DNA from: Mariniflexile fucanivorans
Lineage (GTDB): Bacteria; Bacteroidota; Bacteroidia; Flavobacteriales; Flavobacteriaceae
Reading direction: 5' to 3'
Length of the DNA: 64,000 nt
NCBI RefSeq assembly: GCF_004341235.1
Contig: NZ_SLUP01000007.1
Span: forward strand, 62,001-126,000
Positions 1 to 64,000 of this stretch are shown piece by piece. How positions within the stretch are numbered: position 1 is the first letter of the stretch; each line of letters begins with the position of its first letter. The notes under the pieces are model-generated. The model worked only from the letters and a program-made list of their open reading frames with translations. It was not told the DNA's origin and did no database searches. A program made the translations under genes and the position numbers.

Positions 1-1880
1 TTTTCGATGTTTTGTTTTGAAATGCCAATGCCAGTATCGGCTATACTAACAATGCAGCTACCGTTACTTATATGGTTTGAAATGGTAATGGTGTCGCCGT
101 TTTTACAGAATTTTAAAGCGTTTGCAAGTAGGTTTTGTACAACAATTTCGAACATGCTTTTATCGGCATAGGCGAAATCGCGTAAGGAATGGTCAACCAA
201 TTCAATACCCTTGTTTTCCATGCGTTGTTCAATAAGTTTTATTTTATCTTCAAAAACTTCCTGAACATCAAACAAGCTTGGTTTGGGTTCTAAAGATTGC
301 ATTTGGGATTTAGACCAATTAAGTAAGTTGAATAAAAGCAATGATGCGTTGTTGGCGTTTTCGCTTAATTCTGGAATTAAATTATCGAACTCTTCCCTGC
401 TTAACGAACCATCTTTTAATAAATCAATAAACCCATTAATTGATGATAGTGAATCTTTTAAGTCATGAGAAACAATTGAAAACAGTTTGTCTTTTACATT
501 ATTAACATTTTCAAGGTGCTTTGTTTGTTCTAAAAAGGCTTCGTTTTGCAATTCAATTTTTAGGTTTTTCTCCTCTAATTCTTGTGTGTATTTTATGTTG
601 CTATTTCTTTTTAAATAAATTAATATTAAAAAGGTTGAAACAATGGCGAGTGCTGCTAGAAGACCATAAAAAATAAGTTGAGATTTATCTAAATCTGTAT
701 TTAAAATAGAGAGTGAACTTTTTGTAGGGGTTTCAACAAAGTTATTGTTGATTGTTACATCTTTTTCAAAATTAGGGTTAAAATCCAATGGAACAGAATC
801 GGAATTCTTTAAGTTATTGTCATTAAGACTTCTTTGTAAATTGTAGTATTGGCGTTGCCATGTAAACGCACTATCAAATTTATTTTTGGTAGAGTCTAAA
901 GCCATCATTAACTTATAATATTTAAGCAATTCTGGTTTGTTATTAATGTTTTTGGCAATTGTTCCCGCTTCGTAAAGTTGCTGTTCAGCCAAAACTAATT
1001 GATTATTTTGTAAATTTAATTCACCCAAACTGTTCAAGGCCAATAAAATGCCATCTTGGTTGTTGGATTTTCTATTGATACTTAAACCCTGAATTAAATA
1101 TTTCGAGGCATTTTCAAAATCATTGAATTTTAAATATTCTGCTCCCAATTTCGGATAAATTAGACCTTGTAAAGAATCTAACTTAATATTACTTGCACTT
1201 AAAACTTTCTGGTAATACTCAATGGCTTTTCTGTTTTCGTTTTTGGATGAGTATAGCTCAGCTAATTGGCTGTAAGATTGAGTAAGTGATGTAGTATCAT
1301 TTAACTTTTTTTGCACTTCCAGAGCTTTTAAATTGAACTGAATGGCTCTGTCTACAGCATTAATTTTTTGGTATGCTTTGGCCAAATTACTGTAAGCTAA
1401 ACTAAGGTCTCTTTTAAGGTTTTGTTTTTCTAATTCTTTAATGGCTGCTAGCGAATATTGTAAACCTTTTGAGTAATTGCCACGTTTAATTTCAATTAAG
1501 CCAATACTGTTATTAACTTTTGCAATTCCTAGTGTGTCCTTTAAATTTTTAAATAATTCTTTAGATTTTTCATAACCACTTACGGCATTAATATAGTCGC
1601 CTTTTTGTGCATAAATAAGCGATTTAAAATAAGTTGTTTCTGCAATGCCTTTTGTGTATTTTAAGTTGGTTGAGAGTTTTTCACTTTCAATAATATATTT
1701 TAAAGCTCTATCATAATCATTAATTTCATAAAGCGATTTAATAAGTTTTAAAGAGGTCTTTATTTTTAGAGAATCTTGAGTTTCGAAAGCAAGTTGTATG
1801 GAAAGACTATCCAGTTCTTTGGTTTGAGAGAAACCTAAGAATGCAGACAAAAGAATAATTAAAATAATTACTTTCCTCAT
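1..1880 (-). CDS. TPR-containing sensor histidine kinase (3' end cut by window)
   Basis: The frame opens at the ATG at 1880-1878 and runs off the left edge, giving about 626 residues. It starts with a hydrophobic signal-like segment, followed by TPR-type helical repeats to about residue 380. One membrane segment lies near residues 403-424, then a short coiled coil. The H-box reads SIVSHDLKDSL with phospho-accepting His472. The N-box (QNLLANALKF) and first glycine box (ADTGIGIS) of the HATPase domain follow before the sequence ends; the last glycine box is outside the window. This is the usual Bacteroidota kinase layout, with periplasmic TPRs, one membrane helix and a cytoplasmic kinase. The signal sensed is unknown. 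No partner regulator is visible. The upstream leader contains a long hairpin. Confidence 0.9.
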   Translation of the reverse strand, partial: MRKVIILIILLSAFLGFSQTKELDSLSIQLAFETQDSLKIKTSLKLIKSLYEINDYDRALKYIIESEKLSTNLKYTKGIAETTYFKSLIYAQKGDYINAVSGYEKSKELFKNLKDTLGIAKVNNSIGLIEIKRGNYSKGLQYSLAAIKELEKQNLKRDLSLAYSNLAKAYQKINAVDRAIQFNLKALEVQKKLNDTTSLTQSYSQLAELYSSKNENRKAIEYYQKVLSASNIKLDSLQGLIYPKLGAEYLKFNDFENASKYLIQGLSINRKSNNQDGILLALNSLGELNLQNNQLVLAEQQLYEAGTIAKNINNKPELLKYYKLMMALDSTKNKFDSAFTWQRQYYNLQRSLNDNNLKNSDSVPLDFNPNFEKDVTINNNFVETPTKSSLSILNTDLDKSQLIFYGLLAALAIVSTFLILIYLKRNSNIKYTQELEEKNLKIELQNEAFLEQTKHLENVNNVKDKLFSIVSHDLKDSLSSINGFIDLLKDGSLSREEFDNLIPELSENANNASLLLFNLLNWSKSQMQSLEPKPSLFDVQEVFEDKIKLIEQRMENKGIELVDHSLRDFAYADKSMFEIVVQNLLANALKFCKNGDTITISNHISNGSCIVSIADTGIGISKQNIE

Positions 1881-1888
1881 ACTGTCAT

Positions 1889-1968
1889 AATATTACAACA
1901 AGTAATAAAACTATAATAAGTATGACTTATTTGAGGGAAATAAGTATTACTTTTTAAGTTGTAATATT
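1889..1968. repeat. Nested inverted repeat upstream of the TPR kinase
   Basis: Outer arms 1889-1899 and 1958-1968 are perfect 11-bp complements. They are extended by 8-bp arms 1900-1907 and 1945-1952 across a 5-base bulge. A separate 8-bp hairpin with a GAGGG loop sits at 1925-1945. The structure lies 9 bp upstream of the kinase start codon, so it may be a structured leader, an operator or a terminator for incoming transcription. Confidence 0.6.
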
Positions 1969-2300
1969 TTTGTTGGTTAAAAAAAATTCATCCCAATGGA
2001 TGATAATAGCTTTACAAAACAAAAGTTATAAAAAGCATCATTAAAATCTAATTTCTGCGTTTTTCTACCAATAAATTAGTTGAAAGGAATATGCTTAAAA
2101 CATCAAAAATCCGACGAATAGATTAACGGTAAAAATCACGGAAAAAAAGCATTTTTGAAGATAAAACTTACTAGTTATTACAATACTTTGAAAATAAATA
2201 GTTTAAGCTTTTTTCTTCAATAAATGAGTTAAAAACATTCCAACAATTAGGTACTGTTTTTATTAAAATAAGTTTTGCAATATTCCTTTAATAAAAGTTT
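1969..2300. other. Divergent intergenic region, no gene seen
   Basis: AT-rich spacer between the divergently read kinase and argS. I see no reading frame with a credible start and no RNA gene. Its right end leads into the argS promoter. Confidence 0.5.
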
Positions 2301-2308
2301 TATCTTTG
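2301..2308 (+). promoter_or_regulatory. argS promoter -7 box (TATCTTTG)
   Basis: A perfect Bacteroidota TAnnTTTG box lies 23 bp upstream of the ATG at 2332. A TTG at 2275-2277 is a weak -33 candidate because the 23-bp gap is longer than usual. The box lies inside the upstream extension of the argS frame, which argues that translation starts at 2332 and not at the TTG at 2275. Confidence 0.65.
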
Positions 2309-2331
2309 CACACTTAAAAATAGCACGATTA

Positions 2332-4116
2332 ATGAGCCTTCAAGAGACTTTATCCACCCAAGTAAAACAAGCCGTTTCGACAGCTTTTAAAATTCAATTA
2401 GATTCTGTAGAGTTTCAAGCCACCAGAAAAGAGTTTGCTGGCGATATTACCGTAGTAATATTTCCAATGCTACGCTTTATTAAAGGCAACCCTGTTCAAA
2501 TAGGAGAAACCATAGGTAATTATTTAGTTGAAAACGTAGAGGAAGTTAAAGCGTATAATGTTGTAAAAGGTTTTTTAAACGTTGAAATAAGCGACGCCTA
2601 TTATTTAAACTTTTTTAATAACATTAAAGATGAAGATTCTTTTGGATTTGTACCTCCAAAGGCTGATGAAAAAGCTATTATGGTTGAATATTCTTCACCA
2701 AACACCAATAAACCACTTCATTTAGGGCATGTTAGAAATAACCTTTTGGGTTATAGTGTTGCTGAAATTTTAAAAGCATCTGGTAAAAAAGTTTACAAAA
2801 CACAGATTATAAATGATAGAGGCATTCATATTTGTAAAAGTATGTTGGCTTGGAAACGTTTTGGCAACAATGAAACTCCAGAAAGTACAGGTTTAAAAGG
2901 CGATAAGCTCGTTGGTAATTATTATGTGAAGTTCGACCAAGAATATAAAAAAGAGATTGAAACACTTATAGCTTCTGGTAAAACTGAAGATGAGGCCAAA
3001 AAAGACGCGCCACTTTTATTGGAAGCACAAACCATGCTCCAAAAATGGGAAGCTGGTGACGAAGAAGTTGTATCTCTGTGGAAAACGATGAATAGTTGGG
3101 TTTATGAAGGTTTTAACGAAACCTATATAAACCTAGGTGTTGATTTTGATACTTTATATTATGAAAGTAACACCTATTTATTGGGAAAAGAATTTGTAGC
3201 CGAAGGTTTAAAATCAGGAGTTTTCGTTAAAGAGGCAGATGGTTCTGTTTGGTGCGATTTAACCGAAGATGGCTTAGATAAAAAAATAGTACAACGCTCC
3301 GATGGTACTGCGGTTTACATGACTCAAGATATTGGTACCGCCATTCAACGCATCAAAGATTTTCCAGATGTTGGCGGTATGGTTTACACCGTTGGAAACG
3401 AACAAGATTATCATTTTCAAGTTCTATTTTTAATTTTGAAAAAATTAGGATTTGTATGGGCTAAAAACTTATTCCATTTAAGTTATGGAATGGTCGATTT
3501 ACCTAGCGGAAAAATGAAAAGTAGAGAAGGAACTGTGGTTGATGCCGATGATTTAATTGATGAAATGGCTTCTACTGCTGGTGAAATTTCAGAAGAATTA
3601 GGAAAACTTGATGGTTATTCCGAAGAAGAAAAACAATCGCTTTATAAAACCATAGGTTTAGGAGCTTTAAAATATTATATCTTAAAGGTAGATCCTAAAA
3701 AACGTATTTTATTCGATCCCAAAGAATCTATCGATTTTCAAGGAAACACAGGGCCATTTATTCAATATACTTACGCCAGAATTCAAGCTATTTTAAGAAA
3801 AGCAAATTTCAAACATAATGTCACCTTGAGCGCAGTCGAAAGGTCTTTACACGAAAAAGAAAAAGAATTAATAAAACAATTAGAGCTATTTCCAGAAGTT
3901 ATTCAAAACGCCGCTTTACAACATAGTCCGGCTTTAGTAGCGAATTATACTTACGATTTGGTAAAGGAATTTAATTCATTCTATCAGAACGTCTCTATTT
4001 TAGGGGCTGAAACTGAAAATGAAAAGATTTTTAGAGTACAGCTGTCCGGTAAAGTTGCTCAAACTATCAAGAATGCGTTTCATGTTTTAGGCATTCAAGT
4101 TCCTGAGAGAATGTAA
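2332..4116 (+). CDS. argS: Arginyl-tRNA synthetase
   Basis: Cytoplasmic class I aminoacyl-tRNA synthetase that charges tRNA-Arg (594 aa, normal length). The ATP-binding HIGH-type motif reads HLGHVRN near residue 130, and the KMSKS loop appears as GKMKSREG near residue 394. The N-terminal domain of about 110 residues is the Arg-specific domain that recognises the tRNA D-loop, and the C-terminal helical domain (YARIQAIL onward) is the DALR anticodon-binding domain. The start at 2332 (MSLQETLS) is preferred over the TTG at 2275 because a promoter box lies between them. Odd feature: residues 497-505 are encoded by a short repeat that is normally intergenic (3819-3846). Confidence 0.96.
   Translation: MSLQETLSTQVKQAVSTAFKIQLDSVEFQATRKEFAGDITVVIFPMLRFIKGNPVQIGETIGNYLVENVEEVKAYNVVKGFLNVEISDAYYLNFFNNIKDEDSFGFVPPKADEKAIMVEYSSPNTNKPLHLGHVRNNLLGYSVAEILKASGKKVYKTQIINDRGIHICKSMLAWKRFGNNETPESTGLKGDKLVGNYYVKFDQEYKKEIETLIASGKTEDEAKKDAPLLLEAQTMLQKWEAGDEEVVSLWKTMNSWVYEGFNETYINLGVDFDTLYYESNTYLLGKEFVAEGLKSGVFVKEADGSVWCDLTEDGLDKKIVQRSDGTAVYMTQDIGTAIQRIKDFPDVGGMVYTVGNEQDYHFQVLFLILKKLGFVWAKNLFHLSYGMVDLPSGKMKSREGTVVDADDLIDEMASTAGEISEELGKLDGYSEEEKQSLYKTIGLGALKYYILKVDPKKRILFDPKESIDFQGNTGPFIQYTYARIQAILRKANFKHNVTLSAVERSLHEKEKELIKQLELFPEVIQNAALQHSPALVANYTYDLVKEFNSFYQNVSILGAETENEKIFRVQLSGKVAQTIKNAFHVLGIQVPERM
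3819..3846 (+). repeat. Short interspersed repeat inside argS
   Basis: The segment begins TGTCACCTTGAGCG and continues AGTCGAAAGG. It resembles the left end of the intergenic element at 17250 (TGTCAGGTTGAGC..GTCGAAA), differing by two substitutions in the first half and a one-base length change in the middle. I recall this pattern as a common flavobacterial intergenic repeat. Here it is in frame and encodes VTLSAVERS in the anticodon-binding domain of ArgS. Confidence 0.55.
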
Positions 4117-4136
4117 TTTAAAGAGGGAAACTATTT

Positions 4137-4403
4137 TTATTTTCCGTATAAAAAGTATTTATTAACCAAATCAATGTACAAGCGTTTTGCTTCATTTGGA
4201 GTAATATCTTTCACTTGAAATAAAGCATTGGTTTTAAAAGCATTTATAATGGCTTTTTTACTGCTTGGGCGACTGTAATTATTGGTAGCTTTTTTGTAGT
4301 AAGCGTACAGGTTTAAAAGCACATCGGCAGGAAAAGGTTCCGTATAAGCGCTTACGCGCTCAACGGCATCTTGAAATTCTATTTCTAATGCTTCATCAGT
4401 CAT
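4137..4403 (-). CDS. Acyl-CoA-binding protein (ACBP family)
   Basis: Small cytosolic carrier of acyl-CoA esters (88 aa, the normal ACBP size of 85-90). The ACBP pattern is visible: FQDAVERV at the start, LLNLYAYYKKAT in the second helix, a central lysine-rich AFKTNALFQ where the KWDAW segment normally sits, then EAKRLYIDLVNKYF at the end. The ATG at 4403 is chosen instead of 4433; it overlaps the end of psd by 8 bp, which implies translational coupling. It is the last gene of cdsA-psd-acbp, so it probably handles acyl-CoA for phospholipid synthesis. The aromatic positions of helix 3 are changed, so ligand affinity is uncertain. Confidence 0.85.
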   Translation of the reverse strand: MTDEALEIEFQDAVERVSAYTEPFPADVLLNLYAYYKKATNNYSRPSSKKAIINAFKTNALFQVKDITPNEAKRLYIDLVNKYFLYGK

Positions 4404-5052
4404 TTGCTTCTGCAATAATACTTTCGCCTCCACGAACTTTTTGGTTCAATGTCACTTTTATTTTTGTGTCCAGTGGTAAAAATAAATCAACTCTAGAGCC
4501 AAATTTTATAAACCCAGACTCGCCACCTTGTACGGCTTTGTCGTTTATTTTAGCATAATTTACTATGCGTTTTGCTAAAGCGCCCGCTATTTGTCTATGT
4601 AAAACTTTACCATAAGTTTCATTTTCTACAACAACAGTAGTGCGTTCGTTTTCTTCGCTTGCTTTAGGGTGCCATGCAACTAAAAATTTACCTGGGTGGT
4701 ATTTGCTAAAAATAACGTTCCCACTAATAGGGTAACGTGTAACATGAACATTTATTGGAGACATAAAGACGCTTACCTGCAAACGTTTTTCGTTAAAATA
4801 TTCTTTTTCAAATACTTCCTCTATTACAACTACTTTTCCATCAACTGGAGATACAACTTGTTTATTGTTTAAAACCGTGTTACGTTTTGGGTTTCTAAAA
4901 AATTGAAGAATAAGTATTAAAAAAGCTAATAATACAATTAAAACAATGGTTCTTAGCCAAGTTATTGGTATAAAACTGTCGGCTAATAAAGAACAGCCTA
5001 CAACAAATACAAATGTTAGAAATATAATTTTATGTCCTTCTTTATGAAACAT
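4396..5052 (-). CDS. psd: Phosphatidylserine decarboxylase proenzyme
   Basis: Converts phosphatidylserine to phosphatidylethanolamine at the inner membrane (218 aa, the short bacterial family). Two hydrophobic segments lie within residues 8-46. VSPVDGKVVVIEE and the MSPINVHVTRYPISG block are typical. The self-cleavage site that creates the pyruvoyl group is Gly185-Ser186 in KFGSRVDLF. Its start overlaps the end of cdsA by 11 bp and its end overlaps the acyl-CoA-binding gene, so the three genes form a tight operon. Confidence 0.95.
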   Translation of the reverse strand: MFHKEGHKIIFLTFVFVVGCSLLADSFIPITWLRTIVLIVLLAFLILILQFFRNPKRNTVLNNKQVVSPVDGKVVVIEEVFEKEYFNEKRLQVSVFMSPINVHVTRYPISGNVIFSKYHPGKFLVAWHPKASEENERTTVVVENETYGKVLHRQIAGALAKRIVNYAKINDKAVQGGESGFIKFGSRVDLFLPLDTKIKVTLNQKVRGGESIIAEAND

Positions 5053-5863
5053 AGTGTAAAATTCTTAAAAATAAATAAATAAAAGGTGCCGCAAAAATAA
5101 TACTATCCAATCGATCCAACAAACCACCATGACCAGGCATAATAGCACCACTATCTTTTACGTTTGCCTGTCTTTTAAATTTAGATTCTATTAAGTCGCC
5201 TAAAGTTCCAAATACGGTTATTACAATACTTAAAATAAGCCAACTTGTAAAATCTAAAGTTTGTGTAAAGGTAGCAATAAAATAGCTTGCGATACAGGAA
5301 AAAAACAAGCCACCAAGAAATCCTTCTACTGTTTTTTTTGGTGAAATTTTTTCAAAAAGTTTTTGTTTACCAAAATTTTTGCCAATTAAATAAGCAAAAG
5401 AATCATTAACCCATACTAAAATAAACGATCCTAGCAAGATGTTAGAATTGTAAACGTCATGATGGTCTGCTATTAAAACTAAAAAAATAAAGGCACTTGA
5501 TATATAGAATGTGGTTAATATAAATCGTTTTGAACTAAATAATGGGATTGTTTTTTCTGAAAACAAATCTTTAATTAAGAACAATTCAACAAATATAGTA
5601 ACGACCATAAGTATTTGAATAGCTTCGTCAATTCCTTTATTTGTGTTTAAAATAAGATGCCAGTACACAAAAAAGGCATAAAGAAAAGCAAATATAAAAT
5701 ATGGAATTAAGCTTTTAAGCTGAATGAGTTTGTTAAATTCGATTAAGCAAATGATGCCAAACACAAAAAACAATGCAATTAATGATTGTGGGTGAGTGAA
5801 ACACAAAATTAATAGCAAAACATAGAGTAACCCAGAAAGTGATCGAATAAGAGTTTCTTTCAT
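5042..5863 (-). CDS. cdsA: Phosphatidate cytidylyltransferase (CDP-diglyceride synthase)
   Basis: Integral membrane enzyme that makes CDP-diacylglycerol from phosphatidate and CTP, the branch-point precursor of phosphatidylserine and phosphatidylglycerol (273 aa). About eight hydrophobic segments are seen. The CdsA signature lies at residues 228-255: KFKRQ, then KDSGAIMPGHGG, then LLDRLDS, with the conserved metal-binding aspartates. It overlaps psd, which acts two steps later in the same pathway. A 90-bp gap separates it from the LUD gene upstream, and I see no terminator there, so read-through is possible. Confidence 0.96.
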   Translation of the reverse strand: MKETLIRSLSGLLYVLLLILCFTHPQSLIALFFVFGIICLIEFNKLIQLKSLIPYFIFAFLYAFFVYWHLILNTNKGIDEAIQILMVVTIFVELFLIKDLFSEKTIPLFSSKRFILTTFYISSAFIFLVLIADHHDVYNSNILLGSFILVWVNDSFAYLIGKNFGKQKLFEKISPKKTVEGFLGGLFFSCIASYFIATFTQTLDFTSWLILSIVITVFGTLGDLIESKFKRQANVKDSGAIMPGHGGLLDRLDSIIFAAPFIYLFLRILHYVS

Positions 5864-5953
5864 GTGATATATTTAGTGCTTTTTTATGAACACACGCTGT
5901 TCGCTATTAATCTTTCTTTTGGATGATAAACTTTTAAACATGCTCGTTTTAAC

Positions 5954-6562
5954 TTATAAGTCTTCTAAAAGAAGTAGGTATAAGTTTTTTGCACTACTAC
6001 CATAACTTAAAAAATCTTTTTCATCATTAGATTTAAAATGCTTTATGGTTGTAATGTTAGTTGGTATTTTTTGTCTGTTTTTAGATTTGATACCCCTTAA
6101 ACCTTCACCAATATTTTCAACAATTTGACTTGTAGTTGCAAAAACAATAAAGTTTGATGGTAATTCGGGTAATTTTTTTTCGAAAATTTGTTTTGAAGAA
6201 ATAAGCAAAGAACCGTCGTTAGCTATTAAATTTTCGCAAGTTGTTAGGAAAATAGTGGAATCACTAATTTTGGTGGTCGTGTTTAAGTTGGAATTTTTAA
6301 ACTTATCTTTAATGTTTGGGTCTAATATTAGTGTTTCTTTATCGTCCCAGTTATTTTCTTCAATAATGTTTTGTAAGTTGTGATAGACTTCATTTAAGTT
6401 TTCACAATACAAAAATTTTCCACCATTGCCTTTAAAGTTTATGGTGAATTTTTCGTCAATAGGCAGTTTTATTTCAGGCATGTACCTGCCTCTTTCAGTA
6501 GACTTTACTTCTTCATCTGATTGGTCTGGTTTCAAACCAAAAATTTTTCTAAAAAGGCTCAT
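5954..6562 (-). CDS. LUD-domain protein (LutC/YkgG family)
   Basis: A 202-residue soluble protein with the LUD fold used by lactate-utilisation subunits. Recognisable parts are the central TIFLTTCENLIANDGSLLIS strand-loop and IVENIGEGL. It lacks the LutA/LutB partners and the iron-sulfur motifs found with lactate oxidation operons. It stands alone between ftsH and cdsA, so a role in lactate metabolism is not supported here; its function is unknown. A perfect TATATTTG box lies 40 bp upstream of the ATG, so it has its own promoter downstream of the ftsH terminator. Confidence 0.75.
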   Translation of the reverse strand: MSLFRKIFGLKPDQSDEEVKSTERGRYMPEIKLPIDEKFTINFKGNGGKFLYCENLNEVYHNLQNIIEENNWDDKETLILDPNIKDKFKNSNLNTTTKISDSTIFLTTCENLIANDGSLLISSKQIFEKKLPELPSNFIVFATTSQIVENIGEGLRGIKSKNRQKIPTNITTIKHFKSNDEKDFLSYGSSAKNLYLLLLEDL

Positions 6563-6601
6563 TCAGTAAGCTGCTATTAATGTAATTCTCTTAGAGGTTA
6601 T

Positions 6602-6609
6602 CAAATATA
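6602..6609 (-). promoter_or_regulatory. LUD gene promoter -7 box (TATATTTG)
   Basis: Perfect TAnnTTTG on the minus strand, 39 bp upstream of the ATG at 6562 and directly abutting the 40-bp palindrome. Any -33 element would lie inside the palindrome. Confidence 0.6.
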
Positions 6610-6649
6610 AAAAATCTTAAATTAAACACGTGTTTAATTTAAGATTTTT
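6610..6649. terminator. Perfect 40-bp palindrome, probable ftsH terminator
   Basis: Positions 6610-6649 pair over 20 bp with no mismatch and no unpaired loop, centred on CACGTG at 6627-6632. On the minus strand the stem ends in a T-run, and it starts 41 bp after the ftsH stop. It can act as a terminator for rsfS-ftsH. It also overlaps the -33 zone of the next promoter, so it could be a protein-binding or cruciform site. Confidence 0.7.
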
Positions 6650-6689
6650 ACTGTTTATCTAATCAATATCATAGATAATGTGTTTTTTG

Positions 6690-8624
6690 TTAATTTTCAA
6701 TGTCTTCTTTCTCAAAAGCACGTTTACCAAAAATTTTCTCTAAGTTATCTTTAAAAATCACTTCTTTTTCAAGAAGAACTTCTGCAAGTTCCGTCAATTT
6801 ATCTCTATTGTCTTCAAGTAATTTGATGGCACGTAAATATTGTTTTTCAATGATGTCTGAAATTTCGCTATCAATTAATTCAGCCGTTTGTTCGCTATAT
6901 GGTTTTGAAAAACCATATTCATTTTGTCCTGAAGAATCGTAATAGGTTAGGTTTCCAATTTTATCACTAAGTCCATAAACAGTAACCATGGCTCTAGCTT
7001 GTTTGGTCACTTTTTCCAAATCACTTAACGCTCCTGTAGATATTTTATTAAAAATAACTTTCTCTGCAGCACGACCACCTAAGGCAGCACACATTTCGTC
7101 AAGCATTTGTTCTGGGTGAACAATTAAACGCTCTTCCGGTAAATACCATGCAGCACCTAATGAACGGCCACGAGGTACAATAGTTACTTTTACCAATGGC
7201 GCAGCATGTTCTAACATCCAACTTACCACGGCATGACCAGCTTCATGAAATGCAACTGCGCGTTTTTCACTTGGGGTAATGATTTTATTTTTCTTTTCTA
7301 AACCACCAATAATTCTATCAACGGCATCAAGGAAATCTTGCTTATCTACCGATTTTTTACCATTTCTAGCAGCGATTAAAGCCGCTTCGTTACAAACATT
7401 GGCAATGTCAGCACCAGAAAATCCTGGAGTTTGTTTCGATAAGAAATCAAGATCTAAGTTTTCAGCCTTTTTAAGCGGTCTTAAATGCACTTCAAAAATT
7501 TCTTTACGCTCACGAACGTCTGGTAAATCAACATAAATTTGTCTATCAAAACGTCCAGCACGCATTAAGGCTGTATCCAAAATATCGGCTCTATTGGTTG
7601 CGGCAAGTACAATAACATTCGTGTTTGTGCCGAAACCATCCATTTCTGTAAGTAATTGATTTAAGGTGTTTTCACGTTCATCATTACTGCCAGACATGGC
7701 GTTTTTTCCTCTAGCACGTCCAATCGCATCAATTTCATCAATAAAAATAATTGAAGGTGATTTTTCTTTGGCTTGTTTGAATAAATCCCGAACACGAGAC
7801 GCTCCAACACCCACAAACATTTCAACGAAATCTGAACCAGATAACGAGAAGAAAGGTACTTTAGCTTCACCTGCAACGGCTCTTGCCAATAATGTTTTCC
7901 CTGTTCCCGGAGGCCCTACAAGAAGTGCTCCTTTTGGTATTTTCCCTCCTAATGAAGTGTATTTTTCAGGGAATTTTAAGAAATCAACAATTTCTTGTAC
8001 TTCTTCTTTTGCTCCTTCTAAACCGGCAACATCTTTAAAAGTGGTTTTTACTTCTGTATTTTGGTCAAAAAGTTTTGCTTTGGATTTTCCTATGTTGAAA
8101 ATTTGCCCACCAGCACCTCCGCCAGCACCACCAGACATACGTCTCATAATGAAAATCCATACACCTATTAATAATATAAAAGGTAGAATACTCATTAAAA
8201 GGTTGCCCCAATTATCAGTTTCTGTGTCAAATTTGATAACAGGTTTGTTAGGTAATTCTTTGGCTACTTCATTTAATTGATTTTCAAAATTTTGAAGATC
8301 ACCAAATTCGAATTTATAATTCGGCATTTTTGTTGCCGATGGAAGAAATGATGTAGGTTTTGATTTTTTATGAACTTCCTTGGCTTCTGCTTCAGTAGTT
8401 AAGTAAACCTTTGCAACACGTGTATTTTTAATAATATCAACTTTTGCAATATCGCCATCCTCCAAATATTTAAAAAATTGAGAAGGTGTCGTGTCAGTTC
8501 CATCTTGAGTGGTACTGCTGCTAAATATTTGAAACCCTAAAAACAGGGCAATTAAAATACCATAAATCCAGTACGGACTGAATTTTGGCTTGTTTTCATT
8601 TATGTTTTTTTTATCGTTTGCCAT
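6690..8624 (-). CDS. ftsH: ATP-dependent zinc metalloprotease FtsH
   Basis: Membrane-anchored AAA protease that degrades misfolded membrane proteins and regulatory proteins (644 aa). The two membrane segments near residues 17-37 and 145-162 flank a periplasmic domain. Walker A (GPPGTGKT) is near residue 238, Walker B reads IIFIDEID, and the second-region-of-homology block has [19 protein letters not shown]. The zinc site is H460-E-A-G-H464, with a distal acidic ligand expected further on. Glycine-rich GGAGGGAGG precedes the AAA domain. It follows rsfS by 9 bp and ends before a strong palindrome. Confidence 0.98.
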
Positions 8625-8633
8625 CCTAAATTT

Positions 8634-9005
8634 TTAGTAACTTGTTTGTATTACTGTTGTTTTTGCATCACCCCAAAGACTTTCAATATCGTAATATTGT
8701 CTTATTTGTTTTTGGAACACATGTACTACTACATTCACATAGTCTATAAGCACCCATTCAGCATTATCCATGCCTTCTGTGTGCCAAGGGTGATCTTTAA
8801 GTTCTTTGCTTACTTTTTTCTGAACAGAATTAACTATAGCGTTAACTTGCGTGTTTGAAGTTCCTTCGCAAATTATAAAATAATCGCAAACTGTATTTTC
8901 AATTTCTCTTAAATCAAGAATATTTATTTCTTTTCCTTTAACGTCTTCAATGCCACTAACTATAACCGATATTAATTGGTCTGCACTTATATTTTCTTTC
9001 GTCAT
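8634..9005 (-). CDS. rsfS: Ribosomal silencing factor RsfS
   Basis: Binds L14 on the large ribosomal subunit and blocks subunit joining when nutrients are short (123 aa). The family core is visible: CDYFIICEGTSNTQVNAI, then HTEGMDNAEWVLIDY, then VVHVFQKQIRQYYDIESLW. It is the first gene of rsfS-ftsH, a pairing I know from many Bacteroidota, and is divergent from birA. A perfect -7 box precedes it. Confidence 0.96.
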   Translation of the reverse strand: MTKENISADQLISVIVSGIEDVKGKEINILDLREIENTVCDYFIICEGTSNTQVNAIVNSVQKKVSKELKDHPWHTEGMDNAEWVLIDYVNVVVHVFQKQIRQYYDIESLWGDAKTTVIQTSY

Positions 9006-9025
9006 TAAAATTTTTTAAATTTTTG

Positions 9026-9033
9026 CAAAGTTA
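9026..9033 (-). promoter_or_regulatory. rsfS-ftsH promoter -7 box (TAACTTTG)
   Basis: Perfect TAnnTTTG on the minus strand, 20 bp upstream of the rsfS ATG at 9005. It lies in the 94-bp divergent region shared with birA, for which I see no equally good box. Confidence 0.65.
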
Positions 9034-9099
9034 TTATTTTTTTAGTTCTTTATGGTTTAAAATTATCATAAGATTTCAGAGACTAATAATAACTATTTC

Positions 9100-9831
9100 A
9101 TGAATATAATCAAACTTGATGCCACCGATTCTACAAATAGTTATTTAAGGAGACTTTCTGTAAATGAACCTATTGCCGATTATACCGTTGTTGTAACTAA
9201 GTTGCAAACTAGTGGTAGGGGGCAAATGGGAACTGTTTGGGATTCGGAAGCGTCTAAAAACCTTACGTTCAGTGTGTATAAGGATCTTTCGGAATATCAT
9301 TTAGAAAGTCCTTTTTATATTAGTATGGCCATTGCTTTAGCTTTGTACAAGACGTTAAGTTCTTTATCAATACCTAAATTAAGTGTAAAATGGCCTAACG
9401 ACATTTTGTCAGAAAACAAGAAGATTTGTGGCATTTTAATTGAAAACGTGTTTAAACAGCACAAATTTTCAAGTACTATTATAGGAATTGGTCTAAATGT
9501 AAATCAAGTTGAATTTGATAATTTACCCAAAGCATCTTCATTAAAACTTGTTTCGGGAAGTACTTTTGATTTAGATGACATAACAAAAGAGATCATTATC
9601 AATTTAAAATATTATTTCAATATTTTAAAAGAAAGGCGTTTAGTATCGCTTAAAGAAACCTATGAAGCTTCACTTTTTAGAAAAAATAAACCTTCAACAT
9701 TTCAAGATGCTGAAGGTGTGTTGTTTTTTGGTATTATAAAAGGTGTTTCTGAATATGGAAACCTCCAAGTACTGCTTGAAGATGAAATGATAAAAGAATT
9801 CGATTTAAAAACAATTACGCTTTTATATTAA
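9100..9831 (+). CDS. birA: Biotin--[acetyl-CoA-carboxylase] ligase
   Basis: Attaches biotin to the carrier lysine of biotin-dependent carboxylases through biotinyl-AMP (243 aa). The adenylate-binding GRGQMGTVW loop is near residue 39, and KWPNDILSENKKICGILIE follows near residue 100. It lacks the N-terminal DNA-binding domain of E. coli BirA, so it is a monofunctional ligase and not a repressor. Its stop overlaps the stop of the convergent SRPBCC gene by 4 bp. Confidence 0.95.
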   Translation: MNIIKLDATDSTNSYLRRLSVNEPIADYTVVVTKLQTSGRGQMGTVWDSEASKNLTFSVYKDLSEYHLESPFYISMAIALALYKTLSSLSIPKLSVKWPNDILSENKKICGILIENVFKQHKFSSTIIGIGLNVNQVEFDNLPKASSLKLVSGSTFDLDDITKEIIINLKYYFNILKERRLVSLKETYEASLFRKNKPSTFQDAEGVLFFGIIKGVSEYGNLQVLLEDEMIKEFDLKTITLLY

Positions 9832-10223
9832 ATAGCTTTAGGAATACTTGTAGCAAGGGTTTCAATAAATTTACTAATTGGGCCTTTAATCATCATAGCC
9901 ATCATCGGGTTGAAGTCGCCCGAAAATTGTAATTGTACTTCGCTAGTAGCTTCATCTATTTTAGTAATATTTCCAACAAGAGAAAAATCTATTTTTCCTC
10001 CGGCTGCACCTAAAACTATTTTATTAGGTGGTATTACTTCTTTCTTTTTTAATATAATTTCAGGCATGCCTTTTAATGCAAATACAAAGGTATCCTCACT
10101 TAAAACTTCAAATTTGCTAATATTTTCAGGCATTAATGATTTGAAATTTTTAACATCAGCTAAAAAATCAAATACATCTTCAGGTGATTTGCTAACGTTT
10201 ATTTTTGGAGATTCTAAATTCAT
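9828..10223 (-). CDS. SRPBCC (START-like) family protein
   Basis: A 131-residue single-domain protein of the helix-grip fold, starting MNLESPKINVSKSPEDVFDFLAD, which is the typical first strand and helix of the family. The C-terminal helix carries MMAMMIKGPISKFIETLA. Such proteins bind hydrophobic ligands; no ligand can be assigned here. The ATG at 10223 is chosen over the TTG at 10241. It lies 73 bp downstream of pyrE on the same strand and may be co-transcribed. Confidence 0.8.
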   Translation of the reverse strand: MNLESPKINVSKSPEDVFDFLADVKNFKSLMPENISKFEVLSEDTFVFALKGMPEIILKKKEVIPPNKIVLGAAGGKIDFSLVGNITKIDEATSEVQLQFSGDFNPMMAMMIKGPISKFIETLATSIPKAI

Positions 10224-10296
10224 TTTTATTGTTTGTTGCAAGTCGTTTAGGAGTTAGCCAATTAAAGGACTTAACAGTTAAACGCTTATATTTATA

Positions 10297-10941
10297 TCAA
10301 ATAGCGTTCCATTCACTAGGATTGGTATTCCATTCCTGTAATGTTATTAATTCTTTTTCAGAAATATAATTGGTTTTAAGCGCTTGTTCCAATAAGCTAT
10401 TGTAATCACTTAGTGTTTGAAGCTTAATATTTTCATTTTCGAAATTTTTAATTGAAACATCAAAACCATAAGTAAAAATAGCAATCATGCCTTTTACATT
10501 TATGTGCGCTTCTTTTAAAGCTTTCACAGCATTTAAGCTACTACCACCTGTGCTTATTAAGTCTTCAACCACCACAACGTTTTGTCCAGATTCGATAAAA
10601 CCTTCAATTTGGTTTTTTCTCCCATGGCCTTTAGCATCGGGTCTTACATAAATAAAAGGCAACCCCATATATTCGGCAACCAACATGCCAATACCTATTG
10701 CACCAGTGGCAACACCAGCAATAACATCGGGTTTGCCATATTGCTTTTCAATTTGTTTAGCCATGGTTTCACGAATGTAATTTCGAATAGGAGGGAATGA
10801 CAATACAATGCGGTTATCGCAATAAATAGGCGATTTCCATCCAGAAGCCCAAGTAAAAGGCTCCTTAGGGCTAAGTTTTATGGCATTCACTTGCAATAAA
10901 ACTTCAGCAGTTTTTCTAGCGGTGTCTTTGTTAAAAATCAT
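10297..10941 (-). CDS. pyrE: Orotate phosphoribosyltransferase
   Basis: Transfers ribose-5-phosphate from PRPP to orotate in pyrimidine synthesis (214 aa with the ATG at 10941). The PRPP-binding motif VVVVEDLISTGGSS lies near residues 122-135, and the flexible-loop residues appear as RPDAKGHGRKNQIEG. The upstream in-frame ATG at 10959 is less likely because a TATTTTTG promoter box lies between the two ATGs. Divergent from the NUDIX gene. Confidence 0.95.
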   Translation of the reverse strand: MIFNKDTARKTAEVLLQVNAIKLSPKEPFTWASGWKSPIYCDNRIVLSFPPIRNYIRETMAKQIEKQYGKPDVIAGVATGAIGIGMLVAEYMGLPFIYVRPDAKGHGRKNQIEGFIESGQNVVVVEDLISTGGSSLNAVKALKEAHINVKGMIAIFTYGFDVSIKNFENENIKLQTLSDYNSLLEQALKTNYISEKELITLQEWNTNPSEWNAI

Positions 10942-10946
10942 AGGAA

Positions 10947-10954
10947 CAAAAATA
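10947..10954 (-). promoter_or_regulatory. Candidate pyrE -7 box (TATTTTTG)
   Basis: Perfect TAnnTTTG on the minus strand only 5 bp upstream of the ATG at 10941. If used, transcription would begin within a few bases of the ATG, giving a nearly leaderless mRNA. It may be fortuitous. Confidence 0.35.
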
Positions 10955-11071
10955 AACATAAATTTAGTTTTTCGTTATGGAGAGGCATTTATTAAAAATA
11001 TTTTTTTCAACAATGCCAAGTTTGTGCGCAAAAATGATATTTTTACCAAAGTGTAATTATTAAAGTAAAGC

Positions 11072-11653
11072 ATGTACAAAGTTTTTGTTGGCGATAAACC
11101 GATAGTTTTAACAACAGTTGTTGAGCAAGAAACAAATTTCAAGAATTATTTACTAGATACCGTAAATATTGGAAAAGTTATAAAAGAGCTTAATACAACG
11201 AAATTAGAAGAAGTGCGTCTTATCCATAAAAATGCCGAAAAGCTTCTTAAAAAGTTTTTAAAAAAGCTGCCAAATGTGGTTGCTGGTGGAGGTAAAGTGT
11301 ATAATGATAAAAATGAAATTTTATTCATTTACCGAAATGATAAATGGGATTTGCCTAAAGGAAAAATAGAGGGTACTGAAAGTATTGAAAGAACCGCTTT
11401 AAGAGAAGTTACCGAGGAAACAGGCGTTGCCGGATTAGAAATAACAAAGCCTTTAGAAACTACTTACCATATTTTTAAACGTAACGGAAACCATAGAATT
11501 AAAGTGACCTATTGGTTTGAAATGAAAACAAGCTTTACAGGCGTTCTGTACGCCCAAGAGGAAGAAGGCATTACCAAGGTTGAATGGTTAAACCAAGAAC
11601 AAATGTCTGAAGCCCTTGAAAACTCTTATGCAAATATTAGAATTCTTATTTAA
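11072..11653 (+). CDS. NUDIX hydrolase
   Basis: Hydrolase of nucleoside diphosphates linked to another group (193 aa). The complete NUDIX box spans residues 97-119: G, five residues, E, seven residues, then REVTEETGV, with all catalytic glutamates present. About 75 residues precede the NUDIX fold, with a conserved-looking LPNVVAGGGKVYNDKNEILFI lead-in. The substrate cannot be read from the sequence. It is divergent from pyrE. Confidence 0.88.
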   Translation: MYKVFVGDKPIVLTTVVEQETNFKNYLLDTVNIGKVIKELNTTKLEEVRLIHKNAEKLLKKFLKKLPNVVAGGGKVYNDKNEILFIYRNDKWDLPKGKIEGTESIERTALREVTEETGVAGLEITKPLETTYHIFKRNGNHRIKVTYWFEMKTSFTGVLYAQEEEGITKVEWLNQEQMSEALENSYANIRILI

Positions 11654-11757
11654 AATATTAATATTTAAAGCTTTAAACCAGTAATTGAAACTCAAACGTT
11701 TTAGTGGCCATATAAAGTTAAATGCGCTTTTCTTTGGTGATACTTATTTATTAACCG

Positions 11758-11765
11758 TAAATTCG
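11758..11765 (+). promoter_or_regulatory. Candidate sulP promoter -7 box (TAAATTCG)
   Basis: Matches TAnnTTTG except for one C, and lies 20 bp upstream of the ATG at 11786. The same distance is seen at other promoters in this window. Confidence 0.4.
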
Positions 11766-11785
11766 CACCCTCAAAAAAACAATTC

Positions 11786-13450
11786 ATGACAGATTTTGTA
11801 AGGAAGATTATACCTAATGCTAAAGATGATGTTTTGGCAGGCATTACAACATCGTTAGCGATGATTCCTGAAGTAGTTGCTTTTGCTTTTGTGGCTCAAA
11901 TTGATCCTCTAGTGGCGCTTTCAGGCGCTTTTATAATCGGTTTAATTACAGCCATTTTTGGTGGTAGACCAGGTTTGATTTCTGGCGCAGCTGGAGCCGT
12001 TGCTGTTATTTTTGTGCATTTAATATCTGAAGGACATGCTAAAGGTATGTTGTTCGATACTCCTATTGAAAATATGGGATATTTCTATTTGTTGGCAGCT
12101 GTAGTGTTAATGGGTGTATTTCAAATTGGAGCAGGTTTATTTAAATTAGGGCGTTTCGTAAGGCTCATTCCTCATTCAGTCATGCTTGGGTTTGTTAACG
12201 GTTTAGCTATCGTTATCTTTCTAGCGCAAGTGCGTATGTTTTCTCATAAAAAGTTAGAAATATCGGCGGAAGGTGTTAAAGAATATATTAGCATCCCCAT
12301 GCAAGGATCCGAATTATACATCATGCTAGGGTTAGTGTTATTAACGATGGGAATTATGTGGGTTTTACCAAAAATAACCACTAAAATTCCAGCAGCTTTA
12401 ACTGCCATTCTTATTACAACAGCTATTGTTGTATTCGGAAGTATGGATGTTAGCACGGTTGGTTCTTATATTATTGAAGGTGGTGGAACTGGATTAAAAG
12501 GCGAATTTCCAACTCCAAATTTAGAGTTATGGCAAAATTTACCGTTTAATTTAGATACGCTTAAGTTTATATTGCCTTATGCGTTTTTGGCCGCTTCGGT
12601 TGGGTTAATTGAATCGTTAATGACTATGAATTTAGTGGACGAATTAACTGAAACACGTGGTAACGGTAACAGGGAATGTGTTGCTCAAGGCGCAGGAAAT
12701 ATTGTAAGTGGTTTGTTTGGAGGCACTGGAGGTTGTGGTATGATTGGACAAACGGTTATCAATATTAATGCAGGTGGGCGAGGTAGGTTATCTGGAATTA
12801 TGATGGCAGTCACTTTATTAACCTTTATTTTATTTACAGATAAATATATTGAACAAGTACCCATCGCTGCTTTAATAGGCGTGATGTTTATGATGGTAAT
12901 TGAAACTTTTGCATGGTCTAGTTTTAGGATTCTTAAAAAAATACCAAAATCGGATGCGTTTGTTCTTGTAATTGTGTCTGCGGTAACGGTTATTTACGAT
13001 TTAGCCATTGCGGTATTTGTTGGGGTTATTATTTCAGCGTTGGTTTTCGCTTGGGAAAATGCCAAAAAAATTAGAGCAAGAAAACGTTTTTCTGAAGATG
13101 GTAAAACAAAAACCTATGAAATTTGGGGTCCTTTATTTTTTGGTTCTATCCTCGCTTTTAACGACAAGTTCGATGTAAAAAATGATCCTCAAAACGTCAT
13201 AATCGATTTTGTAGAATCGCGTATTAGCGACCATTCCGCACTTGAAGCTATTTTTAATTTAGTGAATAAATACGAAGCTGAGGGGAAAACAATAAAATTA
13301 AAACATTTAAGTGAAGACTGTAAAATTTTATTATACAAAGCTAATCCTAAATTTAGAGAAGTTATTGTGGAGGCTATAAACGATCCCCGCTATTATTTAG
13401 CCGAAAATCCAGAACAATTTCCAAAATCGTTATCGGAATATAAGTTTTAG
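11786..13450 (+). CDS. SulP-family inorganic anion transporter with STAS domain
   Basis: Inner-membrane anion transporter of the SLC26/SulP family (554 aa). About ten to twelve hydrophobic segments occupy residues 15-425, beginning with DVLAGITTSLAMIPEVVAFA, the conserved first helices of the family. A cytoplasmic STAS domain occupies roughly residues 440-545 (NVIIDFVESRISDHSALEAI). Substrates of relatives include sulfate, bicarbonate and dicarboxylates; the sequence does not decide. It stands alone, convergent with coaD. Confidence 0.92.
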   Translation: MTDFVRKIIPNAKDDVLAGITTSLAMIPEVVAFAFVAQIDPLVALSGAFIIGLITAIFGGRPGLISGAAGAVAVIFVHLISEGHAKGMLFDTPIENMGYFYLLAAVVLMGVFQIGAGLFKLGRFVRLIPHSVMLGFVNGLAIVIFLAQVRMFSHKKLEISAEGVKEYISIPMQGSELYIMLGLVLLTMGIMWVLPKITTKIPAALTAILITTAIVVFGSMDVSTVGSYIIEGGGTGLKGEFPTPNLELWQNLPFNLDTLKFILPYAFLAASVGLIESLMTMNLVDELTETRGNGNRECVAQGAGNIVSGLFGGTGGCGMIGQTVININAGGRGRLSGIMMAVTLLTFILFTDKYIEQVPIAALIGVMFMMVIETFAWSSFRILKKIPKSDAFVLVIVSAVTVIYDLAIAVFVGVIISALVFAWENAKKIRARKRFSEDGKTKTYEIWGPLFFGSILAFNDKFDVKNDPQNVIIDFVESRISDHSALEAIFNLVNKYEAEGKTIKLKHLSEDCKILLYKANPKFREVIVEAINDPRYYLAENPEQFPKSLSEYKF

Positions 13451-13454
13451 ATTC

Positions 13455-13526
13455 AGTTGAAAAGTTGAAAAGTTGAAAGTTAAAAAAAAAACTTTTACCA
13501 AATACCAAATACCAAATACCAAAAAC
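13455..13526. repeat. Short tandem repeats between sulP and coaD
   Basis: Three imperfect copies of AAGTTGAA lie in 13455-13480, and three to four copies of the heptamer ATACCAA lie in 13499-13522. The two arrays are separated by an A-run. They lie in the convergent gap and encode nothing. They look like slippage arrays of a type seen in flavobacterial spacers. Confidence 0.6.
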
Positions 13527-13982
13527 CTATTTCACCCGCACACTATCTGGTACAAACTTGGTGTAGTCACCATCGTTTTTAATAACATCGCGCACTATGG
13601 AAGATGATATAAAGGATGTTCTCGATGATGTTAATAAAAATACAGTTTCAATGGTTGATAGACGCCTATTGGCATGTGCTATGGCTTTTTCGAACTCAAA
13701 ATCGGCAGGATTACGCAAACCACGCAAAATAAATTCAACATTAATTTTATTACAAAAATCAACGGTTAGTCCTTCATAGGTAATCACTTTTACTTTCGGT
13801 TCATCTTCAAAAGCTTTTTCTATAAAAGCGGTTCGTTCTTCAAGTGAGAACATATATTTTTTATCAGAATTCACACCAATGGCCACAATGACTTCATCAA
13901 AAAGTGTGACACCACGTTTTATAATATCGTAGTGTCCTAAAGTTAAGGGGTCAAAAGACCCTGGGAATAGTGCTTTTTTCAT
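13527..13982 (-). CDS. coaD: Phosphopantetheine adenylyltransferase
   Basis: Catalyses the penultimate step of coenzyme A synthesis, adenylation of 4'-phosphopantetheine (151 aa). The nucleotidyltransferase motif GSFDPLTLGHYDII begins at residue 8, RGLRNPADFEFE forms the substrate loop, and the C-terminal SSSIVRDV supplies the ATP-binding ISS-type motif. A hairpin repeat abuts its start codon. It lies downstream of ddl on the same strand. Confidence 0.97.
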   Translation of the reverse strand: MKKALFPGSFDPLTLGHYDIIKRGVTLFDEVIVAIGVNSDKKYMFSLEERTAFIEKAFEDEPKVKVITYEGLTVDFCNKINVEFILRGLRNPADFEFEKAIAHANRRLSTIETVFLLTSSRTSFISSSIVRDVIKNDGDYTKFVPDSVRVK

Positions 13983-13983
13983 T

Positions 13984-14013
13984 CCAATCTCTAACCCTTT
14001 CCAAATGAAAGGG
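13984..14013 (-). repeat. Hairpin repeat, copy R1 (coaD start)
   Basis: On the minus strand it has hairpin arms CCCTTTC and GAAAGGG followed by the tail GTTAGAGATTGG, aligning base for base with copy R4 at most positions. It lies one base upstream of the coaD ATG and forms an inverted pair with R2 across a 67-bp spacer. Confidence 0.6.
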
Positions 14014-14080
14014 ATTTTTATTTAGATAAAATTAATCAATAAGTAAATATACAATTCTATTAGCAATCACAATAGCTGTT

Positions 14081-14110
14081 TCTCTCTTTTGGAGGGATTA
14101 AAGGAGGCTT
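14081..14110 (+). repeat. Hairpin repeat, copy R2 (ddl end)
   Basis: Reads TCTCTCTTTTGGAGGGATTA and ends AAGGAGGCTT, similar to copy R5. It overlaps the 3' end of ddl and supplies its last codons and stop. It is inverted relative to R1. Confidence 0.55.
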
Positions 14111-15072
14111 GATTCAATGGCATTATCAAACAATTCACTCAAAGTAATACCTGCGGCGGCTGCTTGTTGAGGTAAAATACTCGCTAAAGTTAAACCCGGA
14201 ACCGTATTTACTTCCAATAAATGAGGCTCACCATTTTTAAAAATATATTCGCTTCGGCTAAAACCTTTCATTTTTAATACTTCATACACTCTCTTTGCAA
14301 CGGCAGTTACTTTATCTTCTTCATCTTTAGATAATCGCGCAGGAGTTATTTCTTGGGATTTTCCTAAATATTTAGCTTCATAATCAAAAAAATCATTCTC
14401 ACTTACAATTTCGGTAATAGGTAAAACTTTGGTTTCCCCCTTAAAGTTTATAACACCTACCGATACTTCTTTGCCGTCTAAAAACGACTCAATAATAATT
14501 TCATCATCTTCTTTAAAAGCGACTTCAATAGCACTTTTTATATCTTCTTTTTTATGTACTTTGGTAATGCCAAAACTACTTCCGGCTTTATTCGCTTTAA
14601 CAAAACAAGGCAACCCTACTTTGTTAACAATGCTTTCTTCATCAATAACGTCTCCTAAATTTATATAAAAAGATTCTGCGGTTTTAATGCCATATGGTTT
14701 TAAAGTGCTTAAACAATCACGTTTATTGTACGTTAATGCAGCTTGGTACATGTCGCAACTGGTTTGTGGAATGTTTAATAATTTGAAATAAGCTTGCATA
14801 AAACCATCTTCTCCAGGCGATCCATGGATGGCGTTAAAAACACAGTCAAAAGTGATTTTAGAGTTGTTTATGGTGACCGAAAAGTCGTTTTTATCAATAG
14901 TTAATTCGTTGTTGTCGCTATCAACATACACCCATTTTTCTTTGAAAATATGAATTCTGTAAGCGTTATATTTTGAAGCATCTAAGGTTTCATAAACTAC
15001 TTGTCCGCTTTTTAATGAGATTTGATATTCACTTGAATAACCTCCCATAATGATAGCAATGTTTTTTTTCAT
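14098..15072 (-). CDS. ddl: D-alanine--D-alanine ligase
   Basis: ATP-grasp ligase that joins two D-alanines for peptidoglycan precursors in the cytoplasm (324 aa). The N-terminal GGYSSEYQISLKSG loop corresponds to the Ddl GGxSxEhxVS motif. KANKAGSSFGI and EVNTVPGLT near residue 294 carry the ATP and metal ligands. The final residues and stop codon fall inside hairpin repeat R2, so the natural C-terminus may have been altered by the repeat. The gene is divergent from the PASTA gene and precedes coaD. Confidence 0.95.
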   Translation of the reverse strand: MKKNIAIIMGGYSSEYQISLKSGQVVYETLDASKYNAYRIHIFKEKWVYVDSDNNELTIDKNDFSVTINNSKITFDCVFNAIHGSPGEDGFMQAYFKLLNIPQTSCDMYQAALTYNKRDCLSTLKPYGIKTAESFYINLGDVIDEESIVNKVGLPCFVKANKAGSSFGITKVHKKEDIKSAIEVAFKEDDEIIIESFLDGKEVSVGVINFKGETKVLPITEIVSENDFFDYEAKYLGKSQEITPARLSKDEEDKVTAVAKRVYEVLKMKGFSRSEYIFKNGEPHLLEVNTVPGLTLASILPQQAAAAGITLSELFDNAIESSLL

Positions 15073-15274
15073 CTGTAATGTGTCTATTTTTTTTATTAGT
15101 CAGATGTAATTCGCCATAAATCATCTTGTTTGGTATCAAGAATTATTGTTTGGCTCATTTCATATGTGTTGAAATAATTAAGGTGTCAATCTAAAAACTA
15201 CAATAAAACGTACCTATTATTAGTTTAGCTAAAATATCATTTAAATTGCAAAAGAAAAAACAGTTCTGTTTTTA

Positions 15275-15282
15275 TATATTTG
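15275..15282 (+). promoter_or_regulatory. PASTA-rluD promoter -7 box (TATATTTG)
   Basis: Perfect TAnnTTTG, 20 bp upstream of the ATG at 15303. Confidence 0.65.
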
Positions 15283-15302
15283 CCTAATCGAAAATTTTAT
15301 AC

Positions 15303-15938
15303 ATGAGCGTTGTTAAATTTCTAACTAGTAAAGTATTTTTTAAACAAGTATTATTAGCAATAGGTGCCATAGTGGTATTAAGTTTTATAATGTTAAGGTG
15401 GTTGAATTTTACAACAAACCATGGTGAATTTGAAACCGTGCCCGATTTAAAAGGTAAATCGTTAAGCGTTGCAACGATAGAGTTAGACGAGAATAATTTA
15501 GAAATGCAGGTTCAAGATTCTGCAAATTATAATCCAGATTACCCAAAGTTTTCGGTAATAGACCAAGCACCTGCCGCTGGTGCGAAAGTAAAGGAAGATC
15601 GCAAAATATACATTACTGTAAATCCTTCTGGATACCGAAAAATTACAGTACCCGATTTAAAAGAACGTACCTTTAGGCAAGCAAAGCCTACATTAGAGGC
15701 TTTAGGGTTTAAAGTTGGTAAAATTACGTATGTAGATAATATTGCTAAAGATTTAGTTTTGGAAGTGCAATATAAAGGTGCAGATATTAAAAAGGGAGAA
15801 AAGTTACCTAAAACAACTGCTATTGATTTGGTGCTTGGAAATGGAAACAGACCCGGAGGTGAATCAAATGATGAGGGTGATAGTTTGCCTGAAAACGAAT
15901 CTGAAGATAGCAGTCCTGCTTCCGATTTAAACTTTTAA
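15303..15938 (+). CDS. PASTA-domain membrane protein
   Basis: A 211-residue protein with one N-terminal membrane helix (residues 13-30) and an extracytoplasmic part. Two PASTA domains are visible, beginning VPDLKGKSLSVATIELDENN and VPDLKERTFRQAKPTLEALG; a third partial unit follows. A low-complexity acidic tail ends the protein. PASTA modules bind muropeptides or beta-lactams in kinases and penicillin-binding proteins; here no catalytic domain is attached. It sits between ddl and rluD and may be an envelope sensor or scaffold. Confidence 0.88.
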   Translation: MSVVKFLTSKVFFKQVLLAIGAIVVLSFIMLRWLNFTTNHGEFETVPDLKGKSLSVATIELDENNLEMQVQDSANYNPDYPKFSVIDQAPAAGAKVKEDRKIYITVNPSGYRKITVPDLKERTFRQAKPTLEALGFKVGKITYVDNIAKDLVLEVQYKGADIKKGEKLPKTTAIDLVLGNGNRPGGESNDEGDSLPENESEDSSPASDLNF

Positions 15939-15973
15939 TTAAAAAAATTACTGTAATTTACTACAGATAATGA

Positions 15974-17023
15974 ATGTCCATGGAAGATTATACCCCAGAG
16001 TTTTTAGATGATGAAAGTGATTTGTATGAACATCATGCGTTTACGGTAGATAAAGGTCAGAACCCACTTCGAATTGATAAATATTTAATGAATTTTGTTG
16101 AAAACGCAACGCGTAACAAAATTCAAGCTGCAGCTAAAAACGGGAGTATTTTTGTTAATGGAACGCCTGTAAAATCGAATTACAAAGTAAAACCTCACGA
16201 CAAAATTCGTGTCCTTTTCACACATCCGCCTCATGAGAATTTATTGGTTGGTGAAGATATTCCGCTCGATATTGTTTATGAAGATGATGAACTTTTGGTT
16301 GTAAACAAACCAGCAGGTATGGTAGTGCATCCCGGTCATGGAAATTATTCGGGTACTCTTATAAATGCATTAATTTATAGGTTTGAAAACTTGCCTAATA
16401 ACTCTAGTGAACGTCCAGGATTGGTTCATAGAATAGATAAAGATACTAGCGGACTTCTAGTTATTGCTAAAACTGAACAAGCTATGACGCATTTATCTTT
16501 GCAATTTGCTGAAAAAACCAGTGAACGTGAATATGTAGCCATAGTTTGGGGAAATATTGAAGAGGAAGAAGGTACTGTGGAAGGTAATATTGGTCGCCAC
16601 CCAAAAAATCGTTTACAAAACACGGTATTTCTAGATGATGATGCCGATAAAGGCAAGCCAGCAGTAACACATTACAAGGTCATAGAACGTTTGGGTTATG
16701 TAACATTGGTGTCTTGCAAACTTGAAACAGGACGTACACACCAAATACGTGTGCATATGAAACACATTGGGCATACCTTATTTAACGACGAGCGTTATGG
16801 TGGCGAAAAAGTTTTAAAGGGAACCACCTTTACTAAATACAAACAGTTTGTAGATAATTGCTTTAAAGTATTACCAAGGCAAGCATTACACGCCAAAACA
16901 TTAGGGTTTGTACATCCTAAAACTGGAAAATTCATGAGTTTTAACACGCCAATTCCAGATGATATGGTTCAGTGTATTGAAAAATGGCGTACATATTCAA
17001 AACACCAAGGCGCTGAAGAATAG
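15974..17023 (+). CDS. rluD: Ribosomal large-subunit pseudouridine synthase, RluD family
   Basis: Modifies uridines in 23S rRNA (349 aa). An S4 RNA-binding domain covers about residues 30-95 (LRIDKYLMNFV). The catalytic aspartate lies in LVHRIDKDTSGLLVIAK, and the RluD-type HTLFNDERYGG follows later. It starts 35 bp downstream of the PASTA gene and is probably co-transcribed. Which uridines are modified is inferred from family only. Confidence 0.93.
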   Translation: MSMEDYTPEFLDDESDLYEHHAFTVDKGQNPLRIDKYLMNFVENATRNKIQAAAKNGSIFVNGTPVKSNYKVKPHDKIRVLFTHPPHENLLVGEDIPLDIVYEDDELLVVNKPAGMVVHPGHGNYSGTLINALIYRFENLPNNSSERPGLVHRIDKDTSGLLVIAKTEQAMTHLSLQFAEKTSEREYVAIVWGNIEEEEGTVEGNIGRHPKNRLQNTVFLDDDADKGKPAVTHYKVIERLGYVTLVSCKLETGRTHQIRVHMKHIGHTLFNDERYGGEKVLKGTTFTKYKQFVDNCFKVLPRQALHAKTLGFVHPKTGKFMSFNTPIPDDMVQCIEKWRTYSKHQGAEE

Positions 17024-17249
17024 GTTTTTTCAAAATTAAAAATCAGTAAATTAAATGGGTTTTACGTCATAGCAAAAGCTTCACTTTCATTTGAAATACC
17101 TAACTTATTTTTGTATTTTGGAAAGAGTTTGCGTTTTGTTGCGAGACGTAGCGGCAGTTAATTTAATTCCATAAAGATACTTTATGTTTTAAAAAGTAGT
17201 TATAAAAAAACATAAAGAGTCTTTCTAAAAAGTGTTTTTGTATTTGCTT
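17024..17249. other. Convergent gap after rluD with an inverted repeat
   Basis: Non-coding spacer between rluD and sodC. A perfect 11-bp inverted repeat (17180-17190 with 17207-17217) could terminate either gene. I see no reading frame or RNA gene. Confidence 0.45.
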
Positions 17250-17337
17250 TGTCAGGTTGAGCTTGTCGAAACTGATATTGATTATCAATAACTTAAAATA
17301 TTTCGACGATCCCGATAGTTATTGGGACAATATGACA
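17250..17337. repeat. 88-bp interspersed repeat with inverted ends
   Basis: The element is bounded by TGTCA at 17250 and TGACA at 17333. It contains GTCGAAA and TTTCGAC as inner inverted arms (17265-17271, 17301-17307), and a hairpin at 17310-17327 with one G-T pair. Its left end matches the repeat inside argS. It has the form of a miniature palindromic element and encodes nothing. Confidence 0.55.
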
Positions 17338-17390
17338 CAGAATTCCACTTTTTAGACAGCCTCTTTCATTATAGTTCTTTGGTTCAATGT

Positions 17391-17960
17391 TTATTCAATA
17401 ATACCACCACAGCTTACGCGTCCACCAGCATCACCAGTTGGTTGGGTTGTAAAATCATCAACACCTGCATGTACAATGATGCCTTTGCCAATAATATCTT
17501 TAGTGTCATCGCCACAACCAATGCACCATTCATCTGTTGAAATAGAAATGCTTGCATCACCGTTTTCATCAGCAGTTAAGTTTCCAATATCTCCCTTGTG
17601 GTAACCTGTTTCAGCACCCCATTTTCCATGTGGTTCCTTTGTAGGATTCCAATGTCCGCCAGCAGATTTTCCATCAGGTGAAGAACAATCAGACGATTCA
17701 TGGATGTGTATAGCATGAACACCTGGCTCTAATCCGCTTAAGGTTGCAACCATGTTTACAGTGCCATTTTCTTCGGTAAAAACAACCTTGCCAGTTACAT
17801 TACTGTCACTTTTAGGTGTGAGTTCTACGGTAAGACCTTTGGTAGCTGCAACTTCTTTTTCAATAACTTCGGCATTTGTAGTTTCGGTATCTTTTTTTAC
17901 ATTTTTACATGAGCTTAGCCCCATTAATAAAATCATTGCTAGAAAGCTTATTTTTTTCAT
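17391..17960 (-). CDS. sodC: Cu/Zn superoxide dismutase lipoprotein
   Basis: Dismutates superoxide outside the cytoplasm (189 aa). The signal peptide ends in a lipobox, GLSSC, so it is probably membrane-anchored. The copper and zinc ligands are visible in order: HIHES, GGHWNP, HKGD, and HAG, with the closing GDAGGRVSCG. Cysteines in SSDC and RVSCGG can form the conserved disulfide. A CIGCGDD insert with two further cysteines is unusual. It is divergent from hemN and shares its upstream region, but the Fnr-like palindrome is not at activation distance on this side. Confidence 0.94.
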   Translation of the reverse strand: MKKISFLAMILLMGLSSCKNVKKDTETTNAEVIEKEVAATKGLTVELTPKSDSNVTGKVVFTEENGTVNMVATLSGLEPGVHAIHIHESSDCSSPDGKSAGGHWNPTKEPHGKWGAETGYHKGDIGNLTADENGDASISISTDEWCIGCGDDTKDIIGKGIIVHAGVDDFTTQPTGDAGGRVSCGGIIE

Positions 17961-18021
17961 ATTATTTGTATTTTTATTTTATCTAAAATTAATGTTTTAA
18001 AGAAACAATAGCAAATTTCAT

Positions 18022-18037
18022 TATGACTTATATCATA
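18022..18037. promoter_or_regulatory. Fnr/Crp-type palindrome upstream of hemN
   Basis: TATGAC, four bases, ATCATA. Its centre (18029.5) is exactly 33 bp upstream of the centre of a perfect -7 box, which is near -40 relative to the expected transcription start, the class II activator position. Confidence 0.7.
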
Positions 18038-18058
18038 TTATTTTGAACTCATTTGCGT

Positions 18059-18066
18059 TAATTTTG
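18059..18066 (+). promoter_or_regulatory. hemN promoter -7 box (TAATTTTG)
   Basis: Perfect TAnnTTTG. The predicted start of transcription is near 18070, leaving only a few bases before the ATG at 18074, so the ATG at 18083 may be the real start. Confidence 0.65.
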
Positions 18067-18073
18067 ATTTTAA

Positions 18074-19447
18074 ATGTTAGGTATGCATAATTCATTAGTC
18101 AATAAATATAATATTGCGGGTCCACGGTACACCAGTTACCCAACGGTTCCGTATTGGGATGATGCTTCATTTTCACTAGAAGCATGGAAGTCATCATTGA
18201 AAAAATCTTTTGATGAAAGCAATTCAAAAGAAGGTATCAGTTTGTATATTCATTTGCCGTTTTGCGAGAGTTTATGCACTTTTTGTGGGTGCAATAAACG
18301 TATAACTAAACAGCATAGTGTAGAATCACCTTATATAAATGCGGTTTTAAAAGAGTGGGGTTTGTATTTAAATTTGCTAAATGATAAGCCTTTTATAAAA
18401 GAATTACATTTAGGAGGTGGTACCCCAACTTTCTTTAGTCCTGATAACTTGAAAAAACTTATTAATGGTATTTTAAATACCTCAGAACTTGCTGATAATT
18501 ATGAGTTTAGCTTTGAGGGTCACCCAAATAATACCACGAGAGAACATTTACAAGCATTGTACGATGTAGGTTTTAGGCGTGTAAGCTACGGTGTGCAAGA
18601 TTATAACGAAACCGTGCAGAAAGCTATTCATAGGATTCAACCTTTTGAAAACGTAAAACGTGCTACTGAATTGGCGCGCGAAATAGGATACACCTCTGTT
18701 GGGCATGATATTATTTTCGGCTTGCCGTTTCAAACACTGGAACATGTAGAGCAAACCATTTTAAACACAAAGGAATTATTGCCCGATAGATTGGCATTTT
18801 ATAGTTATGCCCATGTACCTTGGATAAAAGGTAGTGGACAACGCGGGTTTAGTGATGCCGATTTGCCTTCACCTGAATTAAAAAGAAAACAATACGAGTT
18901 AGGTAAAAAACGACTTGCTGAAGTGGGTTATCATGAAATAGGTATGGACCATTTTGCATTACAAACCGATTCACTTTACAAATCGATGCAGAACGGTAAT
19001 TTACATAGAAATTTTATGGGTTATACCGCATCAAAAACCCAGGCTATGATTGGGTTGGGCGTCTCTTCAATTAGCGATAGTTGGTATGGTTTCTCTCAAA
19101 ATGTAAAAGGAATAGAGGAGTATTATAACTTGTTAAAAGACAATATTATACCTGTCTATAGAGGGCATATTTTGAATGAAGAAGATTTAATTATTAGGAA
19201 ACATATTCTTAATTTAATGTGTCAGTTTAAAACAACTTGGTCTAGTACTTTAAATTATTTTGAAGAATTGCCAGAAGTCCTTGTTAAATTAGAGGAAATG
19301 GAAAGCGATAAATTACTCATTATTGAGGCAAATAAAATTGAGGTTACAAAAAAAGGACAGCCATTTGTTAGAAACATCTGTATGGCCTTCGATTTATTAT
19401 TACAACGAAAACAACCCGACACACAGTTGTTTTCTATGACTGTTTAA
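18074..19447 (+). CDS. hemN: Oxygen-independent coproporphyrinogen III oxidase
   Basis: Radical SAM enzyme converting coproporphyrinogen III to protoporphyrinogen IX when oxygen is scarce, for heme synthesis (457 aa). The iron-sulfur cluster motif is C64-x3-C68-x2-C71-x-C73. GGGTPTF binds S-adenosylmethionine, and the opening YNIAGPRYTSYPT is typical of true HemN and not of HemW. A second in-frame ATG lies at 18083 (MHNSLVNKYN). The Fnr-type site upstream fits its role of feeding heme to the cbb3 oxidase in this window. Confidence 0.95.
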   Translation: MLGMHNSLVNKYNIAGPRYTSYPTVPYWDDASFSLEAWKSSLKKSFDESNSKEGISLYIHLPFCESLCTFCGCNKRITKQHSVESPYINAVLKEWGLYLNLLNDKPFIKELHLGGGTPTFFSPDNLKKLINGILNTSELADNYEFSFEGHPNNTTREHLQALYDVGFRRVSYGVQDYNETVQKAIHRIQPFENVKRATELAREIGYTSVGHDIIFGLPFQTLEHVEQTILNTKELLPDRLAFYSYAHVPWIKGSGQRGFSDADLPSPELKRKQYELGKKRLAEVGYHEIGMDHFALQTDSLYKSMQNGNLHRNFMGYTASKTQAMIGLGVSSISDSWYGFSQNVKGIEEYYNLLKDNIIPVYRGHILNEEDLIIRKHILNLMCQFKTTWSSTLNYFEELPEVLVKLEEMESDKLLIIEANKIEVTKKGQPFVRNICMAFDLLLQRKQPDTQLFSMTV

Positions 19448-19493
19448 TTAAAAAATAGCATTCCGTATTATCGGGATTTAAAAATATCATATT

Positions 19494-20330
19494 ATGAAGA
19501 AAATTATAGTTCCAGTAGATTTTTCAGAACATTCTGAATATGCACTTAAAACAGCTGCTAAATTTGCAACAAAATTTAATGCTGAAATTTTAGCTTTACA
19601 CATGTTGGAGATGACCGATGTCATGTTAACAGCTTCTGATGGATTTCAAAACGAACAAGCTATATTCTTTTATAAATTGGCTGAGCAAAAGTTTGAAAAA
19701 TTTCTTCAAAAAGAGTATTTGAAAAACGTGAAAGTAACACCAATTATCAAACATTTTAAAGTGTTTAGTGAAGTGAATGATGTTGCAGAAAAGCATGATG
19801 CCGATTTAATAATTATGGGTTCTCAGGGCGCTAGTGGTGTTAAGGAGTTTTTTATAGGCTCTAATACAGAACGTGTAGTTAGAAATGCCGAAATCCCTGT
19901 GTTGGTTGTAAAAAACCAATTAAAGGACATTAATTTTGAAACCGTAGTTTTTGCTTGCGATTTTAAAGAAGAGTCTATACAATCGTACAAGAATGCGGTT
20001 AAAATGTTCGATAAAATCAATTCTAAAATGTATATGGTTTACGTGAATTTACCTAGCGAACGCTTTAAAAGTTCTGTAGAAATTGAAAAAAACGTTGTTA
20101 ACTTTTTCACAAAAGCAGAAAGCAATCTTGATAAAATGGATACTGTTCATTATGTGTCTGATTATACCGTTGAAACAGGTGTCGTAAATTTCGCTTTAAA
20201 AGTGGGTGCCGATATTATTGCTATGCCAACACATGGTAAAAAAGGGTTGGCACACTTTTTTGAAGGTAGCATAGGTGAAGACGTTGCAAACCACGCTAAC
20301 TTACCTGTAATGACCTTTAAAATTAATTAG
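19494..20330 (+). CDS. Universal stress protein, two UspA domains
   Basis: Cytoplasmic tandem Usp protein (278 aa). The first domain begins KKIIVPVDFSEHSEYAL and carries an ATP-binding G-x2-G-x9-GS pattern in GSQGASGVKEFFIGS. The second ends with PTHGKKGLAHFFEGS. It lies 46 bp after hemN with no terminator seen and is probably co-transcribed under the same Fnr-type control. Its stop is close to that of the convergent tolC-like gene (8-bp overlap). Confidence 0.92.
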   Translation: MKKIIVPVDFSEHSEYALKTAAKFATKFNAEILALHMLEMTDVMLTASDGFQNEQAIFFYKLAEQKFEKFLQKEYLKNVKVTPIIKHFKVFSEVNDVAEKHDADLIIMGSQGASGVKEFFIGSNTERVVRNAEIPVLVVKNQLKDINFETVVFACDFKEESIQSYKNAVKMFDKINSKMYMVYVNLPSERFKSSVEIEKNVVNFFTKAESNLDKMDTVHYVSDYTVETGVVNFALKVGADIIAMPTHGKKGLAHFFEGSIGEDVANHANLPVMTFKIN

Positions 20331-21726
20331 TATTAATATTTGAAATTACTAGCACATTAAACAAACTGGCCTTAGTATTGAAAAAGCTATTTTCCAATGC
20401 TATGGCTTTTAGTTTGGCGTCTATTAATTTGGATTCTCTAGAGTTTACCAAAAAAAGAGAGCTTTCGCCCAAAAAGAATTTACGTTCTTCAGCGGTTAGC
20501 ATCTGTTCATAATCTCCAACAATAACAGTGGTGTAATTATTTTGTAATGTATAAGATTCTAGTTCTTGATTTATAGAAATTATTTTGTTTTTCAGACTTA
20601 TTCTTGCTGTTTGTATTTCAAATTTGGTATCCTGAATTTTTAATTGGGCTAATTTTAAATCGGCACGTTCTTTTCTTAAAAAAAGAGGAATGCTAACATT
20701 TAATCCGCTTTTGTAAGCTGAAGTACTAAAAGACCTTGAAACTTCTGGTGTTTGCGATAAAAAATTATATTGCAAATCTACTTTTGGAAGCAAATTGTTG
20801 AGTGATAAACGTTTTTCAATAGTTAAGCCTTGAAGCTTGTAATCTAAAGATTGCATCTTCGGATGGTCGTTTATGTTGAGATTTTCAATTTCTAATCCAG
20901 AGGTGTTAAGAATGGTGTCAACACTTTCAAAAGTATTAATATCCGGGATTATATCGTCATTAATTTCAACAGGTGTATTCTCATCAAGCCATAAATAATT
21001 AGATAATTCCAATGACGATTTCATGAATTTCACTCGAGCTTTTTCAAGATTTAACCTTCTGTCATTTAATGTAATACGGGCTTCTAAGGTGTCGATGGCA
21101 GGCATTTCGCCTACCTCAAAACTCTTTTTCACACCATCAAAACGCATGATTGCATTATTTAAAAAATCTTCATAAACACGTTTTTCATTATATGTTTTTA
21201 ACCAATTAAAATAAGTGGTTGTAGCATTGTATAAAATAGTGTTAACTAGTATTTGCCTATCTGCTTTAGCTTGTTTTATATACATTTTAGCTTGTTTAAG
21301 CATGGCCATGCGCTTGTTAATTAATAAACCTTGTGCTAATGAAACCGATACGCCTGCACTATACAATCCATCATCAGGAACAGTTGCTTCAGGGTTTAGA
21401 TAATCGCCGGTATTTTCCTCAAAATTACCTTTAAGTTCAATGCCATACCAAGTAGGTATTTTAAAGGTGGCGTTTAATTTATTGTAATATTCGGTGTTTT
21501 TAAAGGTTTTCTGGTTGTAGTCTATTTCAAATTTCGGGTCGAAGGCACCACGTGCTTTCATAAGTTTAGCTTCACTCTCATTGATTAATAGGTTGGCTTG
21601 TTTTACTATGGGATGAAATGTTTTTACATAACCCAAATATTCAGATAAACTGATAATAGAAGTGCCCTCTTGGGCTGGAAGAATAGCGCTTAAGAGTAGT
21701 GAAATATATAATATTAAATACCTCAT
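20323..21726 (-). CDS. TolC-family outer membrane efflux protein
   Basis: Outer-membrane channel of a tripartite exporter (467 aa). A signal peptide (MRYLILYISLLLSAILPAQ) precedes two repeated OEP domains rich in coiled-coil helices, with ALKLIDAK-like segments near the end. Its ATG overlaps the HlyD stop as ATGA, so the genes are translationally coupled. It completes the ABC-HlyD-TolC system. Confidence 0.92.
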   Translation of the reverse strand: MRYLILYISLLLSAILPAQEGTSIISLSEYLGYVKTFHPIVKQANLLINESEAKLMKARGAFDPKFEIDYNQKTFKNTEYYNKLNATFKIPTWYGIELKGNFEENTGDYLNPEATVPDDGLYSAGVSVSLAQGLLINKRMAMLKQAKMYIKQAKADRQILVNTILYNATTTYFNWLKTYNEKRVYEDFLNNAIMRFDGVKKSFEVGEMPAIDTLEARITLNDRRLNLEKARVKFMKSSLELSNYLWLDENTPVEINDDIIPDINTFESVDTILNTSGLEIENLNINDHPKMQSLDYKLQGLTIEKRLSLNNLLPKVDLQYNFLSQTPEVSRSFSTSAYKSGLNVSIPLFLRKERADLKLAQLKIQDTKFEIQTARISLKNKIISINQELESYTLQNNYTTVIVGDYEQMLTAEERKFFLGESSLFLVNSRESKLIDAKLKAIALENSFFNTKASLFNVLVISNINTN

Positions 21727-23084
21727 TTTTTTGAATCTTTATTTGATGCCTCTTTACTTGTTTCTGGTTGATAATAGTTAGGAGGGAAGCTATTAATTTG
21801 TCTCCAGAGTTCAAACCATATAGGAACGTCTTGTAAAAGCGCAATGGTGCTAGCACCAGAGCCAACTCTTATAGCTTCAGGCCAAGTGTTGTCTGTTTCA
21901 TCAGGAGCTAAAAGAATTCTGTATTTTCCATTGTTACTAATAAAATTTTCAATAGCTACTACTTTTGCACCGTAAGTACCGTAGGATACATTGGGCCAGC
22001 CGCTAAAAACAATGGCGGGCCAGCCATCGAATTGAACACGTACTTGGTCTCCTATATGCATTAAAGGTAAATCGATGGGTCTAATAAAGGTTTCAACTGC
22101 CAAATCGTAATCAGCAGGCATGATGCCCACTAATTCTTCTCCTTCTTTAAAATTAACGCCTATGCCACCTCGTAGAGCTTTGTTTATATAGCCATTTATT
22201 GGTGCTGTTACATATAAAAGGCTATTACGTATTTTGTAATTGGTATACTGGTTTTCTAGTTTTGTTACCTGAGCCTCGGTATCAAATTGACCAGATTGTG
22301 CTGTAAACTTGTCACTTTCCGATTTTGATATTTTATCAGCATACTCTGCATTTATTCTCGATAATTCTATTTGGGTATTTATAAGTTCGTTTTGGGTCGC
22401 TAAGTATTTGTTTTCTTGCGAAATAAGTTTTGCTTGTGTTTCTTGTAACTTTAAACGTTTTTCTTCTACATCTTTCGTGGCTTTAAGTCCTTCGTTTTGT
22501 AATGTTTGTATTCGGTTAAATTGAGTTTCTGCAATACGGATATTGGTTTTTGCAGCTTCAAAATCGATACTATCGCTTTTAACTTTTAAACGGGCTTGTA
22601 ATAGTTTGTTTTTGGTTTGCTCTAATTTTAATTTTTGTTCGTTTCTTAATGCGGAAGCTTGCCTATTTAGGGCTTCTACTTTTTCTTGATAGGCATTTAC
22701 AGATGAAGATTTAGCTTGAATTTGTTGATTGGTTCTTTCTGATAGTTGACCATCAAAGTATTCGCTTTTTACTTCAGAAATTCTTAAAATAGTATCTCCT
22801 TTTTTCACAAAGTCTCCTTCTTGTACAAACCATTCCTCAATACGTCCTGGTATTTGGGATTGAATATTTTGTGGACGTTGATTGGGTTTTAACGTAGTTA
22901 CAACTCCTTGCCCTGAAATATTTTGTGTCCATGGTAAAAAAAGAACAATTAATAATATAGCAGCAGCTACCACAAGAAACTTATTGAATTGTTTATAATA
23001 TTCTTTGTTGAAAATTTCTTTTCCAGATTTATAATTGGTTAGTGATACTTTTTTATTTAACTGATTATGTGATATGTTGAGCAT
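21723..23084 (-). CDS. HlyD-family periplasmic adaptor
   Basis: Links the inner-membrane ABC protein to the outer-membrane channel (453 aa). One membrane helix lies near residues 33-52 (FLVVAAAILLIVLFLPW). It is followed by a lipoyl half (GRIEEWFVQEGDFVKKGDTI), a long coiled-coil hairpin of about 190 residues, the second lipoyl half (VTAPINGYINKALRGG) and a beta-barrel. It lies 5 bp after the ABC gene. Confidence 0.92.
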   Translation of the reverse strand: MLNISHNQLNKKVSLTNYKSGKEIFNKEYYKQFNKFLVVAAAILLIVLFLPWTQNISGQGVVTTLKPNQRPQNIQSQIPGRIEEWFVQEGDFVKKGDTILRISEVKSEYFDGQLSERTNQQIQAKSSSVNAYQEKVEALNRQASALRNEQKLKLEQTKNKLLQARLKVKSDSIDFEAAKTNIRIAETQFNRIQTLQNEGLKATKDVEEKRLKLQETQAKLISQENKYLATQNELINTQIELSRINAEYADKISKSESDKFTAQSGQFDTEAQVTKLENQYTNYKIRNSLLYVTAPINGYINKALRGGIGVNFKEGEELVGIMPADYDLAVETFIRPIDLPLMHIGDQVRVQFDGWPAIVFSGWPNVSYGTYGAKVVAIENFISNNGKYRILLAPDETDNTWPEAIRVGSGASTIALLQDVPIWFELWRQINSFPPNYYQPETSKEASNKDSKK

Positions 23085-23089
23085 GTTTT

Positions 23090-24748
23090 TTAATTTTTAA
23101 TATGTCCTTTTTCCAGTTGAATAATTTTATTGCATTTTGTTTTCCAGCTATCGCTTCCGCTCACCACTATTAAAGCCCAAGTTCTATCTTTATGGGTTAA
23201 ATAATTAATTATTGAATTCGTTTCTACAGGGTTAAATCTATCCAAGGCATCTTCAAGTATCAATAATTTTGGTTTCTTTAATATCGCTCTAGCCAAAACC
23301 AGTTTTTTTGACACGGTATGAGACATTTGTTTTCCGTCTGGATACAATATGGTTTTTAACCCTTTATTCTGTTCTTTAATAAAACTTGTTAATCCTACTT
23401 TTTCGAATACTTCATAAATCTCATCATCTGTAATGTTTGGATTTCCAAAGGTAAGGTTGTCTCTTATCGAGCCTTCAAATGGTGTTTCTTCAGTTAGGGA
23501 TAATCCTAATTGTGCTCTATAATGATTAAGGTTTAAACTATTGATTGATAAATTATTTATATAAATGTGTCCTGAGGTTGGTTCATTTATTCCTGAAATT
23601 AATTGAAGCAAAGTTGATTTTCCAGCACCACTTTCACCCAAAATAAGCACTCTGCTTTTTATATTTATTTTAAACGAAACAGAATCTATCATAGGTAGTT
23701 CTCTGTTAGGAACTACGTAAGATACTTGGTCAAACTCAATATCAAGATTGTCTTTAAAAAATGGTTTTTCGCCTTCTTGATCTTCTAATTCTTTATCAAC
23801 TATCTGACCTATTTTTTCGATAGAAGTCAAAACATCATAAAATGATTCTAAACCAAGAATTAATTTTTCAACCGAAGCTATAACAAGAAGAATAATAATT
23901 TCTGCGGCTACAAATTGACCTATGTTCATTTCTTGATTTAAAACCAAGGCGCCTCCAATTAAAAGTAAACTTGCCGTAACAATTACCTTGAAGCCAATCA
24001 TTTGTATAAATTGAACGATTAATACTTTAAAGTGTTTTTCTCTTGAAATTAAATAATCGCTTACTAAGGTGTCATTTTTTTCTAATGCTAAACTGGTGTT
24101 TCCCGATAGTTTAAAACTTACCATCGTTCGGGCAATTTCCTGTATCCAGTGTGCCACTCGGTATTTGTTTTTAGATTCGATTAAACTAGTTCGTAGTCCT
24201 TTTTTTGCAGTGAATTTAAAAACCACGAATATTAATACAAGTAACAAAATACCAAAAATTATAAAAAATGGATGGTAAAATGATAGTAGTAAAAGCGCAA
24301 AAAGTATTTGTAATAAGGCAGCAGGAACATCGATAAGAATTTTTGAAAGCCCTTTTTGAATGATTAAGGTGTCAAAAAAACGATTGGCTAATTCTGGAGG
24401 ATAATAGTTTCGCAATTCACTAGTTTTTATCTTCGGAAAACGGTAACTTAACTCAAATGAAGCTCGGGTAAAAATACGTTGCTGTATGGTTTCAATAATG
24501 CGTAATTGCATAAGTTGTAATGCGCCAGAAAAGGCTACACCTAATGTTACCAAAGTAACTAATACGACCCACGAAGTTGAAATTTGAGCTCCTTGTATTA
24601 AATTAATTATAGCTTGAATACCTAATGGTAACGAAAGAGCTACAATACCCGAAAAAATAGCGTAATAAAAAACTTGAAATACATCTCTTTTATCTAATTG
24701 CAATAACCCTATAAAACGTTGCCAAGGAGTCATATTTTGTTCTGTCAT
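23090..24748 (-). CDS. ABC exporter half-transporter with degenerate ATPase motifs
   Basis: Fused membrane domain (about six helices, residues 20-300) and nucleotide-binding domain (552 aa). Walker A is intact (GESGAGKST, about residue 371). The signature loop that should read LSGGQ is SHTVS. Walker B ends LLILEDA, so the metal-binding Asp and catalytic Glu are exchanged. The switch histidine is replaced in VVSGSDSW. ATP hydrolysis may therefore be slow or absent. The domain order and neighbours fit a type I secretion or efflux pump. Substrate unknown. No second ABC subunit is present in the window. Confidence 0.9.
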   Translation of the reverse strand: MTEQNMTPWQRFIGLLQLDKRDVFQVFYYAIFSGIVALSLPLGIQAIINLIQGAQISTSWVVLVTLVTLGVAFSGALQLMQLRIIETIQQRIFTRASFELSYRFPKIKTSELRNYYPPELANRFFDTLIIQKGLSKILIDVPAALLQILFALLLLSFYHPFFIIFGILLLVLIFVVFKFTAKKGLRTSLIESKNKYRVAHWIQEIARTMVSFKLSGNTSLALEKNDTLVSDYLISREKHFKVLIVQFIQMIGFKVIVTASLLLIGGALVLNQEMNIGQFVAAEIIILLVIASVEKLILGLESFYDVLTSIEKIGQIVDKELEDQEGEKPFFKDNLDIEFDQVSYVVPNRELPMIDSVSFKINIKSRVLILGESGAGKSTLLQLISGINEPTSGHIYINNLSINSLNLNHYRAQLGLSLTEETPFEGSIRDNLTFGNPNITDDEIYEVFEKVGLTSFIKEQNKGLKTILYPDGKQMSHTVSKKLVLARAILKKPKLLILEDALDRFNPVETNSIINYLTHKDRTWALIVVSGSDSWKTKCNKIIQLEKGHIKN

Positions 24749-24751
24749 AAA

Positions 24752-25426
24752 CTAAAGCTTTAAAGTGTTAAGGGTTAGGTCTGTAATGAAGTTTGTGGGT
24801 GTAATGCCAGATTTACAATCTGTTATAGATAGAAAATGATCTTTTAAAAAGTGCTGGTGTAAGCTCCCTTCAATGATGGTGCTTGCTAAGCATGAAGCAA
24901 ATTCGTAATCGGGTTTTACATCCTTTATCATGTCTCTTAAACGGTGTACTATACGTTTGTAGATTACAAAATAACCCTCTTTGTTTTCTTGGTCCACTTC
25001 TTTGGTAAGGAAAGATTTTGAGTTTTCGTTAATAATAATGTTGTTAAGTTTAATCTTATTAATATGAGTGTAATTTGAGTCTTCTACGGTTGTTCTGGTA
25101 ACAATTTCAATTCCTTTTTTAAGTTTTTCTTTTTTATCAGAAATATTATGGGTTTCAAAAACAAATTGGTATTCAATCCACGACCAATACCAAGATGATA
25201 AATAGAGAAGTAGCTTGTGTTTGCTTTCAAAATAACGATATATAGAACTTTCGTTCGAACCAATAACAACTCCTAATTTTTTAAAAGTGAAGGCATCAAA
25301 GCCAATATCGTCAATTAAAGTGATGCTGTGTTCTACTATCCGTTTTCCAAGTGTTGAAGACTCAGGGTCTTTTACATAAATTTTTTCTGGAACGGCTATT
25401 TTTAAATTTGACAGTAAACTATTCAT
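24752..25426 (-). CDS. TetR-family transcriptional regulator
   Basis: A 224-residue regulator and first gene of the exporter operon (3 bp before the ABC gene). The N-terminal helix-turn-helix reads FDAFTFKKLGVVIGSNESSIYRYF (split: helix 2 FTFKKLGVVIG, recognition helix NESSIYRYF). The C-terminal ligand domain is not diagnostic. A near-20-bp palindrome overlaps its own promoter, suggesting that it represses the whole tetR-ABC-hlyD-tolC operon and releases it upon ligand binding. Confidence 0.88.
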   Translation of the reverse strand: MNSLLSNLKIAVPEKIYVKDPESSTLGKRIVEHSITLIDDIGFDAFTFKKLGVVIGSNESSIYRYFESKHKLLLYLSSWYWSWIEYQFVFETHNISDKKEKLKKGIEIVTRTTVEDSNYTHINKIKLNNIIINENSKSFLTKEVDQENKEGYFVIYKRIVHRLRDMIKDVKPDYEFASCLASTIIEGSLHQHFLKDHFLSITDCKSGITPTNFITDLTLNTLKL

Positions 25427-25443
25427 ATTTGATATTTATATTC

Positions 25444-25451
25444 ACAAATAT
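25444..25451 (-). promoter_or_regulatory. Exporter operon -7 box (TATATTTG)
   Basis: Perfect TAnnTTTG on the minus strand, 17 bp upstream of the tetR ATG, overlapping the adjacent palindrome by 3 bp. Confidence 0.65.
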
Positions 25452-25469
25452 AATAGTAATGCTATTATA
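25449..25469. promoter_or_regulatory. Probable TetR operator
   Basis: Perfect 8-bp arms TATAATAG and CTATTATA with a 5-bp centre. It overlaps the -7 box and extends into the spacer, so a bound repressor would block RNA polymerase. Confidence 0.6.
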
Positions 25470-25547
25470 AAAGAAAATAAAACTACTATTTTTGCTAAAA
25501 ATTAACATTTCACAAAAAAATAATAAAAATTTTAAGGTTTTTGCAAT

Positions 25548-26249
25548 TTAATGGCAGTCAATACCACTTGTAACCATATCGGTAACAGGAGCGGGAGAAA
25601 TATACGGAATGCCCAAGCCTAAACCACGTAGAATGAATAAAACGCCAATAATAACCACAAAAACAGGAATTGCTTTTTGTATTTTTTGTCTGGCGCTGCC
25701 CTTTAAAAAATTAGATAAATAAATAGCAGTGGTCATTAGCGGGATGGTTCCTAGCCCAAAAACCGCCATATATATGCTACCGTTTAAAGCATTTCCACTT
25801 GCAATAGCGGCAAAAACTGCCACATAAACCAACCCACAAGGTAAAAAACCATTAAGAAAACCAATGGTTAAAAAAGTGTCGGCTGTTTTTTTTTTCAAGG
25901 CAGAACCTAAAGCCGATTTCACTTTACTAATTAATTTATAAATAGGTTTCGAAGCGTTATATTGGTTTAACTTGTGTTGTGGGATTATAACGAACAAAAT
26001 CATCAACACTCCAATAACTATCGATAATTGTTGCTGAAATCCAAAAAGAAAAAGGCTTTTACCAATAAGTCCGAACACCAACCCAATTAAACTATAAGCT
26101 AAAAGCCTACCAACATGGTATAAAGCAATTTGAGTAGCCTTTTTATACACATTTGTTCTGTCCACAGGAAGCATAAAAGCTATAGGTCCACACATGCCAA
26201 CACAGTGAAAACTACCTAGTAAGCCCAAAACAAATGCCGAAATTAGCAT
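25548..26249 (-). CDS. TauE/SafE-like (UreH-type) membrane protein
   Basis: Six to seven membrane helices in 233 residues. The N-terminal motif GLLGSFHCVGMCGP is the hallmark of the family often placed with cbb3 oxidase or copper-handling genes. A second motif, GFLNGFLPCGLVY, lies in the middle. Cysteines and histidines in these motifs could bind metal, but the transported species is not known. It is 2 bp after FixH and ends the cytochrome cluster. Confidence 0.82.
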   Translation of the reverse strand: MLISAFVLGLLGSFHCVGMCGPIAFMLPVDRTNVYKKATQIALYHVGRLLAYSLIGLVFGLIGKSLFLFGFQQQLSIVIGVLMILFVIIPQHKLNQYNASKPIYKLISKVKSALGSALKKKTADTFLTIGFLNGFLPCGLVYVAVFAAIASGNALNGSIYMAVFGLGTIPLMTTAIYLSNFLKGSARQKIQKAIPVFVVIIGVLFILRGLGLGIPYISPAPVTDMVTSGIDCH

Positions 26250-26251
26250 AT

Positions 26252-26698
26252 TTAATAATTTATCGTTTCTTTGTACAAATACAATTCATCATTGTATTTC
26301 CAATCCACTTTTATGTTCCAACGACCATCTACCAAACGTTTGTCAGGTATGAGCAAATAAGGTTTAGACAATGAAATTTCAGTTTCAAAGTCCAGTTGTT
26401 TGTTAGATGGTCTATATAGGAACACTTTTCCAGTAATATTTTTTAAATCCAAATCGCTAGGAAATACAATAAGCAAACCTTCGTCGGTGCGTTTATAACT
26501 TATGTTTTCGTTTAATTTCTTAGCATTTTCAAGTTTGTTAATGTCCGTTTGGTAGGTGAGTTCCTCGGCATAATAATCCTCAGTAACCAAATCATGATCC
26601 AATTTTTTATCCACGTTCATAGAAATAACGAAGTACATAATAAAGCTTATAAAACCTATAAACGCCAATACAATACCGGTTCCCCAATTTATTTTCAT
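26252..26698 (-). CDS. FixH-family cytochrome oxidase assembly protein
   Basis: Inner-membrane protein with one N-terminal helix (residues 4-26) and a periplasmic domain of about 120 residues (148 aa). FixH/CcoH proteins stabilise assembly of cbb3 oxidase. Family signs are VTEDYYAEELTYQTDI and the C-terminal DGRWNIKVDW. The ATG at 26698 is used; the codon just before it is GTG. A 239-bp repeat-bearing gap separates it from ccoG. Confidence 0.85.
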   Translation of the reverse strand: MKINWGTGIVLAFIGFISFIMYFVISMNVDKKLDHDLVTEDYYAEELTYQTDINKLENAKKLNENISYKRTDEGLLIVFPSDLDLKNITGKVFLYRPSNKQLDFETEISLSKPYLLIPDKRLVDGRWNIKVDWKYNDELYLYKETINY

Positions 26699-26701
26699 CA
26701 C

Positions 26702-26937
26702 TTTATATTTTTGTAATTCTAAATTAATTTCAGAATCTCGTTTTATTCAAAACTTTCACAAGCCAGAAACCTATCAACTTTTTAATTTTGGCATTTCCCT
26801 ATCGGGTCGGGCTTTCACTACTCGCTCCTCCTGCGTCGGGAGCTCAAACATGCCGCTCAATCCCTAATGCACCTATCAGTCAAAGTCATTTTAGCACAGC
26901 AAGAGTAAGCACTGTTTACTGCAACTGCGACTGAAAA
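26702..26937. repeat. Repeat-bearing gap between ccoG and fixH
   Basis: Contains a segment richer in G and C than its surroundings at 26795-26873 (TCGGGTCGGGCTTTC through CTCAATCCCTAATGC), a pattern I recall from spacers of flavobacterial genomes. It is followed by a CACTGTTTACTGCAACTGC motif. No frame or promoter box is evident. It may decouple fixH expression from the cco operon. Confidence 0.5.
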
Positions 26938-28362
26938 CTATCTATAACTCCTCGGACCTAAAAAGTTAGCCGTTGTGGTTTCAATAAGTTCGTCACCTTT
27001 ATAAATACCTATTTTAATTTTGTTTCTATCGCCCGATAAAGCCGCATTGTTAATTTCCACAAACAATGTGCCTTTGGCAATCCCTTGACTTGGTACCAAA
27101 AGACTTGTACTAGTTGAAACCAATTTTAAAGTCCCTTTGTGCGACAATAATTTAAAACTAACATCGTCAATATTTTTAGTTGTTTTATTTACCAGTTTAA
27201 AAGTATACACGTTGCTAATTATATTGTTTTCCTTATGCTCATATAGTTGCCCAGGCAATCTTAAAACAGTTGCCTCCACTTCATTTCTTAAAAAAAGCAT
27301 TCCGGTTAATAAGCCAATTAAAATGGTTAAAACAGCTATATAACCTTTCATTCTAGCAGTAAGTTTAAAAGGAGTTTTGTTTTCAATATTTTCTTCGCTG
27401 GCATATCTAATAAGGCCTTTTGGTAAGTTAATACTTTCCATAATATGGTCACACTCATCAATACAAGCCGTACAGTTTACACACTCTAATTGTGTTCCGT
27501 TTCTAATATCAATACCCGTTGGGCACACGTGTACGCATTGTAAGCAATCAATACAATCGCCATAGCCCAACGCTTCTCTATCCTCACCTTTTCTAAATTT
27601 CTTTCTGCCATTTTCAGCTTCACCACGCTTATGGTCGTAAGCCACCACAATAGATTTTGTATCAAGTAAAGCACCTTGCAAGCGCCCGTATGGGCAAGCA
27701 ATAATGCAAACTTGTTCTCTAAACCATGCAAAAATAAAATAAAACACAGCGGTAAAAATCAATAAAGAAACAAGATTGCTTATATGGTTAAGTGGTCCAT
27801 CTAATATATATTGTATTAGTTTATCGCTTCCTATTAAATAGGCTAAAAACACATTGGCGATAATAAAGGAAATAATAATGAAAATGAGTGTTTTTAATCC
27901 TTTTTTTCTAATTTTTTCAGCATTCCAAGGTTGTTTTGATAAACGAATTTGTTTATTTCTGTCGCCTTCAATCCAAAATTCAATGCGTCTAAAAACCATT
28001 TCCATAAAAATAGTTTGCGGACAAATCCATCCACAGAAAATACGACCAAACGCAACAGTAAAGAGTGCTATAAAAACAACACCAATTATCATTGAAAGTA
28101 CAAATAAATAAAAATCTTGAGGCCAAAAAGGAAAACCGAAAATATTAAATCGGCGTTCTAATACGTTGAACATTAAAAATTGGTTTCCATTTATTTTTAT
28201 AAAAGGAGCCAAAATTAAAAAAGCCAACAAAAAATAGCTTACCAATTTTCTGTATTTGTAGAACTTGCCACTTGGTTTTTTTGGAAATACCCAAGCACGT
28301 TTACCATCTTTAGTAACTGTGCCTATGGAGTCTCTAAATATTTCGTTTTCTGGGGTTTCCAT
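26938..28362 (-). CDS. ccoG: Cytochrome oxidase accessory protein CcoG (FixG)
   Basis: Membrane iron-sulfur protein needed for cbb3 oxidase maturation, reported in relatives to reduce copper (474 aa). About five membrane helices are present. Two ferredoxin-type clusters are seen around residues 265-305: CIDCLQCVHVCP, then CVNCTACIDECD. Further CGWICP and CIIACPYG motifs lie upstream. The C-terminal IgFix domain begins after the last helix. It follows ccoP across a 12-bp-arm hairpin. Confidence 0.95.
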   Translation of the reverse strand: METPENEIFRDSIGTVTKDGKRAWVFPKKPSGKFYKYRKLVSYFLLAFLILAPFIKINGNQFLMFNVLERRFNIFGFPFWPQDFYLFVLSMIIGVVFIALFTVAFGRIFCGWICPQTIFMEMVFRRIEFWIEGDRNKQIRLSKQPWNAEKIRKKGLKTLIFIIISFIIANVFLAYLIGSDKLIQYILDGPLNHISNLVSLLIFTAVFYFIFAWFREQVCIIACPYGRLQGALLDTKSIVVAYDHKRGEAENGRKKFRKGEDREALGYGDCIDCLQCVHVCPTGIDIRNGTQLECVNCTACIDECDHIMESINLPKGLIRYASEENIENKTPFKLTARMKGYIAVLTILIGLLTGMLFLRNEVEATVLRLPGQLYEHKENNIISNVYTFKLVNKTTKNIDDVSFKLLSHKGTLKLVSTSTSLLVPSQGIAKGTLFVEINNAALSGDRNKIKIGIYKGDELIETTTANFLGPRSYR

Positions 28363-28379
28363 TTTTTTTATTTATTTAA

Positions 28380-28408
28380 ACTTTACAGGTTTCTATAACC
28401 TGTAAAGT
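28380..28408. terminator. Hairpin between ccoP and ccoG
   Basis: Perfect 12-bp arms 28380-28391 and 28397-28408 with a 5-base loop. On the minus strand the stem is followed by AT-rich sequence without a clean T-run, so it could be a partial terminator or an mRNA processing barrier that lowers ccoG relative to the oxidase subunits. Confidence 0.55.
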
Positions 28409-28416
28409 CTATTTTA

Positions 28417-29319
28417 CTAATTAGTTTCAGCAGGTGCACTTGTTTCATCTACCCAAACATCGCCTTCAGCTTCTTTAGGGTTTGCTGGTGTAGTACCTTG
28501 TAAGGTTAGCACATAACTTGCCACTTGTGCCATTTGTGCTGGTTTTAATTGGGCTTTCCAAGCAATCATACCTTTACCTGAACGTCCACCCTCAGAAATA
28601 GTGTGGAATACATTTTTAATACCCCCACCTAAAATCCAATGGTCATCGGTTAAGTTTGGTCCAATACCACCACCACCATCAGCCATGTGGCACGCTACAC
28701 AATTGGTTTCAAAAATAGATTTACCAGCACTTATATCGGAAGCATCGGTTAATAACTCTACGGTATTAAAATCTACTAAATCTTTAGCTGTTTTCTTGTA
28801 TTCTTCAATAGCGATTTTTGCATCCGCTAATTCGGTGTTTAATTCATCTGCTTGCGTGTATCCATTAAATACATGAAATCTTAATAGATAAACGGCTGCA
28901 AATACAATTGATATGTAAAAACCCCAAATCCACCATGGCGGTAGGTTGTTGTCTAATTCTTTAATGCCATCATAATTATGGTCTAGAATAATTTCACTTT
29001 CTACCTCAATAGGTTTTTGTTTTCCTACAAGTTTTGTGTAAATGTTTTGTAGCCAAGACAAATTGAAAGCGCCTTCTTTTTCGGCTAAAAGGCGTGCTTT
29101 AGCTTCTTCATCTAACTTGTAGAGCATAACGTTTTCAAGAGCTCCAACAATGGCTTCAATGGCTATTAAGATAAGTAATACTAATAGTAGAAATAGTAAA
29201 ACAGCAGGGTATTTTATAAATGCTGGTTGATCTCCTGAATCAATAACGAATTCTACTACTCCGAAAATGATAAAGAATATAACGGGCACTCTTACCCAAG
29301 ATGGAATTAATTTTCTCAT
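28417..29319 (-). CDS. ccoP: cbb3 cytochrome c oxidase subunit CcoP
   Basis: Membrane-anchored c-type cytochrome that passes electrons to the oxidase core (300 aa). Membrane segments lie near residues 10-25, 35-60 and 128-148. A single heme-binding motif, C207-VA-C210-H211, is present, with the distal ligand expected in GKGMIAWK. Proteobacterial CcoP has two heme motifs; only one is seen here. Its ATG overlaps the ccoQ stop as ATGA. Confidence 0.93.
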   Translation of the reverse strand: MRKLIPSWVRVPVIFFIIFGVVEFVIDSGDQPAFIKYPAVLLFLLLVLLILIAIEAIVGALENVMLYKLDEEAKARLLAEKEGAFNLSWLQNIYTKLVGKQKPIEVESEIILDHNYDGIKELDNNLPPWWIWGFYISIVFAAVYLLRFHVFNGYTQADELNTELADAKIAIEEYKKTAKDLVDFNTVELLTDASDISAGKSIFETNCVACHMADGGGGIGPNLTDDHWILGGGIKNVFHTISEGGRSGKGMIAWKAQLKPAQMAQVASYVLTLQGTTPANPKEAEGDVWVDETSAPAETN

Positions 29320-29501
29320 AATATATGGTCGTTTTGGTTGTCTAATGGCATGTTACTAACAGATTTTATATACTCTTTTTTTGCGGTAAATACCCAAATA
29401 AAAAGGATAACAAAAAATGTGAAAAATATAAGTAAAGAAATGATAGGGAAAATTTCTATCCCATCAATACTATCCATGTAACCTTTTACAAATTTTAACA
29501 T
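29316..29501 (-). CDS. ccoQ: cbb3 oxidase small subunit CcoQ
   Basis: A 61-residue protein with a single central membrane helix (about residues 20-40) and a charged tail, as in CcoQ. Identity rests on size, topology and place between ccoNO and ccoP. It overlaps ccoP by 4 bp. Confidence 0.85.
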   Translation of the reverse strand: MLKFVKGYMDSIDGIEIFPIISLLIFFTFFVILFIWVFTAKKEYIKSVSNMPLDNQNDHIL

Positions 29502-29519
29502 AGTTCTTGATTTTAAAGG

Positions 29520-31703
29520 TTAGTTTTGAGCGGTTTCTACCTTAATATCGGTTCCCAATCGTTGCAAATAAGCTATAACAGCTACAATTTCACGATTTTT
29601 CATTTCTACAAAAGCATCCCCATTTTCGGCTGCATATTTTTTGTCTGCTTCATAAGCCGTTACAAAATCAGGATCCGCATACAAGTTTTTCTCAATTTGT
29701 GTTCCTTGCGCCAACATGTTTTCTTGGGCTTTTGCAATCTCTTCATCAGTATATGGAACGCCTAGTGTTACCATTGTTCTCATTTTGGCTTCTGTATCAG
29801 ATTTATCCAATTCATTATTAATTAACCAAGGGTAACGAGGCATGATAGAGCCCGATGAGGTACTTTGCGGATCGTACATGTGATTAAAGTGCCAGTTGTC
29901 TGAATACTTACTACCAACTCTATGTAAATCCGGTCCGGTACGCTTACTGCCCCATAAGAATGGATGATCATAAACGTATTCACCAGCTTTTGAGTATTCA
30001 CCGTAACGTTCCACTTCACTTCTAAACGGACGAATCATTTGTGAGTGACAGCCCACACAGCCTTCACGGATATAAATATCACGGCCTTCTAATTCTAAAG
30101 GTGTGTATGGTTTTACGCTTGCTATGGTTGGGATATTTGATTTTACCATGATGGTTGGAACAATTTGAACAATACCACCAATTAAAATAGCTATAGTTGC
30201 TAAAATGGTTAGTTGTACTGGTCTTCTTTCTAACCATGAATGCCATCCTTCACCAGAAGTACGTTTTTTGGTTACACGTTCCAAGGCTGGAGCTTCTGCT
30301 AATTCGTCTTCAACTTTACTTCCGTTTTTAATAGTTACAATAACATTGTAAACTAAAATAAACATTCCGGTAATATATAAGGTGCCACCAATAGCACGCA
30401 TCCAGTACATAGGCATGATTTCGGTAACAGTTTCTAAAAAGTTACCGTATACTAATGTTCCGTCAGGATTGAATTGTTTCCACATACTTGCTTGGGTAAA
30501 TCCAGCAACATATAATGGCAAGGCGTACATAATAATACCTAAAGTACCAATCCAGAAATGTAAATTTGCTAACCCAATGGAATGTAATTTAGTTTTGAAT
30601 AATCGTGGCACTAGGTAATAAATCATACCAAAAGCCAAAAATCCGTTCCATGCTAATGCGCCAACGTGAACGTGTGCAATAATCCAATCGGTAAAATGGG
30701 CAATAGCATTTACGTTTTTAAGTGATAGCATTGGGCCTTCAAAAGTTGCCATACCATAACCGGTTATAGCGACTACCATGAACTTTAAAACAGGGTCTGT
30801 ACGTACTTTGTCCCAAGCACCACGAAGCGTTAAAAGACCATTTATCATACCACCCCAAGATGGCATTAATAGCATAACGGAGAAGGCTACACCTAAATTT
30901 TGAGCCCATTCTGGTAAGGCGCTATAAAGTAAATGGTGAGGTCCTGCCCATATATATATGAAGATTAACGACCAAAAGTGAACAATAGAAAGTCTGTATG
31001 AGTAAACGGGTCTATTAGCCGCTTTGGGCACATAATAGTACATCAATCCTAAAAAAGGTGTGGTTAAAAAGAATGCTACGGCATTGTGACCATACCACCA
31101 TTGTACTAGGGCATCTTGTACACCAGCATACACCGAATAACTTTTGAAAGCAGTTACAGGAAGCTCTAAACTATTAAATATGTGAAGTACGGCAACCGTA
31201 ACAAATGTGGCAATGTAAAACCAAATGGCTACATATAAATGACGTTGTCTTCTTTTTAAAATCGTCCAGATCATGTTAACACCAAAAACTACCCAAATTA
31301 AAGCAATGGCAATATCAATTGGCCATTCTAATTCGGCATATTCTTTGGAAGTTGAAAACCCTAAAGGAAGTGTTATTGCAGCAGCAACAATAATTAATTG
31401 CCAGCCCCAAAAGTTAATATTGCTTAAAAGGTCGCTAGCCATACGTGTTTTAAGTAAACGCTGTAGCGAATAGTAAATACCCGCAAACATGGCATTTCCT
31501 ACAAATGCAAAAATAACGGCATTGGTATGTAGGGGTCTTAAACGCCCAAAGCTAAGCCATGAAATACCATCGGTTAGGTTTGGAAATAAAAACATAAATG
31601 CCAATAGTAAACCTACCGACATTCCTACAACTCCAAAAACTATTGTAGCATAGATGAATTTTGTAACGATCTTATTATCGTAGTGAAATTGTTGCATCTC
31701 CAT
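29520..31703 (-). CDS. ccoNO: cbb3 cytochrome c oxidase, fused CcoN-CcoO
   Basis: High-affinity terminal oxidase core (727 aa). The first 480 residues form the twelve-helix heme-copper subunit I, with the metal-site histidines in WWYGHNAVAFFLT and HVHVGALAWNG. The C-terminal part is CcoO, a membrane-anchored cytochrome c with CVGCHSQ near residue 548 and a methionine-bearing segment, SIMPRYPW. Fusion of N and O is normal in Bacteroidota. It supports respiration at low oxygen. Confidence 0.97.
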   Translation of the reverse strand: MEMQQFHYDNKIVTKFIYATIVFGVVGMSVGLLLAFMFLFPNLTDGISWLSFGRLRPLHTNAVIFAFVGNAMFAGIYYSLQRLLKTRMASDLLSNINFWGWQLIIVAAAITLPLGFSTSKEYAELEWPIDIAIALIWVVFGVNMIWTILKRRQRHLYVAIWFYIATFVTVAVLHIFNSLELPVTAFKSYSVYAGVQDALVQWWYGHNAVAFFLTTPFLGLMYYYVPKAANRPVYSYRLSIVHFWSLIFIYIWAGPHHLLYSALPEWAQNLGVAFSVMLLMPSWGGMINGLLTLRGAWDKVRTDPVLKFMVVAITGYGMATFEGPMLSLKNVNAIAHFTDWIIAHVHVGALAWNGFLAFGMIYYLVPRLFKTKLHSIGLANLHFWIGTLGIIMYALPLYVAGFTQASMWKQFNPDGTLVYGNFLETVTEIMPMYWMRAIGGTLYITGMFILVYNVIVTIKNGSKVEDELAEAPALERVTKKRTSGEGWHSWLERRPVQLTILATIAILIGGIVQIVPTIMVKSNIPTIASVKPYTPLELEGRDIYIREGCVGCHSQMIRPFRSEVERYGEYSKAGEYVYDHPFLWGSKRTGPDLHRVGSKYSDNWHFNHMYDPQSTSSGSIMPRYPWLINNELDKSDTEAKMRTMVTLGVPYTDEEIAKAQENMLAQGTQIEKNLYADPDFVTAYEADKKYAAENGDAFVEMKNREIVAVIAYLQRLGTDIKVETAQN

Positions 31704-31714
31704 AGTTGTAATTG

Positions 31715-31903
31715 TTAATCTTTTAATTGGTTAGTATTTGTTTTTTTTGGTTTTTCTTTAACGAGTTCGTCCTCAAAAAGCATTCTTATGGATGGTGTAT
31801 AACTGTCATCGTATTGTCCATTTTTTACAGCCAAAATAAAGGCAATAAAAAATACAATAGCAACAGTTACGCTTACAGCTAACAAAACATAAATAACACT
31901 CAT
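31715..31903 (-). CDS. ccoS: cbb3 oxidase maturation protein CcoS
   Basis: A 62-residue protein with one N-terminal membrane helix (MSVIYVLLAVSVTVAIVFF) and a short acidic tail, as in CcoS, which is needed for heme and copper insertion. It is the first gene of the oxidase operon, 11 bp before ccoNO. A strong Fnr-type promoter lies upstream. Confidence 0.9.
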   Translation of the reverse strand: MSVIYVLLAVSVTVAIVFFIAFILAVKNGQYDDSYTPSIRMLFEDELVKEKPKKTNTNQLKD

Positions 31904-31923
31904 ACCTACTTGAAGTTACGGTT

Positions 31924-31931
31924 CAAAAATA
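31924..31931 (-). promoter_or_regulatory. cco operon -7 box (TATTTTTG)
   Basis: Perfect TAnnTTTG on the minus strand, 20 bp upstream of the ccoS ATG. Confidence 0.7.
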
Positions 31932-31950
31932 GATTTCTCAAAATTTTTAA

Positions 31951-31970
31951 AATATGACATCCGTCATATT
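31951..31970. promoter_or_regulatory. Fnr/Crp-type palindrome upstream of ccoS
   Basis: Perfect 8-bp arms AATATGAC and GTCATATT around a 4-bp centre, the best copy in the window. Its centre is exactly 33 bp from the centre of the -7 box, placing it near -40. Confidence 0.78.
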
Positions 31971-32001
31971 AATTTTTATAATAGATCACCTAAAATAATG
32001 A

Positions 32002-34377
32002 TTATTTTAAATTTTTACCCACAATATTAGTGGTAAGCGTTGTAAATATTACAATACTTATAGAACTTAAGGGCATTAAAATAGCAGCAACTACAGGTGA
32101 TAATTGTCCTGTTACCGCAAAATAAAGTCCAATGATATTATAAATAAACGACAATAAAAAACTCCACTTAATAATTTTTATGGCAGATTTAGATATACTT
32201 ATGTAACTGTATAATTGATTAAATTTTGAAGCATCTAAAATAGCGTCGCAAGCGGGTGAAAATACATTAACATTTTCTGAAATGGCAATACCTACATTGC
32301 TTTGTGCCAAGGCACCGGCATCATTTAAGCCGTCACCAATCATTAAAATATTGGCGCCTTCTGTTTGATGATACTTTATATACTCTAGTTTATCTTCAGG
32401 TTTTTGATTGAAAAGTAATTTGGTTTTTGTTGGGAGCAATTTGGTTAAATTGTCTTTTTCACCTTCATTATCACCCGAAAGAATGACCAAATCATAGTCT
32501 TTTTTTAATTCATTAAACAAAAGAGATAACCCTTTTCTATACGCGTTATAAAAGGTGAATTTTCCTTTGTATTGATTGTTTGTGCTTACATGAACCGCTG
32601 TGTTAAGTAAGGCAGATTCTGTAGTGTGGCCTACAAAAGGTGCCGACCCTACTTTTATATGATTTTGGTTGTAAGTTGCCTCAATGCCTTTGCCTAAATG
32701 TTCTTCAAAAGCATCCAAAGTTACAATATCGTGCTCGTTTAATAAGCCATATAATGAACGGCTTAGCGGGTGGTTCGAACCTCGTAAGGTGCTTTTTAGT
32801 AAGGCTTCTTCTTCATTGGAAAGTGTAAGACCTTCATAATCAATAGTTGTTTCTTTATTGGCTGTAATAGTTCCTGTTTTATCAAAAATGATGGTGTTTA
32901 TTTTTGCTAATTGCTCAATAACACTAGCGTTTTTTAAGTAGAATTTTTTCTTTCCTAAAATGTGCAATACATTCCCAAAAGTAAAAGGAGCTGCCAATGC
33001 CAAAGCACAAGGACATGCAATAATTAAAACCGATGTAAAAACATTCATCGCTTTACTGGAATCAAAAATCATCCAAAAAGTAGTGGCTAATACAGCAATT
33101 ATTAAAATAGTTATAGTGAACCGTTTGCTTATTTGGTTGGTAATATTGGTAAAAGCTAATGATTTATCCTTTTTAAACACATCATTACTCCAAAGTTGGG
33201 TTAAGTAACTTTGTTCAACCGATTTTAATACATCTACTTCAATAGTGCCACTTACTTGTTTGCCACCTGCGAATAACTTATCGCCCGATTGTTTTGAAAC
33301 CGTTTTAGATTCACCGGTAACAAAACTATAATCTATACGCGCATTTCCTTTTATTAAAATACAATCAACAGGAATTAATTCTTCATTTCTAATTAAAAGT
33401 CGGTCGCCTTTTTCAATATCATAAACTTGTATAGATTCTTCTTTTTCGTCTGAAGTTATTTTGGTAATTCCAATAGGGAAATACGATTTGTAATCGCGTT
33501 CAAACGATAAAAATGCATAGGTTTTCTGCTGAAAAAATCTACCAAGCAATAAAAAGAAGATAAGCCCAGTTAAACTATCAAAAAAACCGGAGCCTGAGTC
33601 TGTAATAATTTCAAAAGTACTTCTAATAAATAAAACGGAAGCTCCCAATGCAATGGGTACGTCTATATTTAAAATTTTAGAGCGAAGCCCTTTAAATGCC
33701 GATATAAAATAATCTTGTGCTGAATAAAACACAACGGGTACAGAAAATGCAAACATCATCCACCTGAACATGGGTTTAAACTGTTCCAGCCAAAATTCAC
33801 CCACCTGAAAATATTCCGGAAACGATAAAAACATCACATTTCCAAAAGCAAAACCAGCGATACCAAGTTTGTAAATAAGCGATCGGTCTATATGTTTCTT
33901 CCCAACACTATAATCATCTAAACTTATAAAAGGTTCGTAACCAATACTACTTAATAAAACAACCAGATTTTTTAATGAAAGCGTTTCTGCGTTAAAGGTA
34001 ACCCGAACGGTTTTTTTGCCAAAGTTTACTATGGATGCGCTTACCGACGGATTTAATTTATTCAGGTTTTCTAAAATCCAAATACAAGAACTGCAATGAA
34101 TATGCGGAATGTAAAGCGTAATAATTTGGGTGTTGCCGTCATTAAATTCTAAAAGTTGTTCTGTGATTTTAGAATTTTCCAAGAAATTGTATTTGCCTTC
34201 AATGTCTTTAGGTGTCGCACCTGGAGCGTTTTGTAAATCGTAATAACAGGTTAAATCGTTTGCCGAAAAAATTTCGTAAACCGTTTTGCAACCATTACAA
34301 CAAAACACTTTGTTATCAAATTCGATTTTTGAAGACGTCGCATCTAAGCCACAATGAAAACATGTTTCTTTGTCCAT
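32002..34377 (-). CDS. ccoI: Copper-transporting P1B-type ATPase for cbb3 assembly (CcoI/FixI)
   Basis: Exports copper needed for oxidase assembly (791 aa). An N-terminal cysteine-rich metal-binding domain (CFHCG, then CCNGCKTVYEIF) precedes an HMA domain with HCSSC near residue 93. The transmembrane metal site is C455-P-C457, the phosphorylated aspartate is D499 in DKTGT, and the hinge reads GDGLNDAGAL. Eight membrane helices are expected. It is divergent from the PAS kinase and downstream of an Fnr-type site. Confidence 0.95.
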   Translation of the reverse strand: MDKETCFHCGLDATSSKIEFDNKVFCCNGCKTVYEIFSANDLTCYYDLQNAPGATPKDIEGKYNFLENSKITEQLLEFNDGNTQIITLYIPHIHCSSCIWILENLNKLNPSVSASIVNFGKKTVRVTFNAETLSLKNLVVLLSSIGYEPFISLDDYSVGKKHIDRSLIYKLGIAGFAFGNVMFLSFPEYFQVGEFWLEQFKPMFRWMMFAFSVPVVFYSAQDYFISAFKGLRSKILNIDVPIALGASVLFIRSTFEIITDSGSGFFDSLTGLIFFLLLGRFFQQKTYAFLSFERDYKSYFPIGITKITSDEKEESIQVYDIEKGDRLLIRNEELIPVDCILIKGNARIDYSFVTGESKTVSKQSGDKLFAGGKQVSGTIEVDVLKSVEQSYLTQLWSNDVFKKDKSLAFTNITNQISKRFTITILIIAVLATTFWMIFDSSKAMNVFTSVLIIACPCALALAAPFTFGNVLHILGKKKFYLKNASVIEQLAKINTIIFDKTGTITANKETTIDYEGLTLSNEEEALLKSTLRGSNHPLSRSLYGLLNEHDIVTLDAFEEHLGKGIEATYNQNHIKVGSAPFVGHTTESALLNTAVHVSTNNQYKGKFTFYNAYRKGLSLLFNELKKDYDLVILSGDNEGEKDNLTKLLPTKTKLLFNQKPEDKLEYIKYHQTEGANILMIGDGLNDAGALAQSNVGIAISENVNVFSPACDAILDASKFNQLYSYISISKSAIKIIKWSFLLSFIYNIIGLYFAVTGQLSPVVAAILMPLSSISIVIFTTLTTNIVGKNLK

Positions 34378-34405
34378 TTATTATTTGCTCAATTATACCT
34401 GTTAG

Positions 34406-34413
34406 CAAAATTA
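34406..34413 (-). promoter_or_regulatory. ccoI promoter -7 box (TAATTTTG)
   Basis: Perfect TAnnTTTG on the minus strand, 28 bp upstream of the ccoI ATG. It lies 32 bp, centre to centre, from the Fnr-type palindrome. Confidence 0.65.
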
Positions 34414-34434
34414 TTATTTGATGTATTTTAAAAC

Positions 34435-34448
34435 ATGATATTTATCAT
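34435..34448. promoter_or_regulatory. Fnr/Crp-type palindrome between ccoI and the PAS kinase
   Basis: ATGAT, four bases, ATCAT. It sits in the divergent region. On the ccoI side it has activator geometry. On the kinase side a weak TAATTTCA box lies 35 bp away, so control of the kinase operon is less certain. Confidence 0.65.
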
Positions 34449-34483
34449 ATTTTCTCTATTTTTACAGCACTCTAATTTCAGGT

Positions 34484-34600
34484 ATGAGTAAATATAAAAA
34501 TTTTGTTTTTAAACCTTGTAAGATGCATGCATTTTTTTTAAAAGATGATGTGTGTCCTGTTTTTGTGTTTTTTAACAATTCAATAAAATTGTTAGTATAA
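34484..34600 (+). CDS. Possible 38-residue leader peptide before the PAS kinase
   Basis: An ATG at 34484 opens 38 codons ending in TAA at 34598-34600, whose last base is the first base of the kinase ATG (TAATG). The product is basic at the start, hydrophobic in the C-terminal half, and has two cysteines. No family is recognised. The overlap suggests translational coupling, but chance is quite possible. Confidence 0.25.
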   Translation: MSKYKNFVFKPCKMHAFFLKDDVCPVFVFFNNSIKLLV

Positions 34601-35844
34601 TGTTTCAAAAGGACCAAGATGTTTTTAATGTGCTATTTGAAGCAGTTTCAGAAGGTGTTATTGTAGTAGATAGTAATCAGAAAATTGTTGCAACTAATGC
34701 TTCGGCAGAGCGTATGTTCGGTTACAATAAAATGGAGCTTATTAACCAAGAACTTAATATTTTAATTCCTCAAAAATACCGTAGTAACCATGGAGCGCAT
34801 GTTGATGGCTTTATGAAGCAAAAGGAAAGTAGGCGCATGGGGCATGGGCGCGATTTGTATGGCGCACGTAAAGATGGAAGCACATTTCCTGTGGAAGCAG
34901 GTTTGAATCCTTTGGAAATTAACGGTAAGTCTTTTGTTATGACTTTGGTTATAGATATTTCCATTCGTAAAGAACAAGAAATTCAATTACAGGGGCTCAA
35001 TGTGCTTTTGGAGAAAAAAGTTAGCGAACGCACCCAAGAGTTGAGCAATACGGTTGAAACGTTAAAAACAGTAAATCTGGAACGTGATACCGAAATTAAA
35101 AAACGTATTGAAGCTCAAAACAAAACCAAGCACGCCCTTAAAAAGGAAAAGGAACTTAACGAGTTGAAAACAAAATTTTTATCATTAGTATCTCATGAGT
35201 TTAAAACACCTTTAAGTGGTATTTTAACTTCGGCGATGTTGTTGGGTAAATATAAGTTAACCGAGCAACAAGAAAAACGAGACAAACATGTGAAAATTAT
35301 TTCAGACAAAGTACATTACCTTAACAATATTTTAAATGATTTTTTATCGATTGAAAAACTGGAAACAGGTAAAATTAACTATAAGTACAACACTTTTAAA
35401 GTAAGTAAAGTAGTAAATGAAGTGGTTTATAATGCTAACATGCTTTTAAAAGAAGGACAAATAATAAACTATCCTGAAAATATTGATGAATACTCCATGT
35501 ATCAAGATGAGAAAATTGTAGAATTGGCACTATCCAACTTGGTACATAACGCCATTAAGTATTCTTCTGAAAACACTTTGGTGGATATAAAAATAAACCA
35601 AGACGATAAACAAACTACGTTTAAAATAAAAGATAATGGGATAGGAGTGCCCAAAAAAGATCAAAAAATGATATTCAACCGTTATTTCAGGGCTGAAAAT
35701 GCGCTACTTACACAAGGTACAGGTATTGGATTGAATATTGTAAAAAGCCATTTAGAAAATTTAGGAGGCTTTATCACTTTTGAAAGTGAAGAAAATAAAG
35801 GAAGCATATTTACATTTGTAATACCTAATAAAGCAGAACAATGA
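34600..35844 (+). CDS. Soluble PAS-domain sensor histidine kinase
   Basis: A 414-residue cytoplasmic kinase without membrane segments. A PAS domain covers about residues 8-125, ending ARKDGSTFPVEAGL, which resembles the FixL PAS segment and includes histidines in NHGAHVDGF. A coiled coil leads to the H-box SLVSHEFKTPLSGI with His199, and the HATPase has NAIKYSSEN, DNGIGVP and GTGIGLNIV. Its stop overlaps the next ATG (ATGA), so it surely partners the response regulator-Crp fusion. Heme or oxygen sensing is an inference from location. Confidence 0.92.
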   Translation: MFQKDQDVFNVLFEAVSEGVIVVDSNQKIVATNASAERMFGYNKMELINQELNILIPQKYRSNHGAHVDGFMKQKESRRMGHGRDLYGARKDGSTFPVEAGLNPLEINGKSFVMTLVIDISIRKEQEIQLQGLNVLLEKKVSERTQELSNTVETLKTVNLERDTEIKKRIEAQNKTKHALKKEKELNELKTKFLSLVSHEFKTPLSGILTSAMLLGKYKLTEQQEKRDKHVKIISDKVHYLNNILNDFLSIEKLETGKINYKYNTFKVSKVVNEVVYNANMLLKEGQIINYPENIDEYSMYQDEKIVELALSNLVHNAIKYSSENTLVDIKINQDDKQTTFKIKDNGIGVPKKDQKMIFNRYFRAENALLTQGTGIGLNIVKSHLENLGGFITFESEENKGSIFTFVIPNKAEQ

Positions 35845-36893
35845 AAAGAATATTATTGATAGAAGATGATGTTATTTTAAGAGAAAATACAGCTGAATTA
35901 TTAGAACTGTCAGATTACCAAGTTACAACCGCACCTAACGGAAAAACAGGGTTGGAAATAGCTCAAATTATAATGCCGGATATCGTTATTTGCGATATTA
36001 TGATGCCCGAATTGGATGGTTACGGTGTTTTGGAGGCCTTGGCAAAAAACGATGAAACGCAACACATTCCTTTTATATTTTTATCGGCAAAAACCGAGCG
36101 TAAAGATGTTAGGAAAGGCATGGATTTGGGTGCAGACGATTATATAACCAAGCCTTTTGAAGAAGAAGAACTAATAAGCGCTATTGAAAGTAGATTAGCA
36201 AAAGCAGCTATTCTGAAAGATAGAAATACAGCTTCAAACATAGTTGCTATTGATGAAAACGAAGAACTTAGAACACTTAACGATCTCAAGAATTTTTTTG
36301 ATGACAATGGTGTTGAAGTTAAGTATACGAAAGGAGATGTGGTTTATGAAGAAGGGCAAAATTCAAACAATATATATTTAATTGCTAGTGGCTTAATAAA
36401 ATGCCATAAATTAGATGAACAGGGTAAAGATTTAACAACGGCTCTTTATAAAGAAGATGATTTGTTTGGTTACACATCATTCACTCAAAACACCCCTTAT
36501 CAAGAAACGGCCACTGTTATTCAAGATTCAAAATTGATTGCATTGTCTAAAAACGAACTTATAAATGTGCTTAATAGCAACCATAAAGTAACTTTAGAAC
36601 TTATACAGTTATTAACCGAAGATCTTAGTACTGTAAAAGACCAATTACTAGAAATGGCATATAGTTCGGTTAAGAAAAAAACAGCCACCACCATATTAAA
36701 ATTTGCCGAAAAACTCAACCGAAATCCAGAAGATGTAATCAGAATTTCCAGAAACGATTTAGCTAGTGTTGCAGGAATTGCATTAGAAAGTTTAATTAGA
36801 ACCCTGTCTGGGTTTAAAGATTCAGGACTTATTGAAATTGAAGGCCGAAACATAAAAATTCTAGATATCCAACAACTTCAGCAAATTAATTGA
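35841..36893 (+). CDS. Response regulator receiver fused to Crp/Fnr DNA-binding module
   Basis: A 350-residue hybrid. The receiver domain (residues 1-120) has phospho-accepting D52 in ICDIMMPELDG and the conserved lysine in ITKPFEEEEL. A cyclic-nucleotide-type sensor domain follows from about residue 150 (DVVYEEGQNSNNIYLIASGLIKC), and a Crp/Fnr helix-turn-helix closes the protein (SRNDLASVAGIALESLIRTL). The recognition helix has Glu and Arg spaced as in Fnr. The protein thus can connect the kinase directly to Fnr-type sites. Confidence 0.92.
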   Translation: MKRILLIEDDVILRENTAELLELSDYQVTTAPNGKTGLEIAQIIMPDIVICDIMMPELDGYGVLEALAKNDETQHIPFIFLSAKTERKDVRKGMDLGADDYITKPFEEEELISAIESRLAKAAILKDRNTASNIVAIDENEELRTLNDLKNFFDDNGVEVKYTKGDVVYEEGQNSNNIYLIASGLIKCHKLDEQGKDLTTALYKEDDLFGYTSFTQNTPYQETATVIQDSKLIALSKNELINVLNSNHKVTLELIQLLTEDLSTVKDQLLEMAYSSVKKKTATTILKFAEKLNRNPEDVIRISRNDLASVAGIALESLIRTLSGFKDSGLIEIEGRNIKILDIQQLQQIN

Positions 36894-36916
36894 TTTTATT
36901 CAAATAAAAACGAATT

Positions 36917-36930
36917 ATGATTTTGGTCAT
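36917..36930. promoter_or_regulatory. Fnr/Crp-type palindrome upstream of the usp-crp operon
   Basis: ATGAT, four bases, GTCAT. Its centre at 36923.5 is exactly 33 bp from the centre of the TACTTTTG box. Confidence 0.7.
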
Positions 36931-36952
36931 ATTTCGTTAGTTGTCATGCTTT

Positions 36953-36960
36953 TACTTTTG
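36953..36960 (+). promoter_or_regulatory. usp-crp promoter -7 box (TACTTTTG)
   Basis: Perfect TAnnTTTG, 19 bp upstream of the ATG at 36980. It lies after the earlier in-frame start at 36941, which supports the later start. Confidence 0.68.
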
Positions 36961-36979
36961 TTTCTTGAAGACTCGAAGC

Positions 36980-37819
36980 ATGAAGAATATTTTAATACCC
37001 ATAGATTTCTCTGAAAATGCGTGGAATGCTATACAATATGCATTGCACTTTTTTGGCAAATCGTCATGTAATTTTTATTTGCTACATGTTAATACAAGTA
37101 GTAAATTAGTAACCCAAGAAAACCATTTTAGTCAAAATGAAACCCCTGTTTCAGAAACTTTAACAAAACCAGCAAAAAAATTATTGCAAGAAACTGTTAA
37201 GCGTATTCATGACAATTTTCCAAAAAATCAAAATCACAAATTCTTTACCATTTCAGATACTAATTATATTATCGATTCCATTAGGGAACAAGTTGTTTTA
37301 AATAAAATCAATTTTATAGTAATGGGTACCAAAGGTACTTCTGGCTTAAAAAAAATAGCCATAGGCAGTAATGCCGGTAATGTAATAACCAAAGTAAAAT
37401 GTGCCACTTTGGTAGTACCCGAAAATGCTAAGTATACAGAACCCAAAACAATTGCGTTCCCAACCGATTTTTCAATTTTTTACCACCCACAAACCCTACA
37501 ACCCATATTAGATATTCTCGAAGTTAATAAGGCAGCAGTTAACGTATTGCATGTTAATAAGAATGGTTTGGAACTTAATGAGGACCAACAAAGAAATAAA
37601 GAATATTTAACCGATTATTTCACTAATTACAAACATAGTTTTAATTTTGTAGTCAACAAGCACATCGAAAATGCTGTACAACAATTTGTTGATGATAAAG
37701 ACATTCATTTAATAACCATGCTCGCTAAAAACCTAAATTATTTTCAGCGCATCTTATTTCATCCAGCGGTAAGTGAAATCAGTTATTACAAAAACGTGCC
37801 TTTTTTAGTATTACATTAA
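36980..37819 (+). CDS. Universal stress protein, two UspA-like domains
   Basis: Tandem Usp protein (279 aa from the ATG at 36980, MKNILIPIDFSENAWNAI). The first domain has the ATP-binding GTKGTSGLKKIAIGSNAG pattern. The second domain (TIAFPTDFSIFYHPQ onward) lacks the glycine motif and is degenerate. It is followed 15 bp later by the Crp/Fnr gene, so stress protein and regulator share one Fnr-type promoter. Confidence 0.88.
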   Translation: MKNILIPIDFSENAWNAIQYALHFFGKSSCNFYLLHVNTSSKLVTQENHFSQNETPVSETLTKPAKKLLQETVKRIHDNFPKNQNHKFFTISDTNYIIDSIREQVVLNKINFIVMGTKGTSGLKKIAIGSNAGNVITKVKCATLVVPENAKYTEPKTIAFPTDFSIFYHPQTLQPILDILEVNKAAVNVLHVNKNGLELNEDQQRNKEYLTDYFTNYKHSFNFVVNKHIENAVQQFVDDKDIHLITMLAKNLNYFQRILFHPAVSEISYYKNVPFLVLH

Positions 37820-37834
37820 ATTAGATAATCAATT

Positions 37835-38512
37835 ATGAGTAAATGCGAACAATGTATCATTAAACAGTTTAATTCTCTAAAGTCTTTAACAAAAGAGGAG
37901 TTAGTGCGCATTTCTAGTTGTAAAATCTCCATGAATGTTAAAAAAGGGGAAATTATTTTTGATGAAGGTGAAGCCGTAAATGGTGTTTATTGTGTAAAAG
38001 AAGGTATTTGTAAATTATCAAAATTAAGTGCCAACGGTAAGGATCAAATAGTTAAAATTGTGTTGAAAGGCGATTTACTGGGGTATCGATCCATGGTTTC
38101 AGATGAGGTTTCAAATTTACAAGCCGTTGCTTTAATAGATATGAAAGTTTGCTTTATTCCTAAAAGTGAAATAATAAATGACTTGCAAACAAATCCAAAA
38201 TTTTCATTTGATGTTTTAAAGGAAATGGCTCATAACTTAAAAGAAGCCGATGATATTATTGTGAATATGGCTCAAAAATCCGTTCGGCAACGTTTGGCTG
38301 AAACCTTAATTTATATTCATGATAGTTTTGGAGTAAATTCAGACAGAACCTTAAGTGTATTGCTGTCTCGCGAAGATTATGCAAACATTGTTGGTACCGC
38401 TACAGAGTCTGCCATTCGTGTATTATCACAATTTAAAAAGGATAAATTAATCTCCATGGTTGGTAAAAAAATCAGGATTGAAGATATTGAAGGTTTAAAA
38501 CGGGTGGAGTAA
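37835..38512 (+). CDS. Crp/Fnr-family transcriptional regulator
   Basis: A 225-residue regulator with a cyclic-nucleotide-type beta-barrel (GEIIFDEGEAVNGVYCVKEG) and a C-terminal helix-turn-helix (LSREDYANIVGTATESAIRVL). The recognition helix carries E-S-A-I-R, aligning with the E-x-x-S-R of E. coli Fnr that reads TGA half sites. Cysteines at positions 4, 7, 29, 53 and 59 include an N-terminal CxxC and could hold an iron-sulfur cluster, though the spacing differs from E. coli Fnr. It is the best candidate for the regulator of the palindromes in this window and may regulate its own operon. Confidence 0.9.
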   Translation: MSKCEQCIIKQFNSLKSLTKEELVRISSCKISMNVKKGEIIFDEGEAVNGVYCVKEGICKLSKLSANGKDQIVKIVLKGDLLGYRSMVSDEVSNLQAVALIDMKVCFIPKSEIINDLQTNPKFSFDVLKEMAHNLKEADDIIVNMAQKSVRQRLAETLIYIHDSFGVNSDRTLSVLLSREDYANIVGTATESAIRVLSQFKKDKLISMVGKKIRIEDIEGLKRVE

Positions 38513-38570
38513 CACCTATAAACTATTCATGTTAAAGTATAGATAAATCTAATTGCCACAGCGTCATTCT

Positions 38571-38597
38571 TGCATAAAAAAATAGTATTTTTATGCA
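38571..38597. promoter_or_regulatory. Perfect inverted repeat just before the VWA gene
   Basis: Arms TGCATAAAAA and TTTTTATGCA (10 bp, perfect) with a 7-base loop end 3 bp before the ATG at 38601. It could hide the ribosome-binding region in the mRNA or be an operator. Confidence 0.5.
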
Positions 38598-38600
38598 GCT

Positions 38601-39731
38601 ATGACAAAATATACCACTTCACGAAAAGGTTTCGTTTTTAAAAAATATGAAGCACCAGAACTTTCACCGTTCGACAAACTTTTCGATATATTTAAAGAAA
38701 TTATTACGCATACCTCTGGCGATTTTGATGAAGCCATCGATTGGTTGCGTGAATTGGACAAAGAATATAAATTAACAACTCCCGAATATACCGTCGATGA
38801 TTTCATAGAAGATCTTAAAAAGAAAGGCTATATACGAGAAGAGATTGATCTCGATGGAAATAGTGGAGGTGTAACTATCACTGCAAAAACCGAACGAGCC
38901 ATTCGGCAACAAGCTTTAGATCAAATTTTTGGGAATATAAAACGTAGTGGCCAAGGAAATCACAAAAGTAAAAGCCCTGGTATTGGTGATGAGCATACGG
39001 GCGATTTTAGAAGTTATCAATTTGGTGATGCTTTAGATAAAGTTTCGATGACCGAAAGTTTAAAAAACGCACAAATCAATCACGGTATTGGAGATTTTAG
39101 TATTTCTGAAGACGATTTAGTGGTTGAGGAAACACTTCATAAATCGCAAATGAGTACAGTACTCATGATTGATATTAGCCACAGTATGATACTTTATGGT
39201 GAAGATAGAATAACACCTGCCAAAAAAGTAGCGATGGCTTTAGCCGAATTAATCACGACGCGCTACCCAAAGGACACCCTTGATATTTTAGTGTTTGGTA
39301 ATGATGCATGGCAAATTGAAATTAAAGATTTATCATATTTAAAAGTTGGACCTTACCACACCAATACCGTAGCAGGTTTACAATTGGCTATGGATGTACT
39401 CCGAAGAAAACGGAATACCAACAAGCAAATTTTTATGATTACCGATGGGAAACCAAGCTGTTTGCGTTTGCCAGATGGCGAATATTATAAAAACAGCAAT
39501 GGTTTAGATAGGCATATTGTAAATAAATGCTACGCCATGGCACAACAAGCGCGCCGATTGCACATTCCCATTACCACGTTTATGATTGCTAAAGATTCTT
39601 ATTTAATGCAATTTGTACGTGAGTTTACTTATGCCAATCAAGGGAAAGCATTTTACACAGGAATAAAAGGATTAGGTGAAATGATTTTTGAAGATTATGA
39701 AACGAATAGGAAAAAAAGAATTAGAGGGTAA
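38601..39731 (+). CDS. VWA-domain protein, partner of a MoxR/ChlI-like ATPase
   Basis: A 376-residue protein. The C-terminal von Willebrand A domain carries the metal-dependent adhesion site D191-x-S193-x-S195, then HTNTVAG and ITDGKPS. The first 150 residues are helical and unassigned. Pairs of this type resemble the ChlD and ChlI parts of magnesium chelatase, but chlorophyll genes are absent, and such pairs usually act as metal- or complex-assembly chaperones. It precedes the AAA gene by 80 bp containing an inverted repeat pair. Confidence 0.87.
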   Translation: MTKYTTSRKGFVFKKYEAPELSPFDKLFDIFKEIITHTSGDFDEAIDWLRELDKEYKLTTPEYTVDDFIEDLKKKGYIREEIDLDGNSGGVTITAKTERAIRQQALDQIFGNIKRSGQGNHKSKSPGIGDEHTGDFRSYQFGDALDKVSMTESLKNAQINHGIGDFSISEDDLVVEETLHKSQMSTVLMIDISHSMILYGEDRITPAKKVAMALAELITTRYPKDTLDILVFGNDAWQIEIKDLSYLKVGPYHTNTVAGLQLAMDVLRRKRNTNKQIFMITDGKPSCLRLPDGEYYKNSNGLDRHIVNKCYAMAQQARRLHIPITTFMIAKDSYLMQFVREFTYANQGKAFYTGIKGLGEMIFEDYETNRKKRIRG

Positions 39732-39732
39732 T

Positions 39733-39763
39733 TCCACCTAATCTCCCCAAAGGGAAAAAAGCC
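39733..39763 (-). repeat. Hairpin repeat, copy R3 (VWA end)
   Basis: On the minus strand it reads GGCTTTTTTCCCTTTGGGG followed by AGATTAGGTGG. It starts 2 bp after the VWA stop and is inverted relative to R4 across a 68-bp spacer. Confidence 0.55.
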
Positions 39764-39811
39764 AGAACAGAGTTATAGCTATTAAAAAATATAAAAAAGA
39801 AAATTTATAAT

Positions 39812-41314
39812 ATGAGTAAGCACACTACAGTTCCCTCTCCTTTGGAGAGGGTTAGGGAGAGGCCTATAACACTAGGATCATTAAAAAAATCAGGTTACCA
39901 ATCAAAATCTATTAAAGATGAATTGCGAGATAATTTGATTCAGAAAATAAAAAATAAAGAAACCACGTTTGAAGGCGTTCACGGGTATGAAAATACCGTA
40001 ATTCCGGAATTGGAACGTGCCATTTTATCGCGCCATAACATCAATTTATTAGGTTTACGTGGTCAAGCAAAAACACGTTTAGCACGTTTAATGCTGAATT
40101 TGTTAGATGAATACATTCCGTATGTAGAAGGTTCAGAAATTAATGACGATCCTTTTCACCCCATTTCAAGATACGCCAAAGAATTAATTAACGATAAAGG
40201 AGACGATACGCCCATTTCATGGTTACATAGAAGTGAACGTTTTGCTGAAAAATTAGCAACCCCCGATGTGACGGTTGCCGATATTATTGGAGATGTAGAC
40301 CCCATTAAAGCAGCAAATTTAAAACTAAGTTATGCAGATGATCGTGTGATTCATTATGGAATGATTCCACGAGCCAATCGATGCATTTTCGTGATTAATG
40401 AGTTGCCCGATTTACAAGCAAGAATACAAGTGGCATTATTCAATATTTTGCAGGAAGGTGATGTGCAAATTAGAGGTTTCAAGTTGAGGTTGCCATTGGA
40501 TATTCAGTTTTTATTCACTGCAAATCCGGAAGATTATACAAACCGAGGAAGTATTGTAACACCACTGAAAGATAGAATTGGGTCACAAATTCTAACCCAT
40601 TATCCAGTAGATATTGAAACGGCTCGTCTAATTACAGAACAGGAAGCTAGAGTAGTAGAAGAACAAAAAGATTCGGTTGCCGTGCCAGATTTAGCACGCG
40701 ATTTATTGGAGCAAATTGTGTTTGAAGCACGAGAAAGTGAGTATATTGATGCTAAAAGTGGTGTGAGTGCCCGTTTAAGTATTACCGCCTTAGAGAATTT
40801 GTTAAGTACGGCAGAGCGTCGTGCTTTAAAATCAGGCGATGATAAAACAACGGTTCGTTTAAGTGATTTTGTCGGTATCATTCCTTCCATCACAGGAAAA
40901 GTAGAATTGGTTTATGAAGGGGAGCAAGAAGGCGCTGCTGTAGTGGCATATAATTTAATTGGTGAAGCGGTTAAAAGTTTGTTCGATGAGTTTTTTCCTA
41001 AAATTGAAAAATTAAAAAAGCAAGAAGATGAAAGCCCTTATGATGATATCGTTTCTTGGTTTTTCAATCAAAAAGATGGTTTTGAATTATTAGATGATAT
41101 TAGAGATAAAGAATATAAAAATGTGTTAGATGCCATTTCTCCTTTAGATGATTTATTGGGTAAACATCAACCAAATCTAAGCAAAGAAGATAGCTATTTT
41201 ATAAAGGAGTTTGTGCTTTGGGCATTAGTTGAGTTTAAGTTGCTTAGTAAATTTAGGTTTACTGAAGGTACTCAGTTTAAAGACCCTTATGGTAGTTTTA
41301 TAAGTGGGATTTGA
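39812..41314 (+). CDS. MoxR/ChlI-type AAA+ ATPase
   Basis: A 500-residue AAA+ ATPase. Walker A is GLRGQAKT beginning at residue 81, Walker B reads IFVINELP with Asn where Asp is usual, and sensor 1 is FTANPEDYTNRG. From memory the NELP form is typical of this magnesium-chelatase-like subfamily. The C-terminal 130 residues are helical and unassigned. The ATG at 39812 is needed because no later start lies before the conserved region. Residues 8-17 (PSPLERVRER) are encoded by a hairpin repeat. It probably remodels a partner together with the VWA protein. Confidence 0.9.
   Translation: MSKHTTVPSPLERVRERPITLGSLKKSGYQSKSIKDELRDNLIQKIKNKETTFEGVHGYENTVIPELERAILSRHNINLLGLRGQAKTRLARLMLNLLDEYIPYVEGSEINDDPFHPISRYAKELINDKGDDTPISWLHRSERFAEKLATPDVTVADIIGDVDPIKAANLKLSYADDRVIHYGMIPRANRCIFVINELPDLQARIQVALFNILQEGDVQIRGFKLRLPLDIQFLFTANPEDYTNRGSIVTPLKDRIGSQILTHYPVDIETARLITEQEARVVEEQKDSVAVPDLARDLLEQIVFEARESEYIDAKSGVSARLSITALENLLSTAERRALKSGDDKTTVRLSDFVGIIPSITGKVELVYEGEQEGAAVVAYNLIGEAVKSLFDEFFPKIEKLKKQEDESPYDDIVSWFFNQKDGFELLDDIRDKEYKNVLDAISPLDDLLGKHQPNLSKEDSYFIKEFVLWALVEFKLLSKFRFTEGTQFKDPYGSFISGI
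39832..39863 (+). repeat. Hairpin repeat, copy R4 inside the AAA gene
   Basis: Arms CCCTCTCC and GGAGAGGG enclose TTT, followed by the tail TTAGGGAGAGGC. It is the near-identical inverse of copy R6. It lies in frame 20 bp after the start codon. Confidence 0.75.
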
Positions 41315-41368
41315 ATAAATGATTTCAAAAAAATAAAGGTGTATTTTTAGATATTTAATATTTAAGAC

Positions 41369-41396
41369 TTGTAAAAAAAATAATATGATATAATTG
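41369..41396 (+). promoter_or_regulatory. Candidate promoter upstream of the glycosidase operon
   Basis: TTG at 41369-41371 and TATAATTG at 41389-41396 (one mismatch to TAnnTTTG) are 17 bp apart. A transcript from here would start near 41403, just before the hairpin at 41416. Confidence 0.4.
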
Positions 41397-41415
41397 CACA
41401 TTATCAAGGTTTTAC

Positions 41416-41450
41416 ATAGGAACTGCTTTTAGCAGTTCCTATTTTTTTTG
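41416..41450 (+). terminator. Rho-independent terminator or attenuator
   Basis: A perfect 12-bp stem (41416-41427 with 41431-41442), 3-base loop, then eight T residues. It either ends the AAA gene transcript or terminates transcripts that start at the promoter 13 bp upstream, before the operon at 41531. Confidence 0.85.
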
Positions 41451-41530
41451 TAACTTGGGGAATATAGTTCGAGTGTTCAAAGCGTCCTGCAGCAACACAA
41501 AATGTTTAATAAAATTTCTTAATCCCTAAT

Positions 41531-43618
41531 ATGGACAAAAAAAATAGCGATCAAAAGCACAATATAAAACTTCTTTCCTTCGATATTGATAATACCTTAA
41601 TAGACTTTCATACACTAAAAAGTAACTTTACTAAAACTTGGAATAAATACAAGTATAAAACAGATGTATTGCTTACTTATAACACAGGTAGATTGATTGA
41701 TGATACACTCAATTTAATTGAAAAAGGCATTTTGCCAAAACCAGATTATATCATATCGGGTGTTGGAACTCATATTTACGATTATAAAAACCAACAAGTT
41801 CTAAAAGAATTTAATGATGTGCTTGATGATGGTTGGGATTTAAAAGCTGTAGAAGATGTTATTCTAAATACAAGCCATTCCATTAGTGAACAACCATCAA
41901 AATTCCAGCATTCTTATAAGAGGAGTTATTTTTTTCATGATGCAACCTTAGACCTTATCGAAAGCATAGAACAAGATTTCGTTAAGGCAAACATGCACAT
42001 CAATGTCGTTTATTCTGGAAATAAATTTTTAGATATTCTTCCTAAATGGGCAAATAAGGGAAATGCACTACAATGGTTACTAAATAAACTTGAATTAACA
42101 ACAAATGATGTTTTGGTAGCTGGAGATAGTGGAAACGATTCCGCCATGTTTGATTTAAATGATATCAATGGTATTGTAGTAGCGAATGCGCATGAAGAAC
42201 TTTATAAATTTACTAAATACAGAAAGGTGTATCATGCTGAAGGTGAAAACGGTGATGGTACTATTGAAGGTCTGGTTTATTACGGCATATTGCCAGAAGA
42301 TGCACTCATAACATGTGAAAAAGACCATAAAGACGATTTTTTTATCAAGCAAGAATTAAGCAATATAGCAGAAGAAGATGAAGGGGAAAAAAAGGTCTTA
42401 ATTCGTGAGGGATATGACAAAGCTGTTGAAGCATTAAAAAAGAACATAACCCCTCTGGGTTTTTCAGCTTGCTCCATTATAGATAATGTTCCAAATGGTA
42501 CCGATGAAAATTACCATAGTGTTTGGGCAAGAGATGGAGCCATAACGGTTATTGGTTCCCTACCACTTATTCATGATGAGGAAATTCATAAATGTCAACG
42601 TCAAACCCTTGTTACTTTGTTCGAGCATATTTCAAGAAACGGACAAATTCCATCCAATGTACGCATCAAAGACAATGTGCCAGATTATTCGGGAGTGGGA
42701 GGTATTTGTTCCATAGATAGTGGTATTTGGGTGGTTATCGCCTTTTATGAATATGTTCATGTAACTAAAGATATTAAATTCCTTAGAAAATATATTTCAG
42801 ATATTAAAGAAACCATGCGCTGGATTGGTGCGCATGATAGTAATAACGATGCATTATTGGAAATACCAGAGGCTGGTGATTGGACCGATTTATTTGGTGG
42901 TAGTTATAACATCCTTTATGATGAAATACTTTGGTATCGTGCCAATGTATGCTTCGGGCGTATGTTGGAAATGTTAGGTGATTACGAGCAAGCTGGAGAA
43001 AATATCAGATGGTCTCAGGTTATAAAGAAGGAAATATTACAGAATTTTTGGCCATCGACACAGCAAAAATTATTTTCTGGAGTTTCTTTCGCAGAACGTC
43101 AATTTACTTTAGGAGATACACCTTATTTAATAGCACAAACAACGCCTTTCGATTTTAGTTGGCGCTGTGATGTGTTTGGAAATGTATTGGCTTTTTTACA
43201 AGGGGCTATCGATTCTGAAAAAGCACATCAAACCCTTAAATTCATGTTAGGTGTTGGTGTTAATGAACCTTTTCCTGTTTCTAATGTATACCCTGTAGTG
43301 TCTCCAGGCGATCCAGATTGGAAACCGTATTACACAGTGAATTTGTTAAACTTACCTAATCATTACCATAATGGTGGTATTTGGCCTTTTGTTGGTGGTT
43401 TTTGGGTGAAGTACATCAATAAATTAGGACTAAAAGATATGGCTATATCAGAGCTGCATAAACTTGCACTAATAAATAAACAAGGTTTAACGGATGAATG
43501 GGAATTTACAGAATGGGCACATGGTACAACGGGCAGAGCCATGGGAAAAGCATATCAAGCTTGGTCGGCAGCACAATATATTTCTGCTTGTCATGATTTA
43601 AAAATAATTAAAAAATAA
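41531..43618 (+). CDS. HAD phosphatase fused to a six-hairpin glycoside hydrolase
   Basis: A 695-residue fusion. Residues 10-240 are a HAD-IIB phosphatase of the sucrose-phosphatase type, with nucleophile D18 and D20 in SFDIDNTLIDF and the C-terminal AGDSGNDSAM motif. From about residue 290 comes an (alpha/alpha)6-barrel hydrolase resembling amylo-alpha-1,6-glucosidase or GH100 invertase, with WARDGA, EAGDWTDLF, NHYHNGGIWPF and EWAHGTTG. No signal peptide. It is 15 bp before a sucrose/mannosylfructose-phosphate-synthase-like gene, so one chain may dephosphorylate the sugar made by its neighbour and also cleave a glycoside. Exact substrate unknown. Confidence 0.85.
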   Translation: MDKKNSDQKHNIKLLSFDIDNTLIDFHTLKSNFTKTWNKYKYKTDVLLTYNTGRLIDDTLNLIEKGILPKPDYIISGVGTHIYDYKNQQVLKEFNDVLDDGWDLKAVEDVILNTSHSISEQPSKFQHSYKRSYFFHDATLDLIESIEQDFVKANMHINVVYSGNKFLDILPKWANKGNALQWLLNKLELTTNDVLVAGDSGNDSAMFDLNDINGIVVANAHEELYKFTKYRKVYHAEGENGDGTIEGLVYYGILPEDALITCEKDHKDDFFIKQELSNIAEEDEGEKKVLIREGYDKAVEALKKNITPLGFSACSIIDNVPNGTDENYHSVWARDGAITVIGSLPLIHDEEIHKCQRQTLVTLFEHISRNGQIPSNVRIKDNVPDYSGVGGICSIDSGIWVVIAFYEYVHVTKDIKFLRKYISDIKETMRWIGAHDSNNDALLEIPEAGDWTDLFGGSYNILYDEILWYRANVCFGRMLEMLGDYEQAGENIRWSQVIKKEILQNFWPSTQQKLFSGVSFAERQFTLGDTPYLIAQTTPFDFSWRCDVFGNVLAFLQGAIDSEKAHQTLKFMLGVGVNEPFPVSNVYPVVSPGDPDWKPYYTVNLLNLPNHYHNGGIWPFVGGFWVKYINKLGLKDMAISELHKLALINKQGLTDEWEFTEWAHGTTGRAMGKAYQAWSAAQYISACHDLKIIKK

Positions 43619-43633
43619 CTAAAACTTAAAAAT

Positions 43634-44914
43634 ATGAAATCGATATTAATGATCTCTTTACATGGATATGTAGGTGCGAATGCTGAATTAGGAAAACCAG
43701 ATACTGGAGGGCAAGTGGTTTATGTTTTAGAACTTGCAGAACGTTTTAGCCGATTAGGAAAAAAGGTAGATTTAGTGACGCGTCAATTTGAAGATCAACC
43801 AGAATACGATGTGGTAGATGAAAATTATAGTGTATGGCGTATTCCTTTCGGAGGAAAAAAGTTTATCCGTAAAGAAGATATGCACGATCATCTAAAGAAG
43901 TTTGTTACGAATACCTTAGCAGCTATAAAAAAAGAAAATAAGAAATACGATATTGTTTATACCCATTATTGGGATGCAGGTTGGGCAGGACAAAAAATTG
44001 CCGAAGAGCTTGGTATATCTCATGTGCATACGCCACATTCACTTGGTTGGTGGAAACGCCATAGTATGGGAAGTGATATGGATGAAGTGGAAATGGAAAA
44101 AACCTACAGGTTTAAAGAACGTATTCGAAAAGAATATTTCGTTTATCAAATGTGCAATTTCGTCATAGCTACAACCTTACCACAAGTAGATTTATTAACA
44201 AAGCAATATGATGTATTGCCACGAAATTGTGGTATGATTCCACCTGGTATTGATGAAAATCGTTTTTATCCGGTGCCTTCAAAAGAAAACGATAAGGTAC
44301 GTTCAAAATATGACATTCACCCAAATGATATTCTTGCCCTGGGGCGTATGGCACACAATAAAGGGTACGATTTGCTTTTGCAAGCTTTACCTACCGTATT
44401 GGAATTATGCCCAGAAGCGCGTTTGGTAGCTGCTATAGGAGGCGATTCTGAACAGGATAATTTAGGTATTGAAAAACTTAAAACATTAGCAGGTGAATTA
44501 GGTGTGTTGGATAAAATAAAATGGAAAAATTATATTGCAGATGAAGATTTGGCAAACGTGTATCGTTCTGCTAATATTTTCGCCATGCCATCAAGGTACG
44601 AGCCTTTTGGAATGGTTGCTATTGAAGCCATGGCCTGTGGCACACCCAGTGTAGTAACTGTTCATGGTGGGTTGTATGATTTAATTGATTTTGGAAATCA
44701 GGCTTTGTTTGCCGATCCTCACCGTCCTATTGAATTTGGTACAATGATGTCTATGCCACTTTTATACCCGAAATTACGTAACGAGTTATCGGTAGAAGGT
44801 GCTCGTTTTGCACGCCGAAACTTTGGATGGACAGGTATCGCAAAACGTATACTTAAAATATTTGCAAGTTCTATCAATCAACAATCGATGGAATCGAATA
44901 TTTATACAAATTAG
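43634..44914 (+). CDS. GT4 glycosyltransferase, sucrose- or mannosylfructose-phosphate synthase type
   Basis: A 426-residue retaining glycosyltransferase. The N-terminal ISLHGYVGANAELGKPDTGG and QVVYVLELAERF are the acceptor-side motif shared by sucrose-phosphate synthase and the mannosylfructose-phosphate synthase of Agrobacterium, and the closeness to the latter, as I recall it, runs through YTHYWDAGWAGQ and HTPHSLGWWKR. The C-terminal E-x7-E donor motif is EPFGMVAIEAM. The product is probably a phosphorylated fructose disaccharide used as a compatible solute; the sugar donor is not determined. Confidence 0.85.
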   Translation: MKSILMISLHGYVGANAELGKPDTGGQVVYVLELAERFSRLGKKVDLVTRQFEDQPEYDVVDENYSVWRIPFGGKKFIRKEDMHDHLKKFVTNTLAAIKKENKKYDIVYTHYWDAGWAGQKIAEELGISHVHTPHSLGWWKRHSMGSDMDEVEMEKTYRFKERIRKEYFVYQMCNFVIATTLPQVDLLTKQYDVLPRNCGMIPPGIDENRFYPVPSKENDKVRSKYDIHPNDILALGRMAHNKGYDLLLQALPTVLELCPEARLVAAIGGDSEQDNLGIEKLKTLAGELGVLDKIKWKNYIADEDLANVYRSANIFAMPSRYEPFGMVAIEAMACGTPSVVTVHGGLYDLIDFGNQALFADPHRPIEFGTMMSMPLLYPKLRNELSVEGARFARRNFGWTGIAKRILKIFASSINQQSMESNIYTN

Positions 44915-44929
44915 ATAAATAGTTTCAGT

Positions 44930-45502
44930 TTAACGACTGTCTCTGCCTTTAATATTATTAGCGCATAATTGAATAATTTCGGTTATGCGCTTTTTTCTGG
45001 TGTCTTCCCGTTTTGCTTGGTTTAACCAATATAAATAGCTTTTTCTATATGAAGGAGCAAAATTTTGATAATTATCAAAAGCTATGGAATTTTTGTTAAA
45101 TTCCATTTGTAAATCTTCAGGGATAATACCTTTTTCAACAGCATCTAAAGCGGTCCAACTACCATTTTGTTTTCCTATTTCAATTTTTTTAAGACCACTT
45201 TCATGCATTAAATTTTCAGCAATTAATGCTTCAATGTATTGTTTATTCAAAGCACTCCAAACACTTTTTTCATTTCGTGGCGTAAAATATTGGCGTCTTT
45301 TACCATCGCCTAAACTTTTCACTGTAGAATCTATCCAGCCATAACATAAAGCCACTTTAACGGCTTCTTCCCAACGCATAGAATCATTTTCATGTTCTAC
45401 TTTATAAAATATGAGATAAACACCATGATGTAGATGATGGTTTTTGTGCAACCAATCCCGCCATTCTTTATTTGTTTTAAAATATAATTCGAGGTGTTTC
45501 AA
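44930..45502 (-). CDS. YdeI/OmpD-associated family protein
   Basis: A 190-residue soluble protein of the YdeI family. Family blocks are visible: WRDWLHKNHH, then WEEAVKVALCYGWIDSTVKSL, then RRQYFTPRNEKSVWS, and the C-terminal APSYRKSYLYWLNQAKRE. Biochemical function is unknown; E. coli relatives were linked to antimicrobial peptide resistance. It is 6 bp after the peptidase gene and is convergent with the glycosyltransferase, 15 bp apart. Confidence 0.85.
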   Translation of the reverse strand: MKHLELYFKTNKEWRDWLHKNHHLHHGVYLIFYKVEHENDSMRWEEAVKVALCYGWIDSTVKSLGDGKRRQYFTPRNEKSVWSALNKQYIEALIAENLMHESGLKKIEIGKQNGSWTALDAVEKGIIPEDLQMEFNKNSIAFDNYQNFAPSYRKSYLYWLNQAKREDTRKKRITEIIQLCANNIKGRDSR

Positions 45503-45508
45503 AAGAAA

Positions 45509-47152
45509 TTAAAGTTTTTTAGATTCTATGTAAAAGTCTACATCTATTTCAAAAGAAGGATTTTTTGTTTCTAATACTTCAATTTTCCAATTGGTTGTAG
45601 GGTGTAGCCATACTTCTTTACCATCGATAGTGACTTGAATGGGCATATCAAAATTATCCACAACGTCTGTCCATCGATATTGTAATTCTTTGTTTTTTAT
45701 AGAATATTCTAAAGTTGGAATTTTGGTAGTTCTTAAATATTGATTAAAAAATGCTTTTAAATCGATGCCAGATTCTTTGCTAACATAATCTTCTATTTGT
45801 TGTGTGGTTACTGTTTGATGATAAAAGGTTAGGTTCATTTTTCGAAGAAGTTGTCTCCATTTTTCATCATCTTTAATAAGTTGTCTCAGGGTATGTAGCA
45901 TATTGGCTCCTTTGTAATACATATCGCCAGAGCCTTCACTATTTACATTATAATGTCCAATAATAGGTTTGTCGTTTTTAATGTTTTTCCTTAGTCCAAT
46001 AACGTATTCTGAAGCAGCTTGTTTGCCATAGTAATAATCTAAAAATAAGCTTTCGGAATAGCATGTAAAGCTTTCATGAATCCACATATCGGCAACATCT
46101 TTATTGGTTATATTGTTTGCAAACCATTCGTGTCCAGATTCATGTATAATAATGAAATCGAATTTTAAACCCCAGCCAGTTCCAGATAAATCTCTGCCCA
46201 AATATCCATTCATGTATTCATTTCCGTAGGTTACAGAACTTTGGTGCTCCATGCCTAAATAAGGAACTTCAACTAGTTTATATCCATCTTTATAAAAGGG
46301 GTATTGCCCAAACCAATGCTCAAACGCTTTCATCATTTTTGGAGCATCTTTAAAGTGCTCTTTAGCAACATCAATATTATCTTTTAGTACATAATAATCC
46401 ATGTCAAGGTTTCCTGCCATACCATCATAAACTTCAGAGAAATGGGCATAATCACCAATATTTATATTAACACCATAATTGTTTATGGGGTTTTTTACAA
46501 CCCAATGGTACGTTTTTGTGTCTCCTATTTGTTCAACTAATTGTAATCTTCCATTAGATACATTCATTAATTTATCGGGAACATTTACACTTATTTTCAT
46601 GCTATCAACTTCATCATACATATGGTCTTTACATGGCCACCAGACACTTGCACCTAAACCTTGGCAAGAAGAAGCTATAAAATGATTGTCATTTTTGTCT
46701 TTTTTCCAAGAGATGCCACCATCCCAAGGTGCATTAACGGCCTCTTTCGGGTTGCCTTCATAATAAACTTCAATACTGTTGATTTCGTTTATAATTTGAG
46801 GTTTTACTAGGGTTATGAAATGAGCATTGCCATCATCTTTGATTTCTAAATCTACACCGTCTTGTATCACTTTTGTGATTTTTAAAGGCGACTGTAAATC
46901 AATTTGCATCACAGAATTAGTTTCCAATACTTTATATTGAATGGTGTTTTTTCCAGAAATGAATTTTTCGTCTGGGTTCACCTTAATGTCTAGATGATAA
47001 TAGGTTAAATCCCACCAAGCGCGTTCTGGCGTAATACTTCCTCTTAGAGTATCTTGTCTGCTGAAATTACCTTTTTCTGAAAGTAGTTGTGCCTGTACTG
47101 TAATTATCGAAAATAAAAAAAGAAAGATAGATATATAAAAACGATGTGTCAT
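45509..47152 (-). CDS. Secreted M1-family zinc aminopeptidase
   Basis: A 547-residue metallopeptidase with a signal peptide (MTHRFYISIFLFLFSIITVQAQ). The zinc motif is H337-ESG-H341, with the third ligand in WIHESFTCYSESLF, and the substrate-binding motif appears as GMEHQ in place of GAMEN. The N-terminal beta domain and catalytic domain are present; the long C-terminal helical domain of large M1 enzymes is absent, as in many short bacterial members. It follows the M28 peptidase by 27 bp. Confidence 0.93.
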   Translation of the reverse strand: MTHRFYISIFLFLFSIITVQAQLLSEKGNFSRQDTLRGSITPERAWWDLTYYHLDIKVNPDEKFISGKNTIQYKVLETNSVMQIDLQSPLKITKVIQDGVDLEIKDDGNAHFITLVKPQIINEINSIEVYYEGNPKEAVNAPWDGGISWKKDKNDNHFIASSCQGLGASVWWPCKDHMYDEVDSMKISVNVPDKLMNVSNGRLQLVEQIGDTKTYHWVVKNPINNYGVNINIGDYAHFSEVYDGMAGNLDMDYYVLKDNIDVAKEHFKDAPKMMKAFEHWFGQYPFYKDGYKLVEVPYLGMEHQSSVTYGNEYMNGYLGRDLSGTGWGLKFDFIIIHESGHEWFANNITNKDVADMWIHESFTCYSESLFLDYYYGKQAASEYVIGLRKNIKNDKPIIGHYNVNSEGSGDMYYKGANMLHTLRQLIKDDEKWRQLLRKMNLTFYHQTVTTQQIEDYVSKESGIDLKAFFNQYLRTTKIPTLEYSIKNKELQYRWTDVVDNFDMPIQVTIDGKEVWLHPTTNWKIEVLETKNPSFEIDVDFYIESKKL

Positions 47153-47179
47153 AAATTTATTTTGAAGTTAATTAAAACC

Positions 47180-48511
47180 TTATTTTAATATGCTGTTTGG
47201 GAAAGTTACAACACTTTCAAAGCCATTTTCTCCAACGGAAGCAATGCCAAAAAAGAAATTATCAATTACAATGCCATCAAGGGTGAATTCGGTTGTGTTT
47301 TCTATATAACGGCTGTAATCCCAAGTAGGAGAGGTGGTATCTCTCCAATAAATTTTGTAACCTTTTGCATTATCAACTTGATCCCATTTAAATTTAACCG
47401 AAGCTTCCACGATACCCCCAATTGCTACATTTTTTGGAGGAAGTGGTGCCCATGCTAAACTTGCTAAGTTAATAGCATTTACAGTTATTAATTTTTTAGC
47501 ATAATTAAAATTGACGTGTTCAATAACATCGCCATATTTTATGCCATCTTCTTCACGAATATTTTGGTGTTGTTGGTTATAATTTTCATGAGCTTCCATA
47601 ATTCTTATGCCTGCAAAACCCAAATCGTTAAACGGGCGGTGGTGTCCGCCACGACCAAATCGATCCAATCTATAAACCATCATTGGGTTCATTTCTGGCA
47701 TATAAATTTTTGTGGTTTTATGAATGTATCGTGCCAATTGTCTTGAAATTCCATCCACTTCACCGCCATAAAAACGGCGTGCATTGCGTTCTTTTTCAGT
47801 TTCATTTGCGGGTACGGGTTCCGAAAAAATTCTAAAAGTTCTATTATCAATTACCCCATCAACGCCTTCAATATTGCCAATCATATCGTTATTAAAAATA
47901 CCTATGATGTTCCAACCCTGTTTTTTTGCATAAGCAGCAAGACCTGCACCACCAAAAAGCCCTTGTTCTTCGCCAGAAAGACCGACATAAATAATGCTGT
48001 TTTCAAATTTGTAATTAGATAAAACTCGGGCAGCTTCTATTGTTCCTGCCATGCCAGAAGCATTGTCGTTAGCACCAGGCGCATCTGTGGTAAAATCCAT
48101 GGTGTCACTGGCACGTGAATCTATGTCGCCACTCATTATTATATAGTTGTTTGGGTTTTTTGTTCCTTTTTGAATAGCAACAACATTAACCACCCAAGCA
48201 TCATGAGGAACTCGATTATTCCCTTTTTTCGTTACAAAATCTTTTTGATAAAAGACATTTAAACAATTATCGCAGTTGTTGGAAATGGATTCAAATTCAG
48301 ATTTAATCCAGCGTCTCGCAGCACCTATACCTCTGGTATTTGATAGGGTATCGCTAAAAGTATTTCTGGTGCCAAAATTAACGAGTGTTTGAACGTCGTT
48401 TTCTATGCGTTTCTCTGAAATAGAATCTATAATAGTATAAACAATTTCAGGGGTTTGAGCGAATAAAATGGTAGATGTTAATGATGAAATTATAAGGCTT
48501 AAAAATTTCAT
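47180..48511 (-). CDS. Secreted M28-family peptidase with C-terminal fibronectin-like domain
   Basis: A 443-residue exported peptidase (signal peptide MKFLSLIISSLTSTILFAQ). Catalytic-domain motifs are DAPGANDNASG, GLSGEEQGLFGG, FNNDMIGN and RGGHHRPFND. The first zinc motif, usually GHxDS, reads SGDIDSR, so Asp replaces the first His ligand. Residues about 355-440 form a fibronectin type III-like domain (PPKNVAIGG through FFFGIASVGENG). It is 2 bp after the DUF6265-type gene. Activity is likely but the altered ligand leaves doubt. Confidence 0.9.
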   Translation of the reverse strand: MKFLSLIISSLTSTILFAQTPEIVYTIIDSISEKRIENDVQTLVNFGTRNTFSDTLSNTRGIGAARRWIKSEFESISNNCDNCLNVFYQKDFVTKKGNNRVPHDAWVVNVVAIQKGTKNPNNYIIMSGDIDSRASDTMDFTTDAPGANDNASGMAGTIEAARVLSNYKFENSIIYVGLSGEEQGLFGGAGLAAYAKKQGWNIIGIFNNDMIGNIEGVDGVIDNRTFRIFSEPVPANETEKERNARRFYGGEVDGISRQLARYIHKTTKIYMPEMNPMMVYRLDRFGRGGHHRPFNDLGFAGIRIMEAHENYNQQHQNIREEDGIKYGDVIEHVNFNYAKKLITVNAINLASLAWAPLPPKNVAIGGIVEASVKFKWDQVDNAKGYKIYWRDTTSPTWDYSRYIENTTEFTLDGIVIDNFFFGIASVGENGFESVVTFPNSILK

Positions 48512-48513
48512 AT

Positions 48514-48984
48514 TTACTTTTTATAATTGAATTTCACGGTTTCGATATTGCCCTTTTCGTCATGAATATCAACATAAATATTCATTTCATTTTCATTAAT
48601 TTTTTCAAAAATCACACCTTCAAAAACAACTTTGGATGGCGTAATTTCTTTTAATGGAAAGTCGATAGTCTCATCTTTGGTTTCCCAACCTTTTAAATCA
48701 TTATTAAAATGTTTTAGTTGAAGAATTAAAGTGTTTTCAACTTCGCGAATAATTTCAATTTCATAAAAAGCGACTTTATTATCTACAATTAATTTGAAGT
48801 TCGCCATCATCGAATCTCCAGAAGGTTCACTCCAATTTTCTTCGGTTACCCCGCCAAAAGCTTCACCTTTCCAGTTGCCAGAAATCCAAGAAATATTTTC
48901 TAATTTAGGTTCAATTATGTGTTCGTTTTGTGCAAAGTTGGAGGCAGAGCATAGGAGTAATAGAATACAAATTGTTTTTTTCAT
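48514..48984 (-). CDS. Exported DUF6265-like protein
   Basis: A 156-residue protein with a signal peptide (MKKTICILLLLCSASNFAQ). The WISGNWKGEAFGGVTEENW and SGDSMMANFKL blocks match the uncharacterised DUF6265 pattern of a small beta-barrel. The ATG at 48984 is chosen because the signal peptide starts there. It is the first gene of a run of four (this gene, M28, M1, YdeI) with gaps of 2-27 bp. Function unknown. Confidence 0.78.
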   Translation of the reverse strand: MKKTICILLLLCSASNFAQNEHIIEPKLENISWISGNWKGEAFGGVTEENWSEPSGDSMMANFKLIVDNKVAFYEIEIIREVENTLILQLKHFNNDLKGWETKDETIDFPLKEITPSKVVFEGVIFEKINENEMNIYVDIHDEKGNIETVKFNYKK

Positions 48985-49017
48985 TTTATTATTTTTTACT
49001 AAAATACTTAAAATAAA

Positions 49018-49051
49018 AAAGCGCTTCAAAAAATATATTCTGAAACGCTTT
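49018..49051 (-). terminator. Terminator of the beta-oxidation operon
   Basis: Arms 49018-49027 and 49042-49051 pair over 10 bp with one mismatch. On the minus strand the stem is followed by a T-rich run. It begins 32 bp after the acyl-CoA dehydrogenase stop. Confidence 0.7.
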
Positions 49052-49082
49052 AAGAATTGAGTTAGTCACTAGTTAATTTGCT

Positions 49083-50894
49083 TTAAAAACAATATTTATT
49101 TTCTTTAATAACTTTAGAAGCTATGATGTTTCTTAATTCAATAATATTTGGCATGTTTACGTATTTAATATAGCGTTTTAAGCCCATAAGCATCATACGT
49201 TGTTCGTCGCCCGTTGAGAATGAAATAATAGAGTGTTTTCCAGCGGTTTCAATAACATCGATCGCATGGAAAAGGTTTAATTTTGCCATAGCTATTTGTT
49301 CTTTAGCTTTGTCCTCACCATCTTTTTTGGCTATTTTTTCAGCTCGTAAAATGGCAGATTCTGCTATATATACTTGAATTAATATATCGGAAGCCGCTAA
49401 CATAAGTTGTTGTTCTTCTTCTATTTTTTCGCCATATTTCTGTAATGCAGCACCTGCAACCATTAAGAATAATTTTTTAAGATTGGCTATGATGCTTTTT
49501 TCTTCTGAAAATAATTCTGAAAAATCTGGTGTATCAAATGAAGGAATTCCAGTTAATTCGTTGGCTACAGCAGTTGCAGGACCTAGTAAATCCACATGGC
49601 CTTTCATCGCTTTTTTAATAAGCATGCCAATACTTAGCATACGGTTTATTTCGTTAGTGCCTTCATAAATTCTGGCAATACGGGCATCTCTCCAAGCAGA
49701 TTCAATAGGAGTTTCTTCAGAGAACCCCATGCCGCCAAAAATTTGAATACCTTCATCGGTACATTTTTGGGTATATTCTGAAACGGCTACTTTTAAAATA
49801 GAACATTCAATTGCATATTCTTCAACGCCTTTTAATTCAGCTTCTTGATGCGTGTCTTTTCCGTTTTGTTGACGAAGAATAATACGGTCTTCAATGTTTT
49901 TTGCGGCACGATAACTTGCAGCTTCCCCAACCCAACAGTTAGTAGCCATTTCAGCTATTTTTTGACGAATCGCACCAAAACTTGCAATAGGCGTGTTAAA
50001 TTGAATACGCTCGTTAGCATATTTTACCGATTCGGTTATAACACGACGTTGGGCATCTAAACAAGCGGCTGCTAATTTTATTCTACCAACATTTAAGGCA
50101 TTCATAGCGATTTTAAAACCATTACCTCTGGTAGAAAGCATATTTTCAACTGGAACTACAGTATCATTAAAAAATACTTGTCTGGTTGAAGAGGCTCGGA
50201 TACCTAGTTTGTGTTCTTCTTCACCCATGGTAATGCCATTCGGGTTGTTTTTATCGTATTCAATAATAAAACCTGTAATGTTTTTATCATCTTCAATGCG
50301 GGCAAACACAATCATTAAACTACAAAAGCCTGCATTGGAAATCCACATTTTTTGTCCGGTAATACTATACGATTTTCCATCGGCAGATAAAACAGCTTTT
50401 GTTTTACCAGAATTGGCATCACTACCAGCACTTGGTTCTGTTAAACAATATGAGCCGAACCATTCACCTGTTGCTAATTTTGGAATGTATTTTTGTTTTT
50501 GTTCTTCTGTACCATATAATGTTATAGGCAATGTGCCAATACCCGTATGCGCACCAAAAGCAGTACTAAACGAACCTGTAGCACCCGAAATATAATCGCA
50601 AACTAACATAGTATCTACAAAGCCCATACCCATACCACCATATTCTGTTGGTACGGAAATGCTTAAAAATCCCATTTCACCAGCTTTTCGCATGCAAGAT
50701 TCTGTTAAAGCATAATCTTTTGCTTCAAAACGTGGTTTATTTGGCCAAATTTCTCTGTCTACAAATTCTGTGACAGCTTCTTTCATCATTAATTGTTCCT
50801 CAGAAAAATCTTCAGGTGTGAATATATCTTCACAGTTTGTTTCTTTAACCAAGAATTTACCACCTCTTAAAATGTCTTTTTCTGTTGATTCCAT
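49083..50894 (-). CDS. Acyl-CoA dehydrogenase
   Basis: FAD enzyme for the first step of beta-oxidation (603 aa, the long form found in Bacteroidota). Visible motifs include the FAD-binding CLTEPSAGSDANSG and MWISNAGF, the second signature QIFGGMGFSEE, and the catalytic region YEGTNEINRML. About 150 extra C-terminal residues are helical. It is the last gene of the MarR operon, 136 bp after the thiolase gene, in a gap that carries a hairpin repeat. Confidence 0.95.
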   Translation of the reverse strand: MESTEKDILRGGKFLVKETNCEDIFTPEDFSEEQLMMKEAVTEFVDREIWPNKPRFEAKDYALTESCMRKAGEMGFLSISVPTEYGGMGMGFVDTMLVCDYISGATGSFSTAFGAHTGIGTLPITLYGTEEQKQKYIPKLATGEWFGSYCLTEPSAGSDANSGKTKAVLSADGKSYSITGQKMWISNAGFCSLMIVFARIEDDKNITGFIIEYDKNNPNGITMGEEEHKLGIRASSTRQVFFNDTVVPVENMLSTRGNGFKIAMNALNVGRIKLAAACLDAQRRVITESVKYANERIQFNTPIASFGAIRQKIAEMATNCWVGEAASYRAAKNIEDRIILRQQNGKDTHQEAELKGVEEYAIECSILKVAVSEYTQKCTDEGIQIFGGMGFSEETPIESAWRDARIARIYEGTNEINRMLSIGMLIKKAMKGHVDLLGPATAVANELTGIPSFDTPDFSELFSEEKSIIANLKKLFLMVAGAALQKYGEKIEEEQQLMLAASDILIQVYIAESAILRAEKIAKKDGEDKAKEQIAMAKLNLFHAIDVIETAGKHSIISFSTGDEQRMMLMGLKRYIKYVNMPNIIELRNIIASKVIKENKYCF

Positions 50895-51000
50895 ATTTTT
50901 TGAATTTATAGATTCAAGAATCAGGATTCAAGACTGTTTAGTCTAGATTTAAAACTTGAAATCATTTTTTATTAGTTTAGTTTTATTGTTTTCAATCGTT
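50895..51000. other. Gap before the acyl-CoA dehydrogenase gene
   Basis: Contains the direct repeat GATTCAAGA twice (about 50922 and 50936), separated by 5 bases. No promoter box is evident. Confidence 0.4.
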
Positions 51001-51030
51001 CCTCTCCTTTGGGGAGGTTAGGAGGGGCTT
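51001..51030 (+). repeat. Hairpin repeat, copy R5 (thiolase end)
   Basis: CCTCTCCTTTGGGGAGG followed by TTAGGAGGGGCTT. It abuts the thiolase stop codon directly. No inverted partner is seen near the next gene. Confidence 0.65.
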
Positions 51031-52221
51031 TTAATTAAGAAATTCAAAAATTCCACAAGCGCCTTGGCCTGTTCCTACACACATGGTAACTGCACCATAT
51101 TTTCCCTTCATATTGCGTTTACGCATTTCATCAAACAATTGTACCGAAAGTTTTGCACCCGTGCATCCAAGAGGATGTCCCAATGCAATAGCACCACCAT
51201 TTACATTTACAATATCTGGGTTGAGATTTAATTCTCTTATTACTGCTAACGATTGTGATGCAAATGCCTCGTTCAATTCAATTAATTCTAAATCAGATTG
51301 TTTTAAACCTGCTAGTTTTAATGCTTTTGGAATGGCTTTTACGGGGCCGATTCCCATAATACGAGGTTCTACACCTGCAGCGGCATAATTTACCAAACGA
51401 GCTATAGGTTCTAGGTTTAACTCTTTAACCATGTCTTCACTCATAATCATTACAAACGCAGCACCATCACTCATTTGTGATGAATTTCCTGCTGTTACGC
51501 TTCCATTCGCAGCGAATACAGGCCTAAGTTTAGCTAAGGCTTCCAGACTTGTCCCAGCACGTGGACCTTCATCTTTTGTTACGGTATAAGATTTAATTGC
51601 TTTTTTTCCGTTGGCATCAATATAAACTTGTTCTACATTTATTGGCACAATTTGATCTTGAAACCTGTTTTCAGCTTGTGCTTTTAATGCTTTCATGTGT
51701 GAATTAAAAGCAAATTCATCTTGGTCTTCACGCGATACCTTAAATTGGTTAGCAACTGCTTCAGCTGTATTTCCCATGCCCCAATAATAATCTTCATGAC
51801 CCGCTTTAACGGTGCTATAATTTAATTCTGGTTTAAACCCCGTCATAGGCACCGAACTCATACTTTCTGCACCACCAGCAATGATACAATCTGCCATTCC
51901 TGATTGGATTTTTGCAGTAGCAATAGCTATGGTTTCAATTCCTGAAGAACAAAAACGGTTTACGGTAACACCTGGAACATCCACACTATTTAAGCCAATT
52001 AATGAGATAAATCGTGCCATATTTAAACCTTGTGCACCTTCAGGCATGGCGTTACCAACCATAACATCGTCAATGCGTTTTACATCCAAATTCGGCAATT
52101 CTTTCATCATGTGTTGGATGGTTTCAGCACCCAACTCATCGGCACGTTTAAAACGAAAGACACCTTTTGGTGCTTTACCAACGGCTGTTCTGTATGCTTT
52201 TACTATATATGCTTGTTTCAT
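51031..52221 (-). CDS. Acetyl-CoA C-acyltransferase (thiolase)
   Basis: Cleaves 3-ketoacyl-CoA in the last step of beta-oxidation (396 aa). The acyl-accepting cysteine is in NRFCSSGIE, GGAESMSS follows, NEAFASQ carries a catalytic-pocket Asn, and the C-terminal motifs are GGAIALGHPLGCTGAK and CVGTGQG. The ATG at 52221 (MKQAYIVKAYRT) is the true start: the upstream in-frame ATG at 52245 would translate hairpin repeat R6 into MERARERL. Confidence 0.96.
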   Translation of the reverse strand: MKQAYIVKAYRTAVGKAPKGVFRFKRADELGAETIQHMMKELPNLDVKRIDDVMVGNAMPEGAQGLNMARFISLIGLNSVDVPGVTVNRFCSSGIETIAIATAKIQSGMADCIIAGGAESMSSVPMTGFKPELNYSTVKAGHEDYYWGMGNTAEAVANQFKVSREDQDEFAFNSHMKALKAQAENRFQDQIVPINVEQVYIDANGKKAIKSYTVTKDEGPRAGTSLEALAKLRPVFAANGSVTAGNSSQMSDGAAFVMIMSEDMVKELNLEPIARLVNYAAAGVEPRIMGIGPVKAIPKALKLAGLKQSDLELIELNEAFASQSLAVIRELNLNPDIVNVNGGAIALGHPLGCTGAKLSVQLFDEMRKRNMKGKYGAVTMCVGTGQGACGIFEFLN

Positions 52222-52223
52222 AA

Positions 52224-52256
52224 GCCTCTCCCTAGCCCTCTCCAAAGGAGAGGGGA
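52224..52256 (-). repeat. Hairpin repeat, copy R6 (thiolase start)
   Basis: On the minus strand CCCTCTCC, TTT, GGAGAGGG, then CTAGGGAGAGGC, almost identical to R4. It lies 2 bp before the thiolase ATG and is paired with R7 across 50 bp. Confidence 0.75.
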
Positions 52257-52306
52257 CTATTACGGGTATATTTTTAGTTATACATTTATTTTTTAGTTTC
52301 CAAATT

Positions 52307-52335
52307 CCTCCCCAAAGGGGAGGTTAGGTGGGGCT
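52307..52335 (+). repeat. Hairpin repeat, copy R7 (fadJ-like gene end)
   Basis: CCTCCCCAAAGGGGAGG followed by TTAGGTGGGGCT. It ends one base before the stop codon triplet of the upstream gene and is inverted relative to R6. Confidence 0.7.
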
Positions 52336-52336
52336 A

Positions 52337-54730
52337 TTAATTTCTTAACGGTTTCCCTGTTTTCAACATGTGTTGAATACGCTCTAAAGTTTTACGCTCT
52401 GTGCATAAACTTAAAAAAGCTTCTCGTTCTAGATCCAACAAATACTGTTCGCTTACAAGAGTTGGTTCCGATAAATCACCTCCAGCCATAACGTAAGCCA
52501 GTTTGTTTGCTATTTTATGGTCGTGTTCGCTAATAAATTTTGAAGCTTCCATAGAATCCGTACCCACTAAAAACATACCTAAGGCTTGCTTACCAAGTAC
52601 TTTTACATCGGTACGTTTTACAGGTTGCGTGTAACCAGCTTCCGCCATTAATTTAGCATGCGCTTTTGCAGTAGCAATTTGTCTGTCCTTATTAACCACC
52701 ACAATATCTTTGCCTTTTTGAAGTAGTCCTAAATCAAAAGCTTCATACGCTGAGGTTGCTACTTTTGCCATTCCGATAGTTAGGAAGTATTCTTGAAGCG
52801 TATTTAATTCTACATCGCCTTTTTTAAAAGAATCGGATGCTCTTAAAGCCATTTCTTTAGAACCTCCTCCGCCAGGAATCACGCCAACTCCAAATTCAAC
52901 CAAACCAATATAAGTTTCGGCAGCTGCCACTACTTTATCGGCGTGCATGGATAATTCGCAACCACCACCCAGAGCCATACCATGAGGTGCGGAAATAGTT
53001 GGAATTGCAGAATAACGCATACGCATCATCGTATCTTGAAAATATTTGATGGCGGCATTCAATTCGTCATATTCTTGCTCGACAGCCATCATGAAGATCA
53101 TACCAATATTAGCACCCACTGAGAAATTGGCGGCTTGATTACCAATAACCAAACCTGCAAAATCTTTTTCGGCAATATCAATAGCTTTGTTTAAACCCGC
53201 TAAAACATCACCTCCAATGGTGTTCATTTTAGATTGGAATTCGCAGTTTATAATGCCATCTCCTAAATCTTCAATAACAACACCTGAGTTTTTAAATACT
53301 TCTTTCGATTTTCGAATATTATCTAAAATAATGAAGGCATCTTGACCAGGAATTTTTTCTTGTGATTTCTTCGGAATATCATAAAAATATGTTGCTCCGT
53401 TTTTTACAGTGTAGAACGACGTGTTTCCTGAAGCGATCATTTCGTTCACCCAAGCAGCAGGCTCCAAACCTTCCGCTTTCATAATTTCGATGCCTTTTTC
53501 TACACCAACAGCATCCCAAATTTGGAAAGGACCATGTTCCCAACCAAATCCAGCTTTCATAGCATCATCTATTTTATATAAATCGTCTGTAATTTCAGGA
53601 ATTCTATTAGACACATAGGCGAACATAGAAGCGAAGTTCTTCCTATAGAAATCACCTGCTTTGTCTTTTCCTGAAACTAAAATTTTAAATCTATCGATGA
53701 CTTTGTCAACCGTTTTTGTTAATTCTAAAGTTGCAAAACTTGCTTTTTTTGATGGGTGGTATTCTAAAGTATTCAAGTCTAATGCTAAAATATCTTTACC
53801 TTCTTTTTTGTAAAAACCTTGCCCTGTTTTGCTTCCTAGCCATTTATTTTCCATCATTTTATTGATGAAATCTGGAAGTTTGAAAAGTTCATGAGCTTCA
53901 TCTTTCGGGCAATTTTCATAGATGCCGTTAGCCACATGCACCAAAGTATCTAATCCAACCACATCAACCGTTCTAAAGGTTGCCGATTTTGGACGACCAA
54001 TCACTGGACCCGTAAGTTTATCAATTTCTTCAACCGTTAACCCTAAAGTTTTTACTTGATGAAATAAACTTTGAATACCAAAAATGCCAATACGGTTTCC
54101 AATAAATGCCGGTGTATCTTTAGCTACTACAGAAGTTTTTCCTAGGAATTGTTCACCATAACCATTTAAAAAGTCTAAAACTTCTTGTGATGTTTTAGGG
54201 CCAGGAATGATTTCGAATAATTTTAAGTAACGTGCTGGATTGAAAAAGTGTGTTCCGCAGAAATGCTTTTGGAAATCTTCGCTGCGGCCTTCACTCATAA
54301 AATGAATAGGAATTCCTGATGTGTTTGAAGTTATTAAAGTGCCGGGAGTTCTATATTTTTCAAGTTTTTCAAAAACACTTTTTTTGATATCGAGTCGTTC
54401 CACAACAACCTCCATAATCCAATCTACATCCTTTACTTTGGCAATATCGTCTTCTAAATTACCCGTAGTAATGCGTTTTGCAAAGTCTATATGATAAATA
54501 GGTGAAGGTTTCGATTTTAACGAGGCTGCCAAGGCATCATTTACCAATCTATTTCTAACCACTTTATCTTCAAGTGTTAAACCTTTTGCTTTTTCGGCAT
54601 CGTTTAATTCTCTAGGTACAATATCCAATAATAACACATCAACGCCAATATTTGCGAAATGACATGCAATACCACTACCCATAATTCCAGAGCCAATAAT
54701 GGCTACTTTTTTTATTCTTCGTTTGCTCAT
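52337..54730 (-). CDS. 3-hydroxyacyl-CoA dehydrogenase / enoyl-CoA hydratase fusion
   Basis: Bifunctional beta-oxidation enzyme (797 aa). The NAD-binding dehydrogenase comes first (VAIIGSGIMGSGIACHF, residues 8-24, then GTHFFNPARYLKL), followed by the 3HCDH C-terminal domain. The hydratase comes last, near residues 480-690, with GMALGGGCELSMHAD and GLVEFGVGVIPGGGGS supplying the two catalytic glutamates. This domain order is the reverse of E. coli FadB. It is 6 bp after marR and precedes the thiolase. Confidence 0.95.
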   Translation of the reverse strand: MSKRRIKKVAIIGSGIMGSGIACHFANIGVDVLLLDIVPRELNDAEKAKGLTLEDKVVRNRLVNDALAASLKSKPSPIYHIDFAKRITTGNLEDDIAKVKDVDWIMEVVVERLDIKKSVFEKLEKYRTPGTLITSNTSGIPIHFMSEGRSEDFQKHFCGTHFFNPARYLKLFEIIPGPKTSQEVLDFLNGYGEQFLGKTSVVAKDTPAFIGNRIGIFGIQSLFHQVKTLGLTVEEIDKLTGPVIGRPKSATFRTVDVVGLDTLVHVANGIYENCPKDEAHELFKLPDFINKMMENKWLGSKTGQGFYKKEGKDILALDLNTLEYHPSKKASFATLELTKTVDKVIDRFKILVSGKDKAGDFYRKNFASMFAYVSNRIPEITDDLYKIDDAMKAGFGWEHGPFQIWDAVGVEKGIEIMKAEGLEPAAWVNEMIASGNTSFYTVKNGATYFYDIPKKSQEKIPGQDAFIILDNIRKSKEVFKNSGVVIEDLGDGIINCEFQSKMNTIGGDVLAGLNKAIDIAEKDFAGLVIGNQAANFSVGANIGMIFMMAVEQEYDELNAAIKYFQDTMMRMRYSAIPTISAPHGMALGGGCELSMHADKVVAAAETYIGLVEFGVGVIPGGGGSKEMALRASDSFKKGDVELNTLQEYFLTIGMAKVATSAYEAFDLGLLQKGKDIVVVNKDRQIATAKAHAKLMAEAGYTQPVKRTDVKVLGKQALGMFLVGTDSMEASKFISEHDHKIANKLAYVMAGGDLSEPTLVSEQYLLDLEREAFLSLCTERKTLERIQHMLKTGKPLRN

Positions 54731-54736
54731 TTTTTA

Positions 54737-55183
54737 TTACTTGTCGTTTTGATTGTATATTTTTTTGTTACATATCATGTCGCCAATTACATCGGAAACT
54801 TCATAAAAATGTTTTAATTTTTCCTCAGAAACATTTTTTTTGATGGCTTCATTAAAGATGACAACACGCTCTTTTGAATACGCTCGTTTTTCATGGCCAA
54901 ATTCGGTTAAATGAATAATAACACCTCTGCCATCATCTGGGTTTGGTTTGCGTTCTATTAAACCTTTTTGCTCCATGGTTTTTAATATTCTTGATAAACT
55001 GGTGGCTTCCATGCCCATTTTTGGGCCTAATGCTGTAGATGGTGTCCCTTTTTCTGGGTCTATACTTAATAATGTAAAGCCAGTTGCCATGGTGGTTTCA
55101 AATTTAGCAGCTTCTTCATTATACATTTTTTGAACAGCAAGCCATGTGGTTCTTAATATATAATCAATCGTTCTTTCCTTCAT
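54737..55183 (-). CDS. MarR-family transcriptional regulator
   Basis: A 148-residue winged-helix regulator and first gene of the beta-oxidation operon. The DNA-binding part reads MGMEATSLSRILKTMEQKGLI, split here as recognition helix SLSRILKTMEQKG, followed by the wing RKPNPDDGRGVIIHLTEFG. A perfect 20-bp palindrome precedes its promoter. It likely represses the operon in the absence of an acyl-CoA ligand, as inferred from its position. Confidence 0.9.
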   Translation of the reverse strand: MKERTIDYILRTTWLAVQKMYNEEAAKFETTMATGFTLLSIDPEKGTPSTALGPKMGMEATSLSRILKTMEQKGLIERKPNPDDGRGVIIHLTEFGHEKRAYSKERVVIFNEAIKKNVSEEKLKHFYEVSDVIGDMICNKKIYNQNDK

Positions 55184-55203
55184 ATTTTTTTGGTCGGTAA
55201 TTC

Positions 55204-55211
55204 CAAATATA
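55204..55211 (-). promoter_or_regulatory. marR operon -7 box (TATATTTG)
   Basis: Perfect TAnnTTTG on the minus strand, 20 bp upstream of the marR ATG. Confidence 0.7.
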
Positions 55212-55218
55212 TGAAAAT

Positions 55219-55238
55219 ATATTATGCATGCATAATAT
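55219..55238. promoter_or_regulatory. Probable MarR operator, perfect 20-bp palindrome
   Basis: ATATTATGCA followed by its exact complement, no loop. It lies 7 bp upstream of the -7 box, between the two promoter elements, so a bound dimer would exclude RNA polymerase. Confidence 0.7.
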
Positions 55239-55289
55239 GCTTAAAAAATTTATGATGTTTTTTTGTTTTGCTCTTATTTAAAAACCTTA

Positions 55290-57059
55290 TTAAGGTCTGT
55301 AAATTTTCTCTATAAGGCTTGCATATATTTCTTTAATAACCTTGCGTTTTAATTTCATGGTAGGCGTTAGGTGTCCTGCTTCTACAGTCCAAGTATCGGG
55401 CGTGATTTCAAACTTTTTTATTTGTTCCCAATTGCCGAAATTGGTGTTAGCTTTGTCTATTTCGCTTTGAATACGTTCTAACAATTGTGGGTTAGTTATA
55501 AGATCTTTACTGTTATTAAAAGGCACATGGTGTATTTTTGCCCAATTTTTAACGAATTCAAAGTTTAACTGAATTAAAGCTGCGGGCATTTTTTCACCTT
55601 CACCAATAACCATGATTTGTTCTATAAACCGTGATTGTTTAAACTGGTTTTCAATAAGGGCGGGAGCCACATATTTTCCGCCAGAGGTTTTAAAGATTTC
55701 CTTCTTACGGTCTGTAATTTTCAAAAAGCCATCCACATCAAATTCACCAATATCACCTGTATGGAAGTATTCACCTGTCATGACTTCTTTTGTTTTTTCA
55801 GCATCTTTAAAATAACCTAGCATAACGTTGGGGCCTTTTACAAGAATTTCTCCGTCTTCAGCAATTTTAACTTCCACGTTGTCAATTATTTTCCCAACGG
55901 TTCCTACTCTAAAACCACCATTTCGCATATCGTTTACCGAAATTACAGGCGATGTTTCTGTAAGTCCATAACCTTCCATAATAGGTAAGCCAGCTGCTGC
56001 AAATACGCGTGATAATCGGGCTTGTAGCGCCGCACTACCAGAAACCATAATTTCTAAATTACCGCCCAAACCATCGCGCCATTTACTAAAAATAAGTTTT
56101 CTGGCTATTTTTAGTTGAAATTCATACCACCAGCCATTTTTGCCGTAGGGTTCAAATTGAAGTCCTATATTTAATGCCCAAAAGAAAAGCATTTTTTTAA
56201 CGCCTTTTAATTCGGAGCCTTTTGCAACTATTTTATCATAAACTTTTTCATATAAACGAGGTACAGCGGTCATTACGTTAGGGCCGACTTCTTTTAAGTT
56301 GTCGCTCATTTTTTCAATAGATTCTGCAAAATAAACTTCTACGCCGCAGTATATATATAGGTACAGGATCATGCGTTCAAAAACGTGGCAAACGGGAAGA
56401 AAACTTAATCCTTTTGATTTTCCATAATGAAAAGGCACGCGTTTTTCGCTGTCTAAAACGTTTGAAACTAGATTGTTGTGCGAAAGCATAACGCCTTTTG
56501 GTTTTCCTGTGGTACCAGAGGTGTATATTAATGTTGCCAGATCTGAAGGTTTAACAGCTTCTTTTCGTGTCTCAACTTCTGCTTGGTTACTTGAGTTTTC
56601 GCCTAGTTTTAATACATCGGTCCAATGGTTTTCGCCTTCAATAACATCAAAAGTATAAACGTTTATTAAGTTGGTTTTACCCTTAATGGCGTTTAATTTT
56701 TTAAGAACTTCAACATCGGAAACAAAACAATAAATAGATTCAGAATGATTTAGAATATACTCATACTCATCAGAAGCTATCGTTGGATAAATAGGCACGT
56801 TTTGTGCACCGGTTTGTAATACACCAATATCCAAAATATTCCATTCGGTTCTATTGGTTGAAGAAATAACGGCAATTTTATCGTTTGGTTTTATGCCCAA
56901 TCGTAATAAACCTCTGCTTATAGCATTGGCTTGGTCTATAAATTCTTGTATAGATGTTGATTTCCAAACACCATTATATTTGGTTGAGAAAGCCTTCTTT
57001 AAATTGTAAGCTTCTAACTGGTGATAAGGAAAATCAAAAATTCTAGTAATATTTGCCAT
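55290..57059 (-). CDS. Long-chain fatty acid--CoA ligase
   Basis: Activates fatty acids to acyl-CoA using ATP (589 aa from the ATG at 57059, MANITRIFDFPYHQ). The AMP-binding motif is TLIYTSGTTGKPKGVMLSH (residues about 184-202), then EGYGLTETSP, and the C-terminal TGDIGEFDVDGFLKITDR. The longer frame to 57155 has no conserved residues. It lies upstream of marR on the same strand, with its own spacer, and feeds the beta-oxidation operon. Confidence 0.94.
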   Translation of the reverse strand: MANITRIFDFPYHQLEAYNLKKAFSTKYNGVWKSTSIQEFIDQANAISRGLLRLGIKPNDKIAVISSTNRTEWNILDIGVLQTGAQNVPIYPTIASDEYEYILNHSESIYCFVSDVEVLKKLNAIKGKTNLINVYTFDVIEGENHWTDVLKLGENSSNQAEVETRKEAVKPSDLATLIYTSGTTGKPKGVMLSHNNLVSNVLDSEKRVPFHYGKSKGLSFLPVCHVFERMILYLYIYCGVEVYFAESIEKMSDNLKEVGPNVMTAVPRLYEKVYDKIVAKGSELKGVKKMLFFWALNIGLQFEPYGKNGWWYEFQLKIARKLIFSKWRDGLGGNLEIMVSGSAALQARLSRVFAAAGLPIMEGYGLTETSPVISVNDMRNGGFRVGTVGKIIDNVEVKIAEDGEILVKGPNVMLGYFKDAEKTKEVMTGEYFHTGDIGEFDVDGFLKITDRKKEIFKTSGGKYVAPALIENQFKQSRFIEQIMVIGEGEKMPAALIQLNFEFVKNWAKIHHVPFNNSKDLITNPQLLERIQSEIDKANTNFGNWEQIKKFEITPDTWTVEAGHLTPTMKLKRKVIKEIYASLIEKIYRP

Positions 57060-57192
57060 TTGTTCTTTTGAAAGTTTCTGGTTATGCAAATTATGAAAAT
57101 AAATGAGATTTTCAAATATGCCTATAAAAAAGTAGTTTTTTATTATTTGTAACATTTATTTTTTACGAATATGCTAAAAATAAAATCGTTAT

Positions 57193-57206
57193 ATGATATA
57201 AATCAT
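57193..57206. promoter_or_regulatory. Fnr/Crp-type palindrome upstream of ppdK
   Basis: ATGAT, four bases, ATCAT. A weak TAAATTCA box (57229-57236, two mismatches) lies exactly 33 bp away centre to centre. Confidence 0.5.
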
Positions 57207-57265
57207 TGAAAAACCAGATTTAAGTATCTAAATTCATGCATTTGATGTCTATTAAATTTAATATT

Positions 57266-59995
57266 ATGGAAGTCTTACAAGAAGTAAAAACAAGAGTTTA
57301 TAAGTTCGGTAATAATTTTGCAGACGGAAACAGCAAAATGAAAAACCTTTTAGGTGGCAAAGGTGCGAATTTAGCTGAAATGAGTGCCATTGGTATTCCC
57401 GTTCCGCCGGGATTTACCATAACGACCGAAGTTTGTACCGAATATAATTTATTAGGAAAAGACAAAGTCGTCGATTTGATAAAAACCGAAATTGAAGAAG
57501 CTATTTTCAATATTGAATCGTTAATGGGAAGTAAATTTGGAGATAAAGACAACCCATTGTTAATTTCTGTGCGTTCGGGTGCCAGAGTGTCTATGCCTGG
57601 AATGATGGATACCGTTTTAAATCTTGGTTTAAATGATGATGTTATTATAGGTTTGGCAACTAAAACAGGTAATGAGCGTTTCGCATGGGATTCGTATCGG
57701 CGTTTTATTCAAATGTATGGTGATGTTGTTTTAGGAATGAAATCCGAATCGAAAGAAGATATCGATCCTTTTGAAGAAATTATGGAGCACCTTAAAGATA
57801 AACGCGGCATCAAACTAGATACTGAGTTTTCTGTTCAGGATTTAAAAGATCTGGTTTACGATTTTAAAGACGCTGTAAAAAAACGTACAGGACATGATTT
57901 TCCAACCGATCCATGGGAACAACTTTGGGGCGCTGTTATTGCTGTTTTTAATAGTTGGAATGGCGATAGAGCTGTATATTATAGAAACATGCATGGGTAT
58001 CCTGCAGATTGGGGAACAGCTGTAAACGTACAGGCCATGGTTTATGGAAATATGGGGGACAACTCGGGAACAGGCGTTTGTTTTACTAGGGATGCTGGTA
58101 CAGGCGAAGATGTTTTTAACGGTGAATATTTAATTAACGCACAAGGTGAAGATGTAGTTGCAGGAACACGAACACCGCAGCAAATTACAAAATTAGGGTC
58201 TTTACGTTGGGCGGAATTAGCAAAAGTTGAAGAAGCGGAAAGAGCTGAAAATTACCCTTCTTTAGAAGAATTAATGCCAGAAATTTTTAAGGAGTTAAAT
58301 GGGTATCAAGAAAAATTAGAAAAGCATTATAAAGATATGCAAGATATGGAGTTTACTATGCAAGATGGTAAACTTTGGATTTTACAAACCAGAAACGGAA
58401 AACGCACAGGTGCAGCCATGGTTAAAATTGCCATGGATATGTTTAAACAAAGTTTAATTTCTGAAAAAGAAGCGCTTTTACGTATCGAACCGAGTAAATT
58501 AGATGAGTTATTACACCCTGTTTTCGACCCAAAAGCTTTAAAAAAAGCAAATGTAATTGCACAAGGGTTACCTGCATCACCAGGTGCGGCAACGGGGCAA
58601 CTCGTGTTTTTTGCAGATGAAGCCAATAAATATAAATATACCATTTTAACACGTATTGAAACTTCTCCTGAAGATTTGGAAGGTATGAACATCGCTAGAG
58701 GTATTTTAACCGCTCGAGGTGGCATGACCTCACATGCGGCTGTGGTAGCTCGTGGTATGGGGAAATGTTGTATTTCTGGTGCAGGAGCATTAACAATTAA
58801 CTATAAGACAAGAACTTTAAAAGTTGATGGCAAAGAATATCATGAAGGTGATTGGATTTCCTTAAACGGTTCTACAGGGAATATTATTGAAGGAAAAGTG
58901 GCGACTAGCGAGCCTGAATTGAGTGGTGAATTTGCTGAAATCATGAAATTATCAGACAAATATGCGACCATGCAAGTTCGAACAAATGCCGATACTCCTA
59001 AAGATGCTAAAATAGCACGAAGTTTTGGTGCTCAAGGTATTGGATTAACCCGTACAGAACATATGTTTTTTGAAGTGGACCGTATTAAAGCCATGCGAGA
59101 AATGATTTTGGCAGATACTGTTAAAGGAAGAAAACATGCTTTAGAAGATTTATTACCCATGCAACGTAGTGATTTTGAGGGTATTTTTGAAGCCATGCAA
59201 GGGCTTCCAGTTACGGTGCGTTTATTAGATCCGCCATTGCATGAATTTGTGCCGCATCAATTGGAAACGCAACGTAGTTTGGCAGAAGATATGCACATAA
59301 CTTTAGAGGCCGTAAAAATAAAAGTCGCCGAATTGGAAGAATTCAACCCTATGTTGGGACATAGAGGGTGCAGATTAGGAATTACCTATCCTGAAATTAC
59401 CGAAATGCAAACAAGAGCTGTTATTGAAGCTGCTTTAAATCTAAAAGAAAAAGGTATTGTTGCAAAACCAGAAATCATGGTGCCTTTAGTTGGTACACTT
59501 GCTGAATTTGAAAGTCAAGAAGCCGTTATTAGAGAAACCGCTAATAAAGTTTTTGAAGAACGAAATGACAGGATTGAGTTTTTGATTGGCACGATGATAG
59601 AAATTCCTAGAGCTGCTTTAATTGCCAATAAAATTGCTAAATATGCAGATTTCTTTTCCTTTGGAACAAACGATTTAACACAAATGGCATTTGGTTATTC
59701 CAGAGACGATGCTGGTAAATTCTTGCCAATTTATATAGAAAAAGGCATTTTAAAAGTCGATCCTTTTGAAGTGTTAGATCAGGAAGGGGTGGGGCAATTA
59801 GTTGAAATGGCTACCCAACTCGGAAGAAGTGAAAAACCTAATTTAAAAGTTGGAATTTGCGGCGAACATGGTGGCGATCCAAGTTCGGTTGAATTCTGTT
59901 ATAGAACAGGATTGAATTATGTGAGTTGTTCACCTTATAGAGTCCCAATTGCTCGATTAGCATCGGCACAAGCTGCTATAAAAGCAACTTTGTAA
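57266..59995 (+). CDS. ppdK: Pyruvate, phosphate dikinase
   Basis: Interconverts pyruvate, ATP and phosphate with phosphoenolpyruvate, AMP and pyrophosphate (909 aa). The N-terminal ATP-grasp domain begins NLLGGKGANLAEM. The phospho-accepting histidine is H490 in GGMTSHAAVVARGMGK, and the C-terminal TIM barrel has the catalytic cysteine in GICGEHGGDP. The ATG at 57266 is preferred over 57236, which lies within the presumed promoter. Link to the Fnr-type site suggests a glycolytic or fermentative role under low oxygen, together with pflB. Confidence 0.96.
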   Translation: MEVLQEVKTRVYKFGNNFADGNSKMKNLLGGKGANLAEMSAIGIPVPPGFTITTEVCTEYNLLGKDKVVDLIKTEIEEAIFNIESLMGSKFGDKDNPLLISVRSGARVSMPGMMDTVLNLGLNDDVIIGLATKTGNERFAWDSYRRFIQMYGDVVLGMKSESKEDIDPFEEIMEHLKDKRGIKLDTEFSVQDLKDLVYDFKDAVKKRTGHDFPTDPWEQLWGAVIAVFNSWNGDRAVYYRNMHGYPADWGTAVNVQAMVYGNMGDNSGTGVCFTRDAGTGEDVFNGEYLINAQGEDVVAGTRTPQQITKLGSLRWAELAKVEEAERAENYPSLEELMPEIFKELNGYQEKLEKHYKDMQDMEFTMQDGKLWILQTRNGKRTGAAMVKIAMDMFKQSLISEKEALLRIEPSKLDELLHPVFDPKALKKANVIAQGLPASPGAATGQLVFFADEANKYKYTILTRIETSPEDLEGMNIARGILTARGGMTSHAAVVARGMGKCCISGAGALTINYKTRTLKVDGKEYHEGDWISLNGSTGNIIEGKVATSEPELSGEFAEIMKLSDKYATMQVRTNADTPKDAKIARSFGAQGIGLTRTEHMFFEVDRIKAMREMILADTVKGRKHALEDLLPMQRSDFEGIFEAMQGLPVTVRLLDPPLHEFVPHQLETQRSLAEDMHITLEAVKIKVAELEEFNPMLGHRGCRLGITYPEITEMQTRAVIEAALNLKEKGIVAKPEIMVPLVGTLAEFESQEAVIRETANKVFEERNDRIEFLIGTMIEIPRAALIANKIAKYADFFSFGTNDLTQMAFGYSRDDAGKFLPIYIEKGILKVDPFEVLDQEGVGQLVEMATQLGRSEKPNLKVGICGEHGGDPSSVEFCYRTGLNYVSCSPYRVPIARLASAQAAIKATL

Positions 59996-60020
59996 CTATT
60001 GAGTTTTTTTTACAGTAATA

Positions 60021-60060
60021 TTTGGTTTGCTAAATTGATTATCCAGTTTAGCAAACCAAA
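60021..60060 (+). terminator. Terminator after ppdK
   Basis: Perfect 14-bp arms 60021-60034 and 60047-60060 with a 12-base loop, followed by TTGTTTT. It begins 26 bp after the ppdK stop and, being symmetric, may also serve the convergent TPR gene. Confidence 0.75.
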
Positions 60061-60179
60061 TTGTTTTAATAGTAATATCAGAACTAAAATCCATGATATA
60101 AAACACTAATTATATATTGATTCCTTAATTCTTTCAGGAAGTTTACTCAAGCTTTTTGTTAAGTGGATGTTATTTATTT

Positions 60180-61559
60180 CTATTCTTTTACTACTTTAAA
60201 AGAATGTACAACTCCATCCGATTCGATATTTAAAATATAGAGACCAGATTGGAAATTAGAAATTTTAATTGTTTTGTAATCAGCAATTCCTTCTTGAACT
60301 AATTTCGATTCAAAATTGTATATGTAATACTTAAAATTGCTGAAATCTATATTATTAACAGTTACATAATCTTTTATTGGATTTGGGTGTATAAATGGTA
60401 AATCAGATAATTTTTGAGATTGCATTTCTTTTGGTTCATTATTACAAGCTGCATGAATATAATCTTCTAAATCGTATTTGTCATATATTTTTTCATACCC
60501 TAATTCCTTGGCTTTTTGTAAATATTCGCAAGCTTTTTTATAATTGCCCAGTTCAAGATAAATGATGCCTAAATTTCTATGTGCATAAGTATTATCTTTT
60601 TTTATGTTTATAGCTTCTTCTAAATCGGCTATTCCGTCTTCAGATTTACCTAATTTATGATAAATGAAACCTCTAAGTGTTCTAACGTCGAAATCGCCAT
60701 ATCCACTCCCCAATTTTACTAAGTTATCTTCTTTCTTAAAAGCTACATCAATGGAATATTTTGCATTTTCATAATCTTCAAAATCAGTATATAATGCAGC
60801 TAGTAGTCTATGTGCAAAATCATGATTTGGAATTTTTTCAAGAACTTTATTTAAGTATGTTTTTGCTAACGTATATGACTTTATCGAATATAAATAACCT
60901 CCTAAATTATATTGCAGTCTTAGGTCTTCAGGCTCCGTTTTTATTGCTAAATATCTATAATGGATAGCTTCATTTTCCATTTCATAACTGCTGTAAATTC
61001 CACCCATGCAATCGTATACTTTTGATAGTGAATTTGTTAGTCTAGGGTTGTCTTTTGCGTTTCTTAATAAAATATGTTCTAATTTTTTAAAATCATCTAA
61101 CGCTAATGTATAATTGCCTAAAACATATCGCAAGTTTGCGCGCCTATATAAATAGGCATTACTACTTTTAGAGCTATCTTTAATATGCTTGTTTACAACA
61201 ATTAATTGATCGTGGAAATTTTTTATTTTTTCTTCTGTTTTTATATTATAATCGAGTATGTGGTCTATTCTTTCAATTAAATCACCTTCTTTAAAAATCC
61301 AAGTCGTAAGTTTTTCACCCGCTTTATTAAATCTATAACTAGCACCCTCATAATATCCATTTACATAATAAAAACATTCATTGAGTTCACCCGAATTATA
61401 ATACGTTCTTAAGCTGTCTAGCTTTTTGTCTTCCCCATACCATTTTTCAATAGCAAGAACATTATCTCTATAAAAAAAACGTTCAACCTTGTTTTTGTCA
61501 TTTTGTGAAAAAATGAAAATTGGAATTAAATAAAATACAGTTAAAAAATAGTTTTTCAT
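60180..61559 (-). CDS. Secreted TPR protein with type IX secretion sorting domain
   Basis: A 459-residue exported protein. The signal peptide starts at the ATG at 61559 (MKNYFLTVFYLIPIFIFS). Residues 25-90 resemble MORN/YwqK repeats (YYNSGELNECFYYVNGYYEG). At least five TPR units follow, for example THAYAHRNLGIIYLELGNYKK-type helices. The last 75 residues form a type IX sorting domain, with PNPIKDYV at its start and LYILNIESDG near its end, so the protein should be surface-attached or released. Function unknown. Confidence 0.85.
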   Translation of the reverse strand: MKNYFLTVFYLIPIFIFSQNDKNKVERFFYRDNVLAIEKWYGEDKKLDSLRTYYNSGELNECFYYVNGYYEGASYRFNKAGEKLTTWIFKEGDLIERIDHILDYNIKTEEKIKNFHDQLIVVNKHIKDSSKSSNAYLYRRANLRYVLGNYTLALDDFKKLEHILLRNAKDNPRLTNSLSKVYDCMGGIYSSYEMENEAIHYRYLAIKTEPEDLRLQYNLGGYLYSIKSYTLAKTYLNKVLEKIPNHDFAHRLLAALYTDFEDYENAKYSIDVAFKKEDNLVKLGSGYGDFDVRTLRGFIYHKLGKSEDGIADLEEAINIKKDNTYAHRNLGIIYLELGNYKKACEYLQKAKELGYEKIYDKYDLEDYIHAACNNEPKEMQSQKLSDLPFIHPNPIKDYVTVNNIDFSNFKYYIYNFESKLVQEGIADYKTIKISNFQSGLYILNIESDGVVHSFKVVKE

Positions 61560-61562
61560 CAA

Positions 61563-61780
61563 AATGAATTTTTATAAATTCTCTTACTAAAATACGTTTT
61601 TTTTTATCAATAATATATGCGTTTTTTAGTAATAATTTTCTTTAAAAGTAACATAAGAATGTCTTATTAGAATATTTTCTTCATTAAAATTTTTAATAAA
61701 AAATACACTTTAATTTTTTTTATAAAAAAGTTATTATTCAAACGTTTTCGTTAATTTAATCACATTAAAAACGGGTTTTT
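61563..61780. other. AT-rich divergent spacer
   Basis: Non-coding spacer between the TPR gene and pflB. No frame or RNA gene is seen. Long A- and T-runs dominate. Confidence 0.45.
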
Positions 61781-61781
61781 T

Positions 61782-61795
61782 ATGACAATTGTCAG
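61782..61795. promoter_or_regulatory. Fnr/Crp-type palindrome upstream of pflB
   Basis: ATGAC, AATT, GTCAG, with one outer mismatch. Its centre at 61788.5 is exactly 33 bp from the centre of a perfect -7 box. Confidence 0.7.
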
Positions 61796-61817
61796 TTTTG
61801 AAGTTAAGTTTAGGATT

Positions 61818-61825
61818 TATTTTTG
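61818..61825 (+). promoter_or_regulatory. pflB promoter -7 box (TATTTTTG)
   Basis: Perfect TAnnTTTG, 37 bp upstream of the pflB ATG. Confidence 0.7.
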
Positions 61826-61862
61826 CACGCTTAAAATATAAAAGGATAATAAATTTAAGCAT

Positions 61863-64000
61863 ATGAAAATTAAAACTTTTAACACAGGTATTTGGGAAAA
61901 GACTATTAATTTGAGAGACTTCGTTACAAAAAATATTACTCCATATCATGGGACTTATGACTTTTTGGAAGGACCAAGTGAAAAAACCCTAAAATTATGG
62001 GACATTTGTAAACAAGGCACTAAAGAAGAAAGACAAAGAAATGGAGTACACTCTGTAGATACAGATATTGTTTCTGGTATTAATGCGTTTCAAGCTGGTT
62101 ATATAGATAGAGAAAATGAAGTGATTGTTGGTTTGCAAACCGATGCATTATTGAAAAGATCTATGAAGCCTTTTGGAGGTTTTAAAGTAGTTGAAAAAGC
62201 ATTATCTGAACATGGTTTAAAGCCAAACAACCAATTATCAGAATTATTTACCAAATATGTAAAATCACATAACGATGGTGTTTTTGATGCTTATACAGAT
62301 GAAATTAGAAAATTCCGTTCGTTAGGGTTTTTAACAGGTTTGCCAGATAATTATGCCCGTGGAAGAATTATAGGAGATTATCGTAGAATTGCTTTATATG
62401 GTGTTACCCGTTTAATCGAAGCAAAAAAACAAGATTTAGCAAATATAGCTGGACCTATGAGCGATAACGTTATCCGTTTACGCGAAGAAGTTTCAGAACA
62501 AATTAAAGCTTTAAAAGAAATTGTAGGAATGGGTAAATCTTATGGTTTAGATTTATCTCGTCCTGCTGAAAATGCTCAAGAGGCAGTGCAATGGACTTAC
62601 ATGTCGTATTTAGCAGCTGTAAAAGAACAAGATGGTGCAGCCATGTCTTTAGGAAATGTATCTTCATTTTTAGATATTTTTATTCAAAGAGATTTAGAAG
62701 ACGGAATAATTACCGAAGTTGAAGCACAAGAATACATCGACCAATTCGTAATGAAGTTACGTATGGTGCGCCATTTAAGAATGGAAGCTTATGATGAAAT
62801 TTTTGCAGGAGATCCTACTTGGGTAACGGAAGCTATTGGTGGTATGTTGGAAGATGGAAGAACGAAGGTTACTAAAACATCGTTCCGTTTCTTAAACACA
62901 CTTTATAATTTAGGGGCATCACCAGAACCAAATATTACTATTTTATGGTCTGAAAACTTACCTCAAAATTTCAAAAATTATTGTGCAAAAGTTTCTATTG
63001 ATACGTCTTCGATTCAATTTGAAAATGATGATTTAATGCGTAGCAAAAGAGGATCTGATGATTACGGAATTGCTTGTTGTGTGTCATTCCAAGAATTAGG
63101 AAAATCAATTCAGTTCTTTGGTGCTCGTACTAATTTAGCTAAAACTTTATTGTTAGCATTGAATGGTGGTAGATGTGAATTTACGGGAACACAAATGATT
63201 GATGGCATTCCCGTGTACACAGATGAGTATTTAGATTTCGATAAAGTCATGGACAATTTTAGAATTGCAATGAAAGAAGTTGCTAGAGTATATAATGACT
63301 CAATGAATATCATTCACTACATGCACGATAAATATTATTATGAAAAAGCACAAATGGCTTTAATTGATACCAATCCAAGTATTAATATTGCTTACGGAAT
63401 TGCAGGTTTATCTATTGTAGCCGATTCATTATCAGCTATTAAACACGCCAAAGTAAAACCAATTAGAAATGAGGAAGGTTTAACTGTAGATTTTCAAATT
63501 GAAGGCGAATTTCCAAAATATGGTAATGATGACGATCGTGTAGACTTTTTAGCAAGTAATGCGGTGGCAGAATTCAATAACGAATTAAAAAAATTACCAG
63601 TTTATAAAGATGCCGAACCAACCATGTCTGTTTTAACCATTACATCAAACGTGTCTTACGGTAAAAAAACAGGAGCAACACCAGATGGTAGAGCACAAGG
63701 AGTTCCTTTTGCACCAGGTGCAAACCCTATGCACGGTCGCGATTGTAATGGCGCTATTGCTTCGTTAAATTCAGTTTCTAAAATTAATTACGACGATTCT
63801 AAAGATGGTATTTCTAATACCTTCTCAATCGTACCTAAATCATTAGGTTCCGATGAAGAAGAGCAAATTGAAAACCTAGCAACTACGCTAGATGGTTATT
63901 TTTCAAGAAATGCGCAACATTTAAATGTGAATGTATTAAATAAGGAGATGTTGTTGGACGCTATGGAAAATCCAGATGAATATCCACAATTAACGATTCG
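61863..64000 (+). CDS. pflB: Formate C-acetyltransferase (pyruvate formate-lyase), 3' end cut
   Basis: Glycyl-radical enzyme that splits pyruvate to acetyl-CoA and formate without oxygen. The frame is open to the window edge (712 residues seen). The catalytic pair is Cys405-Cys406 in YGIACCVSF. The N-terminal [20 protein letters not shown] and the later [19 protein letters not shown] are typical of PflB. The C-terminal glycine-radical loop and the activating enzyme pflA, which usually follows, would lie to the right. An Fnr-type promoter upstream fits anaerobic induction. Confidence 0.96.

Follow-up and report, generated by a model that had tools for sequence, protein, structure and literature searches.

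Palindrome-Box Pairs in the Window

The stretch of Mariniflexile fucanivorans DNA analyzed here (64,000 nucleotides, hereafter the window) contains six genes or operons preceded by a palindrome and a promoter box of the TAnnTTTG type. Upstream of hemN, which encodes the oxygen-independent coproporphyrinogen III oxidase (18074..19447, plus strand; TIGR00538, 431.7 bits), we found the palindrome ATGACTTATATCAT (18023..18036) followed by the -7 box TAATTTTG (18059..18066); the ATG at 18083 is also a possible start of this gene. On the minus strand, a palindrome at 31954..31967 and the box TATTTTTG (31924..31931) precede a small ORF of 62 aa (31715..31903), putatively named ccoS-like from the preliminary description of this DNA and its position, without a family model, and then a ccoNO fusion (29520-31703; PRK14485, 1352 bits). 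The next palindrome (34435..34448) lies between a minus-strand gene for a ccoI-like heavy-metal/copper P-type ATPase (32002..34377; TIGR01525, 344.1 bits, and TIGR01511, 314 bits, both under their cut-offs) and a plus-strand histidine kinase gene (34600..35844). Its gap is 22 to the ccoI box, again TAATTTTG (34406..34413, minus strand), and 9 to a plus-strand TAnnTTTA box.

The three remaining pairs are on the plus strand. The usp-fnr palindrome (36917..36930) and its box TACTTTTG (36953..36960) precede a universal stress protein gene, the first gene before fnr (usp, 36980..37819; Pfam Usp); the match was called from 36941, and the ATG at 36980 is preferred over the upstream TTG from the reading of the ORF. 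The ppdK palindrome (57193..57206) is followed by a weak box with two mismatches, TAAATTCA (57229..57236), and by the pyruvate phosphate dikinase gene (57266..59995; TIGR01828, 1319.7 bits), for which 57266 is by the same reading a likelier start than 57236, from which the match was called. Finally, ATGACAATTGTCAG (61782..61795) and a second copy of TATTTTTG (61818..61825) stand before pflB, encoding formate C-acetyltransferase, which runs past the end of the window (61863..64000; TIGR01255, 1058.3 bits).

The preliminary description had listed these six palindromes, and our pattern scan recovered each of the 14-mers in its place. It had also reported their distances and boxes, both of which we reproduced: centers are 33 bp apart for hemN, ccoS, usp-fnr, ppdK, and pflB and 32 bp apart for ccoI, and the box is perfect at five sites and weak only at ppdK. 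The flavobacterial -7 box lies at -12 to -5 (PMC9723704), and the palindromes are therefore predicted to be centered at -41.5, in line with the proposed class II geometry, on starts that are predicted and not mapped. A seventh palindrome that had gone unlisted (19611-19624) lies within a usp coding sequence and has no box.

Chance Expectation in the Window and in the Genome

The palindrome pattern gave 13 strand-matches at 7 places in the window, against 0.97 expected, and a palindrome with TAnnTTTG at a gap of 22-24 occurred five times. Among 300 dinucleotide shuffles of the window the mean was 0.01 such pairs and the maximum 1, with at least one pair in 3 shuffles. TAnnTTTG by itself was not enriched (115 against 113.75 expected), so it is the palindrome and the spacing that carry the signal.

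Over the whole genome we detected 30 palindrome-box pairs at gaps of 17-47 bp, 17 of them with the exact 33-bp center spacing (binomial 3.6e-18, uncorrected for 31 gaps). Among 49 strict palindromes, an exact box at a gap of 22-24 accompanied 14 of the 29 intergenic ones and none of the 20 in coding sequence (Fisher 2e-4); for seven of the 29, including that of ppdK, the right gap showed no box even when one mismatch was allowed. Only one of 21 pairs with a gap of 22-24 fell inside an open frame of at least 100 aa. A genome-wide scan had been set as one of the tests that could refute the proposed regulon, and the proposal survived it: the spacing was sharp, a single pair fell in an open frame, and many sites stood before genes for heme synthesis, the cbb3 oxidase, copper supply, or fermentation. 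Beyond the window there are 15 intergenic sites, and for about half of these the gene downstream has no obvious low-oxygen role; examples are receptor-like genes and the genes for a porin-like protein, an ArsR-type regulator, and two proteins without a family match.

Conservation in the Family and the Phylum

Across 60 Flavobacteriaceae genomes, the fixed-gap motif was found 477 times, compared with 9 for a reversed control. It is present in 34 of 41 hemN promoters (32 exact, two of these about 360 bp upstream, and 2 near) and in 44 of 47 ccoS/ccoN promoters (33 exact and 11 near), M. fucanivorans itself being excluded from both counts. With M. fucanivorans included, all nine ppdK promoters have a box at gap 23 (three exact, five with one mismatch, and its own with two), which in the orthologues reads TAnnTTT(G/A), and 6 of 10 pflB promoters carry the motif. 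No pair was present in the stretch examined in 7 of the 41 hemN and 4 of the 10 pflB promoters. The spacing first described for the window is shared by orthologous promoters from many genera, and conservation is most frequent for the sites of ccoS, ccoI, and hemN. The 5' outer base of the palindrome is A in 94% of 17 sites from M. fucanivorans and in 81% of 140 related sites, where C makes up 15%.

We also scanned 296 genomes of the phylum, each at least 90% complete, and found the motif in 123. It occurs in 30 of 30 genomes of the family, M. fucanivorans included (280 sites in total against 5 for the control), in 5 of 6 of the order (24 against 0), in 31 of 37 of the class (112 against 7), and in 57 of the remaining 223, and is weaker outside the family. 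Direct observation covers the sites with their spacing and intergenic location, the fact that they are conserved upstream of orthologues, and their co-occurrence with regulator genes.

Two Candidate Regulators

Two Crp/Fnr proteins had been proposed as regulators. One of them is indeed FNR-like (P0002, 37835..38512, plus strand), with the Pfam domains cNMP_binding and HTH_Crp_2 that make up the Crp/Fnr architecture. Its best NCBIfam model is Fnr PRK11161 (92.9 bits, under the cut-off of 228), and its matches in the PDB are Crp/Fnr proteins, headed by 2gau, with A. fischeri FNR appearing from rank 9 onward; the AlphaFold model is of moderate confidence (mean pLDDT 75.8, and 63 over the first ten residues). 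The residue roles of E. coli FNR are known, its ligand cysteines being at positions 20, 23, 29, and 122. Comparing the window protein with its relatives at 80 loci (the best 80 of 399 found), we saw cysteines at positions 20, 23, and 122 in all 81 sequences. Cys29 is not conserved in this set, being replaced by Asn in 77 and Ser in 4, whereas a cysteine elsewhere, C53, is present in all 81. Because the position 29 cysteine is missing, we call P0002 FNR-like and not FNR. Judged by alignment, this set of four conserved cysteines (C4, C7, C53, and C106), with one displaced relative to E. coli FNR, is a new point; P0002 is probably an iron-sulfur sensor that uses these four residues, a cluster not having been demonstrated.

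The other protein is not a simple Crp/Fnr regulator. According to Pfam, P0001 (35841..36893, plus strand) is a fusion of a receiver with a Crp part (Response_reg, cNMP_binding, and HTH_Crp_2), and it has its own kinase, encoded by the gene at 34600..35844. The PAS domain of this kinase is nearest in the PDB to FixL. His200 and Arg220 have established roles in the heme PAS domain of BjFixL; at these positions we found His in 20 of 20 kinases and Arg in 18 of 20, the window kinase included, after the exclusion of three kinases belonging to another type and of one partial sequence. Other heme-pocket positions differ from BjFixL.

The Palindrome Between ccoI and fnr

Of the same best 80 of 399 loci, 72 have a palindrome upstream of fnr; on the ccoI side nnnnTTTG follows at gap 23 in 69, and on the fnr side TAnnTTT(A/G) follows at gap 9 in 67. 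In most relatives a single palindrome serves ccoI at -41.5, and the same palindrome probably autorepresses fnr. At a distance of 19 bp from the box of fnr itself, which puts it at about -27.5, it would allow repression and hence negative feedback in most relatives. In the window, the box TATTTTTA (34457..34464, plus strand) represents a retained fnr-type promoter that now lies upstream of the kinase gene. The same arrangement was found in four relatives, the loci with separate histidine kinase and response regulator hits (L046, L053, L055, and L075); in these counts the other response regulator hits were mostly fnr itself.

A Probable Low-Oxygen Regulon and Its Possible Sensors

We consider it likely that these sites belong to a low-oxygen regulon that extends throughout the Flavobacteriaceae and follows a single, rigid promoter plan of the class II kind, so that the single low-oxygen program first suggested from the window gains support from the genome scan and the orthologous promoters. 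A Crp/Fnr-type dimer would bind ATGAY-N4-RTCAT at -41.5 and activate the housekeeping sigma-A RNA polymerase at the TAnnTTTG box, the likely regulators being P0002 and P0001, the latter driven by the FixL-like PAS kinase. That a protein binds, that it activates, and that oxygen is the signal are inferences; there are no start-site, binding, or expression data for this organism.

Which of the two proteins reads the palindrome can be approached through their distribution, using class thresholds that were picked after the E-values had been seen. The median number of sites per genome is 6 where only the FNR type is found (n=25), 14.5 with both (n=12), 8 with the fusion only (n=11), and 1 with neither (n=12). 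P0002 or its relatives could be the only readers, the fusion having other targets and being present by coincidence: of the best 80 of 399 loci, 77 have a P0002 orthologue next to ccoI, the orthologues have conserved cysteines, and the 25 genomes without a close fusion still hold 2-26 sites. We nevertheless find this unlikely, since the 11 fusion-only genomes (no P0002 match at E 1e-60) retain 5-16 sites, among them that of hemN in 8 of 9 cases and that of ccoS in 10 of 11, and the recognition helix E-(S/T)-x-I-R is common to P0002 and 18 of the 19 fusions compared, P0001 included. Either regulator may therefore read the same code, and each can probably serve alone, in the absence of binding data. 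The contrast with the 12 genomes lacking both is not independent evidence because most of them also lack the targets (no ccoN match in 10 and no hemN match in 11 at the cut-offs used). One of them, G048 (82% complete, 6% contaminated), has 9 sites, and the ccoS site is present in two of them, G020 and G048.

Another possibility is that the palindromes serve a Crp-like regulator of carbon and energy metabolism, comparable to BT4338 of Bacteroides, and form no oxygen regulon. The targets include several genes of central carbon metabolism (ppdK, pflB, phosphate acetyltransferase, and carboxyltransferases), and a palindrome with a one-mismatch box lies upstream of the gene for EF-G2, whose B. thetaiotaomicron counterpart fusA2 is under BT4338 control (PMC6989115), with a -7 box near the site. 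BT4338 is likewise a Crp-family activator of Bacteroidota. It has a different palindrome, wwwTATGTTnTAnAACATAwww, which by eye none of the six window sites fits, and a carbon-limitation signal (PMC3878776, PMC6989115); together with the strongest conservation falling on ccoS, ccoI, and hemN and the cysteines of P0002 at three FNR ligand positions, this makes such a regulator improbable. A chance or A+T-rich promoter background, for which only the chance frequency of TAnnTTTG in the window speaks, has practically no credibility left and is ruled out by the shuffles, the reversed-pattern controls, and the orthologous conservation at one gap.

Returning to the low-oxygen regulon, we compared it with known systems. 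FNR acts at the class II position -41.5 on TTGAT-N4-ATCAA. The present system resembles that of E. coli and Aliivibrio FNR in its Crp/Fnr fold, N4-spaced TGA..TCA palindrome, -41.5 center, low-oxygen gene set, and three of four ligand cysteines. The FNR box itself is not matched, as the spacing is the same but the outer bases are mostly A and T (ATGAY, not TTGAT); P0002 also has Ile at the position of Ser212, and the promoter is of the Bacteroidota type. In rhizobia, the FixL-FixJ-FixK cascade includes cco (fix) genes and hemN among its targets; here too, a FixL-like PAS kinase adjoins cbb3 genes, and cco and hemN are targets. In contrast to FixJ and FixK, a single protein combines the receiver with the Crp output; this holds for the gene pair only, in which no separate response regulator activating a separate fixK was found, and heme binding is inferred. 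HcpR and HcpR2 are FNR-like proteins of Bacteroides and Porphyromonas with partly N4 palindromes (wTGTGAnnnnnnTCACAw, TTGAC-N4-GTCAA, and GTAAC-N4-GTTAC), and their regulons in most Bacteroides and in P. gingivalis contain hcp only (PMC1274295).

Two different sensor proteins may share one palindrome switch for low-oxygen respiration and fermentation genes. As a whole, the following fuller picture is possible and stays somewhat short of an even chance: in a short-circuited FixL-FixJ-FixK pathway, a FixL-like heme kinase would phosphorylate the receiver-Crp fusion sitting at -41.5 of cbb3, heme, and fermentation promoters, the same code being shared with an FNR-like iron-sulfur protein of rearranged ligands. 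Lineages would keep either or both, making two chemically different oxygen sensors interchangeable, and in most relatives one palindrome would activate ccoI and repress fnr. If one sensor has replaced another behind the same promoter code, regulatory rewiring could be tested here directly. The literature searched says little about control by oxygen in Bacteroidota, whose promoters are unlike those of the textbook, and the rigidity of the motif allows candidate low-oxygen genes to be listed for any genome from sequence alone. The motif also offers a candidate mechanism for the rise of cbb3 and heme genes reported for F. psychrophilum under oxygen limitation (PMC9723704).

The displaced cysteine offers a testable variation on FNR chemistry. 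Outside the family, where the P0002 search covered 29 chosen genomes only, we compared six relatives: L268 has none of the four cysteines, L267 keeps three, C4 not being judgeable with the start chosen, and L264, L265, L266, and L269 keep C4, C7, C53, and C106. One of the 29 genomes, G328, has 28 sites, and its P0002 relative retains the four cysteines.

Palindrome and Promoter Box at a Fixed Spacing

The preliminary description reported ATGAY-N4-RTCA(T/G) palindromes in the promoters of hemN, ccoS, ccoI, usp-fnr (there named usp-crp), ppdK and pflB, each at a set distance from TAnnTTTG, the Bacteroidota -7 element. We found all six palindromes and their boxes in place, with centres 33 bp apart for hemN, ccoS, usp-fnr, ppdK and pflB (a gap of 23) and 32 bp apart for ccoI. 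Five palindrome-box pairs with a gap of 22-24 occur in the window versus 0.01 expected (maximum of one in 300 dinucleotide shuffles). TAnnTTTG alone occurs at chance frequency, so the signal is carried by the palindrome and the spacing. One more perfect palindrome, the seventh (19611-19624), lies within the usp coding sequence at 19494-20330 and has no promoter box.

Class II activators are centred at -41.5. In Flavobacterium psychrophilum, the sigma-A -7 box extends from -12 to -5 (PMC9723704, partial text), which sets the box centre at -8.5 and the palindrome centre at -41.5. The same source describes strong induction of the cbb3 oxidase and of enzymes for heme synthesis when oxygen is limiting; neither Crp nor Fnr is mentioned in its main text.

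A scan of the whole 4.74-Mb genome, in which the window is C7:62001-126000, returned 30 pairs of TGAY-N4-RTCA followed by TAnnTTTG at gaps of 17-47 bp, versus 10 for the reversed control: 17 at gap 23, three at gap 24, one each at gaps 22 and 21, and eight at other gaps. The strict palindrome ATGAY-N4-RTCAT is present at 49 places (31 for the reversed control), 29 of them intergenic and 20 within open frames of at least 110 aa. An exact box lies at gap 22-24 from 14 of the 29 intergenic palindromes versus none of the 20 coding ones; a one-mismatch box at gap 23 is found for eight further intergenic and two coding palindromes, while 7/29 and 18/20, respectively, have no box. The 21 pairs at gap 22-24 comprise 16 outside the window and five inside, and a single one (C6:141785, gap 24) falls inside an open frame of at least 100 aa. 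The paired motif is thus mostly intergenic, and the proposed regulon withstands the genome scan that had been suggested as its test.

Genes Behind the Sites Outside the Window

We read the first genes downstream of the 15 intergenic sites outside the window, several of which were only partly within the fetched stretch. They encode a 2-oxoacid:acceptor oxidoreductase alpha subunit (TIGR03710), phosphate acetyltransferase, methylmalonyl-CoA epimerase (TIGR03081) with a carboxyltransferase behind it, a second carboxyltransferase at a separate site, a GPR1/FUN34/YaaH transporter and a hemerythrin-PAS protein. The other sites precede a small protein with a TonB copper-receptor-like gene next to it, a thioredoxin-like protein, an ArsR-type regulator, a YoaP-like protein, a TonB-dependent receptor, a short ORF ahead of another receptor-like gene, an alginate-export-like porin, and two proteins that lack a family match (loci L026 and L041). 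About half of these sites are compatible with the low-oxygen programme inferred earlier, their genes belonging with respiration, copper, fermentation or the metabolism of propionate; the rest are not obviously related to low oxygen.

The L026 protein has no match in Pfam or NCBIfam, and the L041 protein none in NCBIfam, the only collection searched for it. Both lie directly behind paired sites and are candidates for unknown low-oxygen functions. At a further locus (G000:C6:158277, L255), the gene behind a palindrome and a gap-23 box with one mismatch matches Bacteroidota EF-G2. The EF-G2 gene of B. thetaiotaomicron, fusA2, is controlled by the Crp-family protein BT4338 (PMC6989115, partial text).

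Conservation Across the Family

The family was taken as Flavobacteriaceae from named orthologues of the FNR-like regulator P0002, the nearest being that of Mariniflexile gromovii (91% identity). Among 60 family genomes, one per genus, 57 contain the fixed-gap motif, with 477 sites versus nine in the reversed control; the pattern first noticed here is real and much broader than the window.

We examined orthologous promoters in the same genomes. Excluding our own, 41 hemN promoters include 31 with an exact box at gap 23, one exact at gap 24, two with a one-mismatch box at gap 23 and seven that lack the pair; in two genomes (G012, G054) the exact site is some 360 bp upstream of the gene. For ccoS/ccoN (47 genomes, own excluded), 33 are exact at gap 23, 11 have a one-mismatch box at that gap (TAnnTTTA in 10), one has a palindrome without such a box, and two have none, one of these at a contig end. 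The weak ppdK box is supported by its orthologues: ten genomes matched, own included, and all nine with upstream sequence carry palindrome and box at gap 23 (three exact, five with one mismatch, our own with two). Exact pairs precede pflB in 6/10 genomes, own included, and the other four have none within 400 bp. Sequence logos of sites selected for an exact match (17 own, 140 related) display a T-run at -33 to -31 that reaches -30 in the related sites.

In the openly licensed literature, consulted mostly at listing level, we did not recognise a description of the motif, the geometry or the fusion discussed below in flavobacteria. A MalR matrix has been used for a Flavobacteriales Crp homologue (PMC8510549), and the motifs of BT4338 (PMC3878776, PMC6989115) and HcpR (PMC1274295) differ from the palindrome here. 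We take the family-wide rigid grammar on the Bacteroidota promoter as new.

The FNR-Like Regulator and its Shared Palindrome

P0002 (37835-38512) belongs to the Crp/Fnr proteins and resembles FNR. Its C4, C7, C53 and C106 are invariant in all 81 sequences compared, one from the window and 80 from other loci; C29 and C59 occur in 80 of the 81. Cys20, Cys23 and Cys122 of E. coli FNR align with C4, C7 and C106, while the Cys29 position is Asn or Ser. Among six relatives from other families, four (L264, L265, L266, L269; 37-43% identity) keep exactly C4/C7/C53/C106 without C29 or C59; L267 keeps three of the four, C4 being undecided, and L268 none. From this alignment we infer that P0002 may hold a [4Fe-4S] site in which one ligand has moved to residue 53, a displacement that we take as new. 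The system works like a class II FNR/FixK regulon, with binding, activation and the oxygen signal inferred; we do not file it as FNR because one cysteine ligand position and the outer motif base of the E. coli protein are not matched.

Between 35 and 70 bp upstream of fnr, 72/80 loci have a palindrome, 69 with nnnnTTTG at gap 23 on the side of the divergent ccoI and 67 with TAnnTTT(A/G) at gap 9 on the fnr side; these relaxed boxes were chosen after inspecting the loci. In four of the eight loci without it, the kinase pair intervenes. The palindrome centre stands 19 bp from the fnr box, at about -27.5 and inside the polymerase footprint, from which we infer that fnr is autorepressed. This sharing of one palindrome for activation and repression, both inferred, we also take as new.

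In the window and four relatives (L046, L053, L055, L075), a kinase-fusion pair stands between ccoI and fnr. All five retain the palindrome and gap-9 box upstream of the kinase, and have fnr behind usp with its own gap-23 site. At 34435-34500 in the window, a retained fnr-type promoter with an ATGAGT start-codon remnant (34484) precedes the PAS kinase gene, as though the kinase and fusion genes had entered right after the start of fnr.

Of separate interest is genome G328, which belongs to another class of the phylum: it has 28 fixed-gap sites, more than any scanned family genome, and its P0002 relative (L265) has the same four cysteines.

A Receiver-Crp Fusion as a Possible Alternative Reader

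P0001 (35841-36893) is a receiver-cNMP-HTH_Crp fusion, preceded by the PAS histidine kinase P0003 (34600-35844). The first 140 residues of P0003 gave 14 PDB matches, seven to FixL and six to DosP, YddU or a "heme PAS sensor". Across 20 kinases, the window's included (a partial sequence and three paired kinases of a different type were excluded), the position of FixL's heme ligand His200 is His in all 20, and that of its oxygen-pocket residue Arg220 is Arg in 18; other FixL pocket positions differ.

Either regulator could be considered as the reader of the palindrome. We classed genomes by matches to P0002 (E 1e-60) and P0001 (E 1e-100), with both cut-offs chosen once the match lists were known. 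Median site numbers are 6 with the FNR type only (25 genomes), 14.5 with both (12), 8 with the fusion only (11) and 1 with neither (12, among them G048 with nine sites). At the cut-offs used for the target genes, 10/12 of the last class lack ccoN and 11/12 lack hemN; since the targets are mostly missing, the low site counts of this class are evidence of co-loss and not of binding. Where only the fusion is present, the hemN site is kept in 8/9 genomes and the ccoS site in 10/11. The two proteins have similar recognition helices (GTATESAIRVL in P0002, GIALESLIRTL in P0001), both with Ile at the E. coli FNR Ser212 position. Of 19 neighbourhoods retrieved around Crp genes of the fusion type or related to it, 14 have a gap 22-24 site, directly 3' of the fusion gene in 12 of the 14. 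We take the fusion as a probable alternative reader, inferred from sequence alone, and as new.

Palindromes with C as the 5' outer base make up 6/8 hemN and 7/10 ccoS sites in fusion-only genomes and are rarer elsewhere, which may reflect a slightly different preference of the reader. A second receiver-Crp fusion (L253, G000:C5:305257-306306), 63% identical to P0001, has a kinase upstream; behind the fusion lie a palindrome, whose box has one mismatch, and usp-like genes.
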